NCBI GenBank assembly: GCA_032622095.1
Contig: CP136069.1
Location: 30,572,342-30,636,341, forward strand
Direction of reading: 5' to 3'
Length of the DNA: 64,000 bases
Source: Siphonodentalium dalli
Lineage: Eukaryota; Mollusca; Scaphopoda; Gadilida; Siphonodentaliidae
The notes under the pieces are model-generated. The model did no database searches, was not told the DNA's origin, and saw nothing but the letters and a program-made list of their open reading frames with translations. Each line of letters opens with the position of its first letter. Positions within the stretch are counted from its first letter, which is position 1. The position numbers were made by a program, and so were the translations under genes. Shown here in pieces: positions 1-64,000 of this stretch.

Positions 1-80
1 GTTCAACAAACTTATTATCTTAACACATAAGTTCAACAAACTTATTATCTTAACACATAAGTTCAACAAACTTAATAACT
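1..80. repeat. 30-bp tandem repeat, interrupted by an A1 element
   Basis: Unit gttcaacaaacttattatct + taacacataa repeats at 1-30 and 31-60, then a third diverged copy begins at 61. The sequence resumes at 515 (cacataagttcaacaaactt) after the A1 insertion. Each unit contains TTAA, the site used by the insertion. The array continues off the left edge. Confidence 0.85.
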
Positions 81-514
81 TTAACCCTTTACCCAACAAA
101 ACGGCCAAAAACGCCCAAATAAAGCTTCAACAGCCTAAAATATCTTCGGTCTGTCTCAATAAAACCATACAAATATGGGTATCATCGGAACCGGCTCCTT
201 GACCACATTGTGATGGTTACAGTTATGCCCTGTGCCAATGCATTCTCTTATATATGCGAGTCGACCATAGGTCGCCTCGCATATATAAGAGAATGCATTG
301 GCCTAAAAATTTTTTATAATTTTACAATTTTAGAATTTTTTGTTACATTTTTTAACAATTTTTATAATATTTTTCTACATTCTTTGACAATTTTATCATT
401 TTTAATATGTGTTAAGCCAATGCATTCTCTTATATATGCGAGGCGACCTATGGTCGACTCGCATATATAAGAGAATGCATTGGCACAGGGCCGTTCTGTT
501 GGGTAAAGGGTTAA
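81..514 (+). mobile_element. Family A1 MITE (TTAA site, piggyBac-like ends), forward
   Basis: TTAA flanks on both sides; ends CCCTTTACCCAACA and TGTTGGGTAAAGGG are inverted repeats. Inside are ~145 bp unique to one end, a ~70-bp near-perfect hairpin (GCCAATGCATTCTCTTATA arms), an AT-rich spacer with several TTTAACAATT-type runs, and the same hairpin inverted. piggyBac elements use TTAA duplications and CCC..GGG ends, so a non-autonomous piggyBac relative is the best fit. No transposase is encoded; peptides read through the hairpins are artefacts. Inserted in the TTAA of a 30-bp tandem unit. Confidence 0.9.
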
Positions 515-715
515 CACATAAGTTCAACAAACTTATTATCTGTCATATCTTTTTTTGGACTGTTGTCTGCTAATTTATCCTGAACATCCCTCCAAATGAA
601 TAATAGATCATTCCATTGTATACTTTTATAACAGAATGGGAGAATCCATTTAGTAAAGAAAGGGTCGAAAATTGTGGTTGTTGTCATCTTACTAGTTGGA
701 ACCATGAATTTATCA
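515..715 (-). repeat. Family I repeat (CCCTTTCTATACTAAATGG type)
   Basis: Read on the minus strand this matches a repeat seen elsewhere in the window: GACCCTTTCTTTACTAAATGGATT, a step 'tataaaagtata', 'ggaatgatctattattcatt', a purine-rich GACA tract and 'gttcaacaaactt'. Its start CCCTTTCT resembles family A ends, but no clean right terminus is visible. Confidence 0.55.
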
Positions 716-720
716 TACAT

Positions 721-1307
721 GTATTATGCATTTATAGTGGTGTAGCAAACTGACACTTCAATCATATATACATTATATACATGGGGTAGACATGATTATT
801 ACAATATGTACCATGCACACTTGCCGTATATAATTATACAACAATGATAATATCCTTTCTCTGTCATTACAAATACTGATATGTATACTCTAAGCTAAGT
901 ACGGTAGCTTAAATGTTCTCTCGGTTTTTAGAACTATAGGCCCAGGGTAGCATCAATTGTCTCCATCTGAGTTGCTCCATTTTGGGCATTCAAACACAGT
1001 CATGGAATCGTGAAAATATATAATATTTGAAGTACGTGTTTTCTCCCAGATAACCGCATTAAATCATATTAAGCTGTTCTCGTTGTAAAGATATTTTTAC
1101 TCATTTGTCTATGAACAGACTCTCCCAATGTGGGTTTTGTCAAATATTTTTTTTATTTTCAGTTGTTAAATAACAACTTGCTATTTTTTAGATTACGCCG
1201 GTCATTCCATTAATTTTGCCCGGGCCTGCCCAGGGTAATATGCCTATTCCACCCTAGTGTAATGAATGGATTCATCTCAAGGTGATTGAAGACCCATCTT
1301 CATGGGG
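721..1307. other. Unassigned non-coding sequence
   Basis: AT-rich and single-copy as far as I can see. No long ORF, no recognisable repeat family and no splice-bounded coding block. Confidence 0.5.
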
Positions 1308-1582
1308 TTAACCCTTCCATGACTGGAGCTTCCTGAAATTTTTTGAAAACCCTGTGCCATGCAATTAATGCACTCTCTTATGTATGCAAGTCTCACATAG
1401 GGAGCCTCGCATATTTAAGAGAATACCTTGGCCTAACAATATTACCTATAACCTTGTATTAAAGCCAGTGCATTCTCTTATATATGCGAAGCTCCCTGTG
1501 ACTGAGACTCGCATATAAGAGAATGCACTGGCACAGGATCTTTAATGCTGCACCGGCACAGCTCCCACCATGAAATCGTTAA
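1308..1582. mobile_element. Family A3 MITE (CCCTTTCATGACTGG type)
   Basis: Starts TTAACCCTTCCATGACTGGAG and ends with a diverged CATGAAATCGTTAA. It contains two degraded copies of the A-type hairpin (cattctcttatatatgcga arms) separated by 'taacaatattacctataacc'. The A3 consensus has CTTCCTGAAATTTT at one end and GCAGCATTAA..GGAGCTG at the other. It is more diverged than A1 copies. Confidence 0.8.
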
Positions 1583-1703
1583 TATCTGATAATCTGTTGT
1601 CCCTTTGAGTTAAACAAATCTGATATAAAAACCCAAATTTGCCTAGTGTATCAACCCGGTGACCCCTGATAAAGCAATTAATGCTAAAACAATTTGTCTG
1701 AAC

Positions 1704-1892
1704 TACAGTAATGCCCTAAATAATCGACTCCTTAACCACAGCAGAATTATGGGTAATTTTTCAGGATTTAGTCGGAAATATGGCTTGTTGCCATTCATCG
1801 GAAAGCTCTCAATTTAGTCGGAAATATGGCTTGTTGCCATTCATTGGAAAGCTCTCACTGAGAGCTTTCCGATGAATGGCAACAAGCCATGG
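1704..1892. mobile_element. Family C palindromic MITE, right arm truncated
   Basis: Starts TA-CAGTAATGCCCTAAATAAT and runs through CGACTCCTTAACCACAGCAG and GGATTTAGTCGGAAATATGG to the central GAAAGCTCTC. The central segment is duplicated, and the right arm stops after 'caacaagcca', so most of it is lost. Family C has TA flanks and long inverted arms, as in Tc1/mariner-derived MITEs. Confidence 0.85.
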
Positions 1893-2811
1893 GTTCCTTT
1901 AAGACACTGACTGGCAGAGTTATTGACGAGCAGGCTTAAGAGGGTTAATCTCTGGTATATTAGTTGTGCCGCTGAGTGAGTAAAGATCAACAACCCGAAT
2001 GAATTTGGAAAGCTTGATAGATGTATCTGCCAGCATTCACCTCATGGAGTGGTGTTATTGTGATTTCCGAACAATCAAATCGATATGGTTAAAAAAGGCC
2101 AGACGTGCAGCAGAATTGATTTGAGTCGTAATAACGGAAAATGCTCACACATGATGCCCCCATGCAGTCTCAAGGTTCTCATAGTAATCGCAATAAATAT
2201 TCTGCATAAACCTTCTGCGTTCACTACATAATAGATTATTCCCCCAGGTGTTGTTGCTGAGACATCTGTGAATATTTATACATTAATTTTAGGTAGCCTG
2301 ACAATTTTGCCGGAAAATTTGGCATGCCTGATAATGAGCCTTGTTCATGTTATTGATACGTACAGGAATTTAAATAGTTATACTTCGTATTAAATAAGGT
2401 TTGATGTTAGTGGAGATGACCAAGGATGTGAGATTTTTGGCCTTTAGTATATGTTTCTCTTTTTTTGTTTTTTCACTTTTTGTTGGAGTTTTCATGGGAA
2501 AAAGTGTTGAAAATTTTATAAAATATTTAATGTCAGAACTTTTAGAAATTTTGAAACTTAATAATGTACCTTCTGGTTTTGGGTCCATATAAAGCCCCAT
2601 GGAAGTTCCAAATCATATTCATGGTTTTATTTTCAAATCAATATGGTGAAATATATGGCCAGAAGTGCAGTTAGTGTAAGGGGCATGGAATGTGACTAGC
2701 AACCAAACATTTTCGTCATTTAGAATAATTTGTTGACTTTTTCTATTAATTTGGATTTTTTCAGGGGAAATTTGTATTGAAATATCTTATGACAGTTTTG
2801 AATGATTCCAA
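1893..2811. other. Unassigned non-coding sequence
   Basis: Mostly AT-rich. Short ORFs on both strands around 2370-2600 lie over a T-rich stretch and show no domain features. No repeat family recognised. Confidence 0.5.
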
Positions 2812-2945
2812 GCCTTGAAATAGTGTGTCTGTCATTTGCAGAATGAGTTCCCCAGAGGGTGAGTTTAGTGATGCAACCGCAAACCGCGGGCTAGCATCAC
2901 TAAATTCACCCTCTGGGGACCTCATTCTGCATATGCTTCATCTTT
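2812..2945. mobile_element. Family B element, left hairpin
   Basis: Begins CAAGCCTTGAAATAGTGTG and TCTGTCATTTGCAGAATGAG, then a ~45-bp arm GGGTGAGTTTAGTGATGCA.. inverted as CACTAAATTCACCCTCTGG. The distal half of the element is replaced by an A3 fragment. Confidence 0.75.
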
Positions 2946-2954
2946 TGGATAAAT

Positions 2955-3078
2955 ATGTTGGGCCAATGTATTCTCTTATATATGTGAGGCACCCTATGGG
3001 AGACTCGCATATATAAGAGAATGCATTGGCACAGGGTTTTCGCAAAATTTCAGGAAACTCAAGCCATGGAAGGTTTAA
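2955..3078. mobile_element. Family A3 fragment (one hairpin and right end)
   Basis: One A-type hairpin followed by cacagggttttcgcaaaat and CATGGAAGGTTTAA, which is the inverted A3 start. The left half is missing. Confidence 0.7.
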
Positions 3079-3116
3079 AGCCTCTGAATAATTGCCCCTC
3101 TGGCTTCAACCACCTA

Positions 3117-3306
3117 TTAACTCTTTCATGATGGGAGCTGTGCTTGTGCAGCATTAAATATCATGTGCCAGTGCATTCTCTTATATGTGAGTCTCACATA
3201 AGTAGCCTTGCATATATAAGATATATGCACTGGCTTACAAGGTCAAGGAAAATATTGTTAGGGCAATGTATTCTCTTATATATGTGAGGGTCCCTATGGG
3301 AGATTA
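3117..3306. mobile_element. Family A3 copy, reverse, right end truncated
   Basis: TTAACTCTTTCATGATGGGAG then GCAGCATTAA, a diverged hairpin, 'cttacaaggtcaagg' spacer and half of the second hairpin. It stops at ATTAAAGCCTCTGA, a phrase also present just before the element at 3075-3087, so the junction may mark a duplication. Confidence 0.65.
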
Positions 3307-3372
3307 AAGCCTCTGACAAAATTTGCTGCAGTTAATTTTCCACACCCTTTCTATAGATAAAAGTGTCGTGAC

Positions 3373-3395
3373 GGGGGGGGGGGGGGGGGGGGGGG
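3373..3395 (+). repeat. Poly-G tract of 23
   Basis: An uninterrupted run of 23 G residues. Such runs are prone to length change and can form G-quadruplexes; the exact count in a genome assembly is uncertain. Confidence 0.9.
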
Positions 3396-3547
3396 TAAAC
3401 CATATTATCTTCATGATAATGTTTTGTGTTGTGACAGAGGTAAATCTTATTTAAAACTTTTCTTTTTCTGTCTAGAAAGTGTATACGATGGGAGAGAAAT
3501 TTAGTGTCATGTAAGTAACACAGGCTGCAAGAAAATCTTAATTCAAA

Positions 3548-4138
3548 TCAGGGACCAGCCCAGAGGTTTCACAGAAGTCACTTCTCTCTAGACCGGTACA
3601 CAGGGACCAGCCCAGAGGTTCACATAGGGAGAAGTCACTTCTCTCTAGACCGGTACAGGGACCAGCCCAGAGGTTCACATAGGGAGAAGTCACTTCTCTC
3701 TAGACCGGTACACAGGGACCTTAGTCTAGAGGTTCACATAGGGAGAAGTCACTTCTCTCTAGACCGGTACACAGGGACCAGCCCAGAGGTTCACATAGGG
3801 AGAAGTCACTTCTCTCTAAACCGGTACAGGGACCAGCCCAGAGGTTCACATAGGGAGAAGTCACTTCCCTATAGACAGGTACACAGGGACCAGTCTAGAG
3901 GTTCACATAGGGAGAAGTCACTTCCCTATAGACAGGTACACAGGGACCAGCCCAGAGTTTCACATAGGGAGAAGTCACTTCTCTCTAGACCGGTATACAG
4001 GGACCAGCCCAGAGGTTCACATATGAAGAAGTCACTTCTCTCTAGACCAGTATACAGGTACCAGCCTAGAGGTTCACATAGGGAGAAGTCACTTCTCTAT
4101 AAACAGGTACACAGGGACCAGTCTAGAGGTTTCAAATT
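3548..4138 (+). repeat. ~57-59-bp tandem array, about 10 units
   Basis: The unit contains 'agggaccagcccagaggttc', 'acatagggagaagtcacttc' and 'tctctagaccggtaca'. Some units lack the 'ca' before 'cagggacc', giving 57- and 55-bp variants. The unit includes part of the element's own terminal motif AGGGACCAG, so the array may have grown from its end. Confidence 0.9.
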
Positions 4139-4225
4139 GGGAGAAGTCACTGTTTATTTATTAGGGAGAAGTCACTGTTTAGTTATTAGGGAGAAGTCAC
4201 TGTTTAGTTATTAGGGAGAAGTGGA
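4139..4225 (+). repeat. Short ~25-bp tandem array
   Basis: Three to four copies of 'gggagaagtcactgtttagt' + 'tatta', a shortened derivative of the preceding ~57-bp unit. Confidence 0.8.
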
Positions 4226-4313
4226 CTGTCATCAGGGAGAAGTAACAATGGCTGAATTCACACTCCAACATATCACTGTTATATGATCCATTAAGTATTA
4301 TACAACACAAGCT

Positions 4314-4535
4314 TTAACCCTTTCAGTGCCAGGTCCGATTTTTGTATCAACCCATATACCCTGTGCCAATGCATTCTCTTATATATGCTAGTCGACCATA
4401 GGTCGCCTCGCATATATAAGAGAATGCATTGGCCTAACAATTTTTCATCTTTTGTTATTATTTTTTACAATTTTTTACAATTTGAATAATTTTTCCTTAT
4501 TTCTTACAGGTATATTTAGTAGGTTTAGTGCCAGG
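4314..4535. mobile_element. Family A2 MITE, right end degraded
   Basis: Starts TTAACCCTTTCAGTGCCAGG and tccgatttttgtatcaaccc, then one perfect A-type hairpin and a T/A-rich core. The right end reads 'ggtttagtgccaggg' where a CCTGGCACTCAAAGGGTTAA end is expected, so the terminus is lost. Nested inside family E. Confidence 0.75.
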
Positions 4536-4823
4536 GAATCTTATGTTTTTTATGGGCATCAAAATTATTACTATGAATACTTGGTGATAGTTTTGAGTTA
4601 TAACATGCCCCTAAGGTGTTATCCAGTTTGTTTTTAAATTTGATATAGCATGCTTAAGCATACCCGAAAAAAAATTCAACCCAAAAAAAAAACAATTCTA
4701 AAAACAATTAATAAAACTATATGATAAATCAAGTCTCCCTGGGACAGAAATAAGGAGAAGCGGCACATTTTAGGGAGAAGACATCTCCCAAGTCTCCCTC
4801 TAGACTGGTCCCTGATTTAAATG

Positions 4824-5177
4824 TAGCAATGATACATGTATCTATGGTCGATGTTCACAGAACCAAAACTTTGAAGTTGAGAGGGGATACAATGCTACAC
4901 TAGAATTATCACTCTGTTGCACTTAGCTCCGTAACTCTAACCAAGAAAGACAAGCGAGTTATTTTGAGCCTTTATTGAACCATTATGTTCCCATAAAATC
5001 TATGTGTACCATGTGTGTTCAAGCAAATATGGATTGACATCTCACTGATGTATATTGGATCATTACACAGTATTTATTGGAATATTAATCTGATATGAAC
5101 TCCCTGGACTTATATGTCTTTTAACATTGATTGTGAGAGCCTATAGTAAACATCGAAACTATGTCACTTGCTGTTTT
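4824..5177. other. Unassigned non-coding sequence
   Basis: No repeat or coding feature recognised. Confidence 0.5.
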
Positions 5178-5634
5178 CAAATCTTGAAATATTGCGTCTG
5201 ACATTTGCAGAATGAGGTCCCCAGAGGATGAATTTAGTGATTCTATCCTGTATAGTGGGCTAGCATCACTAAATTCACCCTGGGACCTCATTCTGCTTAG
5301 GTCTCATCTTCTCTGGAAAGTTTCTTTATTATAAAATTTCTATAGAAACTTCTTCACATATATTCTATTTCTTTTTAGTTTAGTTTCTCTATATCCCCAA
5401 ATTGGCAGACGACACAATGCATAATCGAGGTTCCCAATGGGTGTACATCACAATATTCACCATTTGGGAACTTCAATCTGAGTCTATGTCTCCCATAGCA
5501 GATGAGGCCATGCAGAATTAAGTCCCCAGTGGGTGAATTTGGTGATGCTAGCCCGCTATGCAGGATAGCATCACTAAATTCACCCTCTGGGGACCTCATT
5601 CTGCAAATTACAGGCACACTAAACTCAGGCTTGG
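5178..5634. mobile_element. Family B element, near full length
   Basis: Left hairpin (ATCTTGAAATATTGCGTCTG..CACCCTGGGACC), core with 'ctggaaagtttctttattat', 'ttttagtttagtttctctat', 'gcagacgacacaatgcataa' and 'ttcaccatttgggaacttca', then the right hairpin ending AAACTCAGGCTTG. It shows the full plan: two ~110-bp hairpins around a ~230-bp core. Confidence 0.85.
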
Positions 5635-5864
5635 GGCTGGACTTTTATGTTTTTAAACTGCGTGAAACTGATAAGTTAGTATTCAGGTGCTATGCCAACT
5701 GGAGGAATGTTACATTCTACTAACATCACCGAAAATCTCAAGCAAATCGACTGTACCACTCCATAGAAAACATTGTCTGAACTACGCTAAATTGTAAATA
5801 TTTACAACTTTTATCAGCGATAAACTAACGAAAACGATTCGCCATCGGCAGTCACTGCATTTAA

Positions 5865-6255
5865 TTAACCCTTTACCCAACAGAAGGGCCCTGTGCCAAT
5901 GCATTCTCTTATATATGCGAGTCGACCATAGGTCGCCTCGCATATATAAGAGAATGCATTGGCTTAACACATTAAAAATTATAAAATTGTTAAAGAATGT
6001 AAGAAAAAATGGTAAAAAAATATTTTTTTTTAGGCCAATGCATTCTCTTATATATGCGAGGCGACCTATGGTCGACTCGCATATATAAGAGAATGCATTG
6101 GCACAGGGCATAACTGTAACTATCACAATGTGGTCAAGGAGCCGGTTCCAATGATATCCATATTTGTATGGTTCTATTGAGACAGACCGAAGATATTTTA
6201 GGCTGTTGAAGCTTTATTTGGCTGGTTTTGGCCGGTTTGTTGGGTAAAGGGTTAA
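5865..6255 (-). mobile_element. Family A1 MITE, reverse
   Basis: TTAA both sides. Begins CCCTTTACCCAACAGAAGGG, two intact hairpins, and ends TTTGTTGGGTAAAGGG. The asymmetric 145-bp segment (accataca/atccatatttgtatgg region) is on the right, so it lies in reverse orientation. Confidence 0.92.
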
Positions 6256-6261
6256 CAGATA

Positions 6262-6520
6262 AGAAACCCTATGGGGACCTCATTCTGCTGAGGACTAAAC
6301 TGCGATGGGAGACATAGGATCAGATTGAATTTCCCCAGTTGAAGTTGGTGATGTTCACCCTTAGTCACCTCGATTATGCATTTTATCTTCTGCAAATTAG
6401 GGGATATAGAAACTGAACAGAAGGGAAAAAGTACCTAAACCATGTTAATTTGAGACTATAGATACTTCCCAGAAGATGAGGCCTAAGCAGAATGATGTAC
6501 CCTAAAAATTAACGGAGATA
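6262..6520. mobile_element. Family B fragment (core and one half-hairpin)
   Basis: Contains 'ggggacctcattctgctgag', 'gacataggatcagattgaa', 'cacctcgattatgcatttta' and 'gatgaggcctaagcagaatg'. Both terminal ends are missing; it abuts the A1 element at 5865-6255. Confidence 0.7.
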
Positions 6521-6544
6521 GAGAAAAACAAAGGCTTCGCAAAA

Positions 6545-6900
6545 TACGCCTTGGGTAATTCAAATAAAGGACAATAACTCTGGTGAAAACTGGTAGGCGG
6601 ACATCAAATTGGAACCTGACCTGTATATTGAGTTATTAAATTCACATACCAAATTTAATTCAATTCAGACTTACAGAAGTATTCATCTGGAAACGAAAAT
6701 TGAGTGCAAATTGCAACTAAAAGGGCCATAACTCTGGTAAAAATTGGAAGGCGAAACCCAAATTCAAACTTGACCTGTATTTTGTGCCAGTAAAATCAAG
6801 CTCGCATACCAAATTTCATACCATTCAGTTCAGGCTTACTAAAGTTATCATCCGGATAGGAAAAAAGTGAATGGAGGGACCAAAAACATAATACATGCAA
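6545..6900 (+). repeat. Family M repeat, two tandem units
   Basis: Two ~150-bp units, each with an 'ggccataactctggtaaaaa'-type phrase, 'ttggtaggcg', 'gacctgtattttg' and 'accaaatttcataccattca'. Similar sequence is at 26165-26330 (reverse) and about 11955-12036. This type of dispersed repeat is familiar from bivalve genomes. Confidence 0.7.
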
Positions 6901-7014
6901 TTTTTTTTTAAATGGCCGCATAAAACGAGTGTATAAAACACATGTGTAGCATAATCTTGCCTTATACTGCTACATGTAATAACTTATAATTAGGCAAGAG
7001 TCTCAATGTACTTG

Positions 7015-7275
7015 GTATTGACCCTTTCTACACGAAATGTATTCTCCCACTCAGTTATAAAAGTACATAGGAATGGTCTATTATTCATCTAAGGGGCATT
7101 CAGGTAAAAAAAAACAGACGACAGACAGAAAAACAGATAGTACATACAAGAGCAGAATGATCCATATTTGTAGGTGGTAAATGTTCAAATTCAACATTTG
7201 TTGAACTTATTATCGGAACATTTCCTAAGGGATAAGTACCCATTAATGACTATTTAGTATAGAAAGAGTTAACTT
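7015..7275. repeat. Family I repeat
   Basis: GACCCTTTCTACACGAAATG, tataaaagtacataggaatgg, tctattattcatctaagggg, a GACAGACAGA tract, and AACTTATTATCGGAACATTT. Ends with 'tatagaaagagttaa'. Confidence 0.65.
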
Positions 7276-7450
7276 GAATTCAATAAATCTCTTCTGATTA
7301 AGAATAGAAACTGACAACATAACATCGTATTAATCTTGTTAATGAATTAGATTGGCAATTGTCTTGGCAGCTCAGTGGATAATGAGGAAAGTAAGCCAAG
7401 CTAATCACTTGTTTCCAACTCCCAGTTAGAAATGTCATCAATTTTCTTCA

Positions 7451-7580
7451 ATAACCCTTTCATGGCGGGGCCAATGCTGGGGCAGCATTAATGATCCTGT
7501 GTCAGTGCATTCTCTTACATATGCGAGTCTCCCATAGGGAGCCTCGCATATATAAGAGAATGTATTGGCTTACAGAGCAC
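7451..7580. mobile_element. Family A3 half element (reverse)
   Basis: AACCCTTTCATGGCGGGGCC, GCAGCATTAATGATCCTGTG, and one hairpin; the second half is absent and family Q begins directly after. Confidence 0.7.
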
Positions 7581-7584
7581 ACAA

Positions 7585-8335
7585 ATCAGACTTCCTTTCT
7601 GACTGTCACGAGGCTGGGTACTAGTCTGTGGTTTCTATATATAACAAGGGGTTTTCCAGCAAAAATGACGAAAACCGATCTCCCAAAAGTCAAATTTCCT
7701 ATGTGCTTTGAGAACAATTCCCGCACTAGTTTTGTAGACCATTTTTGCAAGCTACATGTACTCATCAAAATTGCAGCAAATTAGAACTCTTGTGTTGGAT
7801 TTGACATGCGTATTGTCATGATGTCATTGTCCATGTGCGTTTATACTTTTGTGTTGATAAAATAATCGGAGAACCAAAATCACACCGTTTCGCAATATTG
7901 TTCTTTGCTTCTAGTGGGAATTTCCAAACTTAAGGTACAAAATTACACAAATTTTAATCGATATTCTGTGTGTTTAACCCTTTGAGTGCCAGGGGCCAAT
8001 CTTATCGGCCCTAACCCTACAAAATAAGTCTGTTAAAGAACATAAGAATAAATTATTAAAATTGTAAAAAATTGTAAAAAAAAAAAAAAAATATTGTTAG
8101 GCCAATGCATTCTCTTATATATGCGAGGCGACCTATGGTCGACTCGCATATATCAGAGAATGCATTGGCACAGGGTATATGGGTTGATACAAAAATTGAC
8201 CTGGCACTCAAAGGGTTAACAAAGGCAGCATGTTGCTCTGCTCGTTTAGTTTATATATCTTAATATCGCAGAAGTCCACCAAATGTTGGTAAAATATCGC
8301 CGTAGCAGTGGTCATCAAGGGAGGTAAACCACTAG
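7585..8335. repeat. Family Q dispersed repeat, copy 1, split by an A2 element
   Basis: Shares long similarity with 41300-41866: 'cttcctttctgactgt', 'gcaaaaatgacgaaaaccga', 'ctatgtgctttgagaacaat', 'cgtttatacttttgtgttga', 'ggcagcatgttgct' and 'catcaagggaggtaaacc'. No conserved reading frame. The A2 element at 7974-8219 splits it. Confidence 0.8.
7974..8219 (-). mobile_element. Family A2 MITE (CCCTTTGAGTGCCAGG type), reverse
   Basis: TTAA flanks; ends CCCTTTGAGTGCCAGG and CCTGGCACTCAAAGGG are inverted. It contains a short palindrome (cttatcggcccta), a poly-A core and a single A-type hairpin. It has one hairpin where A1 has two. The paralogous locus at 41738 lacks it. Confidence 0.92.
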
Positions 8336-8351
8336 GCAAAAACAAAATATT

Positions 8352-8641
8352 CCTGTGTTTCTGGTGACATGCAAGAAAAAAATAGGGGCGGGCGGGTGGC
8401 TTTTCATTTCATTTTATTTTTTCATTTTATTTTCAACTTTGCTCCAAAATAAATATGAATACTCCCCAGACTGCTTCTCCTTGTTTTTAATGTACTATAA
8501 AATAATAAGACTAAGTGCATAATATTAGAATATAGTACACGGAAAAAAAATTCGAATGTGTACTAATTTAGCAAATTCAATAAAATGAAAATGGTCGGTG
8601 GGGCGCCGGAATAGGGGCGGTTGGGTCACCAGAAACACAGG
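8352..8641. mobile_element. Small inverted-repeat element
   Basis: CCTGTGTTTCTGGTGAC at 8352 and its exact inverse GTCACCAGAAACACAGG ending at 8641. Both ends also carry AATAGGGGCGG a few bases inside, in direct orientation. The centre is AT-rich. No target duplication was clear. Confidence 0.65.
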
Positions 8642-8734
8642 TCTTTTATTTTGGCCCTATTTTAATCCTTTGTTTACTGAACGGATTCATCCATTCAGTC
8701 ATAAACATATGCATTGGATTGGTCTGTTATTCTC

Positions 8735-9508
8735 AGCACAGTGGGCTAACATCAACAAATTCACACTCTGGAGATCTCATTCTGCTTAGGCCTCATCTTC
8801 TGGGAAATATAAGTCTCAAATTAACATTGTTTTTAGTTACTTTTTCCCTTCTGGGAAGTTTCCATATCCCCTAATTTGAAGAAGATAAAACACATTAACG
8901 ATGTGACTAATGGGTGAATAACTGAATATCACCAACTTAACCCTTTACCCAACAAACCGGCCAAATCCGGCCAAATAAAGCTTCAACAGCCTAAAATATC
9001 TTCGGTCTGTCTCAATATAACCATACAAATATGGATATCATTGGAACCGGCTCCTTGACCACATTGTGATGGTTACAGTTATGCCCTGTGCCAATGCATT
9101 CTCTTATATATGCGAGTCGACCATAGGTCGCCTCGCATATATAAGAGAATGCATTGGCCTAAAAAAAATCTTTTTTTAACACTTTTTACCATTTTTTCTT
9201 ACATTCTTTAACAATTTTATAATTTGTAATGTGTTAAGCCAATGCATTCTCTTATATATGCGAGGCGACCTATGGTCGACTCGCATATATAAGAGAATGC
9301 ATTGGCACAGGGCCCTTCTGTTGGGTAAAGGGTTAAAAGGGGGAACTTCAATCTGATCCTACGTCTCCCATAGCATTTGAGGCCTAAGCAGAATGAGGTT
9401 CCCAGAGGGTCAATTTTATGACGCTAGCCCACATTTCAGAATCGCATCACTGAATTCACCCTCTGGGGAACTCATTCTGCAAATGTCAGACACTATAATA
9501 TCAAGGTT
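8735..9508. mobile_element. Family B element split by A1
   Basis: The left part ends '...gaatatcaccaac' and the right part resumes 'gggggaacttcaatctgatc' after the A1 copy at 8937-9336. At 15205 an uninterrupted B copy reads 'caccaacttactggggaact', which shows the unoccupied arrangement. Confidence 0.8.
8937..9336 (+). mobile_element. Family A1 MITE, forward
   Basis: TTAA flanks, CCCTTTACCCAACAAACCGG start, both hairpins intact, TGTTGGGTAAAGGG end. Nested in family B. Confidence 0.93.
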
Positions 9509-10036
9509 TGATTGAGTCACTGGAACCTCAAAGTTGGGTCTTGTATCTAAATGCATGATCAATTTATTGGTCCAAAATTTCAGGCCCCAGAATTCTGGGG
9601 TTAAAGTATAACATCCAAATCATAATACAAAGCTGCGGAATTGGAGTTGTTGAGACATTCCAATCAAATTTTGATTTCGCTCTCTCAGCTGGAGTGGGTA
9701 CTCAGACAGGTTGTACGACTTCAACAATAGCAGCATAAGCACAAATCAATACCCTGACCGGCTTTGACTGTGTTCACCTGTTAATTGGAGGTAAACAGGT
9801 TGTATATGCTGGCTAATGGTTATTGTGACAGGAAAAACTGTGAGCAAACAGCAGCAAATGCTAATTCCGGATCTAGAAGTCTCAATGAGTATGAGTATTA
9901 GGTCTACGCAATGAATTATAGTCATCTCAGATCACAAGTTTCAATTTCCAATGTTTTAAAGCCATTAAATTAGTGCTGTGTCCTGTTGAATAAACAGAAA
10001 TTGGAAGTCCGAGATTCTGAAGTTAGTTTAAAGGGG
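9509..10036. other. Unassigned non-coding sequence
   Basis: No repeat family or coding signature recognised. Confidence 0.5.
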
Positions 10037-10228
10037 CCAAGTCTGAGATTAGTGTGCCTGTCATTTGCAGAATGAGGTCCCCAGAGGGTGAATTTAGTGA
10101 TGCTATCCCGTAGCGTCTTAGGGTGAATTTGGTGATGCTAGCCCACTATGCAGGATAGCGTCACTAAATTCACCCTCTGGTGACCTCATTCTGCAAATGA
10201 CAGGCACCTTAATCTCAGGCCTGGTTGA
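10037..10228. mobile_element. Family B short form
   Basis: GAGATTAGTGTGCCTGTCAT..ATGACAGGCACCTTAATCTC inverted ends enclosing GGGTGAATTTAGTGATGCTA arms. The core is missing, so it is a fused hairpin. Confidence 0.85.
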
Positions 10229-10371
10229 GAGTAAACCAAGTACCCAGCTTGGAGCAGAAATGCTCGATTGGAAGGTACGTTCATGCAGACAGCAAATCGG
10301 TTTCGGGATAATAATTGAAGCAAGTATTGAAACTAACTACTGTTGCATCTTATAAATTAATTATCAGTCAA

Positions 10372-10772
10372 TTAACCCTTTACCCAACAGAAGGGCCCTG
10401 TGCCAATGCATTCTCTTATATATGCGAGTCGACCATAGGTCGCCTCGCATATATAAGAGAATGCATTGGCTTAACACATTAAAAATTATAAAATTGTTAA
10501 AGAATGTAAGAAAAAATGGTAAAAAGTGTTAAAAAAAGATTATTTTTTTAGGCCAATGCATTCTCTTATATATGCGAGGCGACCTATGGTCGACTCGCAT
10601 ATATAAGAGAATGCATTGGCACAGGGCATAACTGTAACCATCACAATGTGTTCAATGAACCGGTTCCAATGATATCCATATTTGTATGGTTTTATTGAGA
10701 CAGACCCAAGATATTTTAGGCTGTTGAAGCTTTATTTGGCCGTTTTGGCCGGTTTGTTGGGTAAATGGTTAA
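10372..10772 (-). mobile_element. Family A1 MITE, reverse
   Basis: TTAA flanks; right end mutated to TTGGGTAAATGGTTAA. Both hairpins are intact, and the asymmetric segment is on the right. Confidence 0.92.
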
Positions 10773-11320
10773 GGGTCCAAATATGGAAGCTCCCACAAAT
10801 TTAGTAAATCTTTCTAGATTCATTATCATGGAACATTGAAACTTCAAAAAATATAGGGCATATCCCCAGATGGCAAGTCAAGCCAGGATTTCTCTCCCTG
10901 TTAATGGACGATAAACAGATCGGTAATCAAATTTAGAACCATGTGCAGAGAACGCTTGAGCAAATGAACTGAAAATTTAATAAGCGTGCATGCCGGGCAC
11001 TTAAAATTCTTTTTTAGTAAGAAACAAGATCAAATCGAATCCAGACATCATTCGTAATTCAGTATCGCATTAGTAGCCAATCTGCATGCTGAACCAATAT
11101 CCCACCTCATTAATTATTCACGATACAAATAGCCAGTCTGGTGATCGCACTCACAGGATTCCACAACTTCATGCAGTCTCAAGTACCGCCCCCTGCCGCT
11201 AAGAGCAGATAACTCAGTTATATAAACATAATATCTTGGGAACTCGTCATGCATAATTCACAACAAATGGTTAGCTTTATTTGATTAGGTTCGTTTTCGA
11301 TGTGTTTTAATCAATATTCC
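10773..11320. other. Unassigned non-coding sequence
   Basis: Nothing recognisable apart from ordinary AT-rich sequence. Confidence 0.5.
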
Positions 11321-11369
11321 CTGTTTAAGACATGTCAAAGATCAGGCTGTGCATCTTGTCAAGCCGTAA

Positions 11370-11590
11370 CGAATCTTTATCGAAATGGATGAATTGCTCC
11401 CAATGTGTTTGCTTGAGATCAAGACAATCAGATCTTGTTCTATTTGCTTGTTTCATGATGCTATTGAATTTCAATCTTGAGAACGGTGATTACCATAGAG
11501 ACAGATCAGAAAAACCATCCGCTCTCCTCGTTTTGCTTCCCGTCATTTGTGTTCAATGAGTTTTGAAAGCATTGTTTGAACCATGGCAAC
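11370..11590 (+). repeat. Family R segment, copy 1 of 3
   Basis: Contains 'tgtttgcttgagatcaagac', 'tcatgatgctattgaatttc', 'aatcttgagaacggtgatta' and 'caatgagttttgaaagcatt'. Copies at 12760-12975 and 13775-13940 share these phrases. The short ORF across it is not preserved in the other copies. Confidence 0.8.
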
Positions 11591-11597
11591 CACCCTG

Positions 11598-11716
11598 CAA
11601 GCCTGAGTTTAGTGTCCCTGTCATTTTCAGAATGAGGTCCCCAGAGGGATAGCATCACTAAATTCATCTCTGGGGACCTCATTCTGCAAATGACAGGCAC
11701 ACTAAATTCAGGCTTG
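11598..11716. mobile_element. Family B minimal hairpin (119 bp)
   Basis: CAAGCCTGAGTTTAGTGTCC at the left and GGCACACTAAATTCAGGCTTG at the right; the arms are joined after 'gaggtccccagaggga'. It is the shortest complete B form in the window. Confidence 0.9.
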
Positions 11717-11815
11717 TATTGGAATGGTCTATTAATCATCTGCAGGGTATTCAGGAAATATAAGCAGACGACAAACTGACCAGCAGATAATACAAGAAAA
11801 CCATAGTCAGAAATG
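11717..11815. repeat. Family I fragment
   Basis: 'tattggaatggtctattaat', 'catctgcagggtattcagg', 'gcagacgacaaactgacc'. It directly abuts the B hairpin. Confidence 0.6.
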
Positions 11816-11896
11816 GTACTTTTTCTTAACAGCATTAGTTTGCCCTACAGCATCATAACAAATTAGCATGACTGCTCAACTAGGGGTGTGTCTAAG

Positions 11897-11935
11897 GTAC
11901 AGTAATGCCCTAAATAATCCAATCCTTAACCATGA
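11897..11935. mobile_element. Family C left-end fragment
   Basis: TA-CAGTAATGCCCTAAATAAT then ccaatccttaaccatg; the rest is absent. Confidence 0.7.
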
Positions 11936-12036
11936 AGCTTGATGAGATAAATAGTACTACATGGTTGTTACAAGTCAAAATTTGAGGGGTGGGACCCCGA
12001 TAATTAAACTTGAACTTGACCTGTATTTTGTGGTAA

Positions 12037-12340
12037 TTAACCCTTTCTATACTAAAGCATCATTGATGAGTAGTTATCACATAAGGAATGTTCAGATAAT
12101 AAGTTTAACCCTTTCTACACTAAAGCATCATTGATGAGTAGTTATCCCATAAGGAATGTTCAGATAATAAGTTCAACCCTTTCTATATTAAAGCATCATT
12201 GATGAGTGGTTATCCCATAAGGAATGTTCAGATAATAAGTTCAAACCTTTCTATACTAAAGCATCATTGATGAGTAGTTATCCAATAAGGAATGTTCAGA
12301 TAATAATTTCAACCCATTCTATACTAAAGCATCATTGTCA
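12037..12340 (+). repeat. 68-bp tandem array, five units
   Basis: Unit: CCCTTTCTATACTAAAGCAT, CATTGATGAGTAGTTATCCC, ATAAGGAATGTTCAGATAAT, AAGTTCAA. Unit starts at about 12041, 12109, 12177, 12245 and 12313 give a constant 68-bp period. The first unit is preceded by TTAA, linking it to family I/A-type ends. Confidence 0.9.
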
Positions 12341-12684
12341 ACTATGGTATCAAATTTCCAAAAACTTGTTGTTTATCAACATTTTGTTCAACAAAATATG
12401 GTTGTATTATCACTAAATATCACGAAATTTGACCGTATTACCACTGGATTTTAGAGTTATCCATCTTCATCCTCAATTTTGTCTGAGACCCTCCGTTTGA
12501 CCACATGTTTCTGGCCCACATATTAGTACTCATCTCGAGAAATAACAAACTTCAAAAATCGACCGCTGATCACTCTGACCTTTGATGGGTGGGTTCCTCG
12601 ACTCGAATCCAATATTTTTTACCCCCTGAAGCCAAAGAAATAGTAATTTAAGAGCGTCTAATCGGATTGATTGAGTACCTTTAA
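12341..12684 (-). mobile_element. Family N element, copy (reverse), left end lost
   Basis: Shares 'gttatccatcttcatcctca', 'gatgggtgggttcctcgact' and 'gattgagtacctttaa' with inverted sequence at 21594-22056 and 61753-62186. Confidence 0.7.
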
Positions 12685-12759
12685 AAAAAGGGTATAAAAA
12701 TTTGTTAGATGGGTTGGTAAATCAGGCTATTGAATTGACATTGCCTAGAGGATATTTAT

Positions 12760-12975
12760 GAAGACGGATGGATTGCTACAAATGTTGTTTGCTTGATCAA
12801 GACCATCGGATCGTGTTATATTTGCTTGTGTCATGATGCTATTGAATTTCAATCTTGAGAACGGTGATTACCACAGAGACAGATAAGAAAAAACATCTGC
12901 CTTCCTCGTTTCTCTTTCCGCAAATTGTACTCAATGAGTTTTGAAAGCAATGTCTGAACCGCAGGCAAACACACT
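12760..12975 (+). repeat. Family R segment, copy 2 of 3
   Basis: Clear partner of 11370-11590: 'tcatgatgctattgaatttc' and 'aatcttgagaacggtgatta' are identical in both. Confidence 0.8.
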
Positions 12976-13129
12976 CTCTTGATTAATAGAAATGTGTTTA
13001 GGTGCAGACCTCAAAATTAGCTGTGGCAAAAGGCAATGCCCTTTTGGTCGAAAAAAAAAGCAGTAGAAGCCGATACAGAATTTCATGCAATTCTAAAGAT
13101 TTTGACTGATTACAGAGCATTCGCATGGG

Positions 13130-13785
13130 GCCCAAGCCTTGAAAAAAAAAGCGGTCATTTGCAGAATGAGGTCCCCAGAGGGTGAATTTAGTGACGCCAT
13201 CCCAAATGGGGGGGGGGGGGGCTAGCATCACCAAATTCACCCTCTGAAAACCTCATTCTCCTGAGGCCTCAACTGCTATGGAAGACATAGGATCAGTTTG
13301 AAGTTCCGGAGTTGAAGATTAGTAACCTAGATTATGCATTTTATACTTCTGCAAATTAGGTGATATAGAAACTGAACAGAAGGGAAAAAGTAACTAAAAC
13401 AATGTTAATTTGAGACTATAGATAATTCCCAGAAGATGAGGCCTAAACAGAATGAGGTCCACAGAGGGTGAATTTAGTGATGCTACCACGCACAGATAGC
13501 AAGTTTTTTCGGTTCTTTAGAATGTTTCTTTATCTTTTTTAGTTTAGCTTTTCAATATGCCCAAATTGGCAGATGACACAATGCATAATCAAGGTGCCCA
13601 ATGGATGTACATCACTATCTTCACCATCCAGGAGCTTACATATGAGTCAAGCTCCCAATAGCAAATGAGGCCATTCAGAATCAGGTCTGCAGGGGGGGAT
13701 AAATTAGGTGACCATCGCCCGCTGCATGGGGCAGCGTCACTAAATTCACCCTCATTCTGTAAATTTCAGGCACCATATTTTCAGA
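13130..13785. mobile_element. Family B element, complex
   Basis: Left hairpin from 'tcatttgcagaatgaggtcc' with a 12-G loop at about 13208, core phrases 'gatcagtttgaagttc' and 'ttttagtttagcttttcaat', and a right hairpin ending 'ctcattctgtaaatttcagg'. It includes an extra internal half-hairpin at 13440-13500. Confidence 0.7.
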
Positions 13786-13940
13786 CAAAATGTTGTTTGC
13801 TTGATAAAGATGTTCGGATCATGTTATATTTGCTTGTGTCGTGTTGCTATCGGATTTCCATCTTAAGAATGGTAATCACTGTAGAGACTCATCAGAGAAA
13901 ACATAAAACTTCCTTGTTTCCATACCCACCACAAATAACA
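13786..13940 (+). repeat. Family R segment, copy 3 of 3
   Basis: 'atgttgtttgcttgataaag', 'tatatttgcttgtgtcgtgt', 'cttaagaatggtaatcactg'. It is the most diverged of the three. Confidence 0.75.
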
Positions 13941-14234
13941 CTAAAACATGGTGAAGATCCATCACTGCCGTGGAACTGCTGTTTATCAAGATGTTAGAGT
14001 TATCTCCCTTCTAATCAACTGAATAGAACATACATGTATCATGACCTGGTATGACATTTGGCTAGACACTGGCTCTATAACCACGGAGGGGAATCACGTA
14101 GTTTCGAGGTTGATGAGTACCGCGCACTCAAAATGTGCAAACACACACAAACATAATATACATGTATGAGGAATTGACACAAAACATAGCATTTTGACTG
14201 TTACGAGCATATGTTAGTTTATTTTTAAAACAAG

Positions 14235-14634
14235 TTAACCCTTTACCCAACAAACCGGCCACAACCGGCCAAATAAAGCTTCAACAGTCTAAAATATCTT
14301 CGGTCTGTCTCAATAGAACCATACAAATATGGATATCATTGGAACCGGCTCCTTGACCACATTGTGATAGTTACAGTTATGCCCTGTGCCAATGCATTCT
14401 CTTATATATGCGAGTCGACCATAGGTCGCCTCGCATATATAAGAGAATGCATTGGCCTAAACAAAATCTTTTTTTAACACTTTTTACCATTTTTTCTTAC
14501 ATTCTTTAACAATTTTATAATTTTGAATGTGTTAAGCCAATGCATTCTCTTATATATGCGAGGCGACCTATGGTCGACTCGCATATATAAGAGAATGCAT
14601 TGGCACAGGGTCCTTCTGTTGGGTAAAGGGTTAA
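14235..14634 (+). mobile_element. Family A1 MITE, forward
   Basis: TTAA flanks, both hairpins intact, typical CCCTTTACCC and GGGTAAAGGG ends. Confidence 0.93.
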
Positions 14635-14671
14635 TACCTTATTTGTTCGGAAATACTCAGTAGTTTTCTAC

Positions 14672-14784
14672 TAACATTCTGACCAAAGTTTCCAGTCGGA
14701 GGTTCGCGGAATACACAAGACCATATACTACTAGGAGAATCCTTCGACTGACAACTTTGGTCAGAATGTTAGTGCAAACAACTG
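14672..14784. repeat. Inverted repeat, 21-bp arms
   Basis: ACTAACATTCTGACCAAAGTT and its exact inverse AACTTTGGTCAGAATGTTAGT bracket ~70 bp. It lies inside the 14088-14975 element. Confidence 0.85.
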
Positions 14785-14998
14785 TGAGTTTGGACACAGA
14801 TTAGGTATCAGCATTTTTGAAAAATAGTATAGCATATGTTCGTAGCTGTCAACATACCATGTAATATATAATTATCATAGTTTATAACCCTTTTCCTTGT
14901 TTCTCGTCGCGTTTGCAATCACCTCGGCCATTTTGAATGCGTGGTACTCATCAACTCGAAACCACTAGATTCCCCATCGTGATAAGGCAACGTTGCTT

Positions 14999-15372
14999 CC
15001 AAACCTTGAAATAGTTTGTCTGTCAATTGCAAAATGAGGTCCCCACACGGTGGGCTATTATCACTAAATTCACCCTCTGGGAACCCCATTCTGCTTTAGG
15101 CCTCATATTCTGGAAAGTATCTATCATCTCAAATTAACATCTATATCCCCTAATTTGCAGAAGATAAAATGCATAATCGAGGTGACTAATGGGTGAACAT
15201 CACCAACTTACTGGGGAACTTCAATCTGATCGTAGGTCTTCCATATCAGTTGATGACTCAGCAGAATGAGGTTCCCAGAGGGTGAATATGGTGACACTAG
15301 CTCATTGAGCGCGATAGCGTCACTAAATTCACTCTCTGGGGACCTCATTCTGCAAATGACAGATGCACTATT
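14999..15372. mobile_element. Family B element
   Basis: Left end AAACCTTGAAATAGTTTGTC, reduced core, right hairpin ending GACAGATGCACTATTC. Joined end to end with the next B copy. Confidence 0.8.
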
Positions 15373-15624
15373 CAAGCCTTGAAATATTGTGTCTGTCATT
15401 TGCAGAATGAGGTCCCCAGAGGGTGAATTTAGTGATGCTACCCCGCATAGTGGTCTACCATCACCAAATTCACCCTCGGGGATCTCATTCTGCTTACACC
15501 TCAGCAGATGAGGTTCCATGAGGGTGAATTTGGTGATGCTAGCCCGCTATGCAGGGTAGCATCACTAAATTCACCCTCTGGGGACCTCATTATGCAAATG
15601 ACAGACACACTATTTCAAGGCTTG
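15373..15624. mobile_element. Family B short element, complete ends
   Basis: CAAGCCTTGAAATATTGTGT at the left and CACACTATTTCAAGGCTTG at the right, with two hairpins separated by only about 15 bp. An extra CACTATTTCAAGGCT follows, probably a duplicated end. Confidence 0.88.
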
Positions 15625-15826
15625 GCACTATTTCAAGGCTGGATTGGTTCATTCCATCACGAGAGACCTGTACAATCAATCTTCCATCATTACATCACCG
15701 GGCATTATAATACCTCCTAATTTTAGTACGCAGCGTAATAATTTCTAATTCGGGGAAGGCCCTGCCTTACAAAAGATTGTAAGCAATGTAACTTGTGTCT
15801 GTGTGCTCATTTGAAAAATAATTTAT

Positions 15827-16482
15827 ATATGGGAGGCCAAATTCACATTTAATAACCAATTACGCTTAAGCATAATGCGGTACTCTTAAGCGTAATGCCA
15901 TTACGCTTAACCCTTTACCCAACAAACCGGCCAAATAAAGCTTCAACAGCCTAAAATATCTTCGGTCTGTCTCAATAGAACCATACAAATATGGATATCA
16001 TTGGAACCGGCTCCTTGACCACATTGTGATAGTTACAGTTATGCCCTGTGCCAATGCATTCTCTTATATATGCGAGTCGATCATAGGTCGCTTCGCATAT
16101 ATAAGAGAATGCATTGGCCTAAAAAAAATATTTTTTTAACACTTTTTACCATTTTTCTTACATTCTTTAACAATTTTATAATTTTTAATGTGTTAAGCCA
16201 ATGCATTCTCTTATATATGCGAGGCAACCTATGGTCGACTCGCATATATAAGAGAATGCATTGGCACAGGGCCCTTCTGTTGGGTAAAGGGTTAAGTGTA
16301 ATTCATATCTCCCCAGGAGCTGTAATGGATGCAACCAATTACTGATGCTAGTAACTTTTAACATATATTCACCATTATATATAAGGTAGTAAGTAAGGCC
16401 ATGAAAACCTAAGCGTGATGGTGTTGTGAGTGAGGCATTTAAGCGTATTTAGCTATTAAATGCGAATTTGGCCTCCCATATG
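15827..16482. mobile_element. Family P inverted-repeat element split by A1
   Basis: TATATGGGAGGCCAAATTCA..catttaata at the left and tattaaatgcGAATTTGGCC..TCCCATATGTA at the right are inverted. Near the left end, GCTTAAGCATAATG-type units repeat and supply the TTAA used by the A1 copy. Confidence 0.75.
15907..16295 (+). mobile_element. Family A1 MITE, forward
   Basis: TTAA flanks, ends intact; slightly shortened unique segment. Minor hairpin substitutions (gtcgatcataggtcgcttcg). Confidence 0.92.
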
Positions 16483-16554
16483 TATAGGGATAACCAGAGC
16501 TACATTAAACATTTTAGTGACAAGATATCTGCATGTATGTTCACACGATCATTG

Positions 16555-16691
16555 TTAACCCTTTCATGACTTGAGCTTCCTGAATTTTTGTGAAAACCCT
16601 GTGCCAGTGCATAGGGAGACTGGCATATATAAGAGAATAAGAGATCTTTAATGCATCCCAGCGTGGCTCAGGTGTTGAAGCTAAGGGTTAA
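16555..16691. mobile_element. Family A3 MITE, internally deleted
   Basis: TTAACCCTTTCATGACTTGA..GTTGAAGCTAAGGGTTAA. Most of the hairpins are deleted, leaving 137 bp. Confidence 0.75.
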
Positions 16692-16819
16692 GTATTCAGG
16701 TTATTTCAGTCAGCGATTTATTGTTTTTTGAAGTGATCAACGCAAACGAAGAAGCCAGATAGCGACTGGGATGCTCTTTTCTGGTTGGTTGTGGAATTTC
16801 TCCTGTGACGTCATTTATA

Positions 16820-17421
16820 CAGGGTCCATACAGGCAAGGCCAGATAAAATTCAAAGCCAATTCTAGGCTGAAAAACTCTGCCGTGCGCAGCGAGGCTTGC
16901 CACAACAGGCTGGGGGTCTGGGGGGCGCCTAGGCCCCCAGAAGCCAAAGGGTTAACAGTGTCATTTGGTGCAATCTCAGCCATTTCCTGGCACTTCATGT
17001 TGCTGATTTTCTGTTTAAACATTAATTGTTGAAATTACATTTCCCCATTGTTGGAAGATGAAAAGAACTTGAAGCGAAAAAAAAATTCTCAGATATTTCC
17101 AAAGCACGTGCTTTTACAAACAAAACAATATGCGCACACGTCACGAGTTCATGCGGTACCGGTTAGGTATAGTTGCGTACACGTCATAACTTTACGCACT
17201 TCTAGCTAAACATAATGAAGTGAGGCATCAGTTCGCTGTACTTGTGTTCGATTTGCATTCCCAAGAGAAAGTCCGCGATCAAATGACAATGAATCGGTTG
17301 TTTCCCCTATCAAACTCTGCGATGACTAGAATTCAAGTACTTTTCAAGGAATAAAATTCATTCAAGGACTTTCCAATACAAGCGGAAAATTCAAGTACAT
17401 TTCAAGCCTGTATGAACCGTG
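16820..17421. mobile_element. hAT-like inverted-repeat element
   Basis: Left end CAGGGTCCATACAGGC; the right end read in reverse is CACGGTTCATACAGGC. The subterminal right side has repeated TTCAAGTAC/CTTGAA motifs. Ends of this form occur in hAT elements. The flanking 8 bp do not match, so the target duplication is lost or the boundary is off. The interior includes a GC-rich stretch (gggggtctggggggcgcc). ORFs on either strand show no domain. Confidence 0.55.
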
Positions 17422-17643
17422 TTATAAAATGGCAGATTGATTGTGCTGGTCTCTCAGGACGATGAACATAGCTGAACGTCGGAGCACCATATAGCCAGTG
17501 TCTAGTTCAGTATGACATAACAAAATTGGAAGCAGGTTTAGTGTTATTACCAATTTAAAATATCACTATGTATCGAAACTATCACTGAAAATATTGTTAT
17601 TGAAAAAAAAAAACGTTTATTGACTAGTATCTGTGAATATATA

Positions 17644-17925
17644 TTAACCCTTTCATGACAGGAGCTGTACTGGTGCAGCATTGATGATCCTGTGCCAGTG
17701 TATTCTCTTATATAATGGAGTCTCCCATAGGGAGCCTTGCATATATAGGGAGCCTTGCATATATAAGAGAATGCACTGGCTTACAAGGTCAAGGTAAATA
17801 TTGAGGCCAATGCATTCTCTTATATATGTGAGGTGCCCTATGGGCGACTTGCTTAAATATAAGAGAATGCATTGGCACAAAGTTTTCGCAAAATTTCAGG
17901 AAGCTCCAGTCATGAAAGGACTAAC
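17644..17925 (-). mobile_element. Family A3 MITE, reverse
   Basis: TTAACCCTTTCATGACAGGA, GCAGCATTGATGATCCTGTG, two diverged hairpins, 'cttacaaggtcaaggtaaat' spacer, and CCAGTCATGAAAGGACTAA. One hairpin has a duplicated 'gggagccttgcatata'. Confidence 0.82.
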
Positions 17926-18771
17926 AGCAACAACAAGAAGAGTGATAACATCTTGCTATGATCCCAGACACCTTTGTGCTAAATAACATAAGCATCTTCG
18001 CCACGATAAATCGAGTGAACAATGAAATAATGAACAATCCAGCACCCGATGCCCCAAGGGAGAAATCGAAGCTGTCGATGACACAAACGCAAGTCACTCG
18101 CTAAATTGGCCGTCTGAAACAGAATATTGCAGCAGACACGGCCCGAGGGATTACTCATTGGTCAGTGACAGAGAATGTATGGCTTCCACACGTTTCTCCG
18201 GTTCTTCATAACACTGCGGTGATTACCATCTGTCATAATAGATAGTCATGCTGATATAGCAGATATCCTGCTAAATCCATGGGGGGGGGAATCTGGGAAC
18301 AGATGAACATGACAACTTATTTATGATGCTATCTCGGGTATCTGCCTCGGTGTTCAAAAAGAGACATTCAATTATCAAATTTCCTTGTCCCAACTTCAGG
18401 ATGTAACAAGCAATCTGATTGGCTACAACACCAGGTTCAAATCACTATGAAGCCCATCACCATTGACAGCAGGTTTGAATAGAACGTGTGTGAAATCTCA
18501 GGGGTATATGAGCATGTGAAACATCAAGGTTATATAAATGACCATTGCATGTTCGACCAAATTGTGATGTTGCTTTTGCACGCCGTGATTGTTGAGTTTG
18601 ACGTCCGATCCTTAGGTCAGTTACTGAATTCTTAGTATTGGAGGTGATTAATGTGAGGATCGATGAGAACCACATCGACTTTGGGCTATTAGGCACATTG
18701 ATGTGGGGACAAAATTGTTATATCCAACAACATCGTAGAGTCGATGGAGATTTGACACTATTTAATTACCA
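17926..18771. other. Unassigned non-coding sequence
   Basis: No repeat family or coding block recognised. A 79-codon minus-strand ORF at 18457-18696 has no domain features. Confidence 0.5.
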
Positions 18772-18860
18772 TTTTGTTAATTTTTTGCATATATTCTATT
18801 GAGTATAACAGGAGATGGTCCCATAATTGGCCGGATTTAGTGTACAGTACCCCTTTAAGG
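18772..18860. mobile_element. Solo right half of the 35451 palindromic element family
   Basis: 'tttgcatatattctattgag', 'tataacaggagatggtccca', 'ggccggatttagtgtacagt', 'acccctttaa' match the right arm of 35451-35803. Confidence 0.75.
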
Positions 18861-18887
18861 AATGAGTGTCATTTCAGCTGCTACATG

Positions 18888-19104
18888 TACAGTAATGCCC
18901 TAAGTAATAGACTCCTTAAACACAGCAGAATTATGGGTAACTTTTCAGGATTTAGTCGGAAATATGGCTTGTTGCCATTCATCGGAAAGCTCTCGGGGAG
19001 AGCTTTCCGATGAATGGCAACAAGCCATATTTCCGACTAAATCCTGAAAAGTTACCCATAATTCTGCTGTGTTTAAGGAGTCGATTACTTAGGGCATTAC
19101 TGTA
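18888..19104. mobile_element. Family C palindromic MITE, complete
   Basis: TA flanks; CAGTAATGCCCTAAGTAAT at the left and ATTACTTAGGGCATTACTG at the right. The arms are inverted over about 105 bp with only 'gggg' at the centre. Tc1/mariner-type TA target site. Confidence 0.92.
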
Positions 19105-19297
19105 GTTAACATCACAATGTTAAATTTGATGATGGAACAAGAGTACCGCCACAGTGGCGTAGTAAGCCTGTTGCGTTTTTTCAAATTTCAAATTGCATTT
19201 CAGAAAGATTCCATAGCCAAAAATTTTGAAATCAGAGAGGGCCCATGAGTGGCTGAGAATCATTGGACAAATTATATTCTGCATATACAGTACTCAC

Positions 19298-19432
19298 AAG
19301 GTCCGCAATGCCTCCAGGTAATATTGTCTTGACGACCACGCCAGTGCTGCGACCTCCAATAATTCCAAAGCCCAATCCCGAGCCATCGTTAATTAGATCT
19401 ATTACTTCTATCTGTGTCCATTCTGTGTTCAA
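19298..19432 (-). CDS. MPDZ/PATJ: Internal exon: N-terminal half of PDZ domain 2, MPDZ/PATJ-like scaffold
   Basis: On the minus strand the exon starts after TTTAATTTGCAG and ends before GTGAGT. It is 135 nt, exactly 45 codons, phase 0 at both ends, so it joins in frame to the exon ending at 32891. The peptide runs from LNTEW through the first strand ([10 protein letters not shown]), the carboxylate-binding loop [11 protein letters not shown] (GLGF at residues 19-22) and [14 protein letters not shown], where the domain breaks. In MPDZ/PATJ proteins the next residues would be a DGRL..GDHIL segment, so the missing half should be on the next exon; I did not see it between position 1 and 19297. 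GLGF is intact, so peptide-binding capacity looks preserved. The two exons are in the right order for PDZ1 then PDZ2 of a minus-strand gene. The other possibility, a processed fragment, is unlikely because both splice sites are good. Confidence 0.88.
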
Positions 19433-19499
19433 CTGCAAATTAAAAACATAGCTGTAATTCAACTGGGTTGGATCTTTGTCATATGCAAATACAAATTCT

Positions 19500-19635
19500 G
19501 AGCCAAGCCTTCATATACATGTAGTGTGTGTGTGTCATTTGCAGAATGAGGTCCTCACAGGGTGAATTTGGTGATGGTATCCCAAATGGCGAGCTAGCAT
19601 CACCAAATTCACTATCAGGAAACCTCTTTCTGTTT
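19500..19635. mobile_element. Family B hairpin fragment
   Basis: Left end 'ccaagccttcatatacatgt' with a small insertion, GTGTGTCATTTGCAGAATGA, and the hairpin arm ending 'caccaaattcactatcagga'. It is about 70 bp upstream of the PDZ2 exon on the gene's own strand. Confidence 0.7.
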
Positions 19636-19844
19636 TCTGTTCCAATCCTGATTCCCAATTTTGTACTGCTCTTCCGTTTAAACAGTTCCCGCTTTTGATT
19701 TGTCATGATGGCGGCGAAATTTGTTCGCATATCAAAAATTAAATAAATACAAGAAAAATTTATTAAGGAAAGTGATATTGCCATAGCCACATATTGTAAG
19801 TTTTTTTTCTTGGTTACCTATATATAAGCCTATTTAAATTTTTA

Positions 19845-20190
19845 TTTAAAAAAAAAAAAAAAAAAAAAAATTTATTTTTTTTGCTTTGCTTAAATTACCA
19901 AGAAATTCAATCTAAAACATTTTTCCTTTTTTGTTATTAAGAGTGAATATTTTTCGAAAAAGGGCCATAACTCTGTAAAAATAACTCGGATCAAACCCAT
20001 ATTCAAACTCGATCTGTATTTTGGGCTGAGAAACTTGGTTACGATCGGATAGAAAATGCTTGAGTTATCACATTATGCGTAAAGTGTCTATAGACAGAGA
20101 CAGACAGCTAGACAGATTGACAGATCGACGGATGGACAGACGACGAGTGGTCAATCCGGAAGTTGACTCTACGGTATGGGTACACATAAA
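19845..20190 (+). repeat. Family L repeat with poly-A tract
   Basis: A 20+ bp A run is followed by 'aagagtgaatatttttcgaa', 'aaagggccataactctgtaa', 'cgtaaagtgtctatagacag', a GACAGA/GACGGA tract and 'gacgacgagtggtcaatccg'. The second copy is at 59295-59555. No ORF is preserved; SINE-like or a degraded LINE tail is possible. Confidence 0.65.
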
Positions 20191-20534
20191 AATCATAAAT
20201 ACTGAAAGCTAATACTGCTAAGTAATATTGTATCCCAGAGGGAGTTAATTCATGCGATAAATCAGTCATTTGAGCTCTTATTTGAATTCATTGCATGAGA
20301 TGAACTTAGAGTGTAATGACTTATATATGGAATATGCCACATCGATGCATTAATAAGCCATAAAAATTGCACCAAGAATTGGATGGAAGTATGAATTTTT
20401 CTACTCTTTAATACCACACTAATGATATACGGCTCTATACCTAATGCTGAATTAACGAATAAATCACTGTGAACACCGACACAAGGGTTCTTATATGAAT
20501 AGACAATCAACGAGCAATTCAGGTCTCATCGATC
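20191..20534. other. Unassigned non-coding sequence
   Basis: Nothing recognised. Confidence 0.5.
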
Positions 20535-20764
20535 TACAGTAATGCCCTAAATAATCGACTCCTTAACCACAGCAGAATTATGGGTAACTTTTCAGGATTT
20601 AGTCGGAACTATGGCTTGTTGCCATTCATCGGAAAGATTCATCGGAAAGCTCTCCCCGAGAGCTTTCTGATGAATGGCAACAAGCCATATTTCCGACTAA
20701 ATCCTGAAAAGTTACCAATAATTCTGCTGTGGTTAAGGAGTCGATTACTTAGGGCATTACTGTA
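20535..20764. mobile_element. Family C palindromic MITE, complete
   Basis: TA flanks, both arms present. The centre has a short duplication (attcatcggaaag twice). Confidence 0.92.
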
Positions 20765-20885
20765 TGAGGTCGTTGGAGATGGAATCCGTGCCAAGACAAC
20801 GGGTGGTGATGTCGGTACATATTATACTAAGTTTTTATCCACTTGCCAAGTTTGAGAGTCAATGCCAGTGGGCTGATGATACAGC

Positions 20886-21348
20886 CAAGCCTGAGTTTAG
20901 TGTGCCTGTCATTTTCAGAATGAGGTCCCCAAAGGGTGAATTTAGTGACGCTATCCAGCATAGCAGGCTAGCATCATTAAATTCACACCTGGGTGGGGCC
21001 TCATTCTGCTTAGGCCTCATCTTCTCTGGAAAGTTTCTTTATTATCAAATTTCTATAGAAACTTCTTCACATAAGATTCCATTTCTTTTTTAGGTTAGAT
21101 TCTCTATATCCCCAAATTGACAGATGACACGTTGCATAATCAAGGTTCCCAATGGGTGCACATCACAATATTCACCATTGGGGAGCCTAAATCTGAGTCT
21201 ATGTCTCCAGTAGCAGATGAAGCCATGCAGAATGAAGTCCCAAGAGGGTGAATTTGGTGATGCTAGCCCGCTATGGGGGATAACATCACTAAATTCACCC
21301 TCTGGGGACCTCATTCTGCAAATGACAGGCACACTAAACTCAGGCTTG
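20886..21348. mobile_element. Family B element, full length (CAAGCCTGAG subtype)
   Basis: CAAGCCTGAGTTTAGTGTGC at the left and GGCACACTAAACTCAGGCTTG at the right; two hairpins with the 230-bp core between. It is one of the best-preserved examples. Confidence 0.92.
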
Positions 21349-21593
21349 CTGATGATAAAGCTTGGTTTTATAATTGTTCTGATTGGTAGTGATTAGGTAG
21401 AAACCCACTGAGAAATGAGGGGAAATTGTGTCTGGTGAAGTCGAGATTAGATGAATGTAAAATTGTGGTCTCTCAATCTTCCCATGACTTACGCTTACAA
21501 AGAAAAAAGAATATTGTTTAGATTTTGTTTTCAAGACATATATTATCCTTGAAAAAATGTGAGAAAGGTTTGGTCTCTCACATAATTGACTTA

Positions 21594-22056
21594 TTAAAGA
21601 TGCATAATCTGAATTAACGCTCGCAAATTACTATTTCCTTGGCTTCGGGGGTAAAAAATATTTGATTCGAGTCGAGGAACCAACCCATCAAAGATCAGAG
21701 TAATCAGATATAGATTTTTGAAATCAATTATTTTTCTCCACCGATAATTTTTTAGTCGCCCAGTAAAAGGTCGACAAGAAGACGGTCTCGGACTAAATTG
21801 CAAATGAAGATGGATAACTCTAAAATCAAGTGGCTTATTTGTGTCAGATATTTGACAAATCGGCAAAATTTCGTTAAACAAAATGTTGATAAATAACAGG
21901 GTTTGGGAAATTTTATACTAAACTAGTAGTTGACTGTGGTTAGCATTATTTTTAGGCAATTAACCAATTCTGATAACTGGAGCGGCATTTAAATTTTTTT
22001 TTTTTTTTTGGAATCTGATGATATGGGGACCATCAAATCAGATTGAGTACCTTTAA
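21594..22056 (+). mobile_element. Family N element, copy
   Basis: Shares 'ttggcttcgggggt', 'aggaaccaacccatcaaaga', 'agatggataactctaaaatc' and 'gattgagtacctttaa' with 61753-62186. TTAA occurs at both ends (21594, 22053), but the left terminus has diverged. Confidence 0.7.
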
Positions 22057-22060
22057 ATAG

Positions 22061-22426
22061 GGCTGTAACGATATACTTGGTCACTATACAATACAAATCG
22101 CAACACATGATCAACAATACAATTCATATTTCGATACACTAAATTAGAAAATTAGTGTTCTCAAATGATTTACCAACCGAATTACCAAAACCCAGGCTAC
22201 ATGTTTTATCTGGACCTAAGAGATCATGCAGTTTAATAGCTAGATGAATCAAATATACATAATAGACATGTAAACTTGAGAGCATTGCAGGTTCTGTTCT
22301 TTTACACAATCCCATCTTCAGAAATTACTTGATTCCCTGTATCATGATACACAAGACACGATAAGATACATGTATCATTTGGAAGTGTATCGCAATACAT
22401 TGTATTCATGACTAATCGTTACAGCC
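22061..22426. mobile_element. Small element with GGCTGTAACGAT ends
   Basis: GGCTGTAACGAT and its inverse ATCGTTACAGCC are 366 bp apart. Subterminal motifs (cgatatac, cgatacac, gtatcg) recur. Ends containing GGCTGTAACGAT are found in some hAT elements. No clear 8-bp duplication; it abuts family N. Confidence 0.5.
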
Positions 22427-22540
22427 AAAGTGAGGATATGATAGCTCAGTTGGACAGTGGGCTGACATGATCTACACCTTTGACATGGTTACTGTATAAT
22501 GTTGAAACAGTGTCACTACCTGGCTTCAGACTTGCATGTG

Positions 22541-24388
22541 CAATCCAGACCCCGGGTATCTACTGTTAGCCTCCAGACCCCAGGTATCTACTGTTGGCAT
22601 CCAGACCCCAGGTATCTACTGTTAGCCTCCAGACCCCGGGTATCTACTGTTAGCCTCCAGACCCCAGGTATCTACTGTTAGCCTCCAGACCCCGGGTATC
22701 TACTGTTGGCCTCCAGACCCCAGGTATCTACTGTTGGCCTCCAGACCCCAGGTATCTACTGTTGGCCTCCAGACCCCGGGTATCTACTGTTGGCCTCCAG
22801 ACCCCAGGTATCTACTGTTGGCCTCCAGACCCCGGGTATCTACTGTTGGCCTCCAGACCCCAGGTATCTACTGTTGGCCTCCAGACCCCAGGTATCTACT
22901 GTTAGCCTTCAGACCCCGGGTATCTACTGTTGGCCTCCAGACCCCGGGTATCTACTGTTGGCCTCCAGACCCCAGGTATCTACTGTTGGCCTCCAGACCC
23001 CAGGTATCTACTGTTGGCCTCCAGACCCCGGGTATCTACTGTTAGCCTTCAGACCCCAGGTATCTACTGTTGGCCTCCAGACCCCGGGTATCTACTGTTG
23101 GCCTCCAGACCCCGGGTATCTATGTTAGCCTCCAGACCCCAGGTATCTACTGTTAGCCTCCAGACCCCAGGTATCTACTGTTGGCCTCCAGACCCCGGGT
23201 ATCTACTGTTAGCCTCCAGACCCCAGGTATCTACTGTTAGCCTCCAGACCCCGGGTATCTACTGTTAGCCTCCAGACCCCGGGTATCTACTGTTAGCCTC
23301 CAGACCCCGGGTATCTACTGTTAGCCTCCAGACCCCGGGTATCTACTGTTAGCCTCCAGACCCCAGGTATCTACTGTTAGCCTTCAGACCCCAGGTATCT
23401 ACTGTTAGCCTCCAGACCCCAGGTATCTACTGTTAGCCTCCAGACCCCAGGTAACTACTGTTAGCCTCCAGACCCCAGGTATCTACTGTTGGCCTTCAAT
23501 CCAGACCCCGGGTATCTACTGTTAGCCTCCAGACCCCAGGTATCTACTGTTGGCCTTCAATCCAGACCCCGGGTATCTACTGTTAGCCTCCAGACCCCGG
23601 GTATCTACTGTTGGCCTTCAATCCAGACCCCGGGTATCTACTGTTAGCCTCCAGACCCCGGGTATCTACTGTTGGCCTTCAGACCCCAGGTATCTACTGT
23701 TGGCCTCCAGACCCCGGGTATCTACTGTTAGCCTCCAGACCCCAGGTATCTACTGTTGGCCTCCAGACCCCGGGTATCTACTGTTAGCCTCCAGACCCCG
23801 GGTATCTACTGTTAGCCTCCAGACCCCAGGTATCTACTGTTAGCCTCCAGACCCCAGGTATCTACTGTTAGCCTCCAGACCCCAGGTATCTACTGTTAGC
23901 CTCCAGACCCCAGGTATCTACTGTTGGCCTTCAATCCAGACCCCGGGTATCTACTGTTGGCCTTCAATCCAGACCCCGGGTATCTACTGTTAGCCTTCAG
24001 ACCCCAGGTATCTACTGTTGGCCTCCAGACCCCGGGTATCTACTGTTGGCCTTCAGAACCCGGGTATCTACTGTTGGCCTCCAGACCCCAGGTATCTACT
24101 GTTGGCCTCCAGACCCCGGGTATCTACTGTTGGCCTTCAGACCACAGGTATCTACTGTTAGCCTCCAGACCCCGGGTATCTACTGTTGGCCTCCAGACCC
24201 CAGGTATCTACTGTTGGCCTCCAGACCCCAGGTATCTACTGTTGGCCTCCAGACCCCGGGTATCTACTGTTGGCCTTCAGACCCCAGGTATCTACTGTTG
24301 GCCTCCAGACCCCGGGTATCTACTGTTAGCCTCCAGACCCCAGGTATCTACTGTTAGCCTCCAGACCCCAGGTATCTACTGTTGGCCT
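22541..24388 (+). repeat. 28-bp minisatellite, about 66 units
   Basis: Unit CCTCCAGACCCCRGGTATCT + ACTGTTRG. The two main variable sites are CCCCGGG/CCCCAGG and TTAGC/TTGGC. A 34-bp unit with extra 'caatcc' appears in two clusters (about 23490-23640 and 23930-24000). The unit has no stop in any plus-strand frame and is not a multiple of 3, so long ORFs with a 28-residue period arise automatically; I regard these as non-genic. Confidence 0.95.
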
Positions 24389-24394
24389 TTTAAC

Positions 24395-24846
24395 TATGTT
24401 ACCCATAATTTTGCTGTGTTTAACCCTTTACCCAACAGAACGGCCCTGTGCCAATGCATTCTCTTATATATGCGAGTCGACCATAGGTCGCCTCGCATAT
24501 ATAAGAGAATGCATTGGCTTAACACATTAAAAATTATAAAATTGTTAAAGAATGTAAGAAAAAATGGTAAAAAGTGTTAAAAAAGGATTTTTTTAGGCCA
24601 ATGCATTCTCTTATATATGCGAGGCGACCTATGGTCGACTCGCATATATAAGAGAATGCATTGGCACAGGGCATAACTGTAACTATCACAATGTGGTCAA
24701 GGAGCCGGTTCCAATGATATCCATATTTGTATGGTTCTATTGAGACAGACCGAAGATATTTTAGGCTGTTGAAGCTTTATTTGGCCGGTTTTGGCCGGTT
24801 TGTTGGGTAAAGGGTTAAGGAGTTGATTATTTAGGGCATTACTCTA
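24395..24846. mobile_element. Family C right-arm remnant split by A1
   Basis: 'gttacccataattttgctgtg' + TT (24397-24420) and 'aaggagttgattatttaggg' + 'cattact' (24817-24843) are consecutive in intact family C; A1 sits in the TTAA of 'gtggTTAAggag'. Confidence 0.88.
24420..24818 (-). mobile_element. Family A1 MITE, reverse
   Basis: TTAA flanks, CCCTTTACCCAACAGAACGG start, both hairpins, and TTTGTTGGGTAAAGGG end. The target site can be read from intact family C copies. Confidence 0.95.
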
Positions 24847-24991
24847 AATAAAATATATGCAATATTATATACCGTTTGAAAGAGGAAGCTCCAAAACATT
24901 GCATCATCAACTTATTTGATGTAATAAATTGTGAACATGTTTTTGTTGTTGTTGAGATATCGATGTCTGTTATGTGCCAAAGTTTCTGCAC

Positions 24992-25080
24992 AAAGTTGAT
25001 TATCTTCAATGGAAGGGGAATAACTCTATATATTTTGATATAGAGTCATTCCCCTTTCATTGAAAATAAACTACACTTTG
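24992..25080. repeat. Foldback sequence, ~40-bp arms
   Basis: 'gattatcttcaatggaaggg', 'gaataactctatata' is inverted as 'tatagagtcattccccttt', 'cattgaaaataa', with a 4-bp loop. Arms contain several mismatches. Possibly an old MITE core. Confidence 0.75.
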
Positions 25081-26078
25081 ATATTCTGTTGCATTCTGGG
25101 AGCCATAATGGAGAAAATGATTTTATGATTTCAGCTAATTTCTATTACTCCGAGGACGCCTTCTGAGACATACGTTCCAAATGATCATAGTATTTTAATC
25201 ATATTTTATGGCATATATTGTTATTAAAACCGTATATCAAGGCACTAAAAAAATAATAATAGGTGACTAGAAAATTAAGTGGGCCTTTAAATTATCTCCC
25301 TTTGAAATCCAACAGTATACTAGTATACAGCAAAGATGTCCACTTTCCCAACTAAAGGGAAGAAATTATATTTCTGCCAGCAAGGAGACATTTATCTTGC
25401 GAGCGTCATCTTAACATCAGAAAATCTGAGACGCTGCGGAGGTCCCATCAGTAAGCCTCTCTATCAGATATTGACGGGTCAAGCTATTATGAGATAACAT
25501 GACGATATCGCAACAGAACAGTTCTATCAGCATCAAAGTACTCCACAAATGACATTCTCGGCCACTCGAGACGGCGATACACATTCAAATCCATAATGAG
25601 ATTTAGTAACAAATTCCCAAGGGATATGTTTCTGTTTGGAGCAACTAAACTAGTGTAACGATTCGACAAACTTTATCGACCGAATGCAAGTGCTCATTGG
25701 AATGGGACAGGACCAGGTTCCAATCACGAGTTGATAATCGCGAACAAATGAGACGGTTTAATGTTTTGGATATATCCATCTGCAAAACAATAATGGATGG
25801 TGTACCCTCAGGGCGTTATCCATAATGGAAACTGTCAGAAACTCTCTAACCTTTGAACTCCATCAGTAAAGTAAATCAATTCTGAGTGTTTTTACGATGA
25901 GCACAGAATCTTAGAGTAGAAACTGATGTTGCCGCAGGCAAAGTAACAGGAATTTTGAGCAAACATTTCCCCTTTTTGATGGAAATTTAACAATCTGACT
26001 ACAATGTAAGTGCATACATAGTTAGATATGCATAAGAATAAAATCATCCATGTTCCTGCAAACCCATTAGTAGAGACA
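25081..26078. other. Unassigned sequence, repeat-poor
   Basis: About 1 kb without any family recognised here. A 60-codon minus-strand ORF at 25487-25669 has no known domain and no clear splice sites. Confidence 0.45.
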
Positions 26079-26079
26079 A

Positions 26080-26474
26080 GCCTTGAAATAGTGCGTCATT
26101 TGCAGAATGAGGTCCCCAGAGGGTAAATTTAGTGATGCAAGCCCTCAGTTTCGAATTTATGTTGCGCTGTCAATTTTTACCAGAGTTATGGCCCTTTTTG
26201 TTTGGAATTTGCACTCAATTTTCAATCCGAAAATTTTCATTTCCAGATGATAACTTCTAATTTAGTGTCCGCCTACCAATTTTCACCAGAGTTATCACCC
26301 TTTATTTGAATTACCAAGGGAATATTTTGCCATGCCCTAGTTTTTCTCTATCTCAGTTCATTTTTAGGGCACCTCATTCTGCTTTAATAGGCCTCATCTT
26401 CTGGGAAGTATCTATAGTCTCAATTAACATTGTTTTTAGTTACTTTTTCCTTTCTGGGAAGTTTCTATATATTC
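26080..26474. mobile_element. Family B element interrupted by family M sequence
   Basis: CAAGCCTTGAAATAGTGCG and the first arm, then a reverse family M segment (about 26165-26330), then 'cacctcattctgctttaata', 'ggcctcatcttctgggaagt' of the B core. Followed by a family C half. Confidence 0.75.
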
Positions 26475-26590
26475 TCTCAGTGAGAGCTTTCCGATGAATG
26501 GCAACAAGCCATATTTCCGACTAAATCCTGAAAAATTACCCATAATTCTGCTGTGATTAAGGAGTTGATTATTTAGGGCATTAAGGTATG
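26474..26590. mobile_element. Family C right half
   Basis: Starts at the palindrome centre (ctcagtgagagctttccgat) and ends 'tttagggcattaaggta'. The left arm is absent. Confidence 0.8.
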
Positions 26591-26804
26591 TTGCCATTGT
26601 TTTTCTTACATTTTTGTGATTGGTGATAATTTGCCATGTATTATCAATACCCAAGAATAAAGCAATACGAAGAAATGCCATTTCGAAAATATAGAAATAA
26701 GCAGACTGATTTGGTGTCGATCTCAAATCCAATGACCGATGTTGACATCGAATCAAATCTCAAACATTCCCAGGAACTTATTAAACTCCATCCAGAGTGT
26801 GACA

Positions 26805-27020
26805 TACAGTAATGCCCTAAGTAATCGACTCTTTAACTACAGCAGAATTATGGGTAACTTTTCAGGATTTAGTCGGAAATACGGCTTGTTGCCATTCATC
26901 GGAAAGCTCTCCCTGAGAGCTTTCCGATGAATGGCAACAAGCCATAGTTCCGACTAAATCCTGAACAGTTACCCATAATTCTGCTGTAGTTAAAGAGTCG
27001 ATTACTTAGGGCATTACTGA
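26805..27020. mobile_element. Family C palindromic MITE, complete
   Basis: TA-CAGTAATGCCCTAAGTAAT at the left; right end GGGCATTACTG with the terminal TA changed to AC. Both arms about 105 bp. Confidence 0.9.
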
Positions 27021-27325
27021 CATGCCGCCCTGTACAGACATCCACTATCCTTGAATGTAAACCTATAAATATTTGTAGACAAAGTCTTGTCCAATTGTTA
27101 TTGGTAATATCTTCTGTTTCATATCCCACAGACGCTATTAATGTCAATCTGGGTTAACGATTCGATATGACATTATAGCTCAATCTATTAGTCTGGCAGG
27201 CTTTATGATGTCCATATATGGGCAACATAACACAAACGATGCCACAAAGTGCTGAATTTAATACACGACTTTACATTAGTCGTAACACGCTGGTTCAGAA
27301 TGGAATAAGGCCACGCACAAAAAAA
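27021..27325. other. Unassigned non-coding sequence
   Basis: Nothing recognised. Confidence 0.5.
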
Positions 27326-28068
27326 TTCCGTTTCTCATTTGCAGAATGAGGTCCCCAGAGGGTGAATTTAGTGACGCTATCCCACATGGTAGGATATCAC
27401 TAAATTCACCCTCTGGGAACCTCATTCTGCATAGGCCTCAACTGCTATGGGAGACCTAGGATCAGATTGAAGTTCCCCAGTTGAAGTTGGTGATGTTCAC
27501 CCAATAGTCACCTCGATTAAGCATTTTATCTTCTGCAAATTGGGGGATATAGAAACTGAAAAGAAGTGTAAAAGTAACTAAAAACAATGTTAATTTCAAA
27601 CTAGAGATACTTCCAAGAAGATGAGGCCTAAGCAGAATGAGGTCCCCAGAGGGTGATTCAGTGATGCTACCCTGCACGGTGGGTGAACAAAACCAACTTC
27701 AACTGGGAACTTCAATCTGATCCTAGGTATTCCATAGCAGTTGAGGCCTAAGCAGAATGAGGTTCCCAGAGGGTGAATTTGGTGATGCTAGCCACAGGGT
27801 AGCATCATTAACCCTTTGAGTGCCAGGTCCGATTTTTGTATCAACCCATATACCCTGTGCCAATGCATTCTCTTATATATGCGAGTCGACCATAGGTCGC
27901 CTCGCATATATAAGAGAATGCATTGGCTTAACAATTTTTTTACAGTTTTTTACAATTTTAATATATTTTATTATATTCTTTAACAGACTTATTGTGTAGG
28001 TTTAGGGCCGATAATATCGGCCCCTGGCACTCAAAGGGTTAAATTCACCCTCTGGGTGGGGAATTGAC
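27326..28068. mobile_element. Family B element with an extra half-hairpin, split by A2
   Basis: Left hairpin from 'tcatttgcagaatgaggtcc', core phrase 'gatcagattgaagttcccc' in both directions, and a last arm 'tggtgatgctagccacaggg' broken at 'catcaTTAA' by the A2 copy; 'aaattcaccctctggg' resumes after it. Confidence 0.78.
27808..28042 (+). mobile_element. Family A2 MITE, forward
   Basis: TTAACCCTTTGAGTGCCAGG, 'tccgatttttgtatcaaccc', one perfect hairpin, AT-rich core, 'gccgataatatcggc' palindrome, and CCTGGCACTCAAAGGGTTAA. Confidence 0.93.
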
Positions 28069-28235
28069 TTTGAACGGCCTAACAAAACCATAAGACAGGT
28101 TCAGAACATCACAATTAAATTCCATCGGGACACGAGGGATTTTAAACATATCAGGAGGATTTTTCTGATGCTATAAAGACTAAGGCGATGAAAGCATTGT
28201 GATAAATGTTGTTGCTTTATGAGCAGAAAATGGTT

Positions 28236-28635
28236 TTAACCCTTTACCCAACAAACCGGCCAAAACCGGCCAAATAAAGCTTCAACAGCCTAAAATATCT
28301 TCGGTCTGTCTCAATAGAACCATACAAATATGGATATCATTGGAACCGGCTCCTTGACCACATTGTGATAGTTACAGTTATGCCCCGTGCTAATGCATTC
28401 TCTTATATATGCGAGTCGACCATAGGTCGCCTCGCATATATAAGAGAATGCATTGGCCTAAAAAAAATATTTTTTTAACACTTTTTACCATTTTTTCTTA
28501 CATTCTTTAACAATTTTATAATTTTTAATGTGTTAAGCCAATGCATTCTCTTATATATGCGAGGCGACCTATGGTCGACTCGCATATATAAGAGAATGCA
28601 TTGGCACAGGGCCCTTCTGTTGGGTAAAGGGTTAA
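28236..28635 (+). mobile_element. Family A1 MITE, forward
   Basis: TTAA flanks; both hairpins; typical ends. One substitution before the first hairpin (cccgtgctaatgc). Confidence 0.93.
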
Positions 28636-28727
28636 TCTTAGTTTTCTTGGAAGAATTTATTAACTGTGCTTTCTTTGATTATCATTATCCATCAGAATAA
28701 AAAGTGAGTGTCCGAATAATTGCTGCT

Positions 28728-28979
28728 CAAGCCTTGAAATAGGGTGTCTGTCATTTGCAGAATGAGGTCCCCAGAGGGTGAATTTAGTGATGCTACCCCG
28801 CATAGCGGGCTAGCATCACCAAATTCACCCTCTGTGGACCTCATTCTGCTTGCACCTCAGCAGAATGAGGTTCCCAGAGGGTGAATTTGGTGATGCTAGC
28901 CCGCTATGCGGGGTAGCATCACTAAATTCACCCTCTGGGGACCTCATTCTGCAAATGACAGACACCCTATTTCAAGGCT
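28728..28979. mobile_element. Family B short element, double hairpin without core
   Basis: CAAGCCTTGAAATAGGGTGT at the left and ACACCCTATTTCAAGGCT at the right. Two hairpins, with loops 'ccgcatagcggg' and 'cccgctatgcgggg', separated by 'ttgcacctca'. The whole is an almost perfect large palindrome. Confidence 0.92.
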
Positions 28980-29052
28980 AATGTTGCTGCTATTTCACTG
29001 TTTTGAGTTGATCAGCTTTGTTGAATTACCGATCGATATCAATGTGTAGTGT

Positions 29053-29198
29053 TACAGTAATGCCCTAAATAATTGACTCTTTAACCACAGCAGAATTATG
29101 GGTAATTTTTCAGGATTTAGTCGGAAATATGGCTTTTTGCCATTCATCGAAAATCTCTCACCGAGAAATATTATTTTAAATAATAGGGCGTTACTGTA
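29053..29198. mobile_element. Family C MITE, right arm mostly deleted
   Basis: Complete left arm to 'aaaatctctcaccgaga', then directly 'ttttaaataatagggcg' and TTACTGTA. Confidence 0.85.
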
Positions 29199-29235
29199 CT
29201 TCACAGTGAATAGTAGCTATAAGTACATTGTGCAA

Positions 29236-29492
29236 TTAACCATTTCATGACTGGTGCTTTCTGAATTTTTGCGAAAACCCTGTGCCAATGCATTATCTTA
29301 TATATGCGAGGAGCCCTATTAAGAGAATGCATTGGCATAACAATATTTACCTTGATCTTGTATTAAGTCAGTGCAATGTGCATACTCTTATATATGCAAG
29401 GCTCACTATGGGAGACTCGCATATATAAGATAATTCTATGGCACAGGGTCTTTAATGCTGCACCAGCACAGCTCCAGTCATGAAAAGGTTAA
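29236..29492. mobile_element. Family A3 MITE
   Basis: TTAACCATTTCATGACTGGT, CTTTCTGAATTTTTGCGAAA, two diverged hairpins, 'gctgcaccagcacagctcca' and GTCATGAAAAGGTTAA. Confidence 0.82.
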
Positions 29493-29511
29493 CCTCTTGG
29501 CTGCTATATAT

Positions 29512-30375
29512 CCGTACTGAGTATGTAAAATGTCATGTTGTGTGCTATATGACTGCAAAGAGTACCCTGCTGGACAAAACAAGTGTCCACTTAACCGCGG
29601 TGCGGTTGGCGTTGCCACCGCGGCCGAAATGCAACTACACTGCGGCTCCACCGGCTAACAACAGTTGGGCTGCGGTGTACTTACCATTCGGCCATGGTGT
29701 AGTTGCCGCGGTGTACGTTCATTAAACTGAAAAAAGATGATACAAACCCGAAATCTAACCACGATGTACATGCCATTCGGCCACGTTGTAGTTGCCTTTC
29801 GGCCATGGTGTACTTGCCGCTCGGCTGCAGTGTACTTGCCGTTCGGCCGCGGTGCTCAACTGCAGTTACAAACTCTGACACCGCGACCGAACGGCAAATA
29901 CACCGCGGTGCCAATGGACACTTGTTTTGTCCAACGGGGTATGTAAAATGTCATGCTGTGTGCTATATGACTGCAAAGAGTATGTAAAATGTCATGCTGT
30001 GTGCTATATGACTGCAAAGAGTATGTAAAATGTCATGCTGTGTGTGCACTAGACAGTATGCTGTGTGTGCACTAGACATCTATAATGAGTATGTAAAATG
30101 TCACGTTGTTTGCTATACATCTATAATGAGTATGTAAAATGTCACGCTGTGTGTGCACTATACATCTATTATGAGTATGTAAAATGTCACGTTGTTTGCT
30201 ATACATGTACATCTGTAATGAGTAGGTAAAATGTCACGCTGTGTGCTACCTGTATACGTCTGTACTGAGTACATAAAATGTCATGCTGTGTTCTATATGT
30301 CTGTACTGAATACCTAAAATGTCACACTGTGCTATAGGTCTGTAATGAGTATGTAAAATGTCACATTCGCCCTAA
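29512..30375 (+). repeat. Family K tandem repeat (~41-56 bp units), interrupted by element J
   Basis: Unit 'gagtatgtaaaatgtcatgc' + 'tgtgtgctatatgactgcaaa' at first, then variants with 'cactatacatctataat' and 'gtctgtactgagta'. At least ten units. Element J occupies 29565-29939. Confidence 0.88.
29565..29939 (+). mobile_element. Family J GC-rich element with TA target site, complete
   Basis: Flanked by TA. Ends CCCTGCTGGACAAAACAAGT and ACTTGTTTTGTCCAACGGGG are inverted (about 24 bp). The interior is GC-rich with repeated CCGCGGTG and 'gccattcggcc' phrases and an AT-richer middle (gaaaaaagatgatacaaacc). No transposase. TA duplication suggests a Tc1/mariner- or similar-class MITE. Confidence 0.85.
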
Positions 30376-30526
30376 CTGTTAGAGTAGATGATCCAATTTG
30401 GAAACATGTTAGTGCCAGAGGTTCAATTTCACCAGCAATGCATTTTTCAATTTGACATTTTACATTTTAAATTAAATTAGCCAAACACAAAATGTTCTCA
30501 ACAAAACCATCTGGAAAGCTTACTTT

Positions 30527-30695
30527 TTAACCCTTTCAGTGCCAAGTCCGATTTTTGTATCAACCCATATTTCCTTGATCATTTTTCAAGAGCTCTTTCC
30601 ATCAATGTATCACATTATTATAATCAATAAATTTGAAAAATGATCAAGGAAATATGGGTTGATACAAAAATCGGACTTGGCACTGAAAGGGTTAA
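30527..30695. mobile_element. Family A4 short palindromic TTAA element
   Basis: TTAACCCTTTCAGTGCCAAG, 'tccgatttttgtatcaaccc', 'atatttccttgatcattttt' inverted exactly on the right. 169 bp, no A-type hairpin; the whole element is a palindrome. Confidence 0.92.
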
Positions 30696-30734
30696 GGAGC
30701 ATAGAGTATTATATGGGATTAGCGTTTTCATTCA

Positions 30735-31160
30735 AGTTTGAGTTCAGAGTGCATGTCGTTTGCAGAATGAGGTCCCAGAGCAGGCTAGCATCACTAAATT
30801 CACCACCTGGGGACCTCATTCTGCTCAGGCCTCATCTTTTCTGGAAAGTTTCTTTATTATCCAATTTTATAGAAACTTCTTCAAATAGATTCTATTTCAT
30901 TTTTAGTTTAGTTTCTCTAAATTACCAAATTGGCAGATGACACATTGCATAATCGAGGTTCCCAAATGGGTGTACATCACAATATTCACCATTTGGGAAC
31001 TTCAATCTGAGTCTATGTCTCCCTTAGCAGATGACGCCATGCAGAATGAGGTTCCCAGTGTAAATTTAGTGATGCTAGCCCACTATGCAGAATAGCGTCA
31101 ATAAATTCACCCTTTGGGGACCTCATTCTGCAAATGACCAGCAGACTAAACTCAGACTTG
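30735..31160. mobile_element. Family B element
   Basis: 'gagttcagagtgcatgtcgt' left end, deleted first hairpin (gaggtcccagagcaggctag), full core, and second hairpin ending 'gactaaactcagacttg'. Confidence 0.82.
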
Positions 31161-31289
31161 AATAAGTTGTTGGTCCAGAATGCCCTCTACATCAAGTTAG
31201 AACTTTGCGGAAAAGACACTTTGTTTTGATTTGGCGAGAATCAAGGAAAGTATTGACCAAGGATATGTGCGACTACAGTGGATAAAGGG

Positions 31290-31443
31290 TACAGTAATGC
31301 TCTAAATAATCGACTCCTTAACCACAGCATAATTATGGGTAACTTTTCAGGATTTAGTCATATTTCCGACTACATGTAAATCCTGAAAAGTTACCAATAA
31401 TTCTGCTGTGGTTAAGGAGTGGATTATTTAGAGCATTACTGTA
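31290..31443. mobile_element. Family C MITE, central deletion
   Basis: TA-CAGTAATGCTCTAAATAAT ... GAGCATTACTG-TA; the central GTTGCCATTC segment is missing. 154 bp. Confidence 0.9.
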
Positions 31444-31984
31444 GTGTAGTTGTCAGATATCGGACTGCCTCACCAAAGCTGGTGCAAACTTTCGCATCAA
31501 AGCAATAAGCACTGGAACGTCTGGAAGTGTACAGTAACTGGGTATACTCTCATATTCTGATAACATGGACTTCTAGATGAGAAAATGTCTAACAACATGT
31601 TCTGATCCTATGGACTTTTCACAAGAAATATGCATTTTTCTGTCCACCTGGACTTAAGGATAAGGCATAAGCTTCCCTGTGCTAACTTCTAATAAAGACA
31701 CGGGAGCTCTGAAATAAACGAAGCCATCCCTGAAAGCTTGTTTTTAAGGAGCAATAAGCGTAATATGGGATTAGCGAGACATGAGAAGCCAGAGTAGCTA
31801 TCGTTGGTTGGTGTTAATGCTTCCAGGCTCCATTACCAAGCATTAGTTCTTTTATCGGGGAGAAACATCTGTTGAACAAACAGGGAAATTGAACTCACCC
31901 ATCTGTTTCCTGATAGGATTAAGGCACTGAGTGCTTAATGGTACAATCAAAACACTGTAGCAATGGGGGCATAAATCGGCACCC
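31444..31984. other. Unassigned non-coding sequence
   Basis: No repeat or coding feature recognised. Confidence 0.5.
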
Positions 31985-32205
31985 AGCCTGAGTTTAGTGT
32001 GCCTGTCATTTGCAGAATGAAGTCCCCAGAGGGTGAATTTAGTGATGCTATCCCACATAGTGGGCTAGCATCACCAAATTCACCCTCTGGGGACCTCATT
32101 CTGCATGGCCTCATCTTCTCTGGAAAGTTACTTTATTATCACATTTCTATAGAAACTTCTTCACAAAGATTCTATTTCTTTTTTAGTTTAGTTTCCTTAT
32201 ATCAA
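31985..32205. mobile_element. Family B left half
   Basis: CCTGAGTTTAGTGTGCCTGT, first hairpin intact, and core to 'ttttagtttagtttccttat'; the right half is missing. Confidence 0.82.
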
Positions 32206-32538
32206 GTCTATCCAGGCAGTAAGAAAATATAGGAGAATAGAGTGTGTCCGAGCGGAAAGATTATGTATTCACTGAAGGCAATTAAGCATATCAGTGGTCA
32301 CACTGCGGACATGTCGCTTAATTGTCTCTACCACTGGATTATTTTTCGCACTTTCTGCTACAAGTTTGGCCGATAATTCAAAACGTGTAGCTTTGGTACC
32401 TATAATCACATAACATTTCTATCAAAGTCTTGTCAACTTTTTATTTTTGGGAAGGCATCCAGGCTTCCTCAAATTAGATCAGGTTGAGTTATGTTAAATC
32501 ATGTCGATTGACCTCTCATCTTAGAGTAAGTGGGTGGT
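32206..32538. other. Unassigned non-coding sequence
   Basis: Nothing recognised. Confidence 0.5.
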
Positions 32539-32847
32539 AAGCCTTGAAATAGTGTGTCTGTCATTTGCAGAATGAGGTCCCCAGAGGGTGAATTTAGTGA
32601 TGCTAGCCTACTGTGCATAGGCCTCATCTTCTGGGAAGTATCTATAGACTCAAATTACTTTTTCCCTTCTGATCAGTTTCTACATGTATATCCCCTAATT
32701 TGCAGAAGATAAAATGCATAATCGATGTGACTAATGGGTCATTATCACCATTTTCAACCGGGCAACTTCAATCTTATTCTATGTCTCCCACAGCAGTTGA
32801 CGCATCAGCAGAATGAGAATTTGGTGACGCTAACCAGTCATGCAGTT
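32539..32847. mobile_element. Family B element, hairpin arms mostly lost
   Basis: AGCCTTGAAATAGTGTGTCT, one left arm, core (ataatcgatgtgactaatgg), and a degraded second arm ending 'gacgctaaccagtcatgcag'. It lies just downstream of the PDZ1 exon donor on the gene's strand. Confidence 0.75.
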
Positions 32848-32890
32848 TGAGAGAGAGTTACCCCACCTTGGTGTACTGTTGAACACTTAC

Positions 32891-33110
32891 CACCATATCG
32901 CTGGACGCTTCAGTTTGAGAGGGAGAGTTATCCTCCTTGGCTTCTTCCTCGGCGTTAGCTGGCTCGGGTTGTGGGATGGGCCCACGCGCCACAACCAGCT
33001 CTACCAATCCGCGAGCACTTTGTAATATTCGGATAGCTTCTTTCTGAGATATGTCTAAAGCCTGGCCATCAATGGCCAGTATCTGATCACCTTCTCGAAG
33101 TCTTCCATCC
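32891..33110 (-). CDS. MPDZ/PATJ: Internal exon: C-terminal half of PDZ domain 1 plus linker, MPDZ/PATJ-like scaffold
   Basis: Read on the minus strand, the exon begins after a T-rich tract ending in TTTTCAG (AG at 33112-33111) and stops before the consensus donor GTAAGT (33890-series position 32890 downward). It is 220 nt: one base completing a split codon, then 73 codons, ending in phase 0. The peptide opens with DGRLREGDQILAIDGQ, the strand-turn segment typical of multi-PDZ scaffolds, continues through the second helix (QKEAIRILQSARG) and last strand (VELVVARG), then an acidic, Pro/Glu/Ser-rich linker of about 30 residues. PDZ domains bind C-terminal peptides; MPDZ and PATJ organise polarity and junction complexes at the membrane. 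The match to PDZ1 of that family is from recognition of motifs, not alignment. A family-B repeat ends only ~45 bp downstream of the donor. MPDZ versus PATJ cannot be decided from this fragment. The upstream exon with the GLGF half of this domain was not found. Confidence 0.88.
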
Positions 33111-33207
33111 CTGAAAATAATAAAATTAGCAAATGATATCTGCTTGAAACCCAACATTCTTGAAGAGGAAATTTGACCAGCACGTATAGTAATGCCCTAA
33201 ATAATCG

Positions 33208-33530
33208 ACACGCAAACAACACATTGTAAGTGAAACATCATTGCATGCCTTATAGAAGCCGATGTTAGTTTTAGTTTTACGTCCCATTTGTTGATTTAAG
33301 TATGTTTTATCCAGGTTTTGGATTGAAAATAAATAGAATCTATAACTCGGCCCCAGTTTATAGCTGAATTTACAAAACTAGTCCAGTAAATTAGGTATGG
33401 ACCCGCCAAAGGCTTCGTTGTAGATCATCTATATATTGCAATTGGATGACTTGGTCTTCAGCATGTCCATTATAAAGGGATTGTAATGAAAAGGATGATG
33501 GATCTGGCCATTAGTGTCTGTGCATGGACT
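33208..33530 (-). repeat. Family H foldback-type repeat, copy 1 (reverse)
   Basis: Shares 'cataactcggccccag'-type text, 'tagtccagtaaattaggta' and 'ggatgatggatctggccatt' with inverted sequence at 42008-42390. A family C element is inserted at its end (33531). Confidence 0.75.
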
Positions 33531-33762
33531 TACAGTAATGCTCTAAATAATCGACTCCTTAACCACAGCAGAATTATGGATAATTTTTCAGGATTTAGTT
33601 GGAAATATGACTTGTTGCCATTCATCGGAAAGCTCTCAGTGAGACTGAAGTTCCCAAGAGCTTTCCGATGAATGGCAACAAGCCATATTTCCGACTAAAT
33701 CCTGAAAAGTTACCCATAATTCTGATGTGGTTAAGGAGTCGATTACTTAGGGCATTACTGTA
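33531..33762. mobile_element. Family C palindromic MITE, complete
   Basis: TA-CAGTAATGCTCTAAATAAT to ATTACTTAGGGCATTACTG-TA. A 10-bp sequence 'gaagttccca' sits at the centre. Confidence 0.92.
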
Positions 33763-33814
33763 ACTCTTTAACAACTTACTATCCACATATTTCAGAGGAT
33801 TCCAGTGACTCAAT

Positions 33815-34119
33815 CAAACCTTGAAATACATGTAGTGTCTGACATTTGCAGAATGAGTTCCCCAGCAGAGGGTGAATTCAGTGATGCGATTCTGCAATGT
33901 GGGCTAGCATCATAAAATTCACCCTCTGGGAACCTCATTCTGCTTAGGCCTCAAATGCTATGGGAGACGTAGAACAACAAATATTTCCGACTAAATCCTG
34001 AAAAATTACCCATAATTCTGCTGTGGTTAAGGAGTCAATTATTTACGACATTACTGTATGCACCCATGGTCAAGTGGGGACCTCATTCTGGAAATGACAG
34101 GCACACTAAACTCAGACTG
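33815..34119. mobile_element. Family B element split by a family C right half
   Basis: AAACCTTGAAATACATGTAG and first hairpin, core 'ctatgggagacgtagaa', then a C right arm (about 33980-34058), then 'gtggggacctcattctggaa' and GGCACACTAAACTCAGAC. Confidence 0.75.
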
Positions 34120-34211
34120 GCTGCGCAAATATAAATATTTACCTAATATGGTATACTTATTACTTATTATCCGAACATGGAATAACTCGTCAATGGGTAT
34201 TGAATACATAG

Positions 34212-34376
34212 ACAGAACACAACGCGCATCTTAATCGAGACTCTTTTATCGAATGAGTTGCGGATGACGCAAGGATATATTTCGCGAGAGCATAGCTCAA
34301 GCGAAATATAACTTTGCGCCGTCTGCAACGAGTTCGATAAAGATTCGAGATTATGATGCAAGTTGTGTTCTGTATT
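34212..34376. repeat. Foldback element with ~75-bp arms
   Basis: 'cagaacacaacgcgcatctt', 'tatcgaatgagttgcggatg', 'aaggatatatttcgc' are inverted as 'gcgaaatataactttgcgcc', 'gtctgcaacgagttcgataa', 'gatgcaagttgtgttctg'. An inverted minus-strand ORF here is a shadow of the palindrome. Confidence 0.82.
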
Positions 34377-34380
34377 AATT

Positions 34381-34680
34381 CTGCACCGTTCAGTCAGATA
34401 AGTTCAATCCATGAATGTCACCTTCATTGTTACTATAGCTACCTTTATTGTGATATAAGTCTGACAAATAACCAGTAATTATGGGGGGATTACCGGAAGC
34501 GGATGATCGACGTAATGTACGTCATCTTTCTTGGCGACAACGTCAACAAGAATAGTTCCGGCTTGTATTCCACTAGAGGTATACACTAATATGTATTCAA
34601 TGGCTGGGATTCCGTTGAATACATGTGACTCACGTCAATGGGTGTGGAATAATGGTTTAATTGCAATGCCGTGACTCTTC
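34381..34680. other. Unassigned non-coding sequence
   Basis: Contains two 'tattcaatg'/'ttgaatacat' phrases that echo the flank of the foldback; otherwise nothing recognised. Confidence 0.45.
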
Positions 34681-35078
34681 ACCCTTTCTGTACTAAATTC
34701 TCATTGACGAATAATTAACACTTGGGAAATGTTCCAAAAATATGTTCAACAAAAGGTTGCTTGTTGAACTTATTATCTGAACATTTCCCTCTAATAAATA
34801 TGACTCTTTCTATAGTTTTATTTATATGTCTATTTTTTCCTGAAAACCACTCCAAATGAATAACCAAGCCTTGAAATAGGGTGTCTGTCATTTTCAGAAT
34901 GAGGTCCCCAGAGGGTGAATTTGGTGATGCTAGCCCGCTATGCGGGGTAGCATCACTAAATTCACCCTCTGGGGACCTCATTCTGCATTTGACAGACACA
35001 CTATTTCAAGGCTTGCTGACCATTCCGATATATTCTTTTATAAATGAGTGGGAGAATCCATTTAGTATAGAAATGGTT
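34681..35078. repeat. Family I repeat(s), split by a B hairpin
   Basis: 'caccctttctgtactaaatt', 'ttgttgaacttattatctga', 'actccaaatgaataac' | B | 'gaccattccgatatattctt', 'gggagaatccatttagtata'. The two sides are continuous in other family I copies (for example 515-715 reversed). Confidence 0.75.
34865..35015. mobile_element. Family B minimal hairpin (151 bp)
   Basis: CAAGCCTTGAAATAGGGTGT to GACACACTATTTCAAGGCTTG, single stem with loop 'cccgctatgcgggg'. It sits inside family I. Confidence 0.92.
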
Positions 35079-35282
35079 AATGTTCCGAGGTTTCCTCATG
35101 TCAGTCTGACTCCGTCGCATGTCAAAAGTCATTTCCTCGTCCTGTAGGTGTTGTCTCTGATAGTGCATTAATTCATTTCTTCTACAGCGATATCCCATTT
35201 AATGGATAAATCAATGGAAGAGTCCTCTCCTATAGTACACATCACACCTGGGAATTAATGGCTCCCTGACCCTTTGATAACT

Positions 35283-35880
35283 ATGAACCCCTTCTACATG
35301 TACATGTATACTATATGGATTCTACCACTCAGATATAAAAGAATACATTGAAATGGTCTATTATTCTTATGGAGGGGTGTTCAGGTAATAAAAGCAGACA
35401 ACAGCCTGATGAAAAGATAATAAAAGAGGCATATTCATTGGTGGGAAATGTTAAAGGGGTACTATACACTAAATCCGGCTATTTATGGGACCATCTCCTT
35501 TTATACTCAACAGAATATATTCAACAATTGAATGTATTCTAGCCATGGATTGGTGCAAAATACACTCATTTACCGTATGAGTGATACAAACAACATGGTA
35601 ATTACGATGAAAATGAATTTAAGGCTGGAGTCATAAATTCATTTTCATCATATTGACCATGTTGTTTTCATCGTTCATAGAGCACATGAGTGTATTTTGC
35701 ACTAATCAATGGCTCAAATTCATTCATTTGTTGCATATATTCTTTTGAGTATAAAAGAAGATGCCCCATAAATGGCTGGATTTAGTGTACAGTACCCCTT
35801 TAAGATAAATAACTTCAACATACGATGGTTGTTTGATGAACTTATTATCTGAAGATTTGCTAAGGGATATATAGAGGATC
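35283..35880. repeat. Family I repeat, split by the 35451 element
   Basis: Left: 'tatatggattctaccactca', 'gaaatggtctattattctta', 'ggtgggaaatg'. Right: 'taacttcaacatacgatggt', 'tgatgaacttattatctgaa'. Confidence 0.65.
35451..35803. mobile_element. Palindromic TTAA element, 353 bp
   Basis: TTAA-AGGGGTACTATACACTAA at the left and TTTAGTGTACAGTACCCCT-TTAA at the right; the arms continue through 'ccggctatttatgggaccat', 'ctccttttatactcaacaga' and 'gcaaaatacactcatttacc' almost to the centre. TTAA duplications fit a piggyBac-type mechanism, but the ends are AGGGG, not CCCTTT. A solo half is at 18772-18860. Confidence 0.88.
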
Positions 35881-36274
35881 TCCAATGAGTTACATTTGTA
35901 TGTTGGGATAAAAGATTTTATGAAATGAGTTTGATAAATTTGATTCACGATGAGTCAGAACTCGAAACATTCTTAGCAAGTCAAGGTCAAACAAACCAGA
36001 GTGGCTTACGATCATATAAATTGTGGTTTTACATTGCCCTTTTAAGACATCTGATGTCAACAGCACCTATCCCATGACACTCGCCAGGTCAATTGACCTC
36101 TGTGTAAAAATTATAAGCTCCGAGGGTCCAGTCATTTAGTCGCCAATAGCGGGAAAGACAAACAAATAAACAATATTGACTTTTATTAGTACAGAATATC
36201 GTCAGCTTTTCAAAGAGACCAATCATGACCACGCCGAAGCTGAATCAGACCATGTTCGCCGATTAATTAGCCAA
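35881..36274. other. Unassigned non-coding sequence
   Basis: Nothing recognised. Confidence 0.5.
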
Positions 36275-36845
36275 ATGTGGGTTAAATTACACTTTTCATC
36301 TCAATGGTTTTACACTGAAAATAATAGCTATTAACCCTTTCAGTGCCGAGTCCGATTTTTGTATTAACCCATATTTGAAAAATTATCAAGGAAATATGGG
36401 TTGATACAAAAATCAGACTTGGCACTGAAAGGGTTAAAGGTCACGCATCCTGGGTGACGGATCAATTTCATTTAATTTTCAAAACTCTCCAGAACGGAGT
36501 TAGATTTCTAAATGATCCTAGAAAAATAAATGACACGTAACGACAACAAATCGTTACTGAGGAAATTATCCAAATCAAATAATTCTGTTTTGGTAGAGCC
36601 TTAGCAGATTCAAATCTTTCACACTTTGGGTTAAATTACACTCACATTCTTGATAGTTTACGCAGACAATAATATCCATAAAAGGTCATGCATCCCGGAC
36701 GACAGATCAATTTCATTTCCTTTTTAAAACTGTCGTGAACGGAACTAGATTTCTAAATTGATCCTAGTTAAATAAATGACGCGTAACTATGACACATTCA
36801 AATCATAACTGAGGCAATTATCCAAATCAAATCGTTCTGTTTTTT
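36275..36845 (+). repeat. Direct duplication, two ~280-bp units
   Basis: 'gggttaaattacac', 'aaaggtcacgcatcctgggt', 'gacggatcaatttcattt', 'aactgaggcaattatccaaa' occur in both units (about 36275-36590 and 36625-36845). Unit 1 is interrupted by the A4 element; unit 2 shows the site before insertion. Confidence 0.85.
36331..36437. mobile_element. Family A4 short palindromic TTAA element, 107 bp
   Basis: TTAACCCTTTCAGTGCCGAG..CTTGGCACTGAAAGGGTTAA; the arms include 'tccgatttttgtattaaccc' and 'atatt'. Shorter than the copy at 30527. Confidence 0.93.
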
Positions 36846-37004
36846 TTACACAGTGTGTAGGACACCGACTTCAAATCTCAGGCGTAATTTCCATGATGCA
36901 AGTCACTTGCTAACGGGTAGTTACTTGATTCCCATTAATTCATTTGCAGGGATGTTTAGCTTAGGTTGTTTGTCATTAAATCTTCCAATAAATAGATTGC
37001 ACAT

Positions 37005-37105
37005 AGTAATGTATATAGTTATGTTGATAGTAATGTTTATAGTAATGTTTATAGTGATGTATATAGTATTGTATATAGTGATGTATATAATGATGAATAT
37101 AGAGG
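37005..37105 (+). repeat. Degenerate TAATGTATATAG repeat
   Basis: About eight 10-14-bp units such as 'tagtaatgtttatagtaatg' and 'tatagtgatgtata'. Related to the larger array at 37556-38117. Confidence 0.8.
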
Positions 37106-37405
37106 ATCTACAACTCATCCCCAGTTCACAGCGGAATTTACAAAACGAGTCCAGACCTAATTTACTGAACGACTTTTATCAATTCCACTATAAACTGGTG
37201 ACTAGTTGGAGATTCTATTTATTACATGATCCGAAACCAAGATAAAACATACTTAAATCAACAAATTGCAAGTGAAACTAACATCAGCTTCTATAAGGGC
37301 GATGACATTTCACGCAACTACATGTATGCATTGTTTGCCTGCGTAAAGAAATAGTCCCCCGATAAATAAAGACTCTTTGACGTATTTAATGGCGTAAATT
37401 TAATT
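37088..37405 (+). repeat. Family H repeat, copy 2
   Basis: 'atatagaggatctacaactc', 'agcggaatttacaaaacgag', 'aaaacatacttaaatcaaca', 'gactctttgacgtattta' parallel 42100-42390. Confidence 0.75.
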
Positions 37406-37555
37406 AAATATATTTTCAAACTCTTCATTAATTAGACAAACCGGAAGTCAAAGGTCACCTGGCACTATTTCCTGTTATGAAACAAACATTGCATATCACA
37501 ATTTATAGAACGGGTTTATTGAATGGAATAAGAGTAGGATCATCTAATAAAGTGA

Positions 37556-38117
37556 TCTATATTATGATGTATATAATGCTGTACATGTATATAATGATGT
37601 ATAGTGTTGTTTATATAGTAATGTATATATAGTGAAGTATATATAGTGATGTACATGGATATAGTGATGTATATAATGGTGTATATATAGTGTGATGTAT
37701 ATATATTGTTTATATAGTGATGTATATATAGTGAAGTATATATAGTGATGTATATAGTGATGTATATAGTGATGTATATAGTGATGTATATATAGTGATG
37801 TATATATATTGATGTATATATAATCATGTATATATAGCGATGTACATGTATATAGTGATGTATATAGTGATACATAGTGATGTATATATAGTGATGTATA
37901 TATAGCGATGTATATATTGTGATGTATATATGATGTATATATATTGTGATGTATATAGTGTGATGTATATAGTACGATGTATATATAGTGATGTATATGT
38001 AGTGATGTATAAAGTAAATGATGTATACAATGTATGTATCATGATGTATATAGTGTGATGTATATATATGATGTATATATAGTGATGTATATACCGGTAG
38101 TAAGTGATGTATATTAT
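37556..38117 (+). repeat. GATGTATATA(TAGT) minisatellite
   Basis: Over 35 units of 12-16 bp built from 'gtgatgtatatatagt', with scattered ACATGTA variants. It can be read as long ORFs of Y/I/H/T residues on the minus strand, which are artefacts. The hAT element at 38141 lies just after it. Confidence 0.9.
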
Positions 38118-38140
38118 ATAAGTGAACCGACTGCTGATAA

Positions 38141-39234
38141 TAGCCTCCTGCGAATATTCGATATTCGATTCGAGATTCGATTCGAAAGTCAAATTCGATT
38201 AGAATTTGAGTCGAAATTGCCAACTCGAAATTTCAAATATACTCTGATGGAAAAGTAGGCTGTTTACGGACAAGTACACACGTCAATCTTAGCTGTTTTG
38301 TGGCGTTTAAAGAAAATTATGTACCGGTATATATGCACATTGTAATTCTTATTGTGCATTGCGGATGTTCATGCACATGCTATTAAATATAAGAATAGCC
38401 ACGATAGGACAACTAAACACGTCTGAATTCTAGCTTTAAAATGGTAGCAAAAGCTCGCAGATTGCCAATGGACCGACGACGCAGTAAATTATAATAGCTA
38501 TGAGACTGAGCAATCGATAGCTTTATCCGCCGTCTATCCATCTCAGATTCCGCGCTATGTAATATGGGTGAGAATGTAAACAACACGTGTTCCCGGTGTC
38601 GAAAAGTGCATTCTGGCGCTGTTCCGTTTTGAAGTTGACTTTCAGTCTCGGAGCTTTCTTTTACACAGGACAAAATGTCGTCCGTCATTCATGCTTATTT
38701 TAAACATGATAAAGCTGCAGGCAGTGCATGGACTTACACGTGTGATGAATGCAACATGGTGTATAAATCGCAAACATCTGGGACAACGACCCATCTATGG
38801 AATCATCTGTTAAAGAAGCATCAACCAATACATGAAGAGGCTACCCTGCGACTGTTGTTTTATAACAACGGGTGTTTCTGAATGCCGATTTGCAATATGC
38901 ATATACATGCAAACTGTAGAAATTCCGCGTGATTTTAGTTCCGATAATCCGTTTAGAACTTTAGAGGTAATATATTAATCGTTGTGATGGTCGCATGGAC
39001 GTTTTAATCTCTTTTGTTTTCTCGACAATTATCAATTGAAGTTAATAGTATCTCAAACGATGGTTCATCACCACATAAGTTGTGATGGAACTTCATGCAT
39101 GCGTTTCACAAATGGTCTAATCGTTGACAAAACATGCCTAATCAAGAATGCAACACACAGATATGATTCGATTCGATTTCGTGAATTCGATTCGATATTC
39201 GATTCGATCAAAATATCCAATTCGCAGGACCCTA
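38141..39234. mobile_element. hAT-like non-autonomous transposon with BED zinc-finger ORF
   Basis: The left end TAGCCTCCTGCGAAT and the inverted right end (TAGGGTCCTGCGAATT read from the minus strand) form terminal inverted repeats. They are flanked by a perfect 8-bp duplication, GCTGATAA, at 38133-38140 and 39235-39242. An 8-bp duplication is the hallmark of hAT insertion. Both subterminal regions are rich in ATTCGATTCGA motifs. At 1,094 bp it is too short for a full hAT transposase; only a BED finger is recognisable inside. Confidence 0.85.
38675..38881 (+). CDS. BED-type zinc-finger peptide, remnant of hAT transposase N-terminus
   Basis: This 68-codon ORF encodes MSSVIHAYFKHDKAAG followed by aromatic W and Y positions, a CDEC metal-binding pair at about residues 28-31, and an HLWNHLLKKH segment at about residues 46-55. 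That arrangement (C-x2-C, then H and H at the end of a helix) is the BED zinc finger, which serves as the DNA-binding N-terminus of hAT transposases and of host genes domesticated from them. The ORF lies midway inside a 1.1-kb element with hAT-type ends and an 8-bp target duplication. The RNase H-like catalytic domain is absent, so the peptide cannot transpose on its own. It could be a first exon whose partners were deleted, or a relic. The start codon lies directly before the domain, as expected for a transposase N-terminus. Confidence 0.7.
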   Translation: MSSVIHAYFKHDKAAGSAWTYTCDECNMVYKSQTSGTTTHLWNHLLKKHQPIHEEATLRLLFYNNGCF

Positions 39235-39242
39235 GCTGATAA

Positions 39243-39855
39243 CTAAAGATTTTTAATCAAATATGAGCGGGAAATTCTTCAGAATTTAATTATTGTTGTT
39301 GCCACGAAGCATGGTAAGTAAAAATGTCTACACGTAACAAACAGGGGCGCTGATTAATTCTTCTCTTGATTAAATTTGAAACTGTTATTAACTCTTCAGG
39401 GAAATTCTGTAAGAAAGCATGTGGATTTAAGTTCCTGATTACATTCAAGAACATTCGAGTAATTTAAACAAATTCTAATCAAGCGTTCACATTCATCATC
39501 AATCGTAAAAGCAATATCTCCGACTCTGAGGAAATATGCCTCAGTCCTATGACGGGACCTGGTTTTTATGCCCCCAATGGGAAATAGCTGCCCTTAAATC
39601 AAAATAAAATCGGAATGATAATTAAAGCGGAGTTCCCCCTGAGGGTTTTGTTCAGTGATCGATTCCAATAGGACATCTGATGAAGCTGAGAAATGTATGT
39701 AGCTGCGACGAGCCGTGTTTTATGTTCCCCATGTGAGGTATATTCATCTCATGATGCCAATCATTTTATTACTAGGTTTATGGATGCTTCAACACTAAAA
39801 ATCATGAATGTAGGAAAAACTAAAATTTGCAGCAGCAAAAATTGTATGTAAACGT
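39243..39855. other. Unassigned non-coding sequence
   Basis: Nothing recognised. Confidence 0.5.
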
Positions 39856-40263
39856 TTAACCCTTTACCCAACAAAACGGCCAAAAATGCCCAAATATAGC
39901 TTCAACAGCCTAAAATATCTTCCGTCTGTCTCAATAACACCATACAAATATGGATATCATTGGAACCGGTTCATTGACCACATTGTGATGGTTTTACAGT
40001 TATGCCCTGTGCCAATGCATTCTCTTATATATGCGAGTCGACCATAGGTCGCCTCGCATATATAAGAGAATGCATTGGCCTAAAAAACACCTTTTTTTAA
40101 CAATTTTTATAATATTTTTCTACATTCTTTGACAATTTTATCATTTTTAATATGATTGTATTAAGCCAATGCATTCTCTTATATATGCGAGGCGACCTAT
40201 GGTCGACTCGCATATATAAGAGAATGCATTGGCACAGGGCCGTTCTGTTGGGTAAAGGGTTAA
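39856..40263 (+). mobile_element. Family A1 MITE, forward
   Basis: TTAA flanks; variant start AACAAAACGGCCAAAAATGC as in the first copy at 81; both hairpins intact; 'ggccgttctgttgggtaaag' end. Confidence 0.93.
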
Positions 40264-40326
40264 TGTATACAACTTTGATAGACAATATAAAACACCTCAA
40301 CTCTTGGATGGTAAGCAGTTATGTTC

Positions 40327-40735
40327 AAGCCTGATTATTGTGTGTCTGTCATTTGCAGAATGAGGTCCCCAGATGACGAATTTAGTGTTGCTATCTTGCA
40401 TAGCAAATTCACCCTCTGGGGACCTCATTCTGCATGGCCTCATCTGATATGGGAGACATAGACTCAGATTGAGGTCCCCAAATGGTGAATATTGTGATGT
40501 GCACCCATTGGGAACCTTGATTATTCAATGTGCCGTCTGCCAATTTGGGGATATAGAGAAACTAAAACTAAAAGTTTCTATAAAAATTTGATAATATAGA
40601 AACTTTCCAGAGAAGACGAGGCCTAAGCAGAATCAGGTCCCCAAAGGGTGAATTTAGTGATGCTATCCCGCTATCAATAAATTCACCCTTTGGAGACCTC
40701 ATTCTGCAAATGACAGGCACTTTATTCTCAGGCCC
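40327..40735. mobile_element. Family B element
   Basis: CAAGCCTGATTATTGTGTGT to GACAGGCACTTTATTCTCAGGC. The core is inverted relative to 20886-21348 (gattgaggtccccaaatggt). Both hairpins have partly deleted loops. Confidence 0.82.
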
Positions 40736-41299
40736 GTTTATGTTTGTCTGCCTCAGTAATTAAGAAAACATGATAAACAAATTCAAATTTCTGGTTATTC
40801 TCGGGTCATTTACAATTTATAATTCAGCAGGATCCATAATATAGTCGGCAGGGTCAGATAACCTTGCTTAGCCGGACCCAATAATTTCCAAGCTTTTCAT
40901 TTATATACATCAAACCATTCTGTTTGATAATAGCCTTGTCAATCAACAATAATGAAATCGGTAGTGGAAATCATGTCACACATCTCCCCATTTCCATACG
41001 CTTATTTAATTCCCATTTATTTGCATATATTCATGGAAACCTTCCAGGGAGGGATCCAAAAATACTACGAGGGATTTCCCTCGAGCACTGGACGAAGATC
41101 TGATGGTAAACCTGTTTGCCCAAGAATTAATAACATTCCCAGACTTATCGAATCTGCATATAAACTTGTCTTGTTAGTGTCTGCCTCGGTACATTCTACA
41201 TATATGGCAGGGAATATGTTTTCTAATTTGTACCGAATGCACCCTGGTACCCTGGTATTTCTAAGAAAAAAAATAAGTAACCAATGTAAAATGACACTC
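40736..41299. other. Unassigned non-coding sequence
   Basis: Nothing recognised; ORFs crossing it on both strands show no domain. Confidence 0.45.
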
Positions 41300-41866
41300 T
41301 CTACCAGAGCGCACCAGTCATGCTTCCTTTCTGACTCTGTAACCGGCTGGGTACCAGTCTGTGTTTCTATATTTAGCATGGGATTTTGCAGCAAAAATGG
41401 CGAAAAACGATCGCTCCAAAGTAAAATTTTCTATGTGCTTTGAGAACAATTCCCACAATAAAACATAATGACAGAATGGAAAATCAGAGCGGTAGTTTTG
41501 TTGACAATTTCGCAAGCTACTCTTCAAAATTGCAGCAAACTAGAACTCTTGTGTTTGACTTGCCGTTCGAGTTGTGACAATGTCGTACACATGCGTTTAT
41601 ACTTTTGTGTTGATAAAATAATAATAATAATCGGAGAACCGAATCACACTGTTTCGAAATATAGTTCTTCGGTTTTAGAGGGACTTTTCAAACATAATGT
41701 CGAAAATTTATACAAATTTTTTTCAATATTTTGTGTGCTTACCAAGGGCAGCATGTTGCTGTGTTCGCTTAGTATATATTTTAATATTGCGGAAGTCCAC
41801 CAAATGTGGGTGAAATGTCGCTGGTAGAAGCGGTCTCACAAAGTCATCAAGGGAGGTAAACCCTGC
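41300..41866. repeat. Family Q dispersed repeat, copy 2
   Basis: Partner of 7585-8335 and unoccupied by A2: 'tattttgtgtgcttaccaag' where copy 1 has the insertion. An extra 'ataataata' and ~40 bp distinguish it. Confidence 0.82.
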
Positions 41867-41874
41867 ATGGAGTT

Positions 41875-41912
41875 TGGTAAAATGAATCCATTTAGTATAG
41901 AAAGGGTTGATT
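41875..41912. repeat. Family I end fragment
   Basis: 'aaaatgaatccatttagtat' and 'agaaagggtt' match the start of family I, reversed. Confidence 0.5.
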
Positions 41913-42007
41913 AAATGTAGGACACTGTTATGCACAAGAAATCCAATTGAATTGACCACATGAAATCCGACAGCCTGACAGTGATATAGAATAATATTAG
42001 CTAATAT

Positions 42008-42395
42008 AAGTCCGTGTACAGACACTAATGGCTAGATCCATCATCCTTTTCATTACAATCCCTTTATAAAGGACATGCTGAAGACAAGGTCATCCAATTC
42101 CAATATATAGAGGATCACAACTCGTCCCCAGTTTATAGCGGAATTTACAAAACTTGTCCAGTAAATTAGGTCTGAACGGAGCCTTTGGCGAGGTCCATAC
42201 CTAATTTACTGGACTAGTTTTGTAATTCCGCTATAAACTGGGGCCGAGTTATAGATTCTATTTATTATCAATCCAAAACCTGGATAAAACATACTTAAAT
42301 CAACAACGTGAAACTAACATCGGATTATATGTTGTTTGCCCGTGTAAAGAAAAAGTCCTAGATACAAAAAGATTCTTTGACGTATATAACTGTAG
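42008..42395 (+). repeat. Family H foldback repeat, copy 3
   Basis: 'actaatggctagatccatca', 'tttatagcggaatttacaaa', 'agtaaattaggt' and the inverted 'cctaatttactggactagtt', 'ccgctataaactggggccga'. The inner arms of ~70 bp can fold back. Confidence 0.8.
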
Positions 42396-42400
42396 CAACA

Positions 42401-42446
42401 ATGCCCGTTATTTCGTCAAAAATCACCTTTACTAAATAACGGGCAT
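42401..42446. repeat. Small inverted repeat
   Basis: ATGCCCGTTATTT and AAATAACGGGCAT, a 13-bp perfect stem with a ~20-bp loop. Confidence 0.8.
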
Positions 42447-42526
42447 ACTTGTACCAAAAGATTCACATCACACAGAGACAAATTTCAAGAACACTATATT
42501 CTATTACATGTATATATTTTGGAACT

Positions 42527-42563
<37 letters not shown>

Positions 42564-42870
42564 ATGTGTGTATGTGTGTTATGGACTCAAAAACTGCTTG
42601 ACCGATCCGACTCGAATTTGGTATGTAGATCTACTTTGATCCCGGGAACAATATGGGCAGGTCCAATTACATGTGCGACCATGTCCTTGACCTCGCTCAT
42701 ATACACTGATATAGGCATGTTTCTGGACCTTGACCGATACGACTCAAATTTGGTATGTAGGCCAACTTTGATCTTGGGAACAATATGGGCGGGTCCAATT
42801 TCATGTGCGACTATGTCCTTGACCTGGACCTTGACCTCGCTCATATAGGCATGTTTCTGGACTGATTGAA
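42527..42870 (+). repeat. (TCTG)n followed by ~135-bp tandem units
   Basis: Ten TCTG units and a GTGTAT stretch, then two units containing 'cttgaccgatccgactcgaa', 'tttggtatgtaga', 'gggaacaatatgggcaggtc', 'gaccatgtccttgacctcgc' and 'ataggcatgtttctgga'. ORFs on both strands are translations of the repeat. Confidence 0.85.
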
Positions 42871-43029
42871 TAATAGTTTTATTTTTCTTTCTCCTAATAT
42901 TCTGCACAGCCTCAGGAAGGCAATCACAAAGAAATCCCTAATTTGGATTAATATTAGTAACAAATAACTACTTTGAGCATGATTATTCTCAATTCCTATT
43001 TGGTCACCCTACCGGAGTGTTTCACATCA

Positions 43030-43313
43030 CTTCAACATTGTCTTCAGTCACTTTTTCCCCTTCTGTTCAGTTTCTATATCTCCTAATTTGCAGAAGTTAA
43101 AATGCATAATCAAGGTGACTAATGGGTGCTTATCACCAACTTCAAATGGAGAACCATCTGATCCCAAGTCTTCCATAGCAGTTGAGATCTAAGCAGAATG
43201 GGGTCCCTAAAGGGTGAATTTGGTTAAGTTAATCCGCTGTGCGGGATAGCGTCTCTAATTTCACCCATGGAAGACCCCATTCTGCAAATGTCAGACAGAC
43301 TAAAATCAAGCTT
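43030..43313. mobile_element. Family B right half
   Basis: Core 'tttctatatctcctaatttg', 'aatcaaggtgactaatgggt' and second hairpin with 'gtgcgggatagcg' loop; end AGACTAAAATCAAGCTTG. Confidence 0.78.
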
Positions 43314-43727
43314 GCCAGAACACAACGCCATTCTTTCATATAATTTTAACAAGAGCATCGCTGAGTGTGACAAAACACTCCCTTTAGCCATTTCGAATTG
43401 TACTACCGCAAAATCAAATAATAATTTGAGCTCACAAAGAATATCTGATATACCTCTAATTTCAATGCCAAAATGCAGTCAAACACCAAGTCGAAAAACG
43501 ACCGTACATGTAACTCATGTCAAAATAATTGGACAAAACCTATATTTGAACATGGCCTGTATCTTTAGCTTTAAAAGTGACTCTGGTTGACAAAATCATT
43601 CTCATTTGTTTATATGGGGATTTGGTCCGACGAACGAAAGATTGTTTGTTTATGTAGTTCAGACGTCTTGTTCTACAAAAGGTCACAGCTGATGTACATG
43701 TAATTGAATATTGTGAAAATACAGTAA
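43314..43727. other. Unassigned non-coding sequence
   Basis: An ORF enters from the B element and reads on to 43590 with no domain features. Contains a weak family-M-like phrase (aaacctatatttgaacatgg). Confidence 0.4.
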
Positions 43728-43945
43728 TACAGTAATGCTCTAAGTAATCGACTTCTTAACCACAGCAGAATTATGGGTAACTTTTCAGGATTTAGTTGGA
43801 AAATATGGCTTGTTGCCATTCATCGGAAAGCTCTCAGGGAGAGCTTTCCGATGAATGGCAACAAGCCATATTTCCGACAAAATCCTGAAAAGTTACCCAT
43901 AATTCTGCTGCGGTTAAGAAGTCGATTACTTAGAGCGTTACTGTA
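43728..43945. mobile_element. Family C palindromic MITE, complete
   Basis: TA-CAGTAATGCTCTAAGTAAT to ATTACTTAGAGCGTTACTG-TA; both arms full. A duplicated 'acagtaat' precedes the left end. Confidence 0.92.
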
Positions 43946-43997
43946 GTTTAATGGTGCATTCTTTAAATGGTTGTAATTGTGGTGATAAAATAAGAGT

Positions 43998-44262
43998 TTA
44001 ACACTTTGATGACTGGAGCTTCCTGAAATTTTGAGAAACCCCTGTGCCAATGCATTCTTTTATATATGCGAGTTGCCCATAGGGCACCAAGCATATATAA
44101 GAGAATGCACTGGCCTAACAATATTTACCTTGACCTTGTAAGCCAGTAGATTCTCTTATATATGCGAGGCTCACTATGGGAGACTGGCATATATAAGAAA
44201 ATGCACTGGCACACACAGACTGATATTGCTGCACCACTGCAGCTCCCATCAAGAAAGGGTTA
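43998..44262. mobile_element. Family A3 MITE
   Basis: TTAACACTTTGATGACTGGA, CTTCCTGAAATTTTGAGAAA, two hairpins, 'gcaccactgcagctcccatc' and AAGAAAGGGTTAG. The final TTAA is mutated. Confidence 0.82.
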
Positions 44263-44568
44263 GAGTAATGAAATAAGCACTTAATATGCCTTTAATGTCT
44301 AACAGAAATATGCACTTAATATGCCTTTAATGTATAACAGAAATAAGCCGTACAAATCATAAAATCTTGCAAGAGAGACAACAAATAAAGGAGTCACGAT
44401 TTTATATGGATATAATTTTTTTACAGTAAAGTTATAAAATTACACTATGGCACCCGGTGGTCAAAACTGAACTATAATAGTTATTATATAGCGTTTTCTG
44501 AAAGTAAATTCTGCTTTATATAATATCGCTCACTATAATTTTGTCAAAACGTAAAACAATGTGTGATT

Positions 44569-44811
44569 TTAACCCTTTGAGTGCCAGGTCCGATTTTTGT
44601 ATCAACCCATATACCCTGTGCCAATGCATTCTCTTATATATGCGAGTCGACCATAGGTCGCCTCGCATATATAAGAGAATGCATTGGCTTAACATTTTTT
44701 TTTTTTTTTTACAATTTTTTACAATTTTAATATATTTTATTATATTATTTAAAACACTTATTGTGTAGGTTTAGGGCCGATAATATCGGCCCCTGGCACT
44801 CAAAGGGTTAA
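44569..44811 (+). mobile_element. Family A2 MITE, forward
   Basis: TTAACCCTTTGAGTGCCAGG .. CCTGGCACTCAAAGGGTTAA; one hairpin, T-run core, 'gccgataatatcggc' palindrome. Very similar to 27808-28042. Confidence 0.94.
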
Positions 44812-45230
44812 AGGTCAAGATAGGATGTAATTTTTTTATCAATCCCATAGAATTCAAGTACAGCAACTCTATTTTCTGGTATGATGAACATTTTCAATAC
44901 AACACAGTGATATACAATGTACATTGTACCTGTATGGGCATCCATTATATCTAATTATAGCTGATCAGGGGACGTAAATAATTCCCAGTCATCTACACGG
45001 TCTATATGTGAAGGACGCACATTTCATCTAATATTGTCAATCGTCTCACCAGAGTGATTTATTGGCATGTTGAAGTTGTTGTAATTAATTCCCAAGGCGC
45101 CAATATATTTTTATTGATTCATGACGGGTCACGCCACTTTTTTTTCTTCTTTTTTTCGCATGCCAACAGACGAAGTGCTAATACAAATTCTCTCTTATCA
45201 ATATCCGGTCCTTAGGATAAATCACAACTA
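44812..45230. other. Unassigned non-coding sequence
   Basis: Nothing recognised. Confidence 0.5.
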
Positions 45231-45254
45231 TGGCCACCGAACGTGTCGCTAGGA

Positions 45255-45450
45255 AATACCATTCATAGGAAAATTCCAATATCATTTATACGGAGCTCAT
45301 GCGGAAAGTCCCATGTCCCGACTATAACAGATTAAATACCATTCATAGAGATGTCCAATATGATTTTAATATACGGAACACATATGCCATAATGCCAAGT
45401 CGCATGTACAATGATGACAGCTTAAATACCATTCACAGGGAATTTCTATG
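45255..45450 (+). repeat. Imperfect ~85-bp tandem repeat, three units
   Basis: 'aaataccattcatag' recurs at about 45255, 45335 and 45424, each followed by 'ccaatat' or similar, 'tatacgga' and a 'gtcgcatgt/gtcccatgt' phrase. Confidence 0.7.
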
Positions 45451-45563
45451 ACAAGTCCCGTCCACCAAGGATATTTATAAAGATTAATCAGGCATATTAT
45501 TAGTTGATAACAGAAATATTCTACCTGACATCAAATCAGTGAGGACATAATGTACCTGACATA

Positions 45564-46004
45564 CAAGCCTGAGTTTAGTGTGCCTGTCATTTGCAGAATG
45601 AGGTCGCCAGAGGGTGATTTTAGTGATGCTATCCTGCATAGTGGATCCTGCATTACTAAATTCACCCTCTGGGGACCTCATTCTGCTTAGGCCACATCTT
45701 CTCTGGAAAGTTTCTTTAATTATTATCTAATAGAAACTTCTACACATAGATTCCCATTTCTTTTTTAATTTAGTTTCTCTGTAACCCCAAATTGGCAGAT
45801 GACACATTGCATAATCGAGGTTCCCAATGGGTGTACATCATAATATTCACCATTTGGGAACTTCAATTGGAGTCTATGTCAAGCAGAATGAGGTCCCCAG
45901 AGGGAGAATTTGGTGATGTTAACCCGCTATGCAAGATAGCGTCATTAAATTCCCCTTCTGGGGACCTCATTCTGCAAACAACAGGCACACTAAATTCAGG
46001 CTTG
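45564..46004. mobile_element. Family B element, full length (CAAGCCTGAG subtype)
   Basis: CAAGCCTGAGTTTAGTGTGC to GGCACACTAAATTCAGGCTTG; both hairpins and full core. Close relative of 20886-21348. Confidence 0.9.
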
Positions 46005-46480
46005 TGTACATGTACCTTTTATATGCAACAGATGTCACATGAAATACCACAGACTCTAATATATGACAATTATTAGATGTGAACATCATACTCATGAATT
46101 AAGTGTGCCTGTCATTTGCAGAATGAGGTCCCCAAAGGGTGAATTTATCGATGCTATCAAACACAGTGGGCTAGCATCACCAAATTCATCCTCTGGGGAC
46201 CTCAATCTGCATGGCATCATCTGCTATGGGAGACATAAACTCAGATTGAAGATCCCGAATGGTGAATATTGTGATGTACATATACACCCATTGGGAACCT
46301 TGATTATGCAATGCATAACCCTAATTCACCCTCTGTGAACCTCATTCCGATGATGCCTAAGCAGAATGAGGTCCCCAGAGAGTGAATTTAGTGATGCTAG
46401 CCTACTGTGTGGGGTAGCGCCACTAAAATTCACTCTCTGGGAACCTCATTTTGCTTAGGTCTCAACTGTTATGGGGGACC

Positions 46481-46879
46481 TTAACCCTTTACCCAACAAA
46501 CCGGCCAAAACCGGCCAAATAAAGCTTCAACAGCCTAAATTATCTTGGGTCTGTCTCAATATAACCATACAAATATGGATATCATTGGAACCGGCTCCTT
46601 GACCACATTGTGATAGTTACAGTTAGCCCTGTGCCAATGCATTCTCTTATATATGCGAGTCGACCATAGGTCGCCTCGCATATATAAGAGAATGCATTGG
46701 CCTAAAAAAAGTCTTTTTTTAACACTTTTTACCATTTTTTTTTACATTCTTTAACAATTTTATAATTTTTAATGTGTTAAGCCAATGCATTCTCCTATAT
46801 ATGCGAGGCGACCTATGGTCGACTCGCATATATAAGAGAATGCATTGGCACAGGGCCCTTCTGTTGGGTAAAGGGTTAA
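46481..46879 (+). mobile_element. Family A1 MITE, forward, inside family B
   Basis: TTAA flanks, both hairpins (one change: ctcctatatatgcg). The B text 'gttatgggggacc' / 'ggatcagattgaagttc' is split at this point. Confidence 0.93.
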
Positions 46880-47032
46880 GGATCAGATTGAAGTTCTCTA
46901 GTTGAAGGTGGTGACATTCATCCATGTCATTAGTTATGTCTTTGATGCATTAATTTTATCTTTTATAGGGAAAAGGTAAAATAATGTTAATTACTATAAC
47001 CAGTATAACAATATTGTGAATACTGAATTATT

Positions 47033-47198
47033 TACAGTAATGCCCTAAATAATCGACTCCTTAACCACAGCAGATTTATGGGTAATTTTTCAGGATTTAG
47101 TTGGAAATATGGCTTGTTGCTATTCATCGGAAAGCTCTCCCCGAGAGCTTTCCGATGAACGGCAACAAGCCATATTTCCGACTAATTCCTGAAATGTT
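47033..47198. mobile_element. Family C MITE, right end truncated
   Basis: TA-CAGTAATGCCCTAAATAAT through the centre to 'ccgactaattcctgaaatgtta', where B core sequence continues. Confidence 0.85.
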
Positions 47199-47285
47199 AA
47201 AATAATGTTAATTTGAGACTACCGGGTATAGATACTTCCCAGAAGATGAGGCATAGGCATAACTGAGTGGTAGCATCATTAAATA

Positions 47286-47783
47286 CAGTAATCCCCTAAA
47301 TAATCGACTCACTGAGAGCTTTCCGATGAATGACAACAAGCCATATTTCCGACTAAATCCTGAAAAGTTACCCATAATTCTGCTGTGGTTAATTAAGGAG
47401 TGGACTCGTTCCTAGCGCTCAGCCTCCACTACGCTAAGGCGCAACGTTCCGGCAAGTAGCGACTAGTATTAAGTGCCGACATAGCTTTTCTGGGGATTAT
47501 ATACGTCGTTGATATATATAACGTCACCAGAAATCCCCGAGGTAATTAACCAGCACCCAGGTGTACTGGAGCATAGAAAGCAGTATAGCTACTACGTCAT
47601 TAGCTCATGACATCGTATCCGAAAATAGTAGGGGGCGGCATTCCGGCACCTAAGATGGTGGCACTTAATACTGGACTCTTGACCGCAGAAGCGTTACGTC
47701 GTGGAGTTGGACGGAACAGTGAGCGGAGTGTCTGAGCCAGGTACGAGACTAGTTAAGGAGTTGATTATTAGGGCACTACTGTA
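47286..47783. mobile_element. Family C MITE with left-arm deletion, split by a 351-bp insertion
   Basis: CAGTAATCCCCTAAATAATC then directly the centre; right arm to 'ggttaattaaggagt', then after the insertion 'ttaaggagttgattattagg' and GCACTACTGTA. Confidence 0.82.
47402..47752. mobile_element. 351-bp inverted-repeat element with 9-bp target duplication
   Basis: TTAAGGAGT is present at 47393-47401 and 47753-47761. Left end GGACTCGTTCCTAGCGCTCAG; the right end read in reverse is CTAGTCTCGTACCTGGCTCAG. Inner inverted motif AGTATTAAGTGCC / GGCACTTAATACT. A 9-bp duplication is typical of Mutator-like elements and possible for Merlin; the class is not settled. Confidence 0.82.
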
Positions 47784-47835
47784 CACCTTCAAAGGACCTC
47801 ATTCTACAAATGTCAGACAGACTATTTAAAGGCTA

Positions 47836-48544
47836 GGTTATATTTTTTAGCCAAGTCAAATGTAAGAAGCTGCCTATATTTTGTGCAAAATCTGACCAAA
47901 TGCCTTTGGGTGTTGAATTTTAGTATTGCAATGTGGCAATGTTAAGCCTGCAAAACAACAAGGAATTTGTTATGTTTTTGACACTACATTATATCTGATA
48001 TAGAGAGGATTTCTAATCCGTCACAATTCTATACAAAATTTATTAACCGAGGGTGCTAAATTTGAATCGAGCCAAGCTTTAGCGAGGCTCGAATTGAATT
48101 AAGTGGACGTAATTAATAAATTACATATGGTATTTCAATGAAGTTTAGATTCATTTATTCACATAATCACAATTTAGCAAGGAAAAACTATCTCGAAAAG
48201 GCTGGGTTTAAAAAATATTAACATTGATTTAATTTTCACAACCAAAGAGGAAGTAAAGACGACTTCAAGAAAAAATTTAATTCCATTTTAAATGTGTCTT
48301 TTCATGTTGACAAAATTGTTCAAGCACCCTTATCAACCATGTTTATCTCAGTCTACACTAAATAACCCAACACAAATCGAATATCATAATAATATTCTAA
48401 TTAACATAATAATAAAGTTCCGGCATTGACATCAACATCATTGCACTAAGCTCTTACATCACTGCACGTTCCAATAATACATGTGTCTTACTAACTAAAA
48501 AATATGTGGCCGGGTTCAGGGGCTAATAATGTGATAAAATTGGA
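47836..48544. other. Unassigned non-coding sequence
   Basis: Includes a small inverted motif (gaatcgagccaagc / gcgaggctcgaattg) near 48065-48100; otherwise nothing. Confidence 0.5.
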
Positions 48545-48628
48545 TACAGTAATGCCCTAAATAATCGACTACTTAACCACAGCAGAATTGTTAGATAGTC
48601 GATTATTTAGGGCATTAGTATTACTGTA
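48545..48628. mobile_element. Family C MITE, strongly deleted (84 bp)
   Basis: TA-CAGTAATGCCCTAAATAAT, 'ccacagcagaattg', 'gtcgattatttagggcatta' and TTACTG-TA. Only the outer ~40 bp of each arm remain. Confidence 0.9.
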
Positions 48629-48657
48629 CAGTGTTTTCGATATAACAAAACCTATAT

Positions 48658-48859
48658 TACAGTAATGCCCTAAATAATCAACCCCTTAACCACAGTAGAA
48701 TTATGGGTAACTTTTCAGGATTTAGTCGGAAATATGGCTTGATGCCATTTATCGGAAAGCTCTCAGTGACAGCAACAAGCCATATTTCCGACTAAATCCT
48801 GAAAAGTTACTCAAAATTCTACTGTGGTTAAGGGGTCGATTATTTAGGGCATTACTGTA
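48658..48859. mobile_element. Family C palindromic MITE
   Basis: TA flanks, both arms; a ~20-bp loss in the right arm next to the centre (gctctcagtgacagcaacaa). Confidence 0.92.
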
Positions 48860-49426
48860 TATTATATGATTAGCCTATGATCAAGAACCTACAGACATTA
48901 ACAATAGCCAATAATCTCATTTACTACGTTTTGCTAAATCAGCAATTATTGGATATATCAATATCTGAATCTGAGAGCTTTTGAGATTTGCAGGGTTAAC
49001 GAATACCTCCGTATAACTAGCCTATGATAAGGGGTCTATAGACATTTACAGCGGCCAATGAACTGTGAACGAGACATTAGCTGTGACATCAGTAGATAAA
49101 TGAGGGTAGATGTGGCGACTACCCGGGGTGCATAGGATGTGCCATGTCATATTGATTACTTAGAATTTCTAACTGCGTACCTATGAAGTGGGTCACTCAC
49201 TGTAAATACGTTCATCGATCGCTTTTAACATCGGGATGGAATAAGTCACACGTGTTACACTCGAATCAATTCATTCAAATGACATAATTTTAAACATGTG
49301 CGTGTTGGAATGTGTCAGATCTGTAGAGAGGAATCAAGCTGCAAAACAGAGTTCAGTCCCCTCGTTATGCGATGTCTGAACACGGCCGGCATGTGAATTT
49401 TCTTAATTAAAACTTACATTTTTTAT
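48860..49426. other. Unassigned non-coding sequence
   Basis: 'gcctatgatcaagaacctac', 'agacattaacaatagccaat' (about 48871) and 'gcctatgataaggggtctat', 'agacatttacagcggccaat' (about 49021) form a weak ~150-bp direct repeat; nothing else. Confidence 0.5.
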
Positions 49427-49825
49427 TTAACCCTTTACCCAACAAACCGGCCAGAACCGGCCAAATAAAGCTTCAACAGCCTAAAATATCTTCGGTCTGT
49501 CTCAATAGAACCATACAAATATGGATATCATTGGAACCGGCTCCTTGACCACATTGTGATAGTTACAATTAGCCCTGTGCCAATGCATTCTCTTATATAT
49601 GCGAGTCGACCATAGGTCGCCTCGCATATATAAGAGAATGCATTGGCCTAAAAAAAATCTTTTTTTAACACTTTTTACCATTTTTTCTTACATTCTTTAA
49701 CAATTTTATAATTTTTAATGTGTTAAGCCAATGCATTCTCTTATATATGCGAGGCGACCTATGGTCGACTCGCATATATAAGAGAATGCATTGGCACAGG
49801 GCTCTTCTGTTGGGTAAAGGGTTAA
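49427..49825 (+). mobile_element. Family A1 MITE, forward
   Basis: TTAA flanks, both hairpins intact, typical ends. Confidence 0.94.
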
Positions 49826-49836
49826 GTGTTCTGTCA

Positions 49837-49924
49837 GTTACAATTCATTCTGGCTTGATCTAGACAATTTTAAAATGAATATGCACAGTTCGGTTTCTAG
49901 AATAATCCAGAATGAATTGTAACC
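49837..49924. repeat. Small inverted repeat, 17-bp stem
   Basis: GTTACAATTCATTCTGG and its exact inverse CCAGAATGAATTGTAAC, with a further partial match (ttgatctaga/tctagaataat). 88-bp span. Confidence 0.8.
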
Positions 49925-50055
49925 TACAAAAATCTCAAATTTATAAATGCGACATTTATTCACATTACGTGTAGGTGCGGGCAGCGGTAAGTCCTGCATA
50001 GGGGACAGAACCCTGCATGGAGCTTGGAGACGAATAAGCTTCTTATTATATTAAG

Positions 50056-50518
50056 TACAGTAATGTCCTAAATAATCGACTTCTTGACCACAGCAGAATT
50101 ATGGGTACTTTTTCAGGATTTAGTCGGAAATACCCCGCTGGACAAAACAAGTGTCCATTGGCACCGCGGTGTATTTGTCGTTCGGCCACGGTGTCAGAGT
50201 TTGTAACTGCAGTTGAGCACCGCGGCCGAACGGCAAGTACACTGCGGCCAAACGGCAAGTTCGCTGCGGCCGAAAGGCAACTACCCTCGCGGTCGAATGG
50301 CATGTACACCGTGGTTAGATTTCTGGTTTGTATTGTCTTTTTTTCAGTTTGATGAAAGTACACCGTGGCAACTACACCATGCCGAATGGCAATTACACCG
50401 CATCCCAACTGTAGTTAGCCGGTGGAGCCGCGGTGTAGTTGCATTTTGGCTGCGGTGGCAACGCTAACCGCACCGCAGTTAAGTGGACATTTGTTGCCAT
50501 TCATCGGAAAGCTCTCAG
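50056..50518. mobile_element. Family C copy split by element J
   Basis: Left arm TA-CAGTAATGTCCTAAATAAT to 'cggaaaTA', then J, then 'ttgccattcatcggaaagct' + 'ctcagga'. The rest of C is replaced by an A3 fragment. Confidence 0.82.
50132..50491 (-). mobile_element. Family J GC-rich element, reverse, one end truncated
   Basis: CCCCGCTGGACAAAACAAGT at the left; interior matches 29565-29939 in reverse, with CCGCGGTG units. It ends 'cagttaagtggacatttg' without the last ~15 bp of the terminal repeat. Confidence 0.87.
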
Positions 50519-50690
50519 GAAGCCTTCAATATATAAGAGAATGCACTGGCTTACACGGTAAAGGTATTTAATATTGTTAGACCAATGTATTCTCTCATAT
50601 ATGCAAGGCTCCCTATGGAGACTCGCATATATAAGAGAATACATTGAAACAGGATTTTTGCAAAAAATCAGGAACCTCAAGACAGATTAG
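50519..50690. mobile_element. Family A3 fragment
   Basis: Half hairpin, spacer 'ggcttacacggtaaaggtat', one full diverged hairpin, then 'aacaggatttttgcaaaaaa' and 'tcaggaacctcaagac'. No intact terminus. Confidence 0.7.
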
Positions 50691-50698
50691 GACACACC

Positions 50699-50915
50699 TA
50701 CAGTAATGCTCTAAATAATCGACTCCTTAACAACAGCAGAGTTATGGGTAACTTTTCAGGATTTAGTCGGAAATATGGCTTGTTGCCATTCATCAGAAAG
50801 CTCTCGGGGAGAGCTTTACGATGAATGGCAACAAGCCATAGTTCCGACTAAATCCTGAAAAGTTACCCATAATTCTGCTGTGGTTAAGGAGTCGATTATT
50901 TAGAGCATTACTGTA
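50699..50915. mobile_element. Family C palindromic MITE, complete
   Basis: TA-CAGTAATGCTCTAAATAAT to ATTATTTAGAGCATTACTG-TA; full arms with 'gggg' centre. Confidence 0.93.
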
Positions 50916-51222
50916 GAATTGGGACTGATATCAATGACATTAGTGCTGGGGGGCATTTGGTAAACGATTATTATCTGTACGAATTTCAATACAGTTACTG
51001 TTGATTTTGTTTTTAATCGGTACACCGAAGTCATAGTATATATAGTTACGGTTTGTGTGAATATTTTGAAGGTAAAACCTCATATTATTCTGCTCAACAT
51101 TGATTGCAGTCAAGGCTATATCTGATGGTTTTGTTTTGTTTACCAGTAGAGTTAATTTGAATTCAGTCATAAACGTAGAGCGTACCCTTTTACAGCAATC
51201 TACGAAAGTGGTCATGTTGACA
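50916..51222. other. Unassigned non-coding sequence
   Basis: A 113-codon minus-strand ORF (51281-50940) starts in the GATT microsatellite; no domain recognised and composition is unremarkable. I do not call it a gene. Confidence 0.4.
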
Positions 51223-51400
51223 ATGATTGATTGATTGATTGATTGATTGGTGTTTATTGTCGCTTTAGCCACTAAGGCCATATCACGACATTGCCAGTTT
51301 TAGTGGTGGAGGAAATCCACACACTTGCGACTAATCTAACAGTGATTTCAATGGCTGATAAACTCGTCAACCATGTGCGGCAAACCAGTTGAATGATATC
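51223..51400. repeat. (GATT)n microsatellite with SINE-like downstream block
   Basis: Six GATT units are followed by 'ggtgtttattgtcgctttag', 'ccactaaggccatatcacga' and 'agtggtggaggaaatccaca'. The layout resembles dispersed molluscan repeats of the 'ggtgttttacg..' type; this is from memory and unverified. Confidence 0.45.
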
Positions 51401-51456
51401 CCATAATTAAAGCTCAGCGCTGTGTTTCCTCCACCAATACCGTAGTGTAAACACTT

Positions 51457-51562
51457 TTAACCCTTCCATGACTGGAGCTTCCTGAAATTTTGCGAAAACC
51501 CTGTGCCAATGCATTCTCTTATATATGCGAGCCTCACATTTAAAAGAGAATACATCGCCTAA
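51457..51562. mobile_element. Family A3 left half
   Basis: TTAACCCTTCCATGACTGGA, CTTCCTGAAATTTTGCGAAA and a hairpin with a deleted loop; then cut by family B. Confidence 0.75.
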
Positions 51563-51971
51563 TTTAACATCTGAAGTTTAGTGATGCTATCCCACATAGT
51601 GGTCTAGCATCACCAAATTTACCCTCTGGGGAACTCATTCTGCTTAGGCCTCATCTTCTCTGGAAAGTTTTTTTATTATCAAATTTCTACAGAAAAACTT
51701 CTTCACATAGATAATATTTCTTTTTTAGTTTAGTTTCTCCCTAGTTTAGTTTAGTTTTATATCCCTAATTGGCAAACCACACATTGCATAATCGAGGTTC
51801 CAATTGGGTGTACGTCACAATATTCACCATTTGAGTCTATATCTCCCATAGCAGACGAGGCCATGCAGAATGAGGTCCCAAGAGGGTGAATTTTGTGATG
51901 TTATCCCGCTATGCAAGACAGCATCACTAAATTCACCCTCTGGACACCTCATTCTGCAAATGACAGGCTTG
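51563..51971. mobile_element. Family B element, left end missing
   Basis: Starts in the first arm ('gtttagtgatgctatcccac'), full core with a duplicated 'tagtttagttt', second hairpin, and end 'aaatgacaggcttg' with the final ~15 bp shortened. Confidence 0.82.
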
Positions 51972-52362
51972 GGTCTCTGCATAAATCAATTATAATAACC
52001 TTTATTACAACTGACCCTGGTTTATGTTACAACACCGCCACCAGTTTGATCCGGCATTCATTAAGTGAAATTGACTGATGTCATGACTGCATCAAACTTT
52101 AATAGAGATCTTGGGATAAGCCCATGAACCTTGTTCCCACTGATCTGGAGCTGATAAGTGCTGACCCAGCAAGTGAGGTCCAAATCAATAGAATGTGGGT
52201 CAGTTGATACCAATATAAATTCGAGACTCGTCACGAATCAATATCCAAGAGCCATGAGAGATATCGAAGAGGTTCCTCGTATCCGGGATCATTCATACCT
52301 AACACTCATAAGCAATCATAACCTGTATCTTGACCACTGATATAGGGAGTCAGAGGTTCACA
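51972..52362. other. Unassigned non-coding sequence
   Basis: Nothing recognised. Confidence 0.5.
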
Positions 52363-52440
52363 TACAGTAATGCCCTAAATAAATCTCCTTAACCACAGCA
52401 GAATTATGGGTAATTTTTCATGATTTAGTCGGAAATATGG
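52363..52440. mobile_element. Family C left arm, fused to family B
   Basis: TA-CAGTAATGCCCTAAATAAA to 'gtcggaaatatgg', then B sequence 'tgatgctagcccactatgcg' without a gap. Confidence 0.85.
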
Positions 52441-52832
52441 TGATGCTAGCCCACTATGCGGGATAGCGTCACTAAATTCACCCTCTGGGGATCTCATTCT
52501 GCATAGGCCTCAACTTCTCTGGGAAGTTCTTTATTATCAAATTTCTATAGAAACATAGATTCTATTTCTTTTTTAGTTTATTTTCTCTATATCCCTAAAT
52601 TGGTAGACAACACATTGCATAATTGAGGTTCCCAATGGGTGTACATCACAATATTCACCATTTGGGAACTTCAATCTTGAGTCTATGTCTCCTATAGCAG
52701 ATGAAGCCATGCAGAATGAGGTTCCCAGAGGGTGAATTTGGTGATGATAGCCCACTGTGCGGAATAGCATCACTAATTTCACTCTCTGGGGACCTCATTC
52801 TGCAAATGAAAGGCACAACAAACTCAGGCTTG
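52441..52832. mobile_element. Family B element, left end missing
   Basis: From the second half of the left hairpin through the core to the second hairpin and GGCACAACAAACTCAGGCTTG. Confidence 0.85.
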
Positions 52833-53100
52833 ACTAGAATCTACCAATATGGAAAGCTTCTGAAGCCGTATAATCGTCGATGAAGTCATTTGTTTTCCTC
52901 GACTTCGACTACCATAAAATGGATCTCATTTCATCTCCGATGATACATGTAATGTTGCCAACCAATCTATACAAATGTACTGTTGCACGTGGAACTCGAT
53001 ACATGGGGAAAGCATCAATAACAGACCATAATATTCCGCCTGTCAGAGGTTGATATTGATATCCGTATGTCTCCGGTTTTTACGTTATTCAGTGACCAAA

Positions 53101-53342
53101 TAGACAGTAATGCCCTAAATAATCAACTCCTTAACCACAACAGAATTATGGGTAACTTTTCAGGATTTAGACGGAAATATGGCTTGTTGCCATTTATCGG
53201 AAAGCTCTCACTGGGAGCTTTCTGATGAATGGCAACAAGCCATATTGCCATATCGACTACATGTAAGTCCTGAAAAGTTACCCATACCGGTAGTTCTGCT
53301 GTGGGTACATGTAAGGAGTCAATTATTTTGGGCATTACTGTA
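53101..53342. mobile_element. Family C palindromic MITE with small insertions
   Basis: CAGTAATGCCCTAAATAATC left arm; the right arm carries extra bases ('gccatatcgactacatgtaa', 'ataccggtagttctg', 'gtgggtacatgtaagg') and ends GGGCATTACTG-TA. The inserted bases include ACATGTA and ACCGGTA. Confidence 0.88.
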
Positions 53343-53364
53343 TAAGAGTGTGAGGTATAGACCC

Positions 53365-53739
53365 TTAACCCTTTACCCAACAGAACGGCCCTGTGCCAAT
53401 ACATTCTCTTATATATGCGAGTCGACCATAGGTCGCCTCGCATATATAAGAGAATGCATTGGCTTAACACATTAAAAATTATAAAATTGTTAAAGAATGT
53501 AAGAAAAAATGGTAAAAAGTGTTAAAAAAAGATTTTTTTTAGGCCAATGCATTCTCTTATATATGTGAGGCGACCTATGGTTTGGCACAGGGCATAACTG
53601 TCACCATCACAATGTGGTCAAGGAGCCGGTTCCAATGATATCCATATTTGTATGGTTCTATTGAGACAGACCGAAGATATTTTAGGCTGTTGAAGCTTTA
53701 TTTGGCTGGTTTTGGCCGGTTTGTTGGGTAAAGGGTTAA
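53365..53739 (-). mobile_element. Family A1 MITE, reverse, second hairpin half deleted
   Basis: TTAA flanks. The second hairpin reads 'gtgaggcgacctatggtttg' + 'gcacagggc', so its right arm is gone; all else is typical. Confidence 0.93.
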
Positions 53740-53741
53740 CC

Positions 53742-53890
53742 CTTTTCTCCTATTTCGTTATAAAACTATGATTAATCTCGAGTGATATTTATGGAATATA
53801 AGCAGATGACAGACAGCTAGTTGATGAGATAATACAATTGCAGGAAGAGTCATTTTCATTGGTGGGAAATGTTCAGATATTAAGCACAAT
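53742..53890. repeat. Family I repeat
   Basis: AACCCTTTTCTCCTATTTCG, 'gcagatgacagacagctagt', 'cattggtgggaaatgttcag'. The middle part is shortened. Confidence 0.6.
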
Positions 53891-53898
53891 AAACCAAA

Positions 53899-54181
53899 TA
53901 CAGTAATGCCCTTAGTAATCGACTCTTAAACCACAGCAGAATTATGGGTAACTTTTCAGGATTTAGTCGGAAATATGGCTTGTTGCCATTCATCGGAAAG
54001 CTCTCGGGATAGCAACAAGCCATATTTCTGACTAAATCCTGAAAAATTTCCCATAATTACCCATAATTCTCATTGAGAGCTTTCCAATGAATGGCAATAA
54101 GCCATATTTCTGATTAAATCCTGATAAATTACCCATAATTCTGCTGTGGTTAAGGGTTCGATTACTAAGGGCATTACTGTA
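53899..54181. mobile_element. Family C MITE with duplicated arm segment
   Basis: TA-CAGTAATGCCCTTAGTAAT; after the centre, 'acaagccatatttctgacta' to 'cccataattct' is followed by a second 'gagagctttccaatgaatgg' right arm and GGGCATTACTG-TA. Confidence 0.88.
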
Positions 54182-54216
54182 CATGTATAACCGTATCTCA
54201 GGATATAAACTGCTTG

Positions 54217-54435
54217 TTAACCCTTCAATGACTGGAGCTTCCTGAAATTTTTTGAAAACCCTGTGCCAATGTATTCTCTTATATATGCGAGTCTCCCGTA
54301 GGGAGCCTCAAATATATTAAGAGAATACATTGGCCTAACAATATTTACCTTGACATTGTAATCCAGTGCATTTTCTTATACTCCTTGTGGGAGACTCGCA
54401 TATATAAGAGAATGCACTGGCACATGAAAGGGTTA
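54217..54435. mobile_element. Family A3 MITE, shortened right end
   Basis: TTAACCCTTCAATGACTGGA, two hairpins (second lacks its 'tatgcgaggct' part), and CACATGAAAGGGTTAA directly after the second hairpin. Confidence 0.85.
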
Positions 54436-54641
54436 AGAACAGGATGATTTGCTTGTGTTGCATTGATGCAGATGAATGGTCTAACATTTTGTGGGGAATG
54501 CATGCTTTTGCATTTTATATTATGTACACTCAACTGGCAGATTAAACGAGCATTTATAATAAATAGTTTCCATTTTCATCACTTTTCAGGCAGCATGTTG
54601 CAAGTCACATCCATACAACATGGAAACAAGATGGGGCCTTC

Positions 54642-55117
54642 CAAGCCTGAGTTTAGTGTGCCTGTCATTTGCAGAATGAGGTAACCAGAGGGTGAATTTA
54701 GTTACTTTATCCTGCATAGCGGGCTAGCATCACCATATTCACCATCTGGGGACCTCATTCTGCATGGCCTCATCTGCTATGGGAGACATACATATACTAG
54801 TAGACTCAGATTGAAGTTCCCAAATGGTGAATATTGTGATGTACTCCCATTGGGAGCCGCGCTTACGCAATGTCTTGTCTGCCAATTTGGGGATATAGAG
54901 TAACTAAACTAAAAAAGAAATAGAATCTATGTGAAGAAGTTTCTATAGAAATTTTATAAGAAAGAAACTTTCCAGAGAAGATGAGGCCTAAGCAGAATGA
55001 GGTCCCCAGAGGGTGAACTTAGTTATGCTAGCCCCCTATGCGGGATTATAGAGTCACTAAATTCACCTTCTGGGGACCTCATTCTGCAAATGACAGGCAC
55101 CTTATTATTAGGCCTGG
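54642..55117. mobile_element. Family B element, full length
   Basis: CAAGCCTGAGTTTAGTGTGC, left hairpin, core in inverted orientation relative to 20886 (aactaaactaaaaaagaaat), right hairpin, and GACAGGCACCTTATTATTAGGC. Confidence 0.87.
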
Positions 55118-55197
55118 GGCCTTCACACAACGTCACACCACATGATTTCAATGAACCAACATTCTGCATTTAAATTCCATAGCTCGAATGCATGTAC

Positions 55198-55306
55198 ATG
55201 AGAGCTTTCCGATGAATGGCAACAAGCCATATTTCCGACTAAATCCTGAAAAGTTACCCATAATTCTGCTGTGGTTAAGAAGTCGATTACTTAGAGCATT
55301 ACTGTA
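55198..55306. mobile_element. Family C right half
   Basis: 'gagagctttccgatgaatgg' at the centre to GAGCATTACTG-TA; left arm absent. Confidence 0.88.
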
Positions 55307-55584
55307 TGTTTGTAAATATACATTCATGACCACTGAATATGAGAGGGCTCCTTGAAATCGAGATGGCTGAACCTGTCTCTGAGAAAATCTGATGTAATTG
55401 TTTGCCAGTGAAAAACAGAACTAATAAGTGCAGCGTGGTGTAAAAAGCAATCACTCTGTGTCATATAGAGGACTATTGGATACTGATGAGAGTGCAATTC
55501 AATCCAGACCTGAGCACCTCATGATAACATGGCATGCAACACACATCCAGTGGCCTGGTGATAGGGAGGTTTGGTGCAGGTATC
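55307..55584. other. Unassigned non-coding sequence
   Basis: Nothing recognised. Confidence 0.5.
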
Positions 55585-57390
55585 CCCAATACTTAATAAT
55601 AATAGTATTAATCTTCAGAACATTATTTCCCCTTTTAAATAAAAGTACTCCCATACAACGACGCCACATCAATGACAGAGGCTATACACCCAATACTAGT
55701 ACATGTCCCGTGCATGTTTGATGCCGCCCATTGTATGTAGTAGCTCGATGTATGAGTTATAATAGTAATAATAAAATATTAATAGTATTAAGATTCAGAA
55801 CATTATTTTCCTTTTAAATTAAAGTACTCCCATACAACGACGCCATATCAATGACAGCAGCTATACACCCAATACTAGTACATGTCCCGTGCATGTTTGA
55901 CGCCGCCCGTTGTATGTAGTAGCTCGATGTATGGGTTATAATAGTATTAAGATTCAGAAGAAAAATATTCCCCCTTTTAAATTAAAGTACTCCCATACAA
56001 CGACGCCACATCAATGACAGCAGCTGTACACCCAATGTACATGTCCCGTGCACAGGGTTCGCGCTGCCACTTGCCAAATTTGCCAATGGCAAAAATAATT
56101 CACATTTGGCAAAAAATATTTTCATTTGGCAAAAGTTTTGGCAAGTCACTTTTTAATTCCTCAAGGAATTTGAAAAATATTGGTCAATCAATACTATTAA
56201 TTTCAGGAAACTCTTTCTACATAATTATATTAGTGGTGTTTTATAAGGTCTAGGGAAAGTTAACACCTCTATTAAGATGCAGTTTATCTCATAGCATTAG
56301 TACTGATGGTTGGAGGGATTACGAATCCTCCTGTGATGTGCATGCCTTCTGATTGAGAAACCCTTCTACCATTGTTTTTTTCGATGATTGGCTTATTGCT
56401 GTGTGATAAACCACAATAGAGATGCGATTATCATTAATTATTAACTAACTGCTGTTCTATCGATATCAAAAGTCGATCAAACCGCGATTGTCGAAACATA
56501 AGACTTAAGGTTGCAGAAAATGATACTATAAGGGATAGCAATTGCTAAAATAATTTGGCAAACAATATTTTCTTTGGCAAAAGTAAATTTCAGTCCAGCG
56601 CGGACCCTGCCTGTGCATGTTTGATGCCGCCCGTTGTATGTAGTAGCTCGATGTATGGGTTATGATAGTAATAATAAAATATTAATAGTATTTAGCTTCA
56701 GAAAAATATTCCCCTTTTAAATTAAAGTACTCCCATACAACGACGCCACATCAATGACAGAGGCTATACACCCAATACTAGTACATGTCCCGTGCATGTT
56801 TGATTCGCCCATTGCATGTAGTAGCTCGATGTATGGGTTATAATAGTAATAATAAAATATTAATAGTATTAAGATTCAGAACATTATTTTCCTTTTTGAA
56901 TAAAAGTACTCCCATACACCGGCACCACATCAATGACAGAGGCTATACACCCAATACTAGTACATGTCCCGTGCATGTTTGATGCCGCCCGTTGTATGTA
57001 GTAGCTCGATGTATGGGTTATAATAGTATTAAGATTCAGAAGAAAAATATTCCCCCTTTTAAATTAAAGTACTCCCATACAACGACGCCACATCAATGAC
57101 AGAGGCTATACACCCAATACTAGTACATGTCCCGTGCATGTTTGATTCGCCCATTGCATGTAGTAGCTCGATGTATGGGTTATAATAGTAATAATAAAAT
57201 ATTAATAGTATTGAACTTCGGAAAACTATTCCCCTTTCAAATTAAAGTACTCCCACATACCGGCGTCACATCAATGACAGCAGCTATATCCAATACTAGT
57301 ACATGTCCCGTGCATGTTTGACGCCGCCCGTTGTAAGCACCAGGAATTGATCGTTATGTAGTACCTCTATGTATGAGCTATAATAGTAGC
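55585..57390 (+). repeat. ~175-bp tandem array, seven units, interrupted by a hAT-like element
   Basis: Unit phrases: 'aataataaaatattaatagt', 'ttaaattaaagtactcccat', 'acaacgacgccacatcaatg', 'acacccaatactagtacatg', 'tcccgtgcatgtttgatgcc', 'gtagtagctcgatgtatggg'. Unit 3 is split by 56053-56609. The small ORFs in each unit are repeated artefacts. Confidence 0.92.
56053..56609. mobile_element. hAT-like non-autonomous element (557 bp)
   Basis: CAGGGTTCGCGCTG and CAGCGCGGACCCTG are inverted with one mismatch. Flanks CCCGTGCA (56045-56052) and CCTGTGCA (56610-56617) match 7 of 8, and the surrounding array shows the unoccupied 'tcccgtgcatg'. Several TTGGCAAAA phrases lie near both ends. Confidence 0.85.
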
Positions 57391-57608
57391 TGTAGATTCG
57401 TTATTGGGTCATGCTTTGGAGTAATTATCCGGTTCAATTGGTTTCCTTTTACAATAGAAACAATCGAGAAACAATCGGGGAATGTTATGTTAAAATTGTT
57501 AGCATCAGATGGCTGTGTAGAATTGAAATCCGATAAGCTCTGTTTATTTAGTGTGAGGCGGGGCTGTCCAGAGCCATTGTGCAGCGAGATCTGCAACATA
57601 CAGTAATG

Positions 57609-58736
57609 CAGGGTTTCCGCTAGGGGTTGGGGGAATGGGTCCGGTAGCTGCTATAGGGGAAACCAGTAAATAATTAAATATATGAAGACCGATTTATCTG
57701 TAATTTCGCCATTTACCATACCGGCCGGTGTATATATAAGTCGCAACTTTCTAATAACCCAATTTCCCTTATTAAAAACTTCCTGCGACTTATGGATCGG
57801 TATGTCATGAGGGCATTTTTCATCAGGATTTTGAGAAACAGACGGCGATCACAGGAGGGCGAAAAAGACAAAATGCCGGCGCAAACTAAATCTAAAAAGA
57901 TGATAAATCCGATATAAAAAAAAAGAAATAAACAACCCATGCTCACTGTGTCTGTGTGTCTTTATTTTATTCCCTGTCTCACACATTTAGATCAAATTAT
58001 ATGTATTAGTATCTGATAATTCAACTGCAAAAGACAGCAAAACATTCGGCATCCTTGACCTGACTAATAAGTGTGGACACTTGCATGATATTCAATGACT
58101 GCTGTATAATAGCTTTTATTATCTCTATTATTGTGACACAGTTAACTGCACGTGTCTGCAAATTTCTACTGGATGACGTCACATTGGAATGATTATCTAA
58201 GCCAGCCCGGGAACGAGCATTAGACAAACTCTTACTCTGAATGAGGGCATGCATGGTCAGCATGTTATTCTTTAATGGGGCATTAACACGAAGCCGCGAA
58301 CTTGTGTATGTTGCACAAAGATTCTTTTATGATGATCGCCATTAGCCCAAGCGTTTTCATGCTTCATTTCGCGACATTAAGTCAAGTCGCAATTTTATAT
58401 TACTATAAATGATACGATATTTGTGTTATTTCCTCATGCCTCAAACTATACACATGTTTTATACAATTTGAATATTTGTGTGGTGTCACTATTGATGGTT
58501 TGTTCATGCTGTTATTTTTTTTCTTCTGAAGATGGACTGTGTCGATTCCATTTGGTCATTATTAATGAAAATAAGGTTAAATATCATATATAGCCTGCCG
58601 AAACAGACGACTGTAGAAGACTGAATAAGTTTTTAATAACGTCATTTATTTGTGTATGAGCGGGATTTCATGGCAAAGGTCGGCAGGGGGAATGGGTCCG
58701 GGCGACCGACCCCCAGCCGGCCTGGCGGAAACCCTG
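57609..58736. mobile_element. hAT-like non-autonomous element (1.13 kb) inside family C
   Basis: CAGGGTTTCCGC at the left and GCGGAAACCCTG at the right are inverted. 'gggggaatgggtccgg' occurs near both ends in the same orientation. AGTAATG(C) is repeated on both sides. Two minus-strand ORFs inside (57946-57713, 58263-58021) have no transposase motifs. Confidence 0.83.
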
Positions 58737-58950
58737 AGTAATGCCCTAAGTAATCGACTACATAACCACAGCAGAATTATGGGTAACTTTTCAGGATTTA
58801 GTCTGAAATATGGCTTGTTGCCATTCATCGGAAACCTCTCACTGAGAGCTTTCCGATGAATGGCAACAAGCCATATTTCCAACTAAATCCTAAAAAGTTA
58901 CCCATAATTTTGCTGTGGTTATGGAGTCGATTACTTAGGGCATTACTTTA
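58737..58950. mobile_element. Family C MITE, left tip separated by hAT-like insertion
   Basis: 'agtaatgccctaagtaatcg' continues from TACAGTAATG at 57599-57608. Both arms full; ends GGGCATTACTTTA. Confidence 0.88.
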
Positions 58951-59020
58951 AGAGTCCAGTCTGGATATAGTGTGTCTGACATCTGACATACAGGCTACAA
59001 TTTGACATATCTACCTACAA

Positions 59021-59065
59021 ACCTGGATTTAGTGTGTCTGACATTTGTATAATGAGATCAGATGA
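59021..59065. mobile_element. Family B left-end fragment
   Basis: 'aacctggatttagtgtgtct', 'gacatttgtataatgagatc'; rest absent. Confidence 0.55.
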
Positions 59066-59294
59066 GAAGTACCTAAAACGAGAGGCCGATCACGATCGGC
59101 AGATGTTAACCCATCCCTTGGCGATAGTAAGTTACTCTGTTACTACTTTTTTTAAAATTATTATAAAAAAAAACAATTTTATTATTTTTTGTTGTTATTT
59201 ATTTATATATTCATTTTTTGTTGTTATTTATTTATTTATTCATTTATTCATTTTATGTTAAATTGTGCAAGAAATTAAAACTAAATTTTTTTGT

Positions 59295-59555
59295 TTAAGA
59301 GTGAATATTTTTTTGGAAAAAGGGCCATAACTCACTTAAAAATAGTCTGATCAAACCCATATTCAAACTCAATCTGTCTTTTGTGCTGTAAAATTCATAT
59401 AAAAAATTTGGTTCCGATCAGATAGAAAATATTTGAGTCATCGCACCATGCGTAAAGTGTCTACAGGCAGACAGATGGACGGATGGACTAACGACGAGTG
59501 GTCAATCCGGACATTGATACTATGTTTTAATACCATACTATGGTATGGGTAAACA
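59295..59555 (+). repeat. Family L repeat, copy 2
   Basis: 'aagagtgaatatttttttgg', 'aaaagggccataactcact', 'gcgtaaagtgtctacaggca', 'acgacgagtggtcaatccgg' parallel 19925-20185. Confidence 0.7.
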
Positions 59556-59826
59556 TACAAATTAGTCATTTGTGGGTAAGTATAAATTTTCCCATCTCCA
59601 CTAGCATGGGCATGTATGTGATTTTTGTGAAACACTGGACAAACATGACAGATTATGTGATAAAACACAATTTATTCCCTATGAGTTTTCTGTTGCAAGC
59701 CATCTTTCTTGACATAGAGACCTCCTCAGAAACCCAGGCTAACAGGGCAAATTAATTACATAGAGCTCTTATCTCTCCAAAGGTATAAAGTATCTCTGGT
59801 TAGGCCTCACACTGTTAGGCCTCACA

Positions 59827-59964
59827 CTTGTTGCCATTCATCAGAAAGCTCTCGCCGAGAGCTTTCCGATGAATGGCAACAAGCCATATTTCCGACTAAA
59901 TCCTGAAAAGTTACCCATAATTCTGCTGTGGTTAAGAGGTCGATTAATTAGAGCATTACTGTAT
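59827..59964. mobile_element. Family C right half with part of left arm
   Basis: 'ttgttgccattcatcagaaa' to the centre and the whole right arm, ending GAGCATTACTG-TA. Confidence 0.87.
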
Positions 59965-60034
59965 ATATATAAAAGAATGCATTGGCACAGGGTTTTCGCA
60001 AAATTTCAGGAAGCTCCAGTCATGAAAGTGTTAA
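59965..60034. mobile_element. Family A3 right-end fragment
   Basis: 'tataaaagaatgcattggca', 'cagggttttcgcaaaatttc', 'aggaagctccagtcatgaaa' and TTAA; the left part is missing. Confidence 0.75.
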
Positions 60035-60352
60035 AACATCGGCCTCATGATTCAAGTCCATCCTCCAGAAACCTTGTAAAATTTGGAACGGGTTCGTTCA
60101 ACTTCCGGTGAATCACCTCCAAAATTTAATCAACGTTTCTGCACTTCAGAAAGCTCGTTGGAAGCAGATCATATGATTTCGCCAGACAAGGTGATCAATA
60201 TACTATATAGAATGAGATTGAGTATGGTGTCTTTTTAATCGAGTTCCATCCAAGCTATTCTTAGTCTCCCATTAATGTTTTATATTTGCTCCGCATGGTT
60301 CCGATTTTCAATTAATTCATGCACCAGCTCAATATGATATTCATACTACGAG
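60035..60352. other. Unassigned non-coding sequence
   Basis: Nothing recognised. Confidence 0.5.
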
Positions 60353-60608
60353 CAAGCCTTGAAATAGCGTGTCTGTCATTTGCAGAATGAGGTTCCCAGA
60401 GGGTGAATTTAGTGATGCTACCCCACATAGCGGGCTAGCATCACCAAATTCACCCTCTGGGAACCTCATTCTCCTGAGGTGTAAGCAGAATGAGGTCCCC
60501 AGAGGGTGAATTTGGTGATGCTAGCCCGCTATGCAAGAGGTAGCATCACTAAATTCACCCTCTGGGGACCTGATTCTGCAAATGACAGACACGCTATTTC
60601 AAGACTTG
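60353..60608. mobile_element. Family B short element, double hairpin without core
   Basis: CAAGCCTTGAAATAGCGTGT to ACACGCTATTTCAAGACTTG; both hairpins, separated by 'ctgaggtgta'. The inner T-G pair 'tagcgtgt/acacgcta' is compensated on both ends. Confidence 0.92.
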
Positions 60609-60698
60609 ACTACGAGTTTTACCCATGTCAGGAAACGCTGTCCACAGTCTACAATAATATACATGGACATGTATGTAAGCAGGTTCACTATGGAATTA

Positions 60699-61130
60699 AG
60701 CCTTTAAATAGTGTCTAGAGTGAGGTCCCCAGAGGGTGAATTTAGTGACGTTACCCTGCACAGCAGGTTAGCAACACTAAATTCACCCTCTGTGGATCTC
60801 ATTCTGCTTAGGCCTAATCTTCTGGGAAGTATCTATCTATAGTCTCAAATTAACATTGTTTAGTTACTTTTCCCTTATGTTCAGTTTATATATCCCATAA
60901 TTTACAGAAGATAAAATTCACAATCGAGGTGACTAATGGGAGAACATGATAACTTCAATTGGGGAACTTCAATGTGATCCTCGGTCTCCCATAGAAGGTG
61001 TGGCCTCAACAGAATGAGGTTCCCAGAGGGTGAATTTGGTGATGCTAATGATAAGAGTCACTAAATTCACCCTCTGGCCTGCTCTGGCGACCTCATTCTG
61101 CAAATAACAAATACACTATTTCCAGGCTTC
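60699..61130. mobile_element. Family B element, full length (CTTGAAATAG subtype)
   Basis: AGCCTTTAAATAGTGTCTAG, left hairpin, core 'gataaaattcacaatcgagg', right hairpin with a duplicated 'ctctggc', and ACACTATTTCCAGGCTT. Confidence 0.85.
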
Positions 61131-61143
61131 AGAAGGGGGCAGT

Positions 61144-61360
61144 TACAGTAATTCCCTAAATAATCAACTCCTTAACCACAGCAGAATTATGGGTAATTTT
61201 TCAGGATTTAGTCGGAAATATGGCTTGTTGCCATTCATCGGAAAGCTCTCACTGAGAGCTTTCTGATGAATGCCAACAAGCCATATTTGTGAATAAATCC
61301 TGAAAAGTTATCCATAATTCTGCTGTGGTTAAGGAGTCGAATATTTAGGGCATTACTGTA
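61144..61360. mobile_element. Family C palindromic MITE, complete
   Basis: TA-CAGTAATTCCCTAAATAAT to ATATTTAGGGCATTACTG-TA; full arms, 'actg' centre. Confidence 0.93.
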
Positions 61361-61379
61361 TAATAGTAGGCTCTACAGC

Positions 61380-61525
61380 AGGGTCCAGTCTAGAGGTTTC
61401 TCCCAGTTTCGTTATTAGGGTGAAATGACTGTCAACAGTGAGAAGTACCAATGGCTGAAGTTCAATCTACACCCCAATATCACCCTTCTATGATCAAATA
61501 AGTATTATGTAACACAAGATCCCAG
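61380..61525 (+). repeat. Family E fragment
   Basis: 'gggtccagtctagaggtttc', 'gtgagaagtaccaatggctg', 'aagtattatgtaacacaaga' match 4120-4310. The ends are lost. Confidence 0.7.
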
Positions 61526-61559
61526 TTATAAAACCTGTGCAAAGTTTTTTTAAAAGCTT

Positions 61560-61680
61560 GGACAAAATTGTGTCCACGGACGGATGGACAGACGGACAGA
61601 CATATGGCTAGACAGACAGAAGGACAAATGGACAGATGGACGAACAAGCTGATACCAGTAAACCCCTGTGGGGGGGGGTG
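61560..61680. repeat. GACAGACGGA-type degenerate microsatellite
   Basis: 'ggacggatggacagacggac', 'agacagacagaaggacaaat' and a short G9 tract near 61671. Confidence 0.8.
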
Positions 61681-61752
61681 GTACAATTATGAAACCATGG
61701 CGTGATTAGACTGCATACTATTTTCATTAAAATACACAGGTCCTGAATGTTC

Positions 61753-62186
61753 TTAAAGGTACTCAATCAGATTAAGCACCCCCTCAATTTCTAATTATTT
61801 GGCTTCGGGGGTCAAAATATTTGATTCGATTCGAGGAACCCACCCATCAAAGCTCAGGGTGATCAGTTATCAATTTGTTAAATCTATTATTTTTCACCAC
61901 CTGGAATATTTAGTGGCCCAGTAAAAGTCAACGAGAAGACTGTCTCGGACCAAATTGAGGATGAAGATGGATAACTCTAAAATCAAGTGGATTTTTTGTG
62001 TCAGATATTTGACAAACCGGCAAAATTTCGTTGAACAAAATGTTGATACATAACAGGTTTTGGTCAATTTTATACTATAGTTGACTGTGGTCAGCATTAT
62101 TTTTGGGCAACTAATTGATTAATCGATTAAGTTGTTGTTGGAATCTGATGATATGGGGATCATCGAATCGGATTGAGTATCTTTAA
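61753..62186 (+). mobile_element. Family N element with TTAA ends, best copy
   Basis: TTAA-AGGTACTCAATCAGATT at the left and GGATTGAGTATCTTTAA at the right form ~14-bp inverted ends with TTAA on each side. The interior matches 21594-22056 and, reversed, 12341-12684. No ORF is conserved. Confidence 0.75.
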
Positions 62187-62499
62187 AATCTCAAATATTG
62201 AAAAAACTGAAAAGTGTTCGTGGATTATAATACCACACATGACTGTATAGCACTATATTAGATCCAGGAGCTCCAGAAGTGGCCAACAGCTAATTGATCA
62301 TCTGTCGAATTTATCGGGACTTTAACGACCCTCTATTCAGATCGATGGTCGGAAGCATCAGATCTCCTATGGCTAATCGATGAGAGAACGAAATCAGCTG
62401 CAACAACTCATCTTCAGAACTCTCCTCAATAGGGCAACATTTATTAGTGAGTTAGGTACACATACGTTAAGTGCGAGCGAGTGCGCTAGGTACACTATT

Positions 62500-63090
62500 A
62501 TATAACATTTCATCTTCTGTAATCTCCTAAATATGGCTGCATTTAGGATGAGTTAGGTATACATGTACATAAGTTAACCCTTTACCCAACAGAACGGCCC
62601 TAGCTGTGCCAATGCATTCTCTTATATATGCGAGTCGACCATAGGTCGCCTCGCATATATAAGAGAATGCATTGGCTTAACACATTAAAAATTATAAAAA
62701 TTTTAAAGAATGTAAGGCCAATGCATTCTCTTATATATGCGAGGCGACCTATGGTCGACTCGCATATATAAGAGAATGCATTGGCACAGGGCATAACTGT
62801 AACTATCACAATGTGGTCAAGGAGCCGGTTCCAATGATATCCATATTTGTATGGTTCTATTGAGACAGACCGAAGATATTTTAGGCTGTTGAAGCTTTAT
62901 TTGGCCGGTTTTGGCCGGTTTGTTGGGTAAAGGGTTAAGTACTGGTACACTACATGTAGGTACACTATTATACAACATTTCATCTTCAGTAATATGGCTA
63001 CATTTATCATGAGTTAGGTATACATGTACATAAGTTAAGTACTAGTACGTGTACGCTAGGTACATTATTATACAACAATTCAGTTTCACT
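62500..63090 (+). repeat. Direct duplication split by A1
   Basis: 'aacatttcatcttctgtaat', 'atggctgcatttaggatgag', 'ttaggtatacatgtacataa' then A1; the second copy reads 'aacatttcatcttcagtaat', 'ttaggtatacatgtacataa' + 'gTTAAgtactagtac' with the site empty at 63034-63037. Confidence 0.92.
62574..62938 (-). mobile_element. Family A1 MITE, reverse, shortened spacer
   Basis: TTAA flanks, both hairpins, and a spacer reduced to 'taaagaatgtaag'. 'ggccctagctgtgcc' has a small insertion near the left end. Confidence 0.95.
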
Positions 63091-63180
63091 ATTGACTCGA
63101 TCTGCATTAAATACCACATTTACCCAGGTTCAACTGGCTAAGTACATAACAGCACTAACCCCTGTCCCACCCCACCCCCT

Positions 63181-63337
63181 CAGCCTTGAAATAGTGTGTC
63201 TGATATTTCCAGAATGAGGTCCCCAGAGAGTGAATTTAGTGATCCTATCCGGCACAGCGGTCTAGCATCATCATTCTACTTAGACATCAACTGATATGGG
63301 AGATCTATGATCAGTAGTGTTGAAACGATTAGCGATT
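63181..63337. mobile_element. Family B fragment
   Basis: AGCCTTGAAATAGTGTGTCT, first arm, deleted second arm ('agcggtctagcatcatcatt'), and 'gatatgggagatctatgatc' core. Cut by A1 at 63338. Confidence 0.75.
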
Positions 63338-63563
63338 TTAACCCTTTACCCAACAGAACGGCCCTGTGCCAATGCATTCTCTTATATATGCGAGTCGACC
63401 ATAGGTCGCCTCGCATATATAAGAGAATGCATTGGCTTAACACATTAAAAATTATAAAATTGTTAAAGAATGTAAGAAAAAATGGTAAAAAGTGTTTTAG
63501 GCCAATGCATTCTCTTATATATGCGAGGCGACCTATGGTCGACTCGCATATATAAAGGGTTAA
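63338..63563 (-). mobile_element. Family A1 deletion derivative (226 bp)
   Basis: TTAA flanks and intact left end, first hairpin and spacer. The second hairpin runs to 'gactcgcatatata' and joins 'aagggttaa' directly, losing ~170 bp including the asymmetric segment. Confidence 0.93.
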
Positions 63564-64000
63564 TAGTTCTAACTTCCACGCACATTCAGCACATACTTTG
63601 GGTGTTCTTGGGGTGATGAGGTAAGTGTTCAAAGTTGCCCATCAAAACATATGGTATATCTGTAGTCCAATATATTTATTGGATAGCTGTCAGAAACAGA
63701 CATGAAAGAAATACATGACAGATATACTCACGTCACGATATGTATAGAAAATAAGAATGTGGCGGCAGTACGTCACAGTAGGAGGGACAAAACAGATGAA
63801 CAAAATCAAGTCTGCGTCATTCTGGGCAGTCACAGAAGAGATGTTTTGTATTGTTTTGTGAGGTGACAAAACTAAAACCAGAAACTGCTAACTGAATGTT
63901 CTCGAAATACAGAAAGGAGTGCTTAATAGACATAACAGGATGGACTCCCACATAGTGGCAGAAAAATAAGTCAATAGCCGAGAAGTAGCATACTGGTCTC
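63564..64000. other. Unassigned non-coding sequence
   Basis: No repeat or coding feature recognised up to the window edge. Confidence 0.5.

Follow-up and report, generated by a model that had tools for sequence, protein, structure and literature searches.

Small DNA transposons of Siphonodentalium dalli share a palindromic core and differ in their ends

MITEs are sorted into families by their ends, and a family is usually traced to one transposase. In the window analysed here, a stretch of 64,000 nucleotides from Siphonodentalium dalli contig CP136069.1, one hairpin recurs in TTAA-flanked elements of three types (A1, A2 and A3) whose ends differ. This raises the question as to whether the three are subfamilies with drifted ends, whether the hairpin serves a transposase or host factor, or whether an internal module has been exchanged between families.

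The hairpin of about 70 bp with a TAT/ATA loop that the original prediction described in A1, A2 and A3 was borne out. Its arm, GCCAATGCATTCTCTTATA, has 90 matches with at most 3 mismatches in the 64-kb window against 0.08 in shuffles, and TTAACCCTTT occurs 45 times in the window against 0.27 expected from shuffles. The hairpin measures 69 bp and consists of 27 pairs, a T/C mispair, 5 further pairs and a 3-base loop (ATA/TAT); the single mispair is fixed. CCCTGT borders it on the outside and usually YTAACA on the inside. Polarity relative to CCCTGT was the same in all 70 scorable cases among 90 flank-oriented hairpins, and with none inverted we rejected flipping of the hairpin by recombination. 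Across the 2.23-Gb genome we counted about 436,000 arms and 192,571 sites at which CCCTGT adjoins the arm; the reversed control was 0 for both patterns. No Rfam family reached its gathering level in the window. Six loci gave 36 weak Rfam matches (35 microRNA precursors and one SNORA31), which were dismissed as all lay under the curated scores; microRNA-precursor matches are expected since the hairpin is near-perfect. The 27-base arm had no exact match in IMG/VR, and a literature search with a 14-base piece of the arm found nothing.

The elements of the window are listed below; TTAA at both ends of these copies is partly by construction, TTAA being part of the search pattern.

81-514, plus strand: A1 element, hairpins 234-302 and 416-484
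5865-6255, minus strand: A1 element, hairpins 5895-5963 and 6034-6102
8937-9336, plus strand: A1 element, hairpins 9090-9158 and 9238-9306; flanking repeat unfilled elsewhere in the window
14235-14634, plus strand: A1 element, hairpins 14388-14456 and 14536-14604
15907-16295, plus strand: A1 element, hairpins 16050-16118 and 16197-16265
24420-24818, minus strand: A1 element, hairpins 24450-24518 and 24597-24665; flank matches unfilled repeats
28236-28635, plus strand: A1 element, hairpins 28389-28457 and 28537-28605
39856-40263, plus strand: A1 element, hairpins 40011-40079 and 40165-40233
46481-46879, plus strand: A1 element, hairpins 46633-46701 and 46781-46849; unfilled repeat copies
49427-49825, plus strand: A1 element, hairpins 49579-49647 and 49727-49795
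53365-53739, minus strand: A1 element, hairpin 53395-53463, the second partly deleted
62574-62938, minus strand: A1 element, hairpins 62608-62676 and 62717-62785
63338-63563, minus strand: A1 copy ending within its second hairpin; complete hairpin 63368-63436
4314-4433, plus strand: A2 terminus (CCCTTTCAGTGCC variant), hairpin 4365-4433, far end not found
7974-8219, minus strand: A2 element, hairpin 8101-8169; unfilled relative at 41680-41800
27808-28042, plus strand: A2 element, hairpin 27859-27927; in a repeat with other copies unfilled
44569-44811, plus strand: A2 element, hairpin 44620-44688
17644-17924, minus strand: A3 element, diverged hairpins 17694-17780 and 17806-17876
29236-29492, plus strand: A3 element, shortened hairpin 29284-29336 and a diverged one
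43998-44263, plus strand: A3 element, hairpins 44046-44114 and 44142-44210
54217-54436, plus strand: A3 element, hairpins 54265-54334 and 54362-54421
30527-30695, no strand assigned: TTAA element with A2-like ends (CCCTTTCAGTGCCAAG), without the hairpin
36331-36437, no strand assigned: TTAA element with A2-like ends, without the hairpin

A1 elements carry two hairpins in inverted orientation, A2 elements one, and A3 elements two diverged ones. The consensus ends form perfect inverted repeats (CCCTTTACCCAACA, CCCTTTGAGTGCCAGG and CCCTTTCATGACTGGAGCT), which measure 14, 16 and 19 bp in A1, A2 and A3, all have CCCTTT, and fall within the description of piggyBac/TTAA MITEs (12-19 bp inverted repeats starting CC[C/T]T). 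For A1 and A2, duplication of the TTAA target is evident from filled and empty pairs (L116 and L121) as well as from unfilled copies of flanking repeats. These two loci are related units of neighbouring tandem arrays, L116 holding an A1 and L121 an A2, and each insertion site is empty at TTAA in the other unit; no pair of comparable quality was seen for A3. The filled and empty sites support the TTAA insertion that had been proposed, and A1 tips resemble those of two piggyBac lineages. Searches for end plus hairpin recovered 52,298 sites for A1b, 32,190 for A3L and 18,041 for A2 genome-wide, with all reversed controls at 0.

Outward of the core the families part company. The joint between ends and core is sharp and lies at CCCTGT. 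Outer segments from different families did not score above shuffles at 0.05 (the lowest values being 0.053 for A1a-A2R and 0.087 for A2L-B1), whereas pairs inside one family did, and the claim that the termini of A1-A3 are unrelated therefore held. Continuous homology from hairpin to termini, named in advance as the refuting outcome, did not occur when tested on the consensus ends.

Outside the window we found a fourth family, B1, which has GTGACCC tips, 4-bp A/T-rich target repeats, and neither the TTAA duplication nor the CC[C/T]T tip of piggyBac elements. Its flanks (ATAT, AAAT, ATTT or AATT) are an identical 4 bp at 8 of 12 complete places, or at 7 of 10 when each of two mirror-image pairs counts as a single place, and one copy (L135) sits within an A3 hairpin, where ATAT is duplicated. 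B1 end plus hairpin occurs 13,434 times genome-wide (reversed control 0). The hairpin consensus is identical at 69 of 69 bases in A1a (20 copies, 2 of them mislabelled), A1b (24), A2 (16) and B1 (11). Exchange of the module between families, one of the two options originally offered, is thus supported and extends to a non-TTAA family; the overall interpretation stands in part.

The shared part is wider than the hairpin. In A1, A2 and B1 the inner flank holds a T-rich unit of about 33 bp, for which 0 of 1000 dinucleotide shuffles scored as high in each family; it is absent from short A3, for which 525 of 1000 did. A long form, A3T, combines A3 ends with an A1-type left hairpin and T-rich units (L112+L145, L148, L151, L152 and L155), with 3-12 units per copy as counted in the last four. 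Because their flanks are the same, L112+L145 and L148 represent one duplicated insertion; A3T is based on four independent insertions, and both hairpins are whole only in this duplicated one. The A3T end-plus-arm pattern has 1,168 genome matches, 9 of which were inspected. A3T is the likeliest relative of the source. At L095/L130, L097 and L123/L124 the hairpin, single or paired, lacked all known ends, which would be consistent too with a core capable of moving on its own.

Better conservation of the hairpin than of the rest, as originally reported, is seen in the window's 12 complete A1 copies, in which pairwise difference is 0.0087 in the hairpin and 0.0338 elsewhere (ratio 0.09-0.55). It is not clear for A3, whose 4 window copies gave a ratio of 0.50-1.25, and it does not hold as a general rule. 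Once copies from another contig were added, the intervals became 0.43-1.31 for A1 (21 copies), 0-2.96 for A2 (8), 0.49-0.99 for A3 (6) and 0.22-1.28 for B1 (5), and we dropped general extra conservation as not robust. In 20 A1 copies, private changes per 1000 cells numbered 10.3 in the hairpin and 7.0 outside, the former figure possibly inflated by partly deleted hairpins in the set. Within A1, A2 and B1, but not A3, the outer part is less variable than the inner flank. Between A1-type and A3-type hairpins, both sides differ at pairs 30 and 31, and at pair 5 in A3R, with symmetry kept. Arm-to-arm correction in resident copies was rejected, since 60 of 64 changed pairs (a count that includes one A3 row out of register) were altered on one side only. 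Constraint, no less than recent exchange, could account for a hairpin that is identical across families.

To look at possible partners, we sampled 42 piggyBac loci (12 whole, 30 via 1.5-kb flanks) from 649 DDE_Tnp_1_7 candidates found, 116 of them scored. The arm was absent from 40 of the 42, most of which had at most one end recognised. Neither remaining arm is assignable to a piggyBac element: at L051 a separate A3 element lies outside the piggyBac tip, and at L053 a single arm accompanies a copy whose ends were not found. Over 40 tip comparisons, the A1 tip resembles those of L033/L040/L082 (shuffle p 0.001) and L041/L049 (p 0.02; 9 of 12 positions after CCCTTT), the A2R-L041 (p 0.006) and A2L-L056 (p 0.0135) values are unconvincing after so many comparisons, and A3 tips resemble no tip among the sampled loci. 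Two large copies with A1-like tips lack the hairpin in the 9.1 and 8.1 kb read, which stop short of their right ends. A TTAA family with CCACAGCAG ends is abundant (132,015 ends) without this hairpin, which weakens the idea that the hairpin is needed for success, though the family is itself nearly palindromic. The functional option of the original prediction, a transposase or host-factor site, gained no clear support, given the piggyBac loci without an arm, this hairpin-less family and the presence of the hairpin in B1.

Could A1, A2 and A3 nevertheless be ordinary subfamilies whose ends drifted faster than the hairpin? TTAACCCTTT is common to all three, and in the 12 window A1 copies the hairpin is less divergent than the outer part. 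Yet outer segments keep no residual similarity between families while retaining it within them, the sharp joint at CCCTGT argues against end drift, and B1 differs in tip and target. The inner flank, though more variable, can still be recognised across A1, A2 and B1, and drift would thus not be expected to have wiped out similarity in the outer part. Simple subfamilies find no support in this, and we regard them as hardly probable at all. A very unlikely account has the core, from CCCTGT to ACAGGG, inserting as a small mobile element into different hosts; it would explain the cores without known ends and the hairpin-less elements with A2-like ends at 30527-30695 and 36331-36437. Against it, no direct repeat flanks the core by eye in the A1, A3 and B1 consensus, the core holds one polarity and one position relative to the ends, and A2 has only half of it.

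It is unlikely that one piggyBac-type transposase binds the hairpin as its subterminal site and that the hairpin is kept beside TTAA ends for that reason. The TTAA target, the CCC tips, the two inverted hairpins near both ends of A1 and A3 and the symmetric changes at pairs 30 and 31 (and 5 in A3R) all suit such a site, as do the palindromic subterminal sites to which CRD dimers bind in piggyBac and piggyBat, according to the excerpted text of PMC11707139. However, the CRD sites given there are about 14-19 bp, far below 69 bp, and a single transposase cannot easily serve B1 too, with its identical hairpin, other tips and other target. The arm-free piggyBac loci (most with at most one end recognised), the two large copies (right ends not reached) and the CCACAGCAG family, which owns another palindrome, also count against it. 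Also unlikely, if a little less so, is a reading in which the core acts in cis as a portable module, aiding any cut-and-paste element capturing it, whatever the transposase, and spreading by end changes across superfamilies; candidates for the step common to all are cruciform or hairpin formation, replication timing, donor-gap repair or a host factor.

Taken together, these are small non-autonomous DNA transposons with a common core and differing ends. Their unrelated ends, sharp CCCTGT joint, fixed polarity and TTAA mobility lead us to favour, at a probability of about 0.7, a single core that received new ends several times, through recombination or template switching. The core comprises CCCTGT, the 69-bp palindrome, YTAACA and T-rich units, each about 33 bp long, and in A1, A3T and B1 it finishes with the same palindrome inverted and then ACAGGG. 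It is joined to at least four end sets, those of A1, A2 and A3 (TTAA, CCCTTT tips) and of B1 (4-bp A/T-rich target, GTGACCC tips). New combinations probably arose on a few occasions, whether by ectopic recombination, by gene conversion or by template switching while gaps were repaired, events that a perfect palindrome with about 200,000 copies tends to undergo. The joints carry no target duplication or other scar, so we infer the route; among the loci inspected we saw no recombination event in progress and no donor with both full flanks. Each new combination would then have been amplified by a transposase reading its own tips, putatively a piggyBac-type enzyme for A1 and probably for A2 and A3. 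Our guess, held at well under even odds, is that the hairpin is kept beside the ends for a cis role in mobilisation that depends on its two-fold symmetry and not on one transposase.

That one core bears TTAA and non-TTAA ends at very high copy implies that internal sequence and ends have separate histories. The genome is suited to asking why conserved palindromes occur in some MITEs and whether spread is helped by internal sequence, with families that have or lack the core comparable within it.

The original prediction knew of no described family with this module; that stands for the sequence as far as we searched, whereas the arrangement has close precedent in the coral CMITEs of Wang et al. 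2010 (PMC2872659). As excerpted, that report describes small TTAA-flanked elements whose families have different inverted repeats (CCCTTT at the start of several) and an internal region in common that is better conserved than their ends; the same genome contains piggyBac-like elements, and tandem arrays occur. The elements here likewise combine TTAA, different ends and a shared conserved internal region. The 60-bp CMITE internal consensus, however, is unrelated to the present core (at shuffle level, 0.46 and 0.64), and the excerpts describe neither a long palindrome nor a non-TTAA family sharing the internal region. The copy number estimated for one coral is about 1,600, compared with about 436,000 arms here. 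Chimeric Galileo copies in Drosophila mojavensis are a second precedent: the excerpted account (PMC3573991) reports copies in which the ends belong to different subfamilies and copies whose centre belongs to a different subfamily from their ends, and attributes these to ectopic recombination or conversion. Those are single copies among the subfamilies of one transposon, whereas here whole high-copy families with different targets are involved. The piggyBac and piggyBat ends, in the passages of PMC11707139 consulted, share the TTAA target, CCC-type tips and palindromes near the ends; their palindromes are short and bound by their own transposase, unlike the 69-bp palindrome shared here with elements of another target. 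New beyond the original prediction are a non-TTAA family, B1, with the identical hairpin, and a shared part that besides the hairpin takes in CCCTGT outside, YTAACA inside and the T-rich unit.

In the window, which spans C9:30572342-30636341, the hairpin arm GCCAATGCATTCTCTTATA has 90 matches against 0.08 expected (up to 3 mismatches), and TTAACCCTTT has 45 against 0.27. Across the nine contigs (2.23 Gb), the arm gave 218,208 + 217,742 matches at up to one mismatch and its reversed control none. Genome counts are pattern matches at the stated mismatches, and since pattern lengths and stringency differ, ratios between them are rough. Delimited by their ends, the TTAA elements of the window comprise 12 complete A1 copies (365-434 bp), three complete hairpin-bearing A2 copies (235-246 bp) and four A3 copies (220-281 bp), with perfect inverted repeats of 14, 16 and 19 bp, respectively. 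Two further elements have A2-like ends and no hairpin:

30527-30695 (window): hairpin-less element with A2-like ends
36331-36437 (window): hairpin-less element with A2-like ends

Insertion at TTAA follows from filled and empty units of neighbouring tandem arrays on contig C1: A1 is present in L116 and absent from the related unit L121 (96% over 124 joined bases), and A2 is present in L121 and absent from L116 (94% over 120 joined bases). Several window copies are likewise inserted in other repeats, further copies of which are unfilled. The C1 arrays (727000-926000, L115-L121) consist of mutually related units of ~14.56 and ~11.17 kb, with A1 and A2 insertions in some and missing from others. 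Another abundant window repeat, around TCACTAAATTCACCCTCTGGGGACCTCATTCTGCAAATGACAG (2803-63232; families D5, D8, D12 and D15), hosts several inserted A1 and A2 copies. The window also carries a long 28-bp tandem repeat array (D1; 22429 to ~24300), in its most G+C-rich stretch, and ATGTATATAGTG-type 12-bp tandem repeats (D20; 36985-37917).

The hairpin is 69 bp long: 27 pairs are followed by a single T/C mispair, then 5 more pairs and an ATA loop. Folded as single-stranded DNA it reaches -35.4 kcal/mol, versus -6.6 for shuffles. Its outer flank reads CCCTGT, or TCCTGT in the right end of short A3, and its inner flank YTAACA or a variant. In the copies read, CCCTGT lies on the side of the nearer element end, and polarity was the same in 70 of 70 hairpins with a readable centre from the window and 45 loci (96 paired hairpins, 6 of them not orientable by flanks and 20 of the remaining 90 unscored owing to a changed centre).

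The hairpin also belongs to a fourth family, B1, which is absent from the window and was found among 40 hairpin-bearing C1 regions read (20 + 20). Its layout is GTGACCCGCCATATCAAATCCAGTCGTAAGTCGGGAT, a T run, ACCCTGT-hairpin, an inner part, hairpin-ACAGGGT and the inverse end. We counted 12 complete B1 places, 200-520 bp from tip to tip; at one of them, L135, B1 is inserted within an A3 hairpin. The 4-bp flanks are identical at 8 of the 12 (ATAT, ATTT, AAAT, AATT) and differ by one base at the other four. Two pairs with mirror-image flanks (L133/L134 and L135/L139) are probably duplicates; counted once each, they leave 7 of 10 identical. Because piggyBac elements with other 4-bp duplications are listed in PMC10813416, a distant piggyBac origin of B1 is conceivable, though its tip does not read CC[C/T]T as piggyBac-type ones do. 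The genome holds 28,043 B1 tips and at least 13,434 B1 ends joined to the hairpin, a minimum given that the T run is variable. L131 (C1:4549480-4551400) and L132 carry, between B1-type ends, an open frame encoding a Bcl-2 domain (PF00452, E 1.8e-13); the two hairpin arms there are split apart. At least 153 matches were obtained across the genome, with 150 of 307 candidates scored. Many are 80-96% identical and free of stops, and several form head-to-head pairs ~300 bp apart; at the second locus, L147, neither B1 ends nor arms lie within 1.5 kb.

A1 (A1a, 20 copies; A1b, 24), A2 (16) and B1 (11) have one and the same hairpin consensus at all 69 bases. Two A1a rows (L095 and L130) are mislabelled, their flank being GGTTACGG then a T run, with the consensus unaffected, and the window A1a copy at 49579 was left out of that label. 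A1, A2 and B1 each have a ~33-bp T-rich unit in their inner flank, scoring above all 1000 dinucleotide shuffles in each case; it is not found in the short A3 inner flank (525 of 1000 shuffles as high). Outer segments of different families align no better than shuffles (all p > 0.05; lowest A1a-A2R, 0.053, and A2L-B1, 0.087), and within-family pairs are alike (A1a-A1b, A2L-A2R, A3L-A3R, A3R-A3T and A3L-A3T; p <= 0.024). The original prediction of unrelated termini thus holds when tested on outer segments: these being shuffle-like between families, no homology running on from hairpin to termini was found. Three hairpin contexts lack known ends (L095/L130, L097 and L123/L124), and CCCTGT-plus-arm sites number 192,571 versus a total, excluding A1a ends, of 115,963 for A1b, A3L, A2 and B1. 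Contexts outside the window come mostly from the first 13 Mb of a single contig.

In a long A3 form, A3T, the ends are those of A3, the left hairpin is A1-type and T-rich units are present, so that it joins short A3 with the T-rich-unit families. The units number 8 in L148, 12 in L151, 5 in L152 and 3 in L155; such runs of ~33-bp units (3-12 copies counted) are minisatellite-like within a transposon. L112+L145 and L148 have common flanks and represent one insertion, duplicated. Both hairpins are whole only there, the second being partly deleted in L151, L152 and L155. Among the eight places fetched by the A3T end are three interrupted or truncated ones (L149, L153 and L154) and one, L150, whose right-hand end is that of an A2-like element. 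The end-plus-arm pattern has 1,168 genome matches.

Among 55 distinct hairpins of 69 nt, 94.7% of cells are paired. Both sides are changed in 17 cells, compared with 4.2 in shuffles, and none of 500 shuffles reached that total. The 17 lie chiefly at pairs 30 and 31, with two at pair 5; this count is inflated by relatedness, most being A1-type versus A3-type differences. The T28/C42 mispair is TC in 55 of 55 rows, by chance in the row at window 1464-1532, which a compensated indel puts out of register. Of 64 changed pairs within copies, 60 differ in one arm only, and resident copies thus seem not to be corrected arm to arm. The suggestion that the hairpin is less diverged than the rest stood for window A1 copies and not clearly for wider sets, a comparison biased because the C1 loci had been chosen for exact matches to the arm or to B1 tips. 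Judging from few events, any importance of the symmetry seems to lie in spreading lineages and not in resident copies.

We also examined the piggyBac machinery. With 116 of 649 candidates scored, PF13843 gave at least 128 genome matches, and many of the matches have open frames. Among 42 loci (12 read whole with 1.5-kb flanks, 30 by 1.5-kb flanks only) and 12 upstream stretches from one lineage's relatives, arms (up to 4 mismatches) occurred in 2 loci and 1 stretch; at most one end was recognised for most loci, so absence here is not proof. L051 holds a separate A3 element that stops short of the TTAACCC tip belonging to the piggyBac copy there, and L053 and L089 have one arm each, in copies whose ends are not delimited. 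Among 40 comparisons, the A1 tip resembles those of L033/L040/L082 (p 0.001) and L041/L049 (p 0.02; 9 of 12 positions after CCCTTT). The L041 and L049 copies begin exactly at TTAA and are ~97-99% alike in compared parts, to 9 kb; the hairpin is absent from the copy read of this lineage, and its right end was not found. Their wider group (L041+L077+L042+L073 on C6; L049, L050 and L074 on C9) starts at TTAACCCTTT with the same ~97-99% identity to 9 kb, and represents unusually large elements or ones with large cargo. No autonomous element combining the hairpin with both A1 ends was found in the part of the piggyBac candidates examined. A separate, itself nearly palindromic TTAA element with CCACAGCAGAATTATGGG ends (D9, D10 and D17; window 1682-61370), the CCACAGCAG family, has 132,015 genome ends and is without this hairpin in the copies read.

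The original prediction offered module exchange or function. B1, the arm-less piggyBac loci and the abundant CCACAGCAG family weaken the case for a transposase site, though that family is itself nearly palindromic. A general cis role of the hairpin is conceivable, though we rate it as unlikely. What is common to the families is a core, and what differs is the ends, plus the target for B1. In the simplest account, recombination or template switching would have given one core new ends on a few occasions, and each new core/end combination would then have been amplified. End/centre chimeras formed by recombination are documented for Galileo (PMC3573991), and in coral CMITEs the same arrangement occurs among TTAA elements (PMC2872659).
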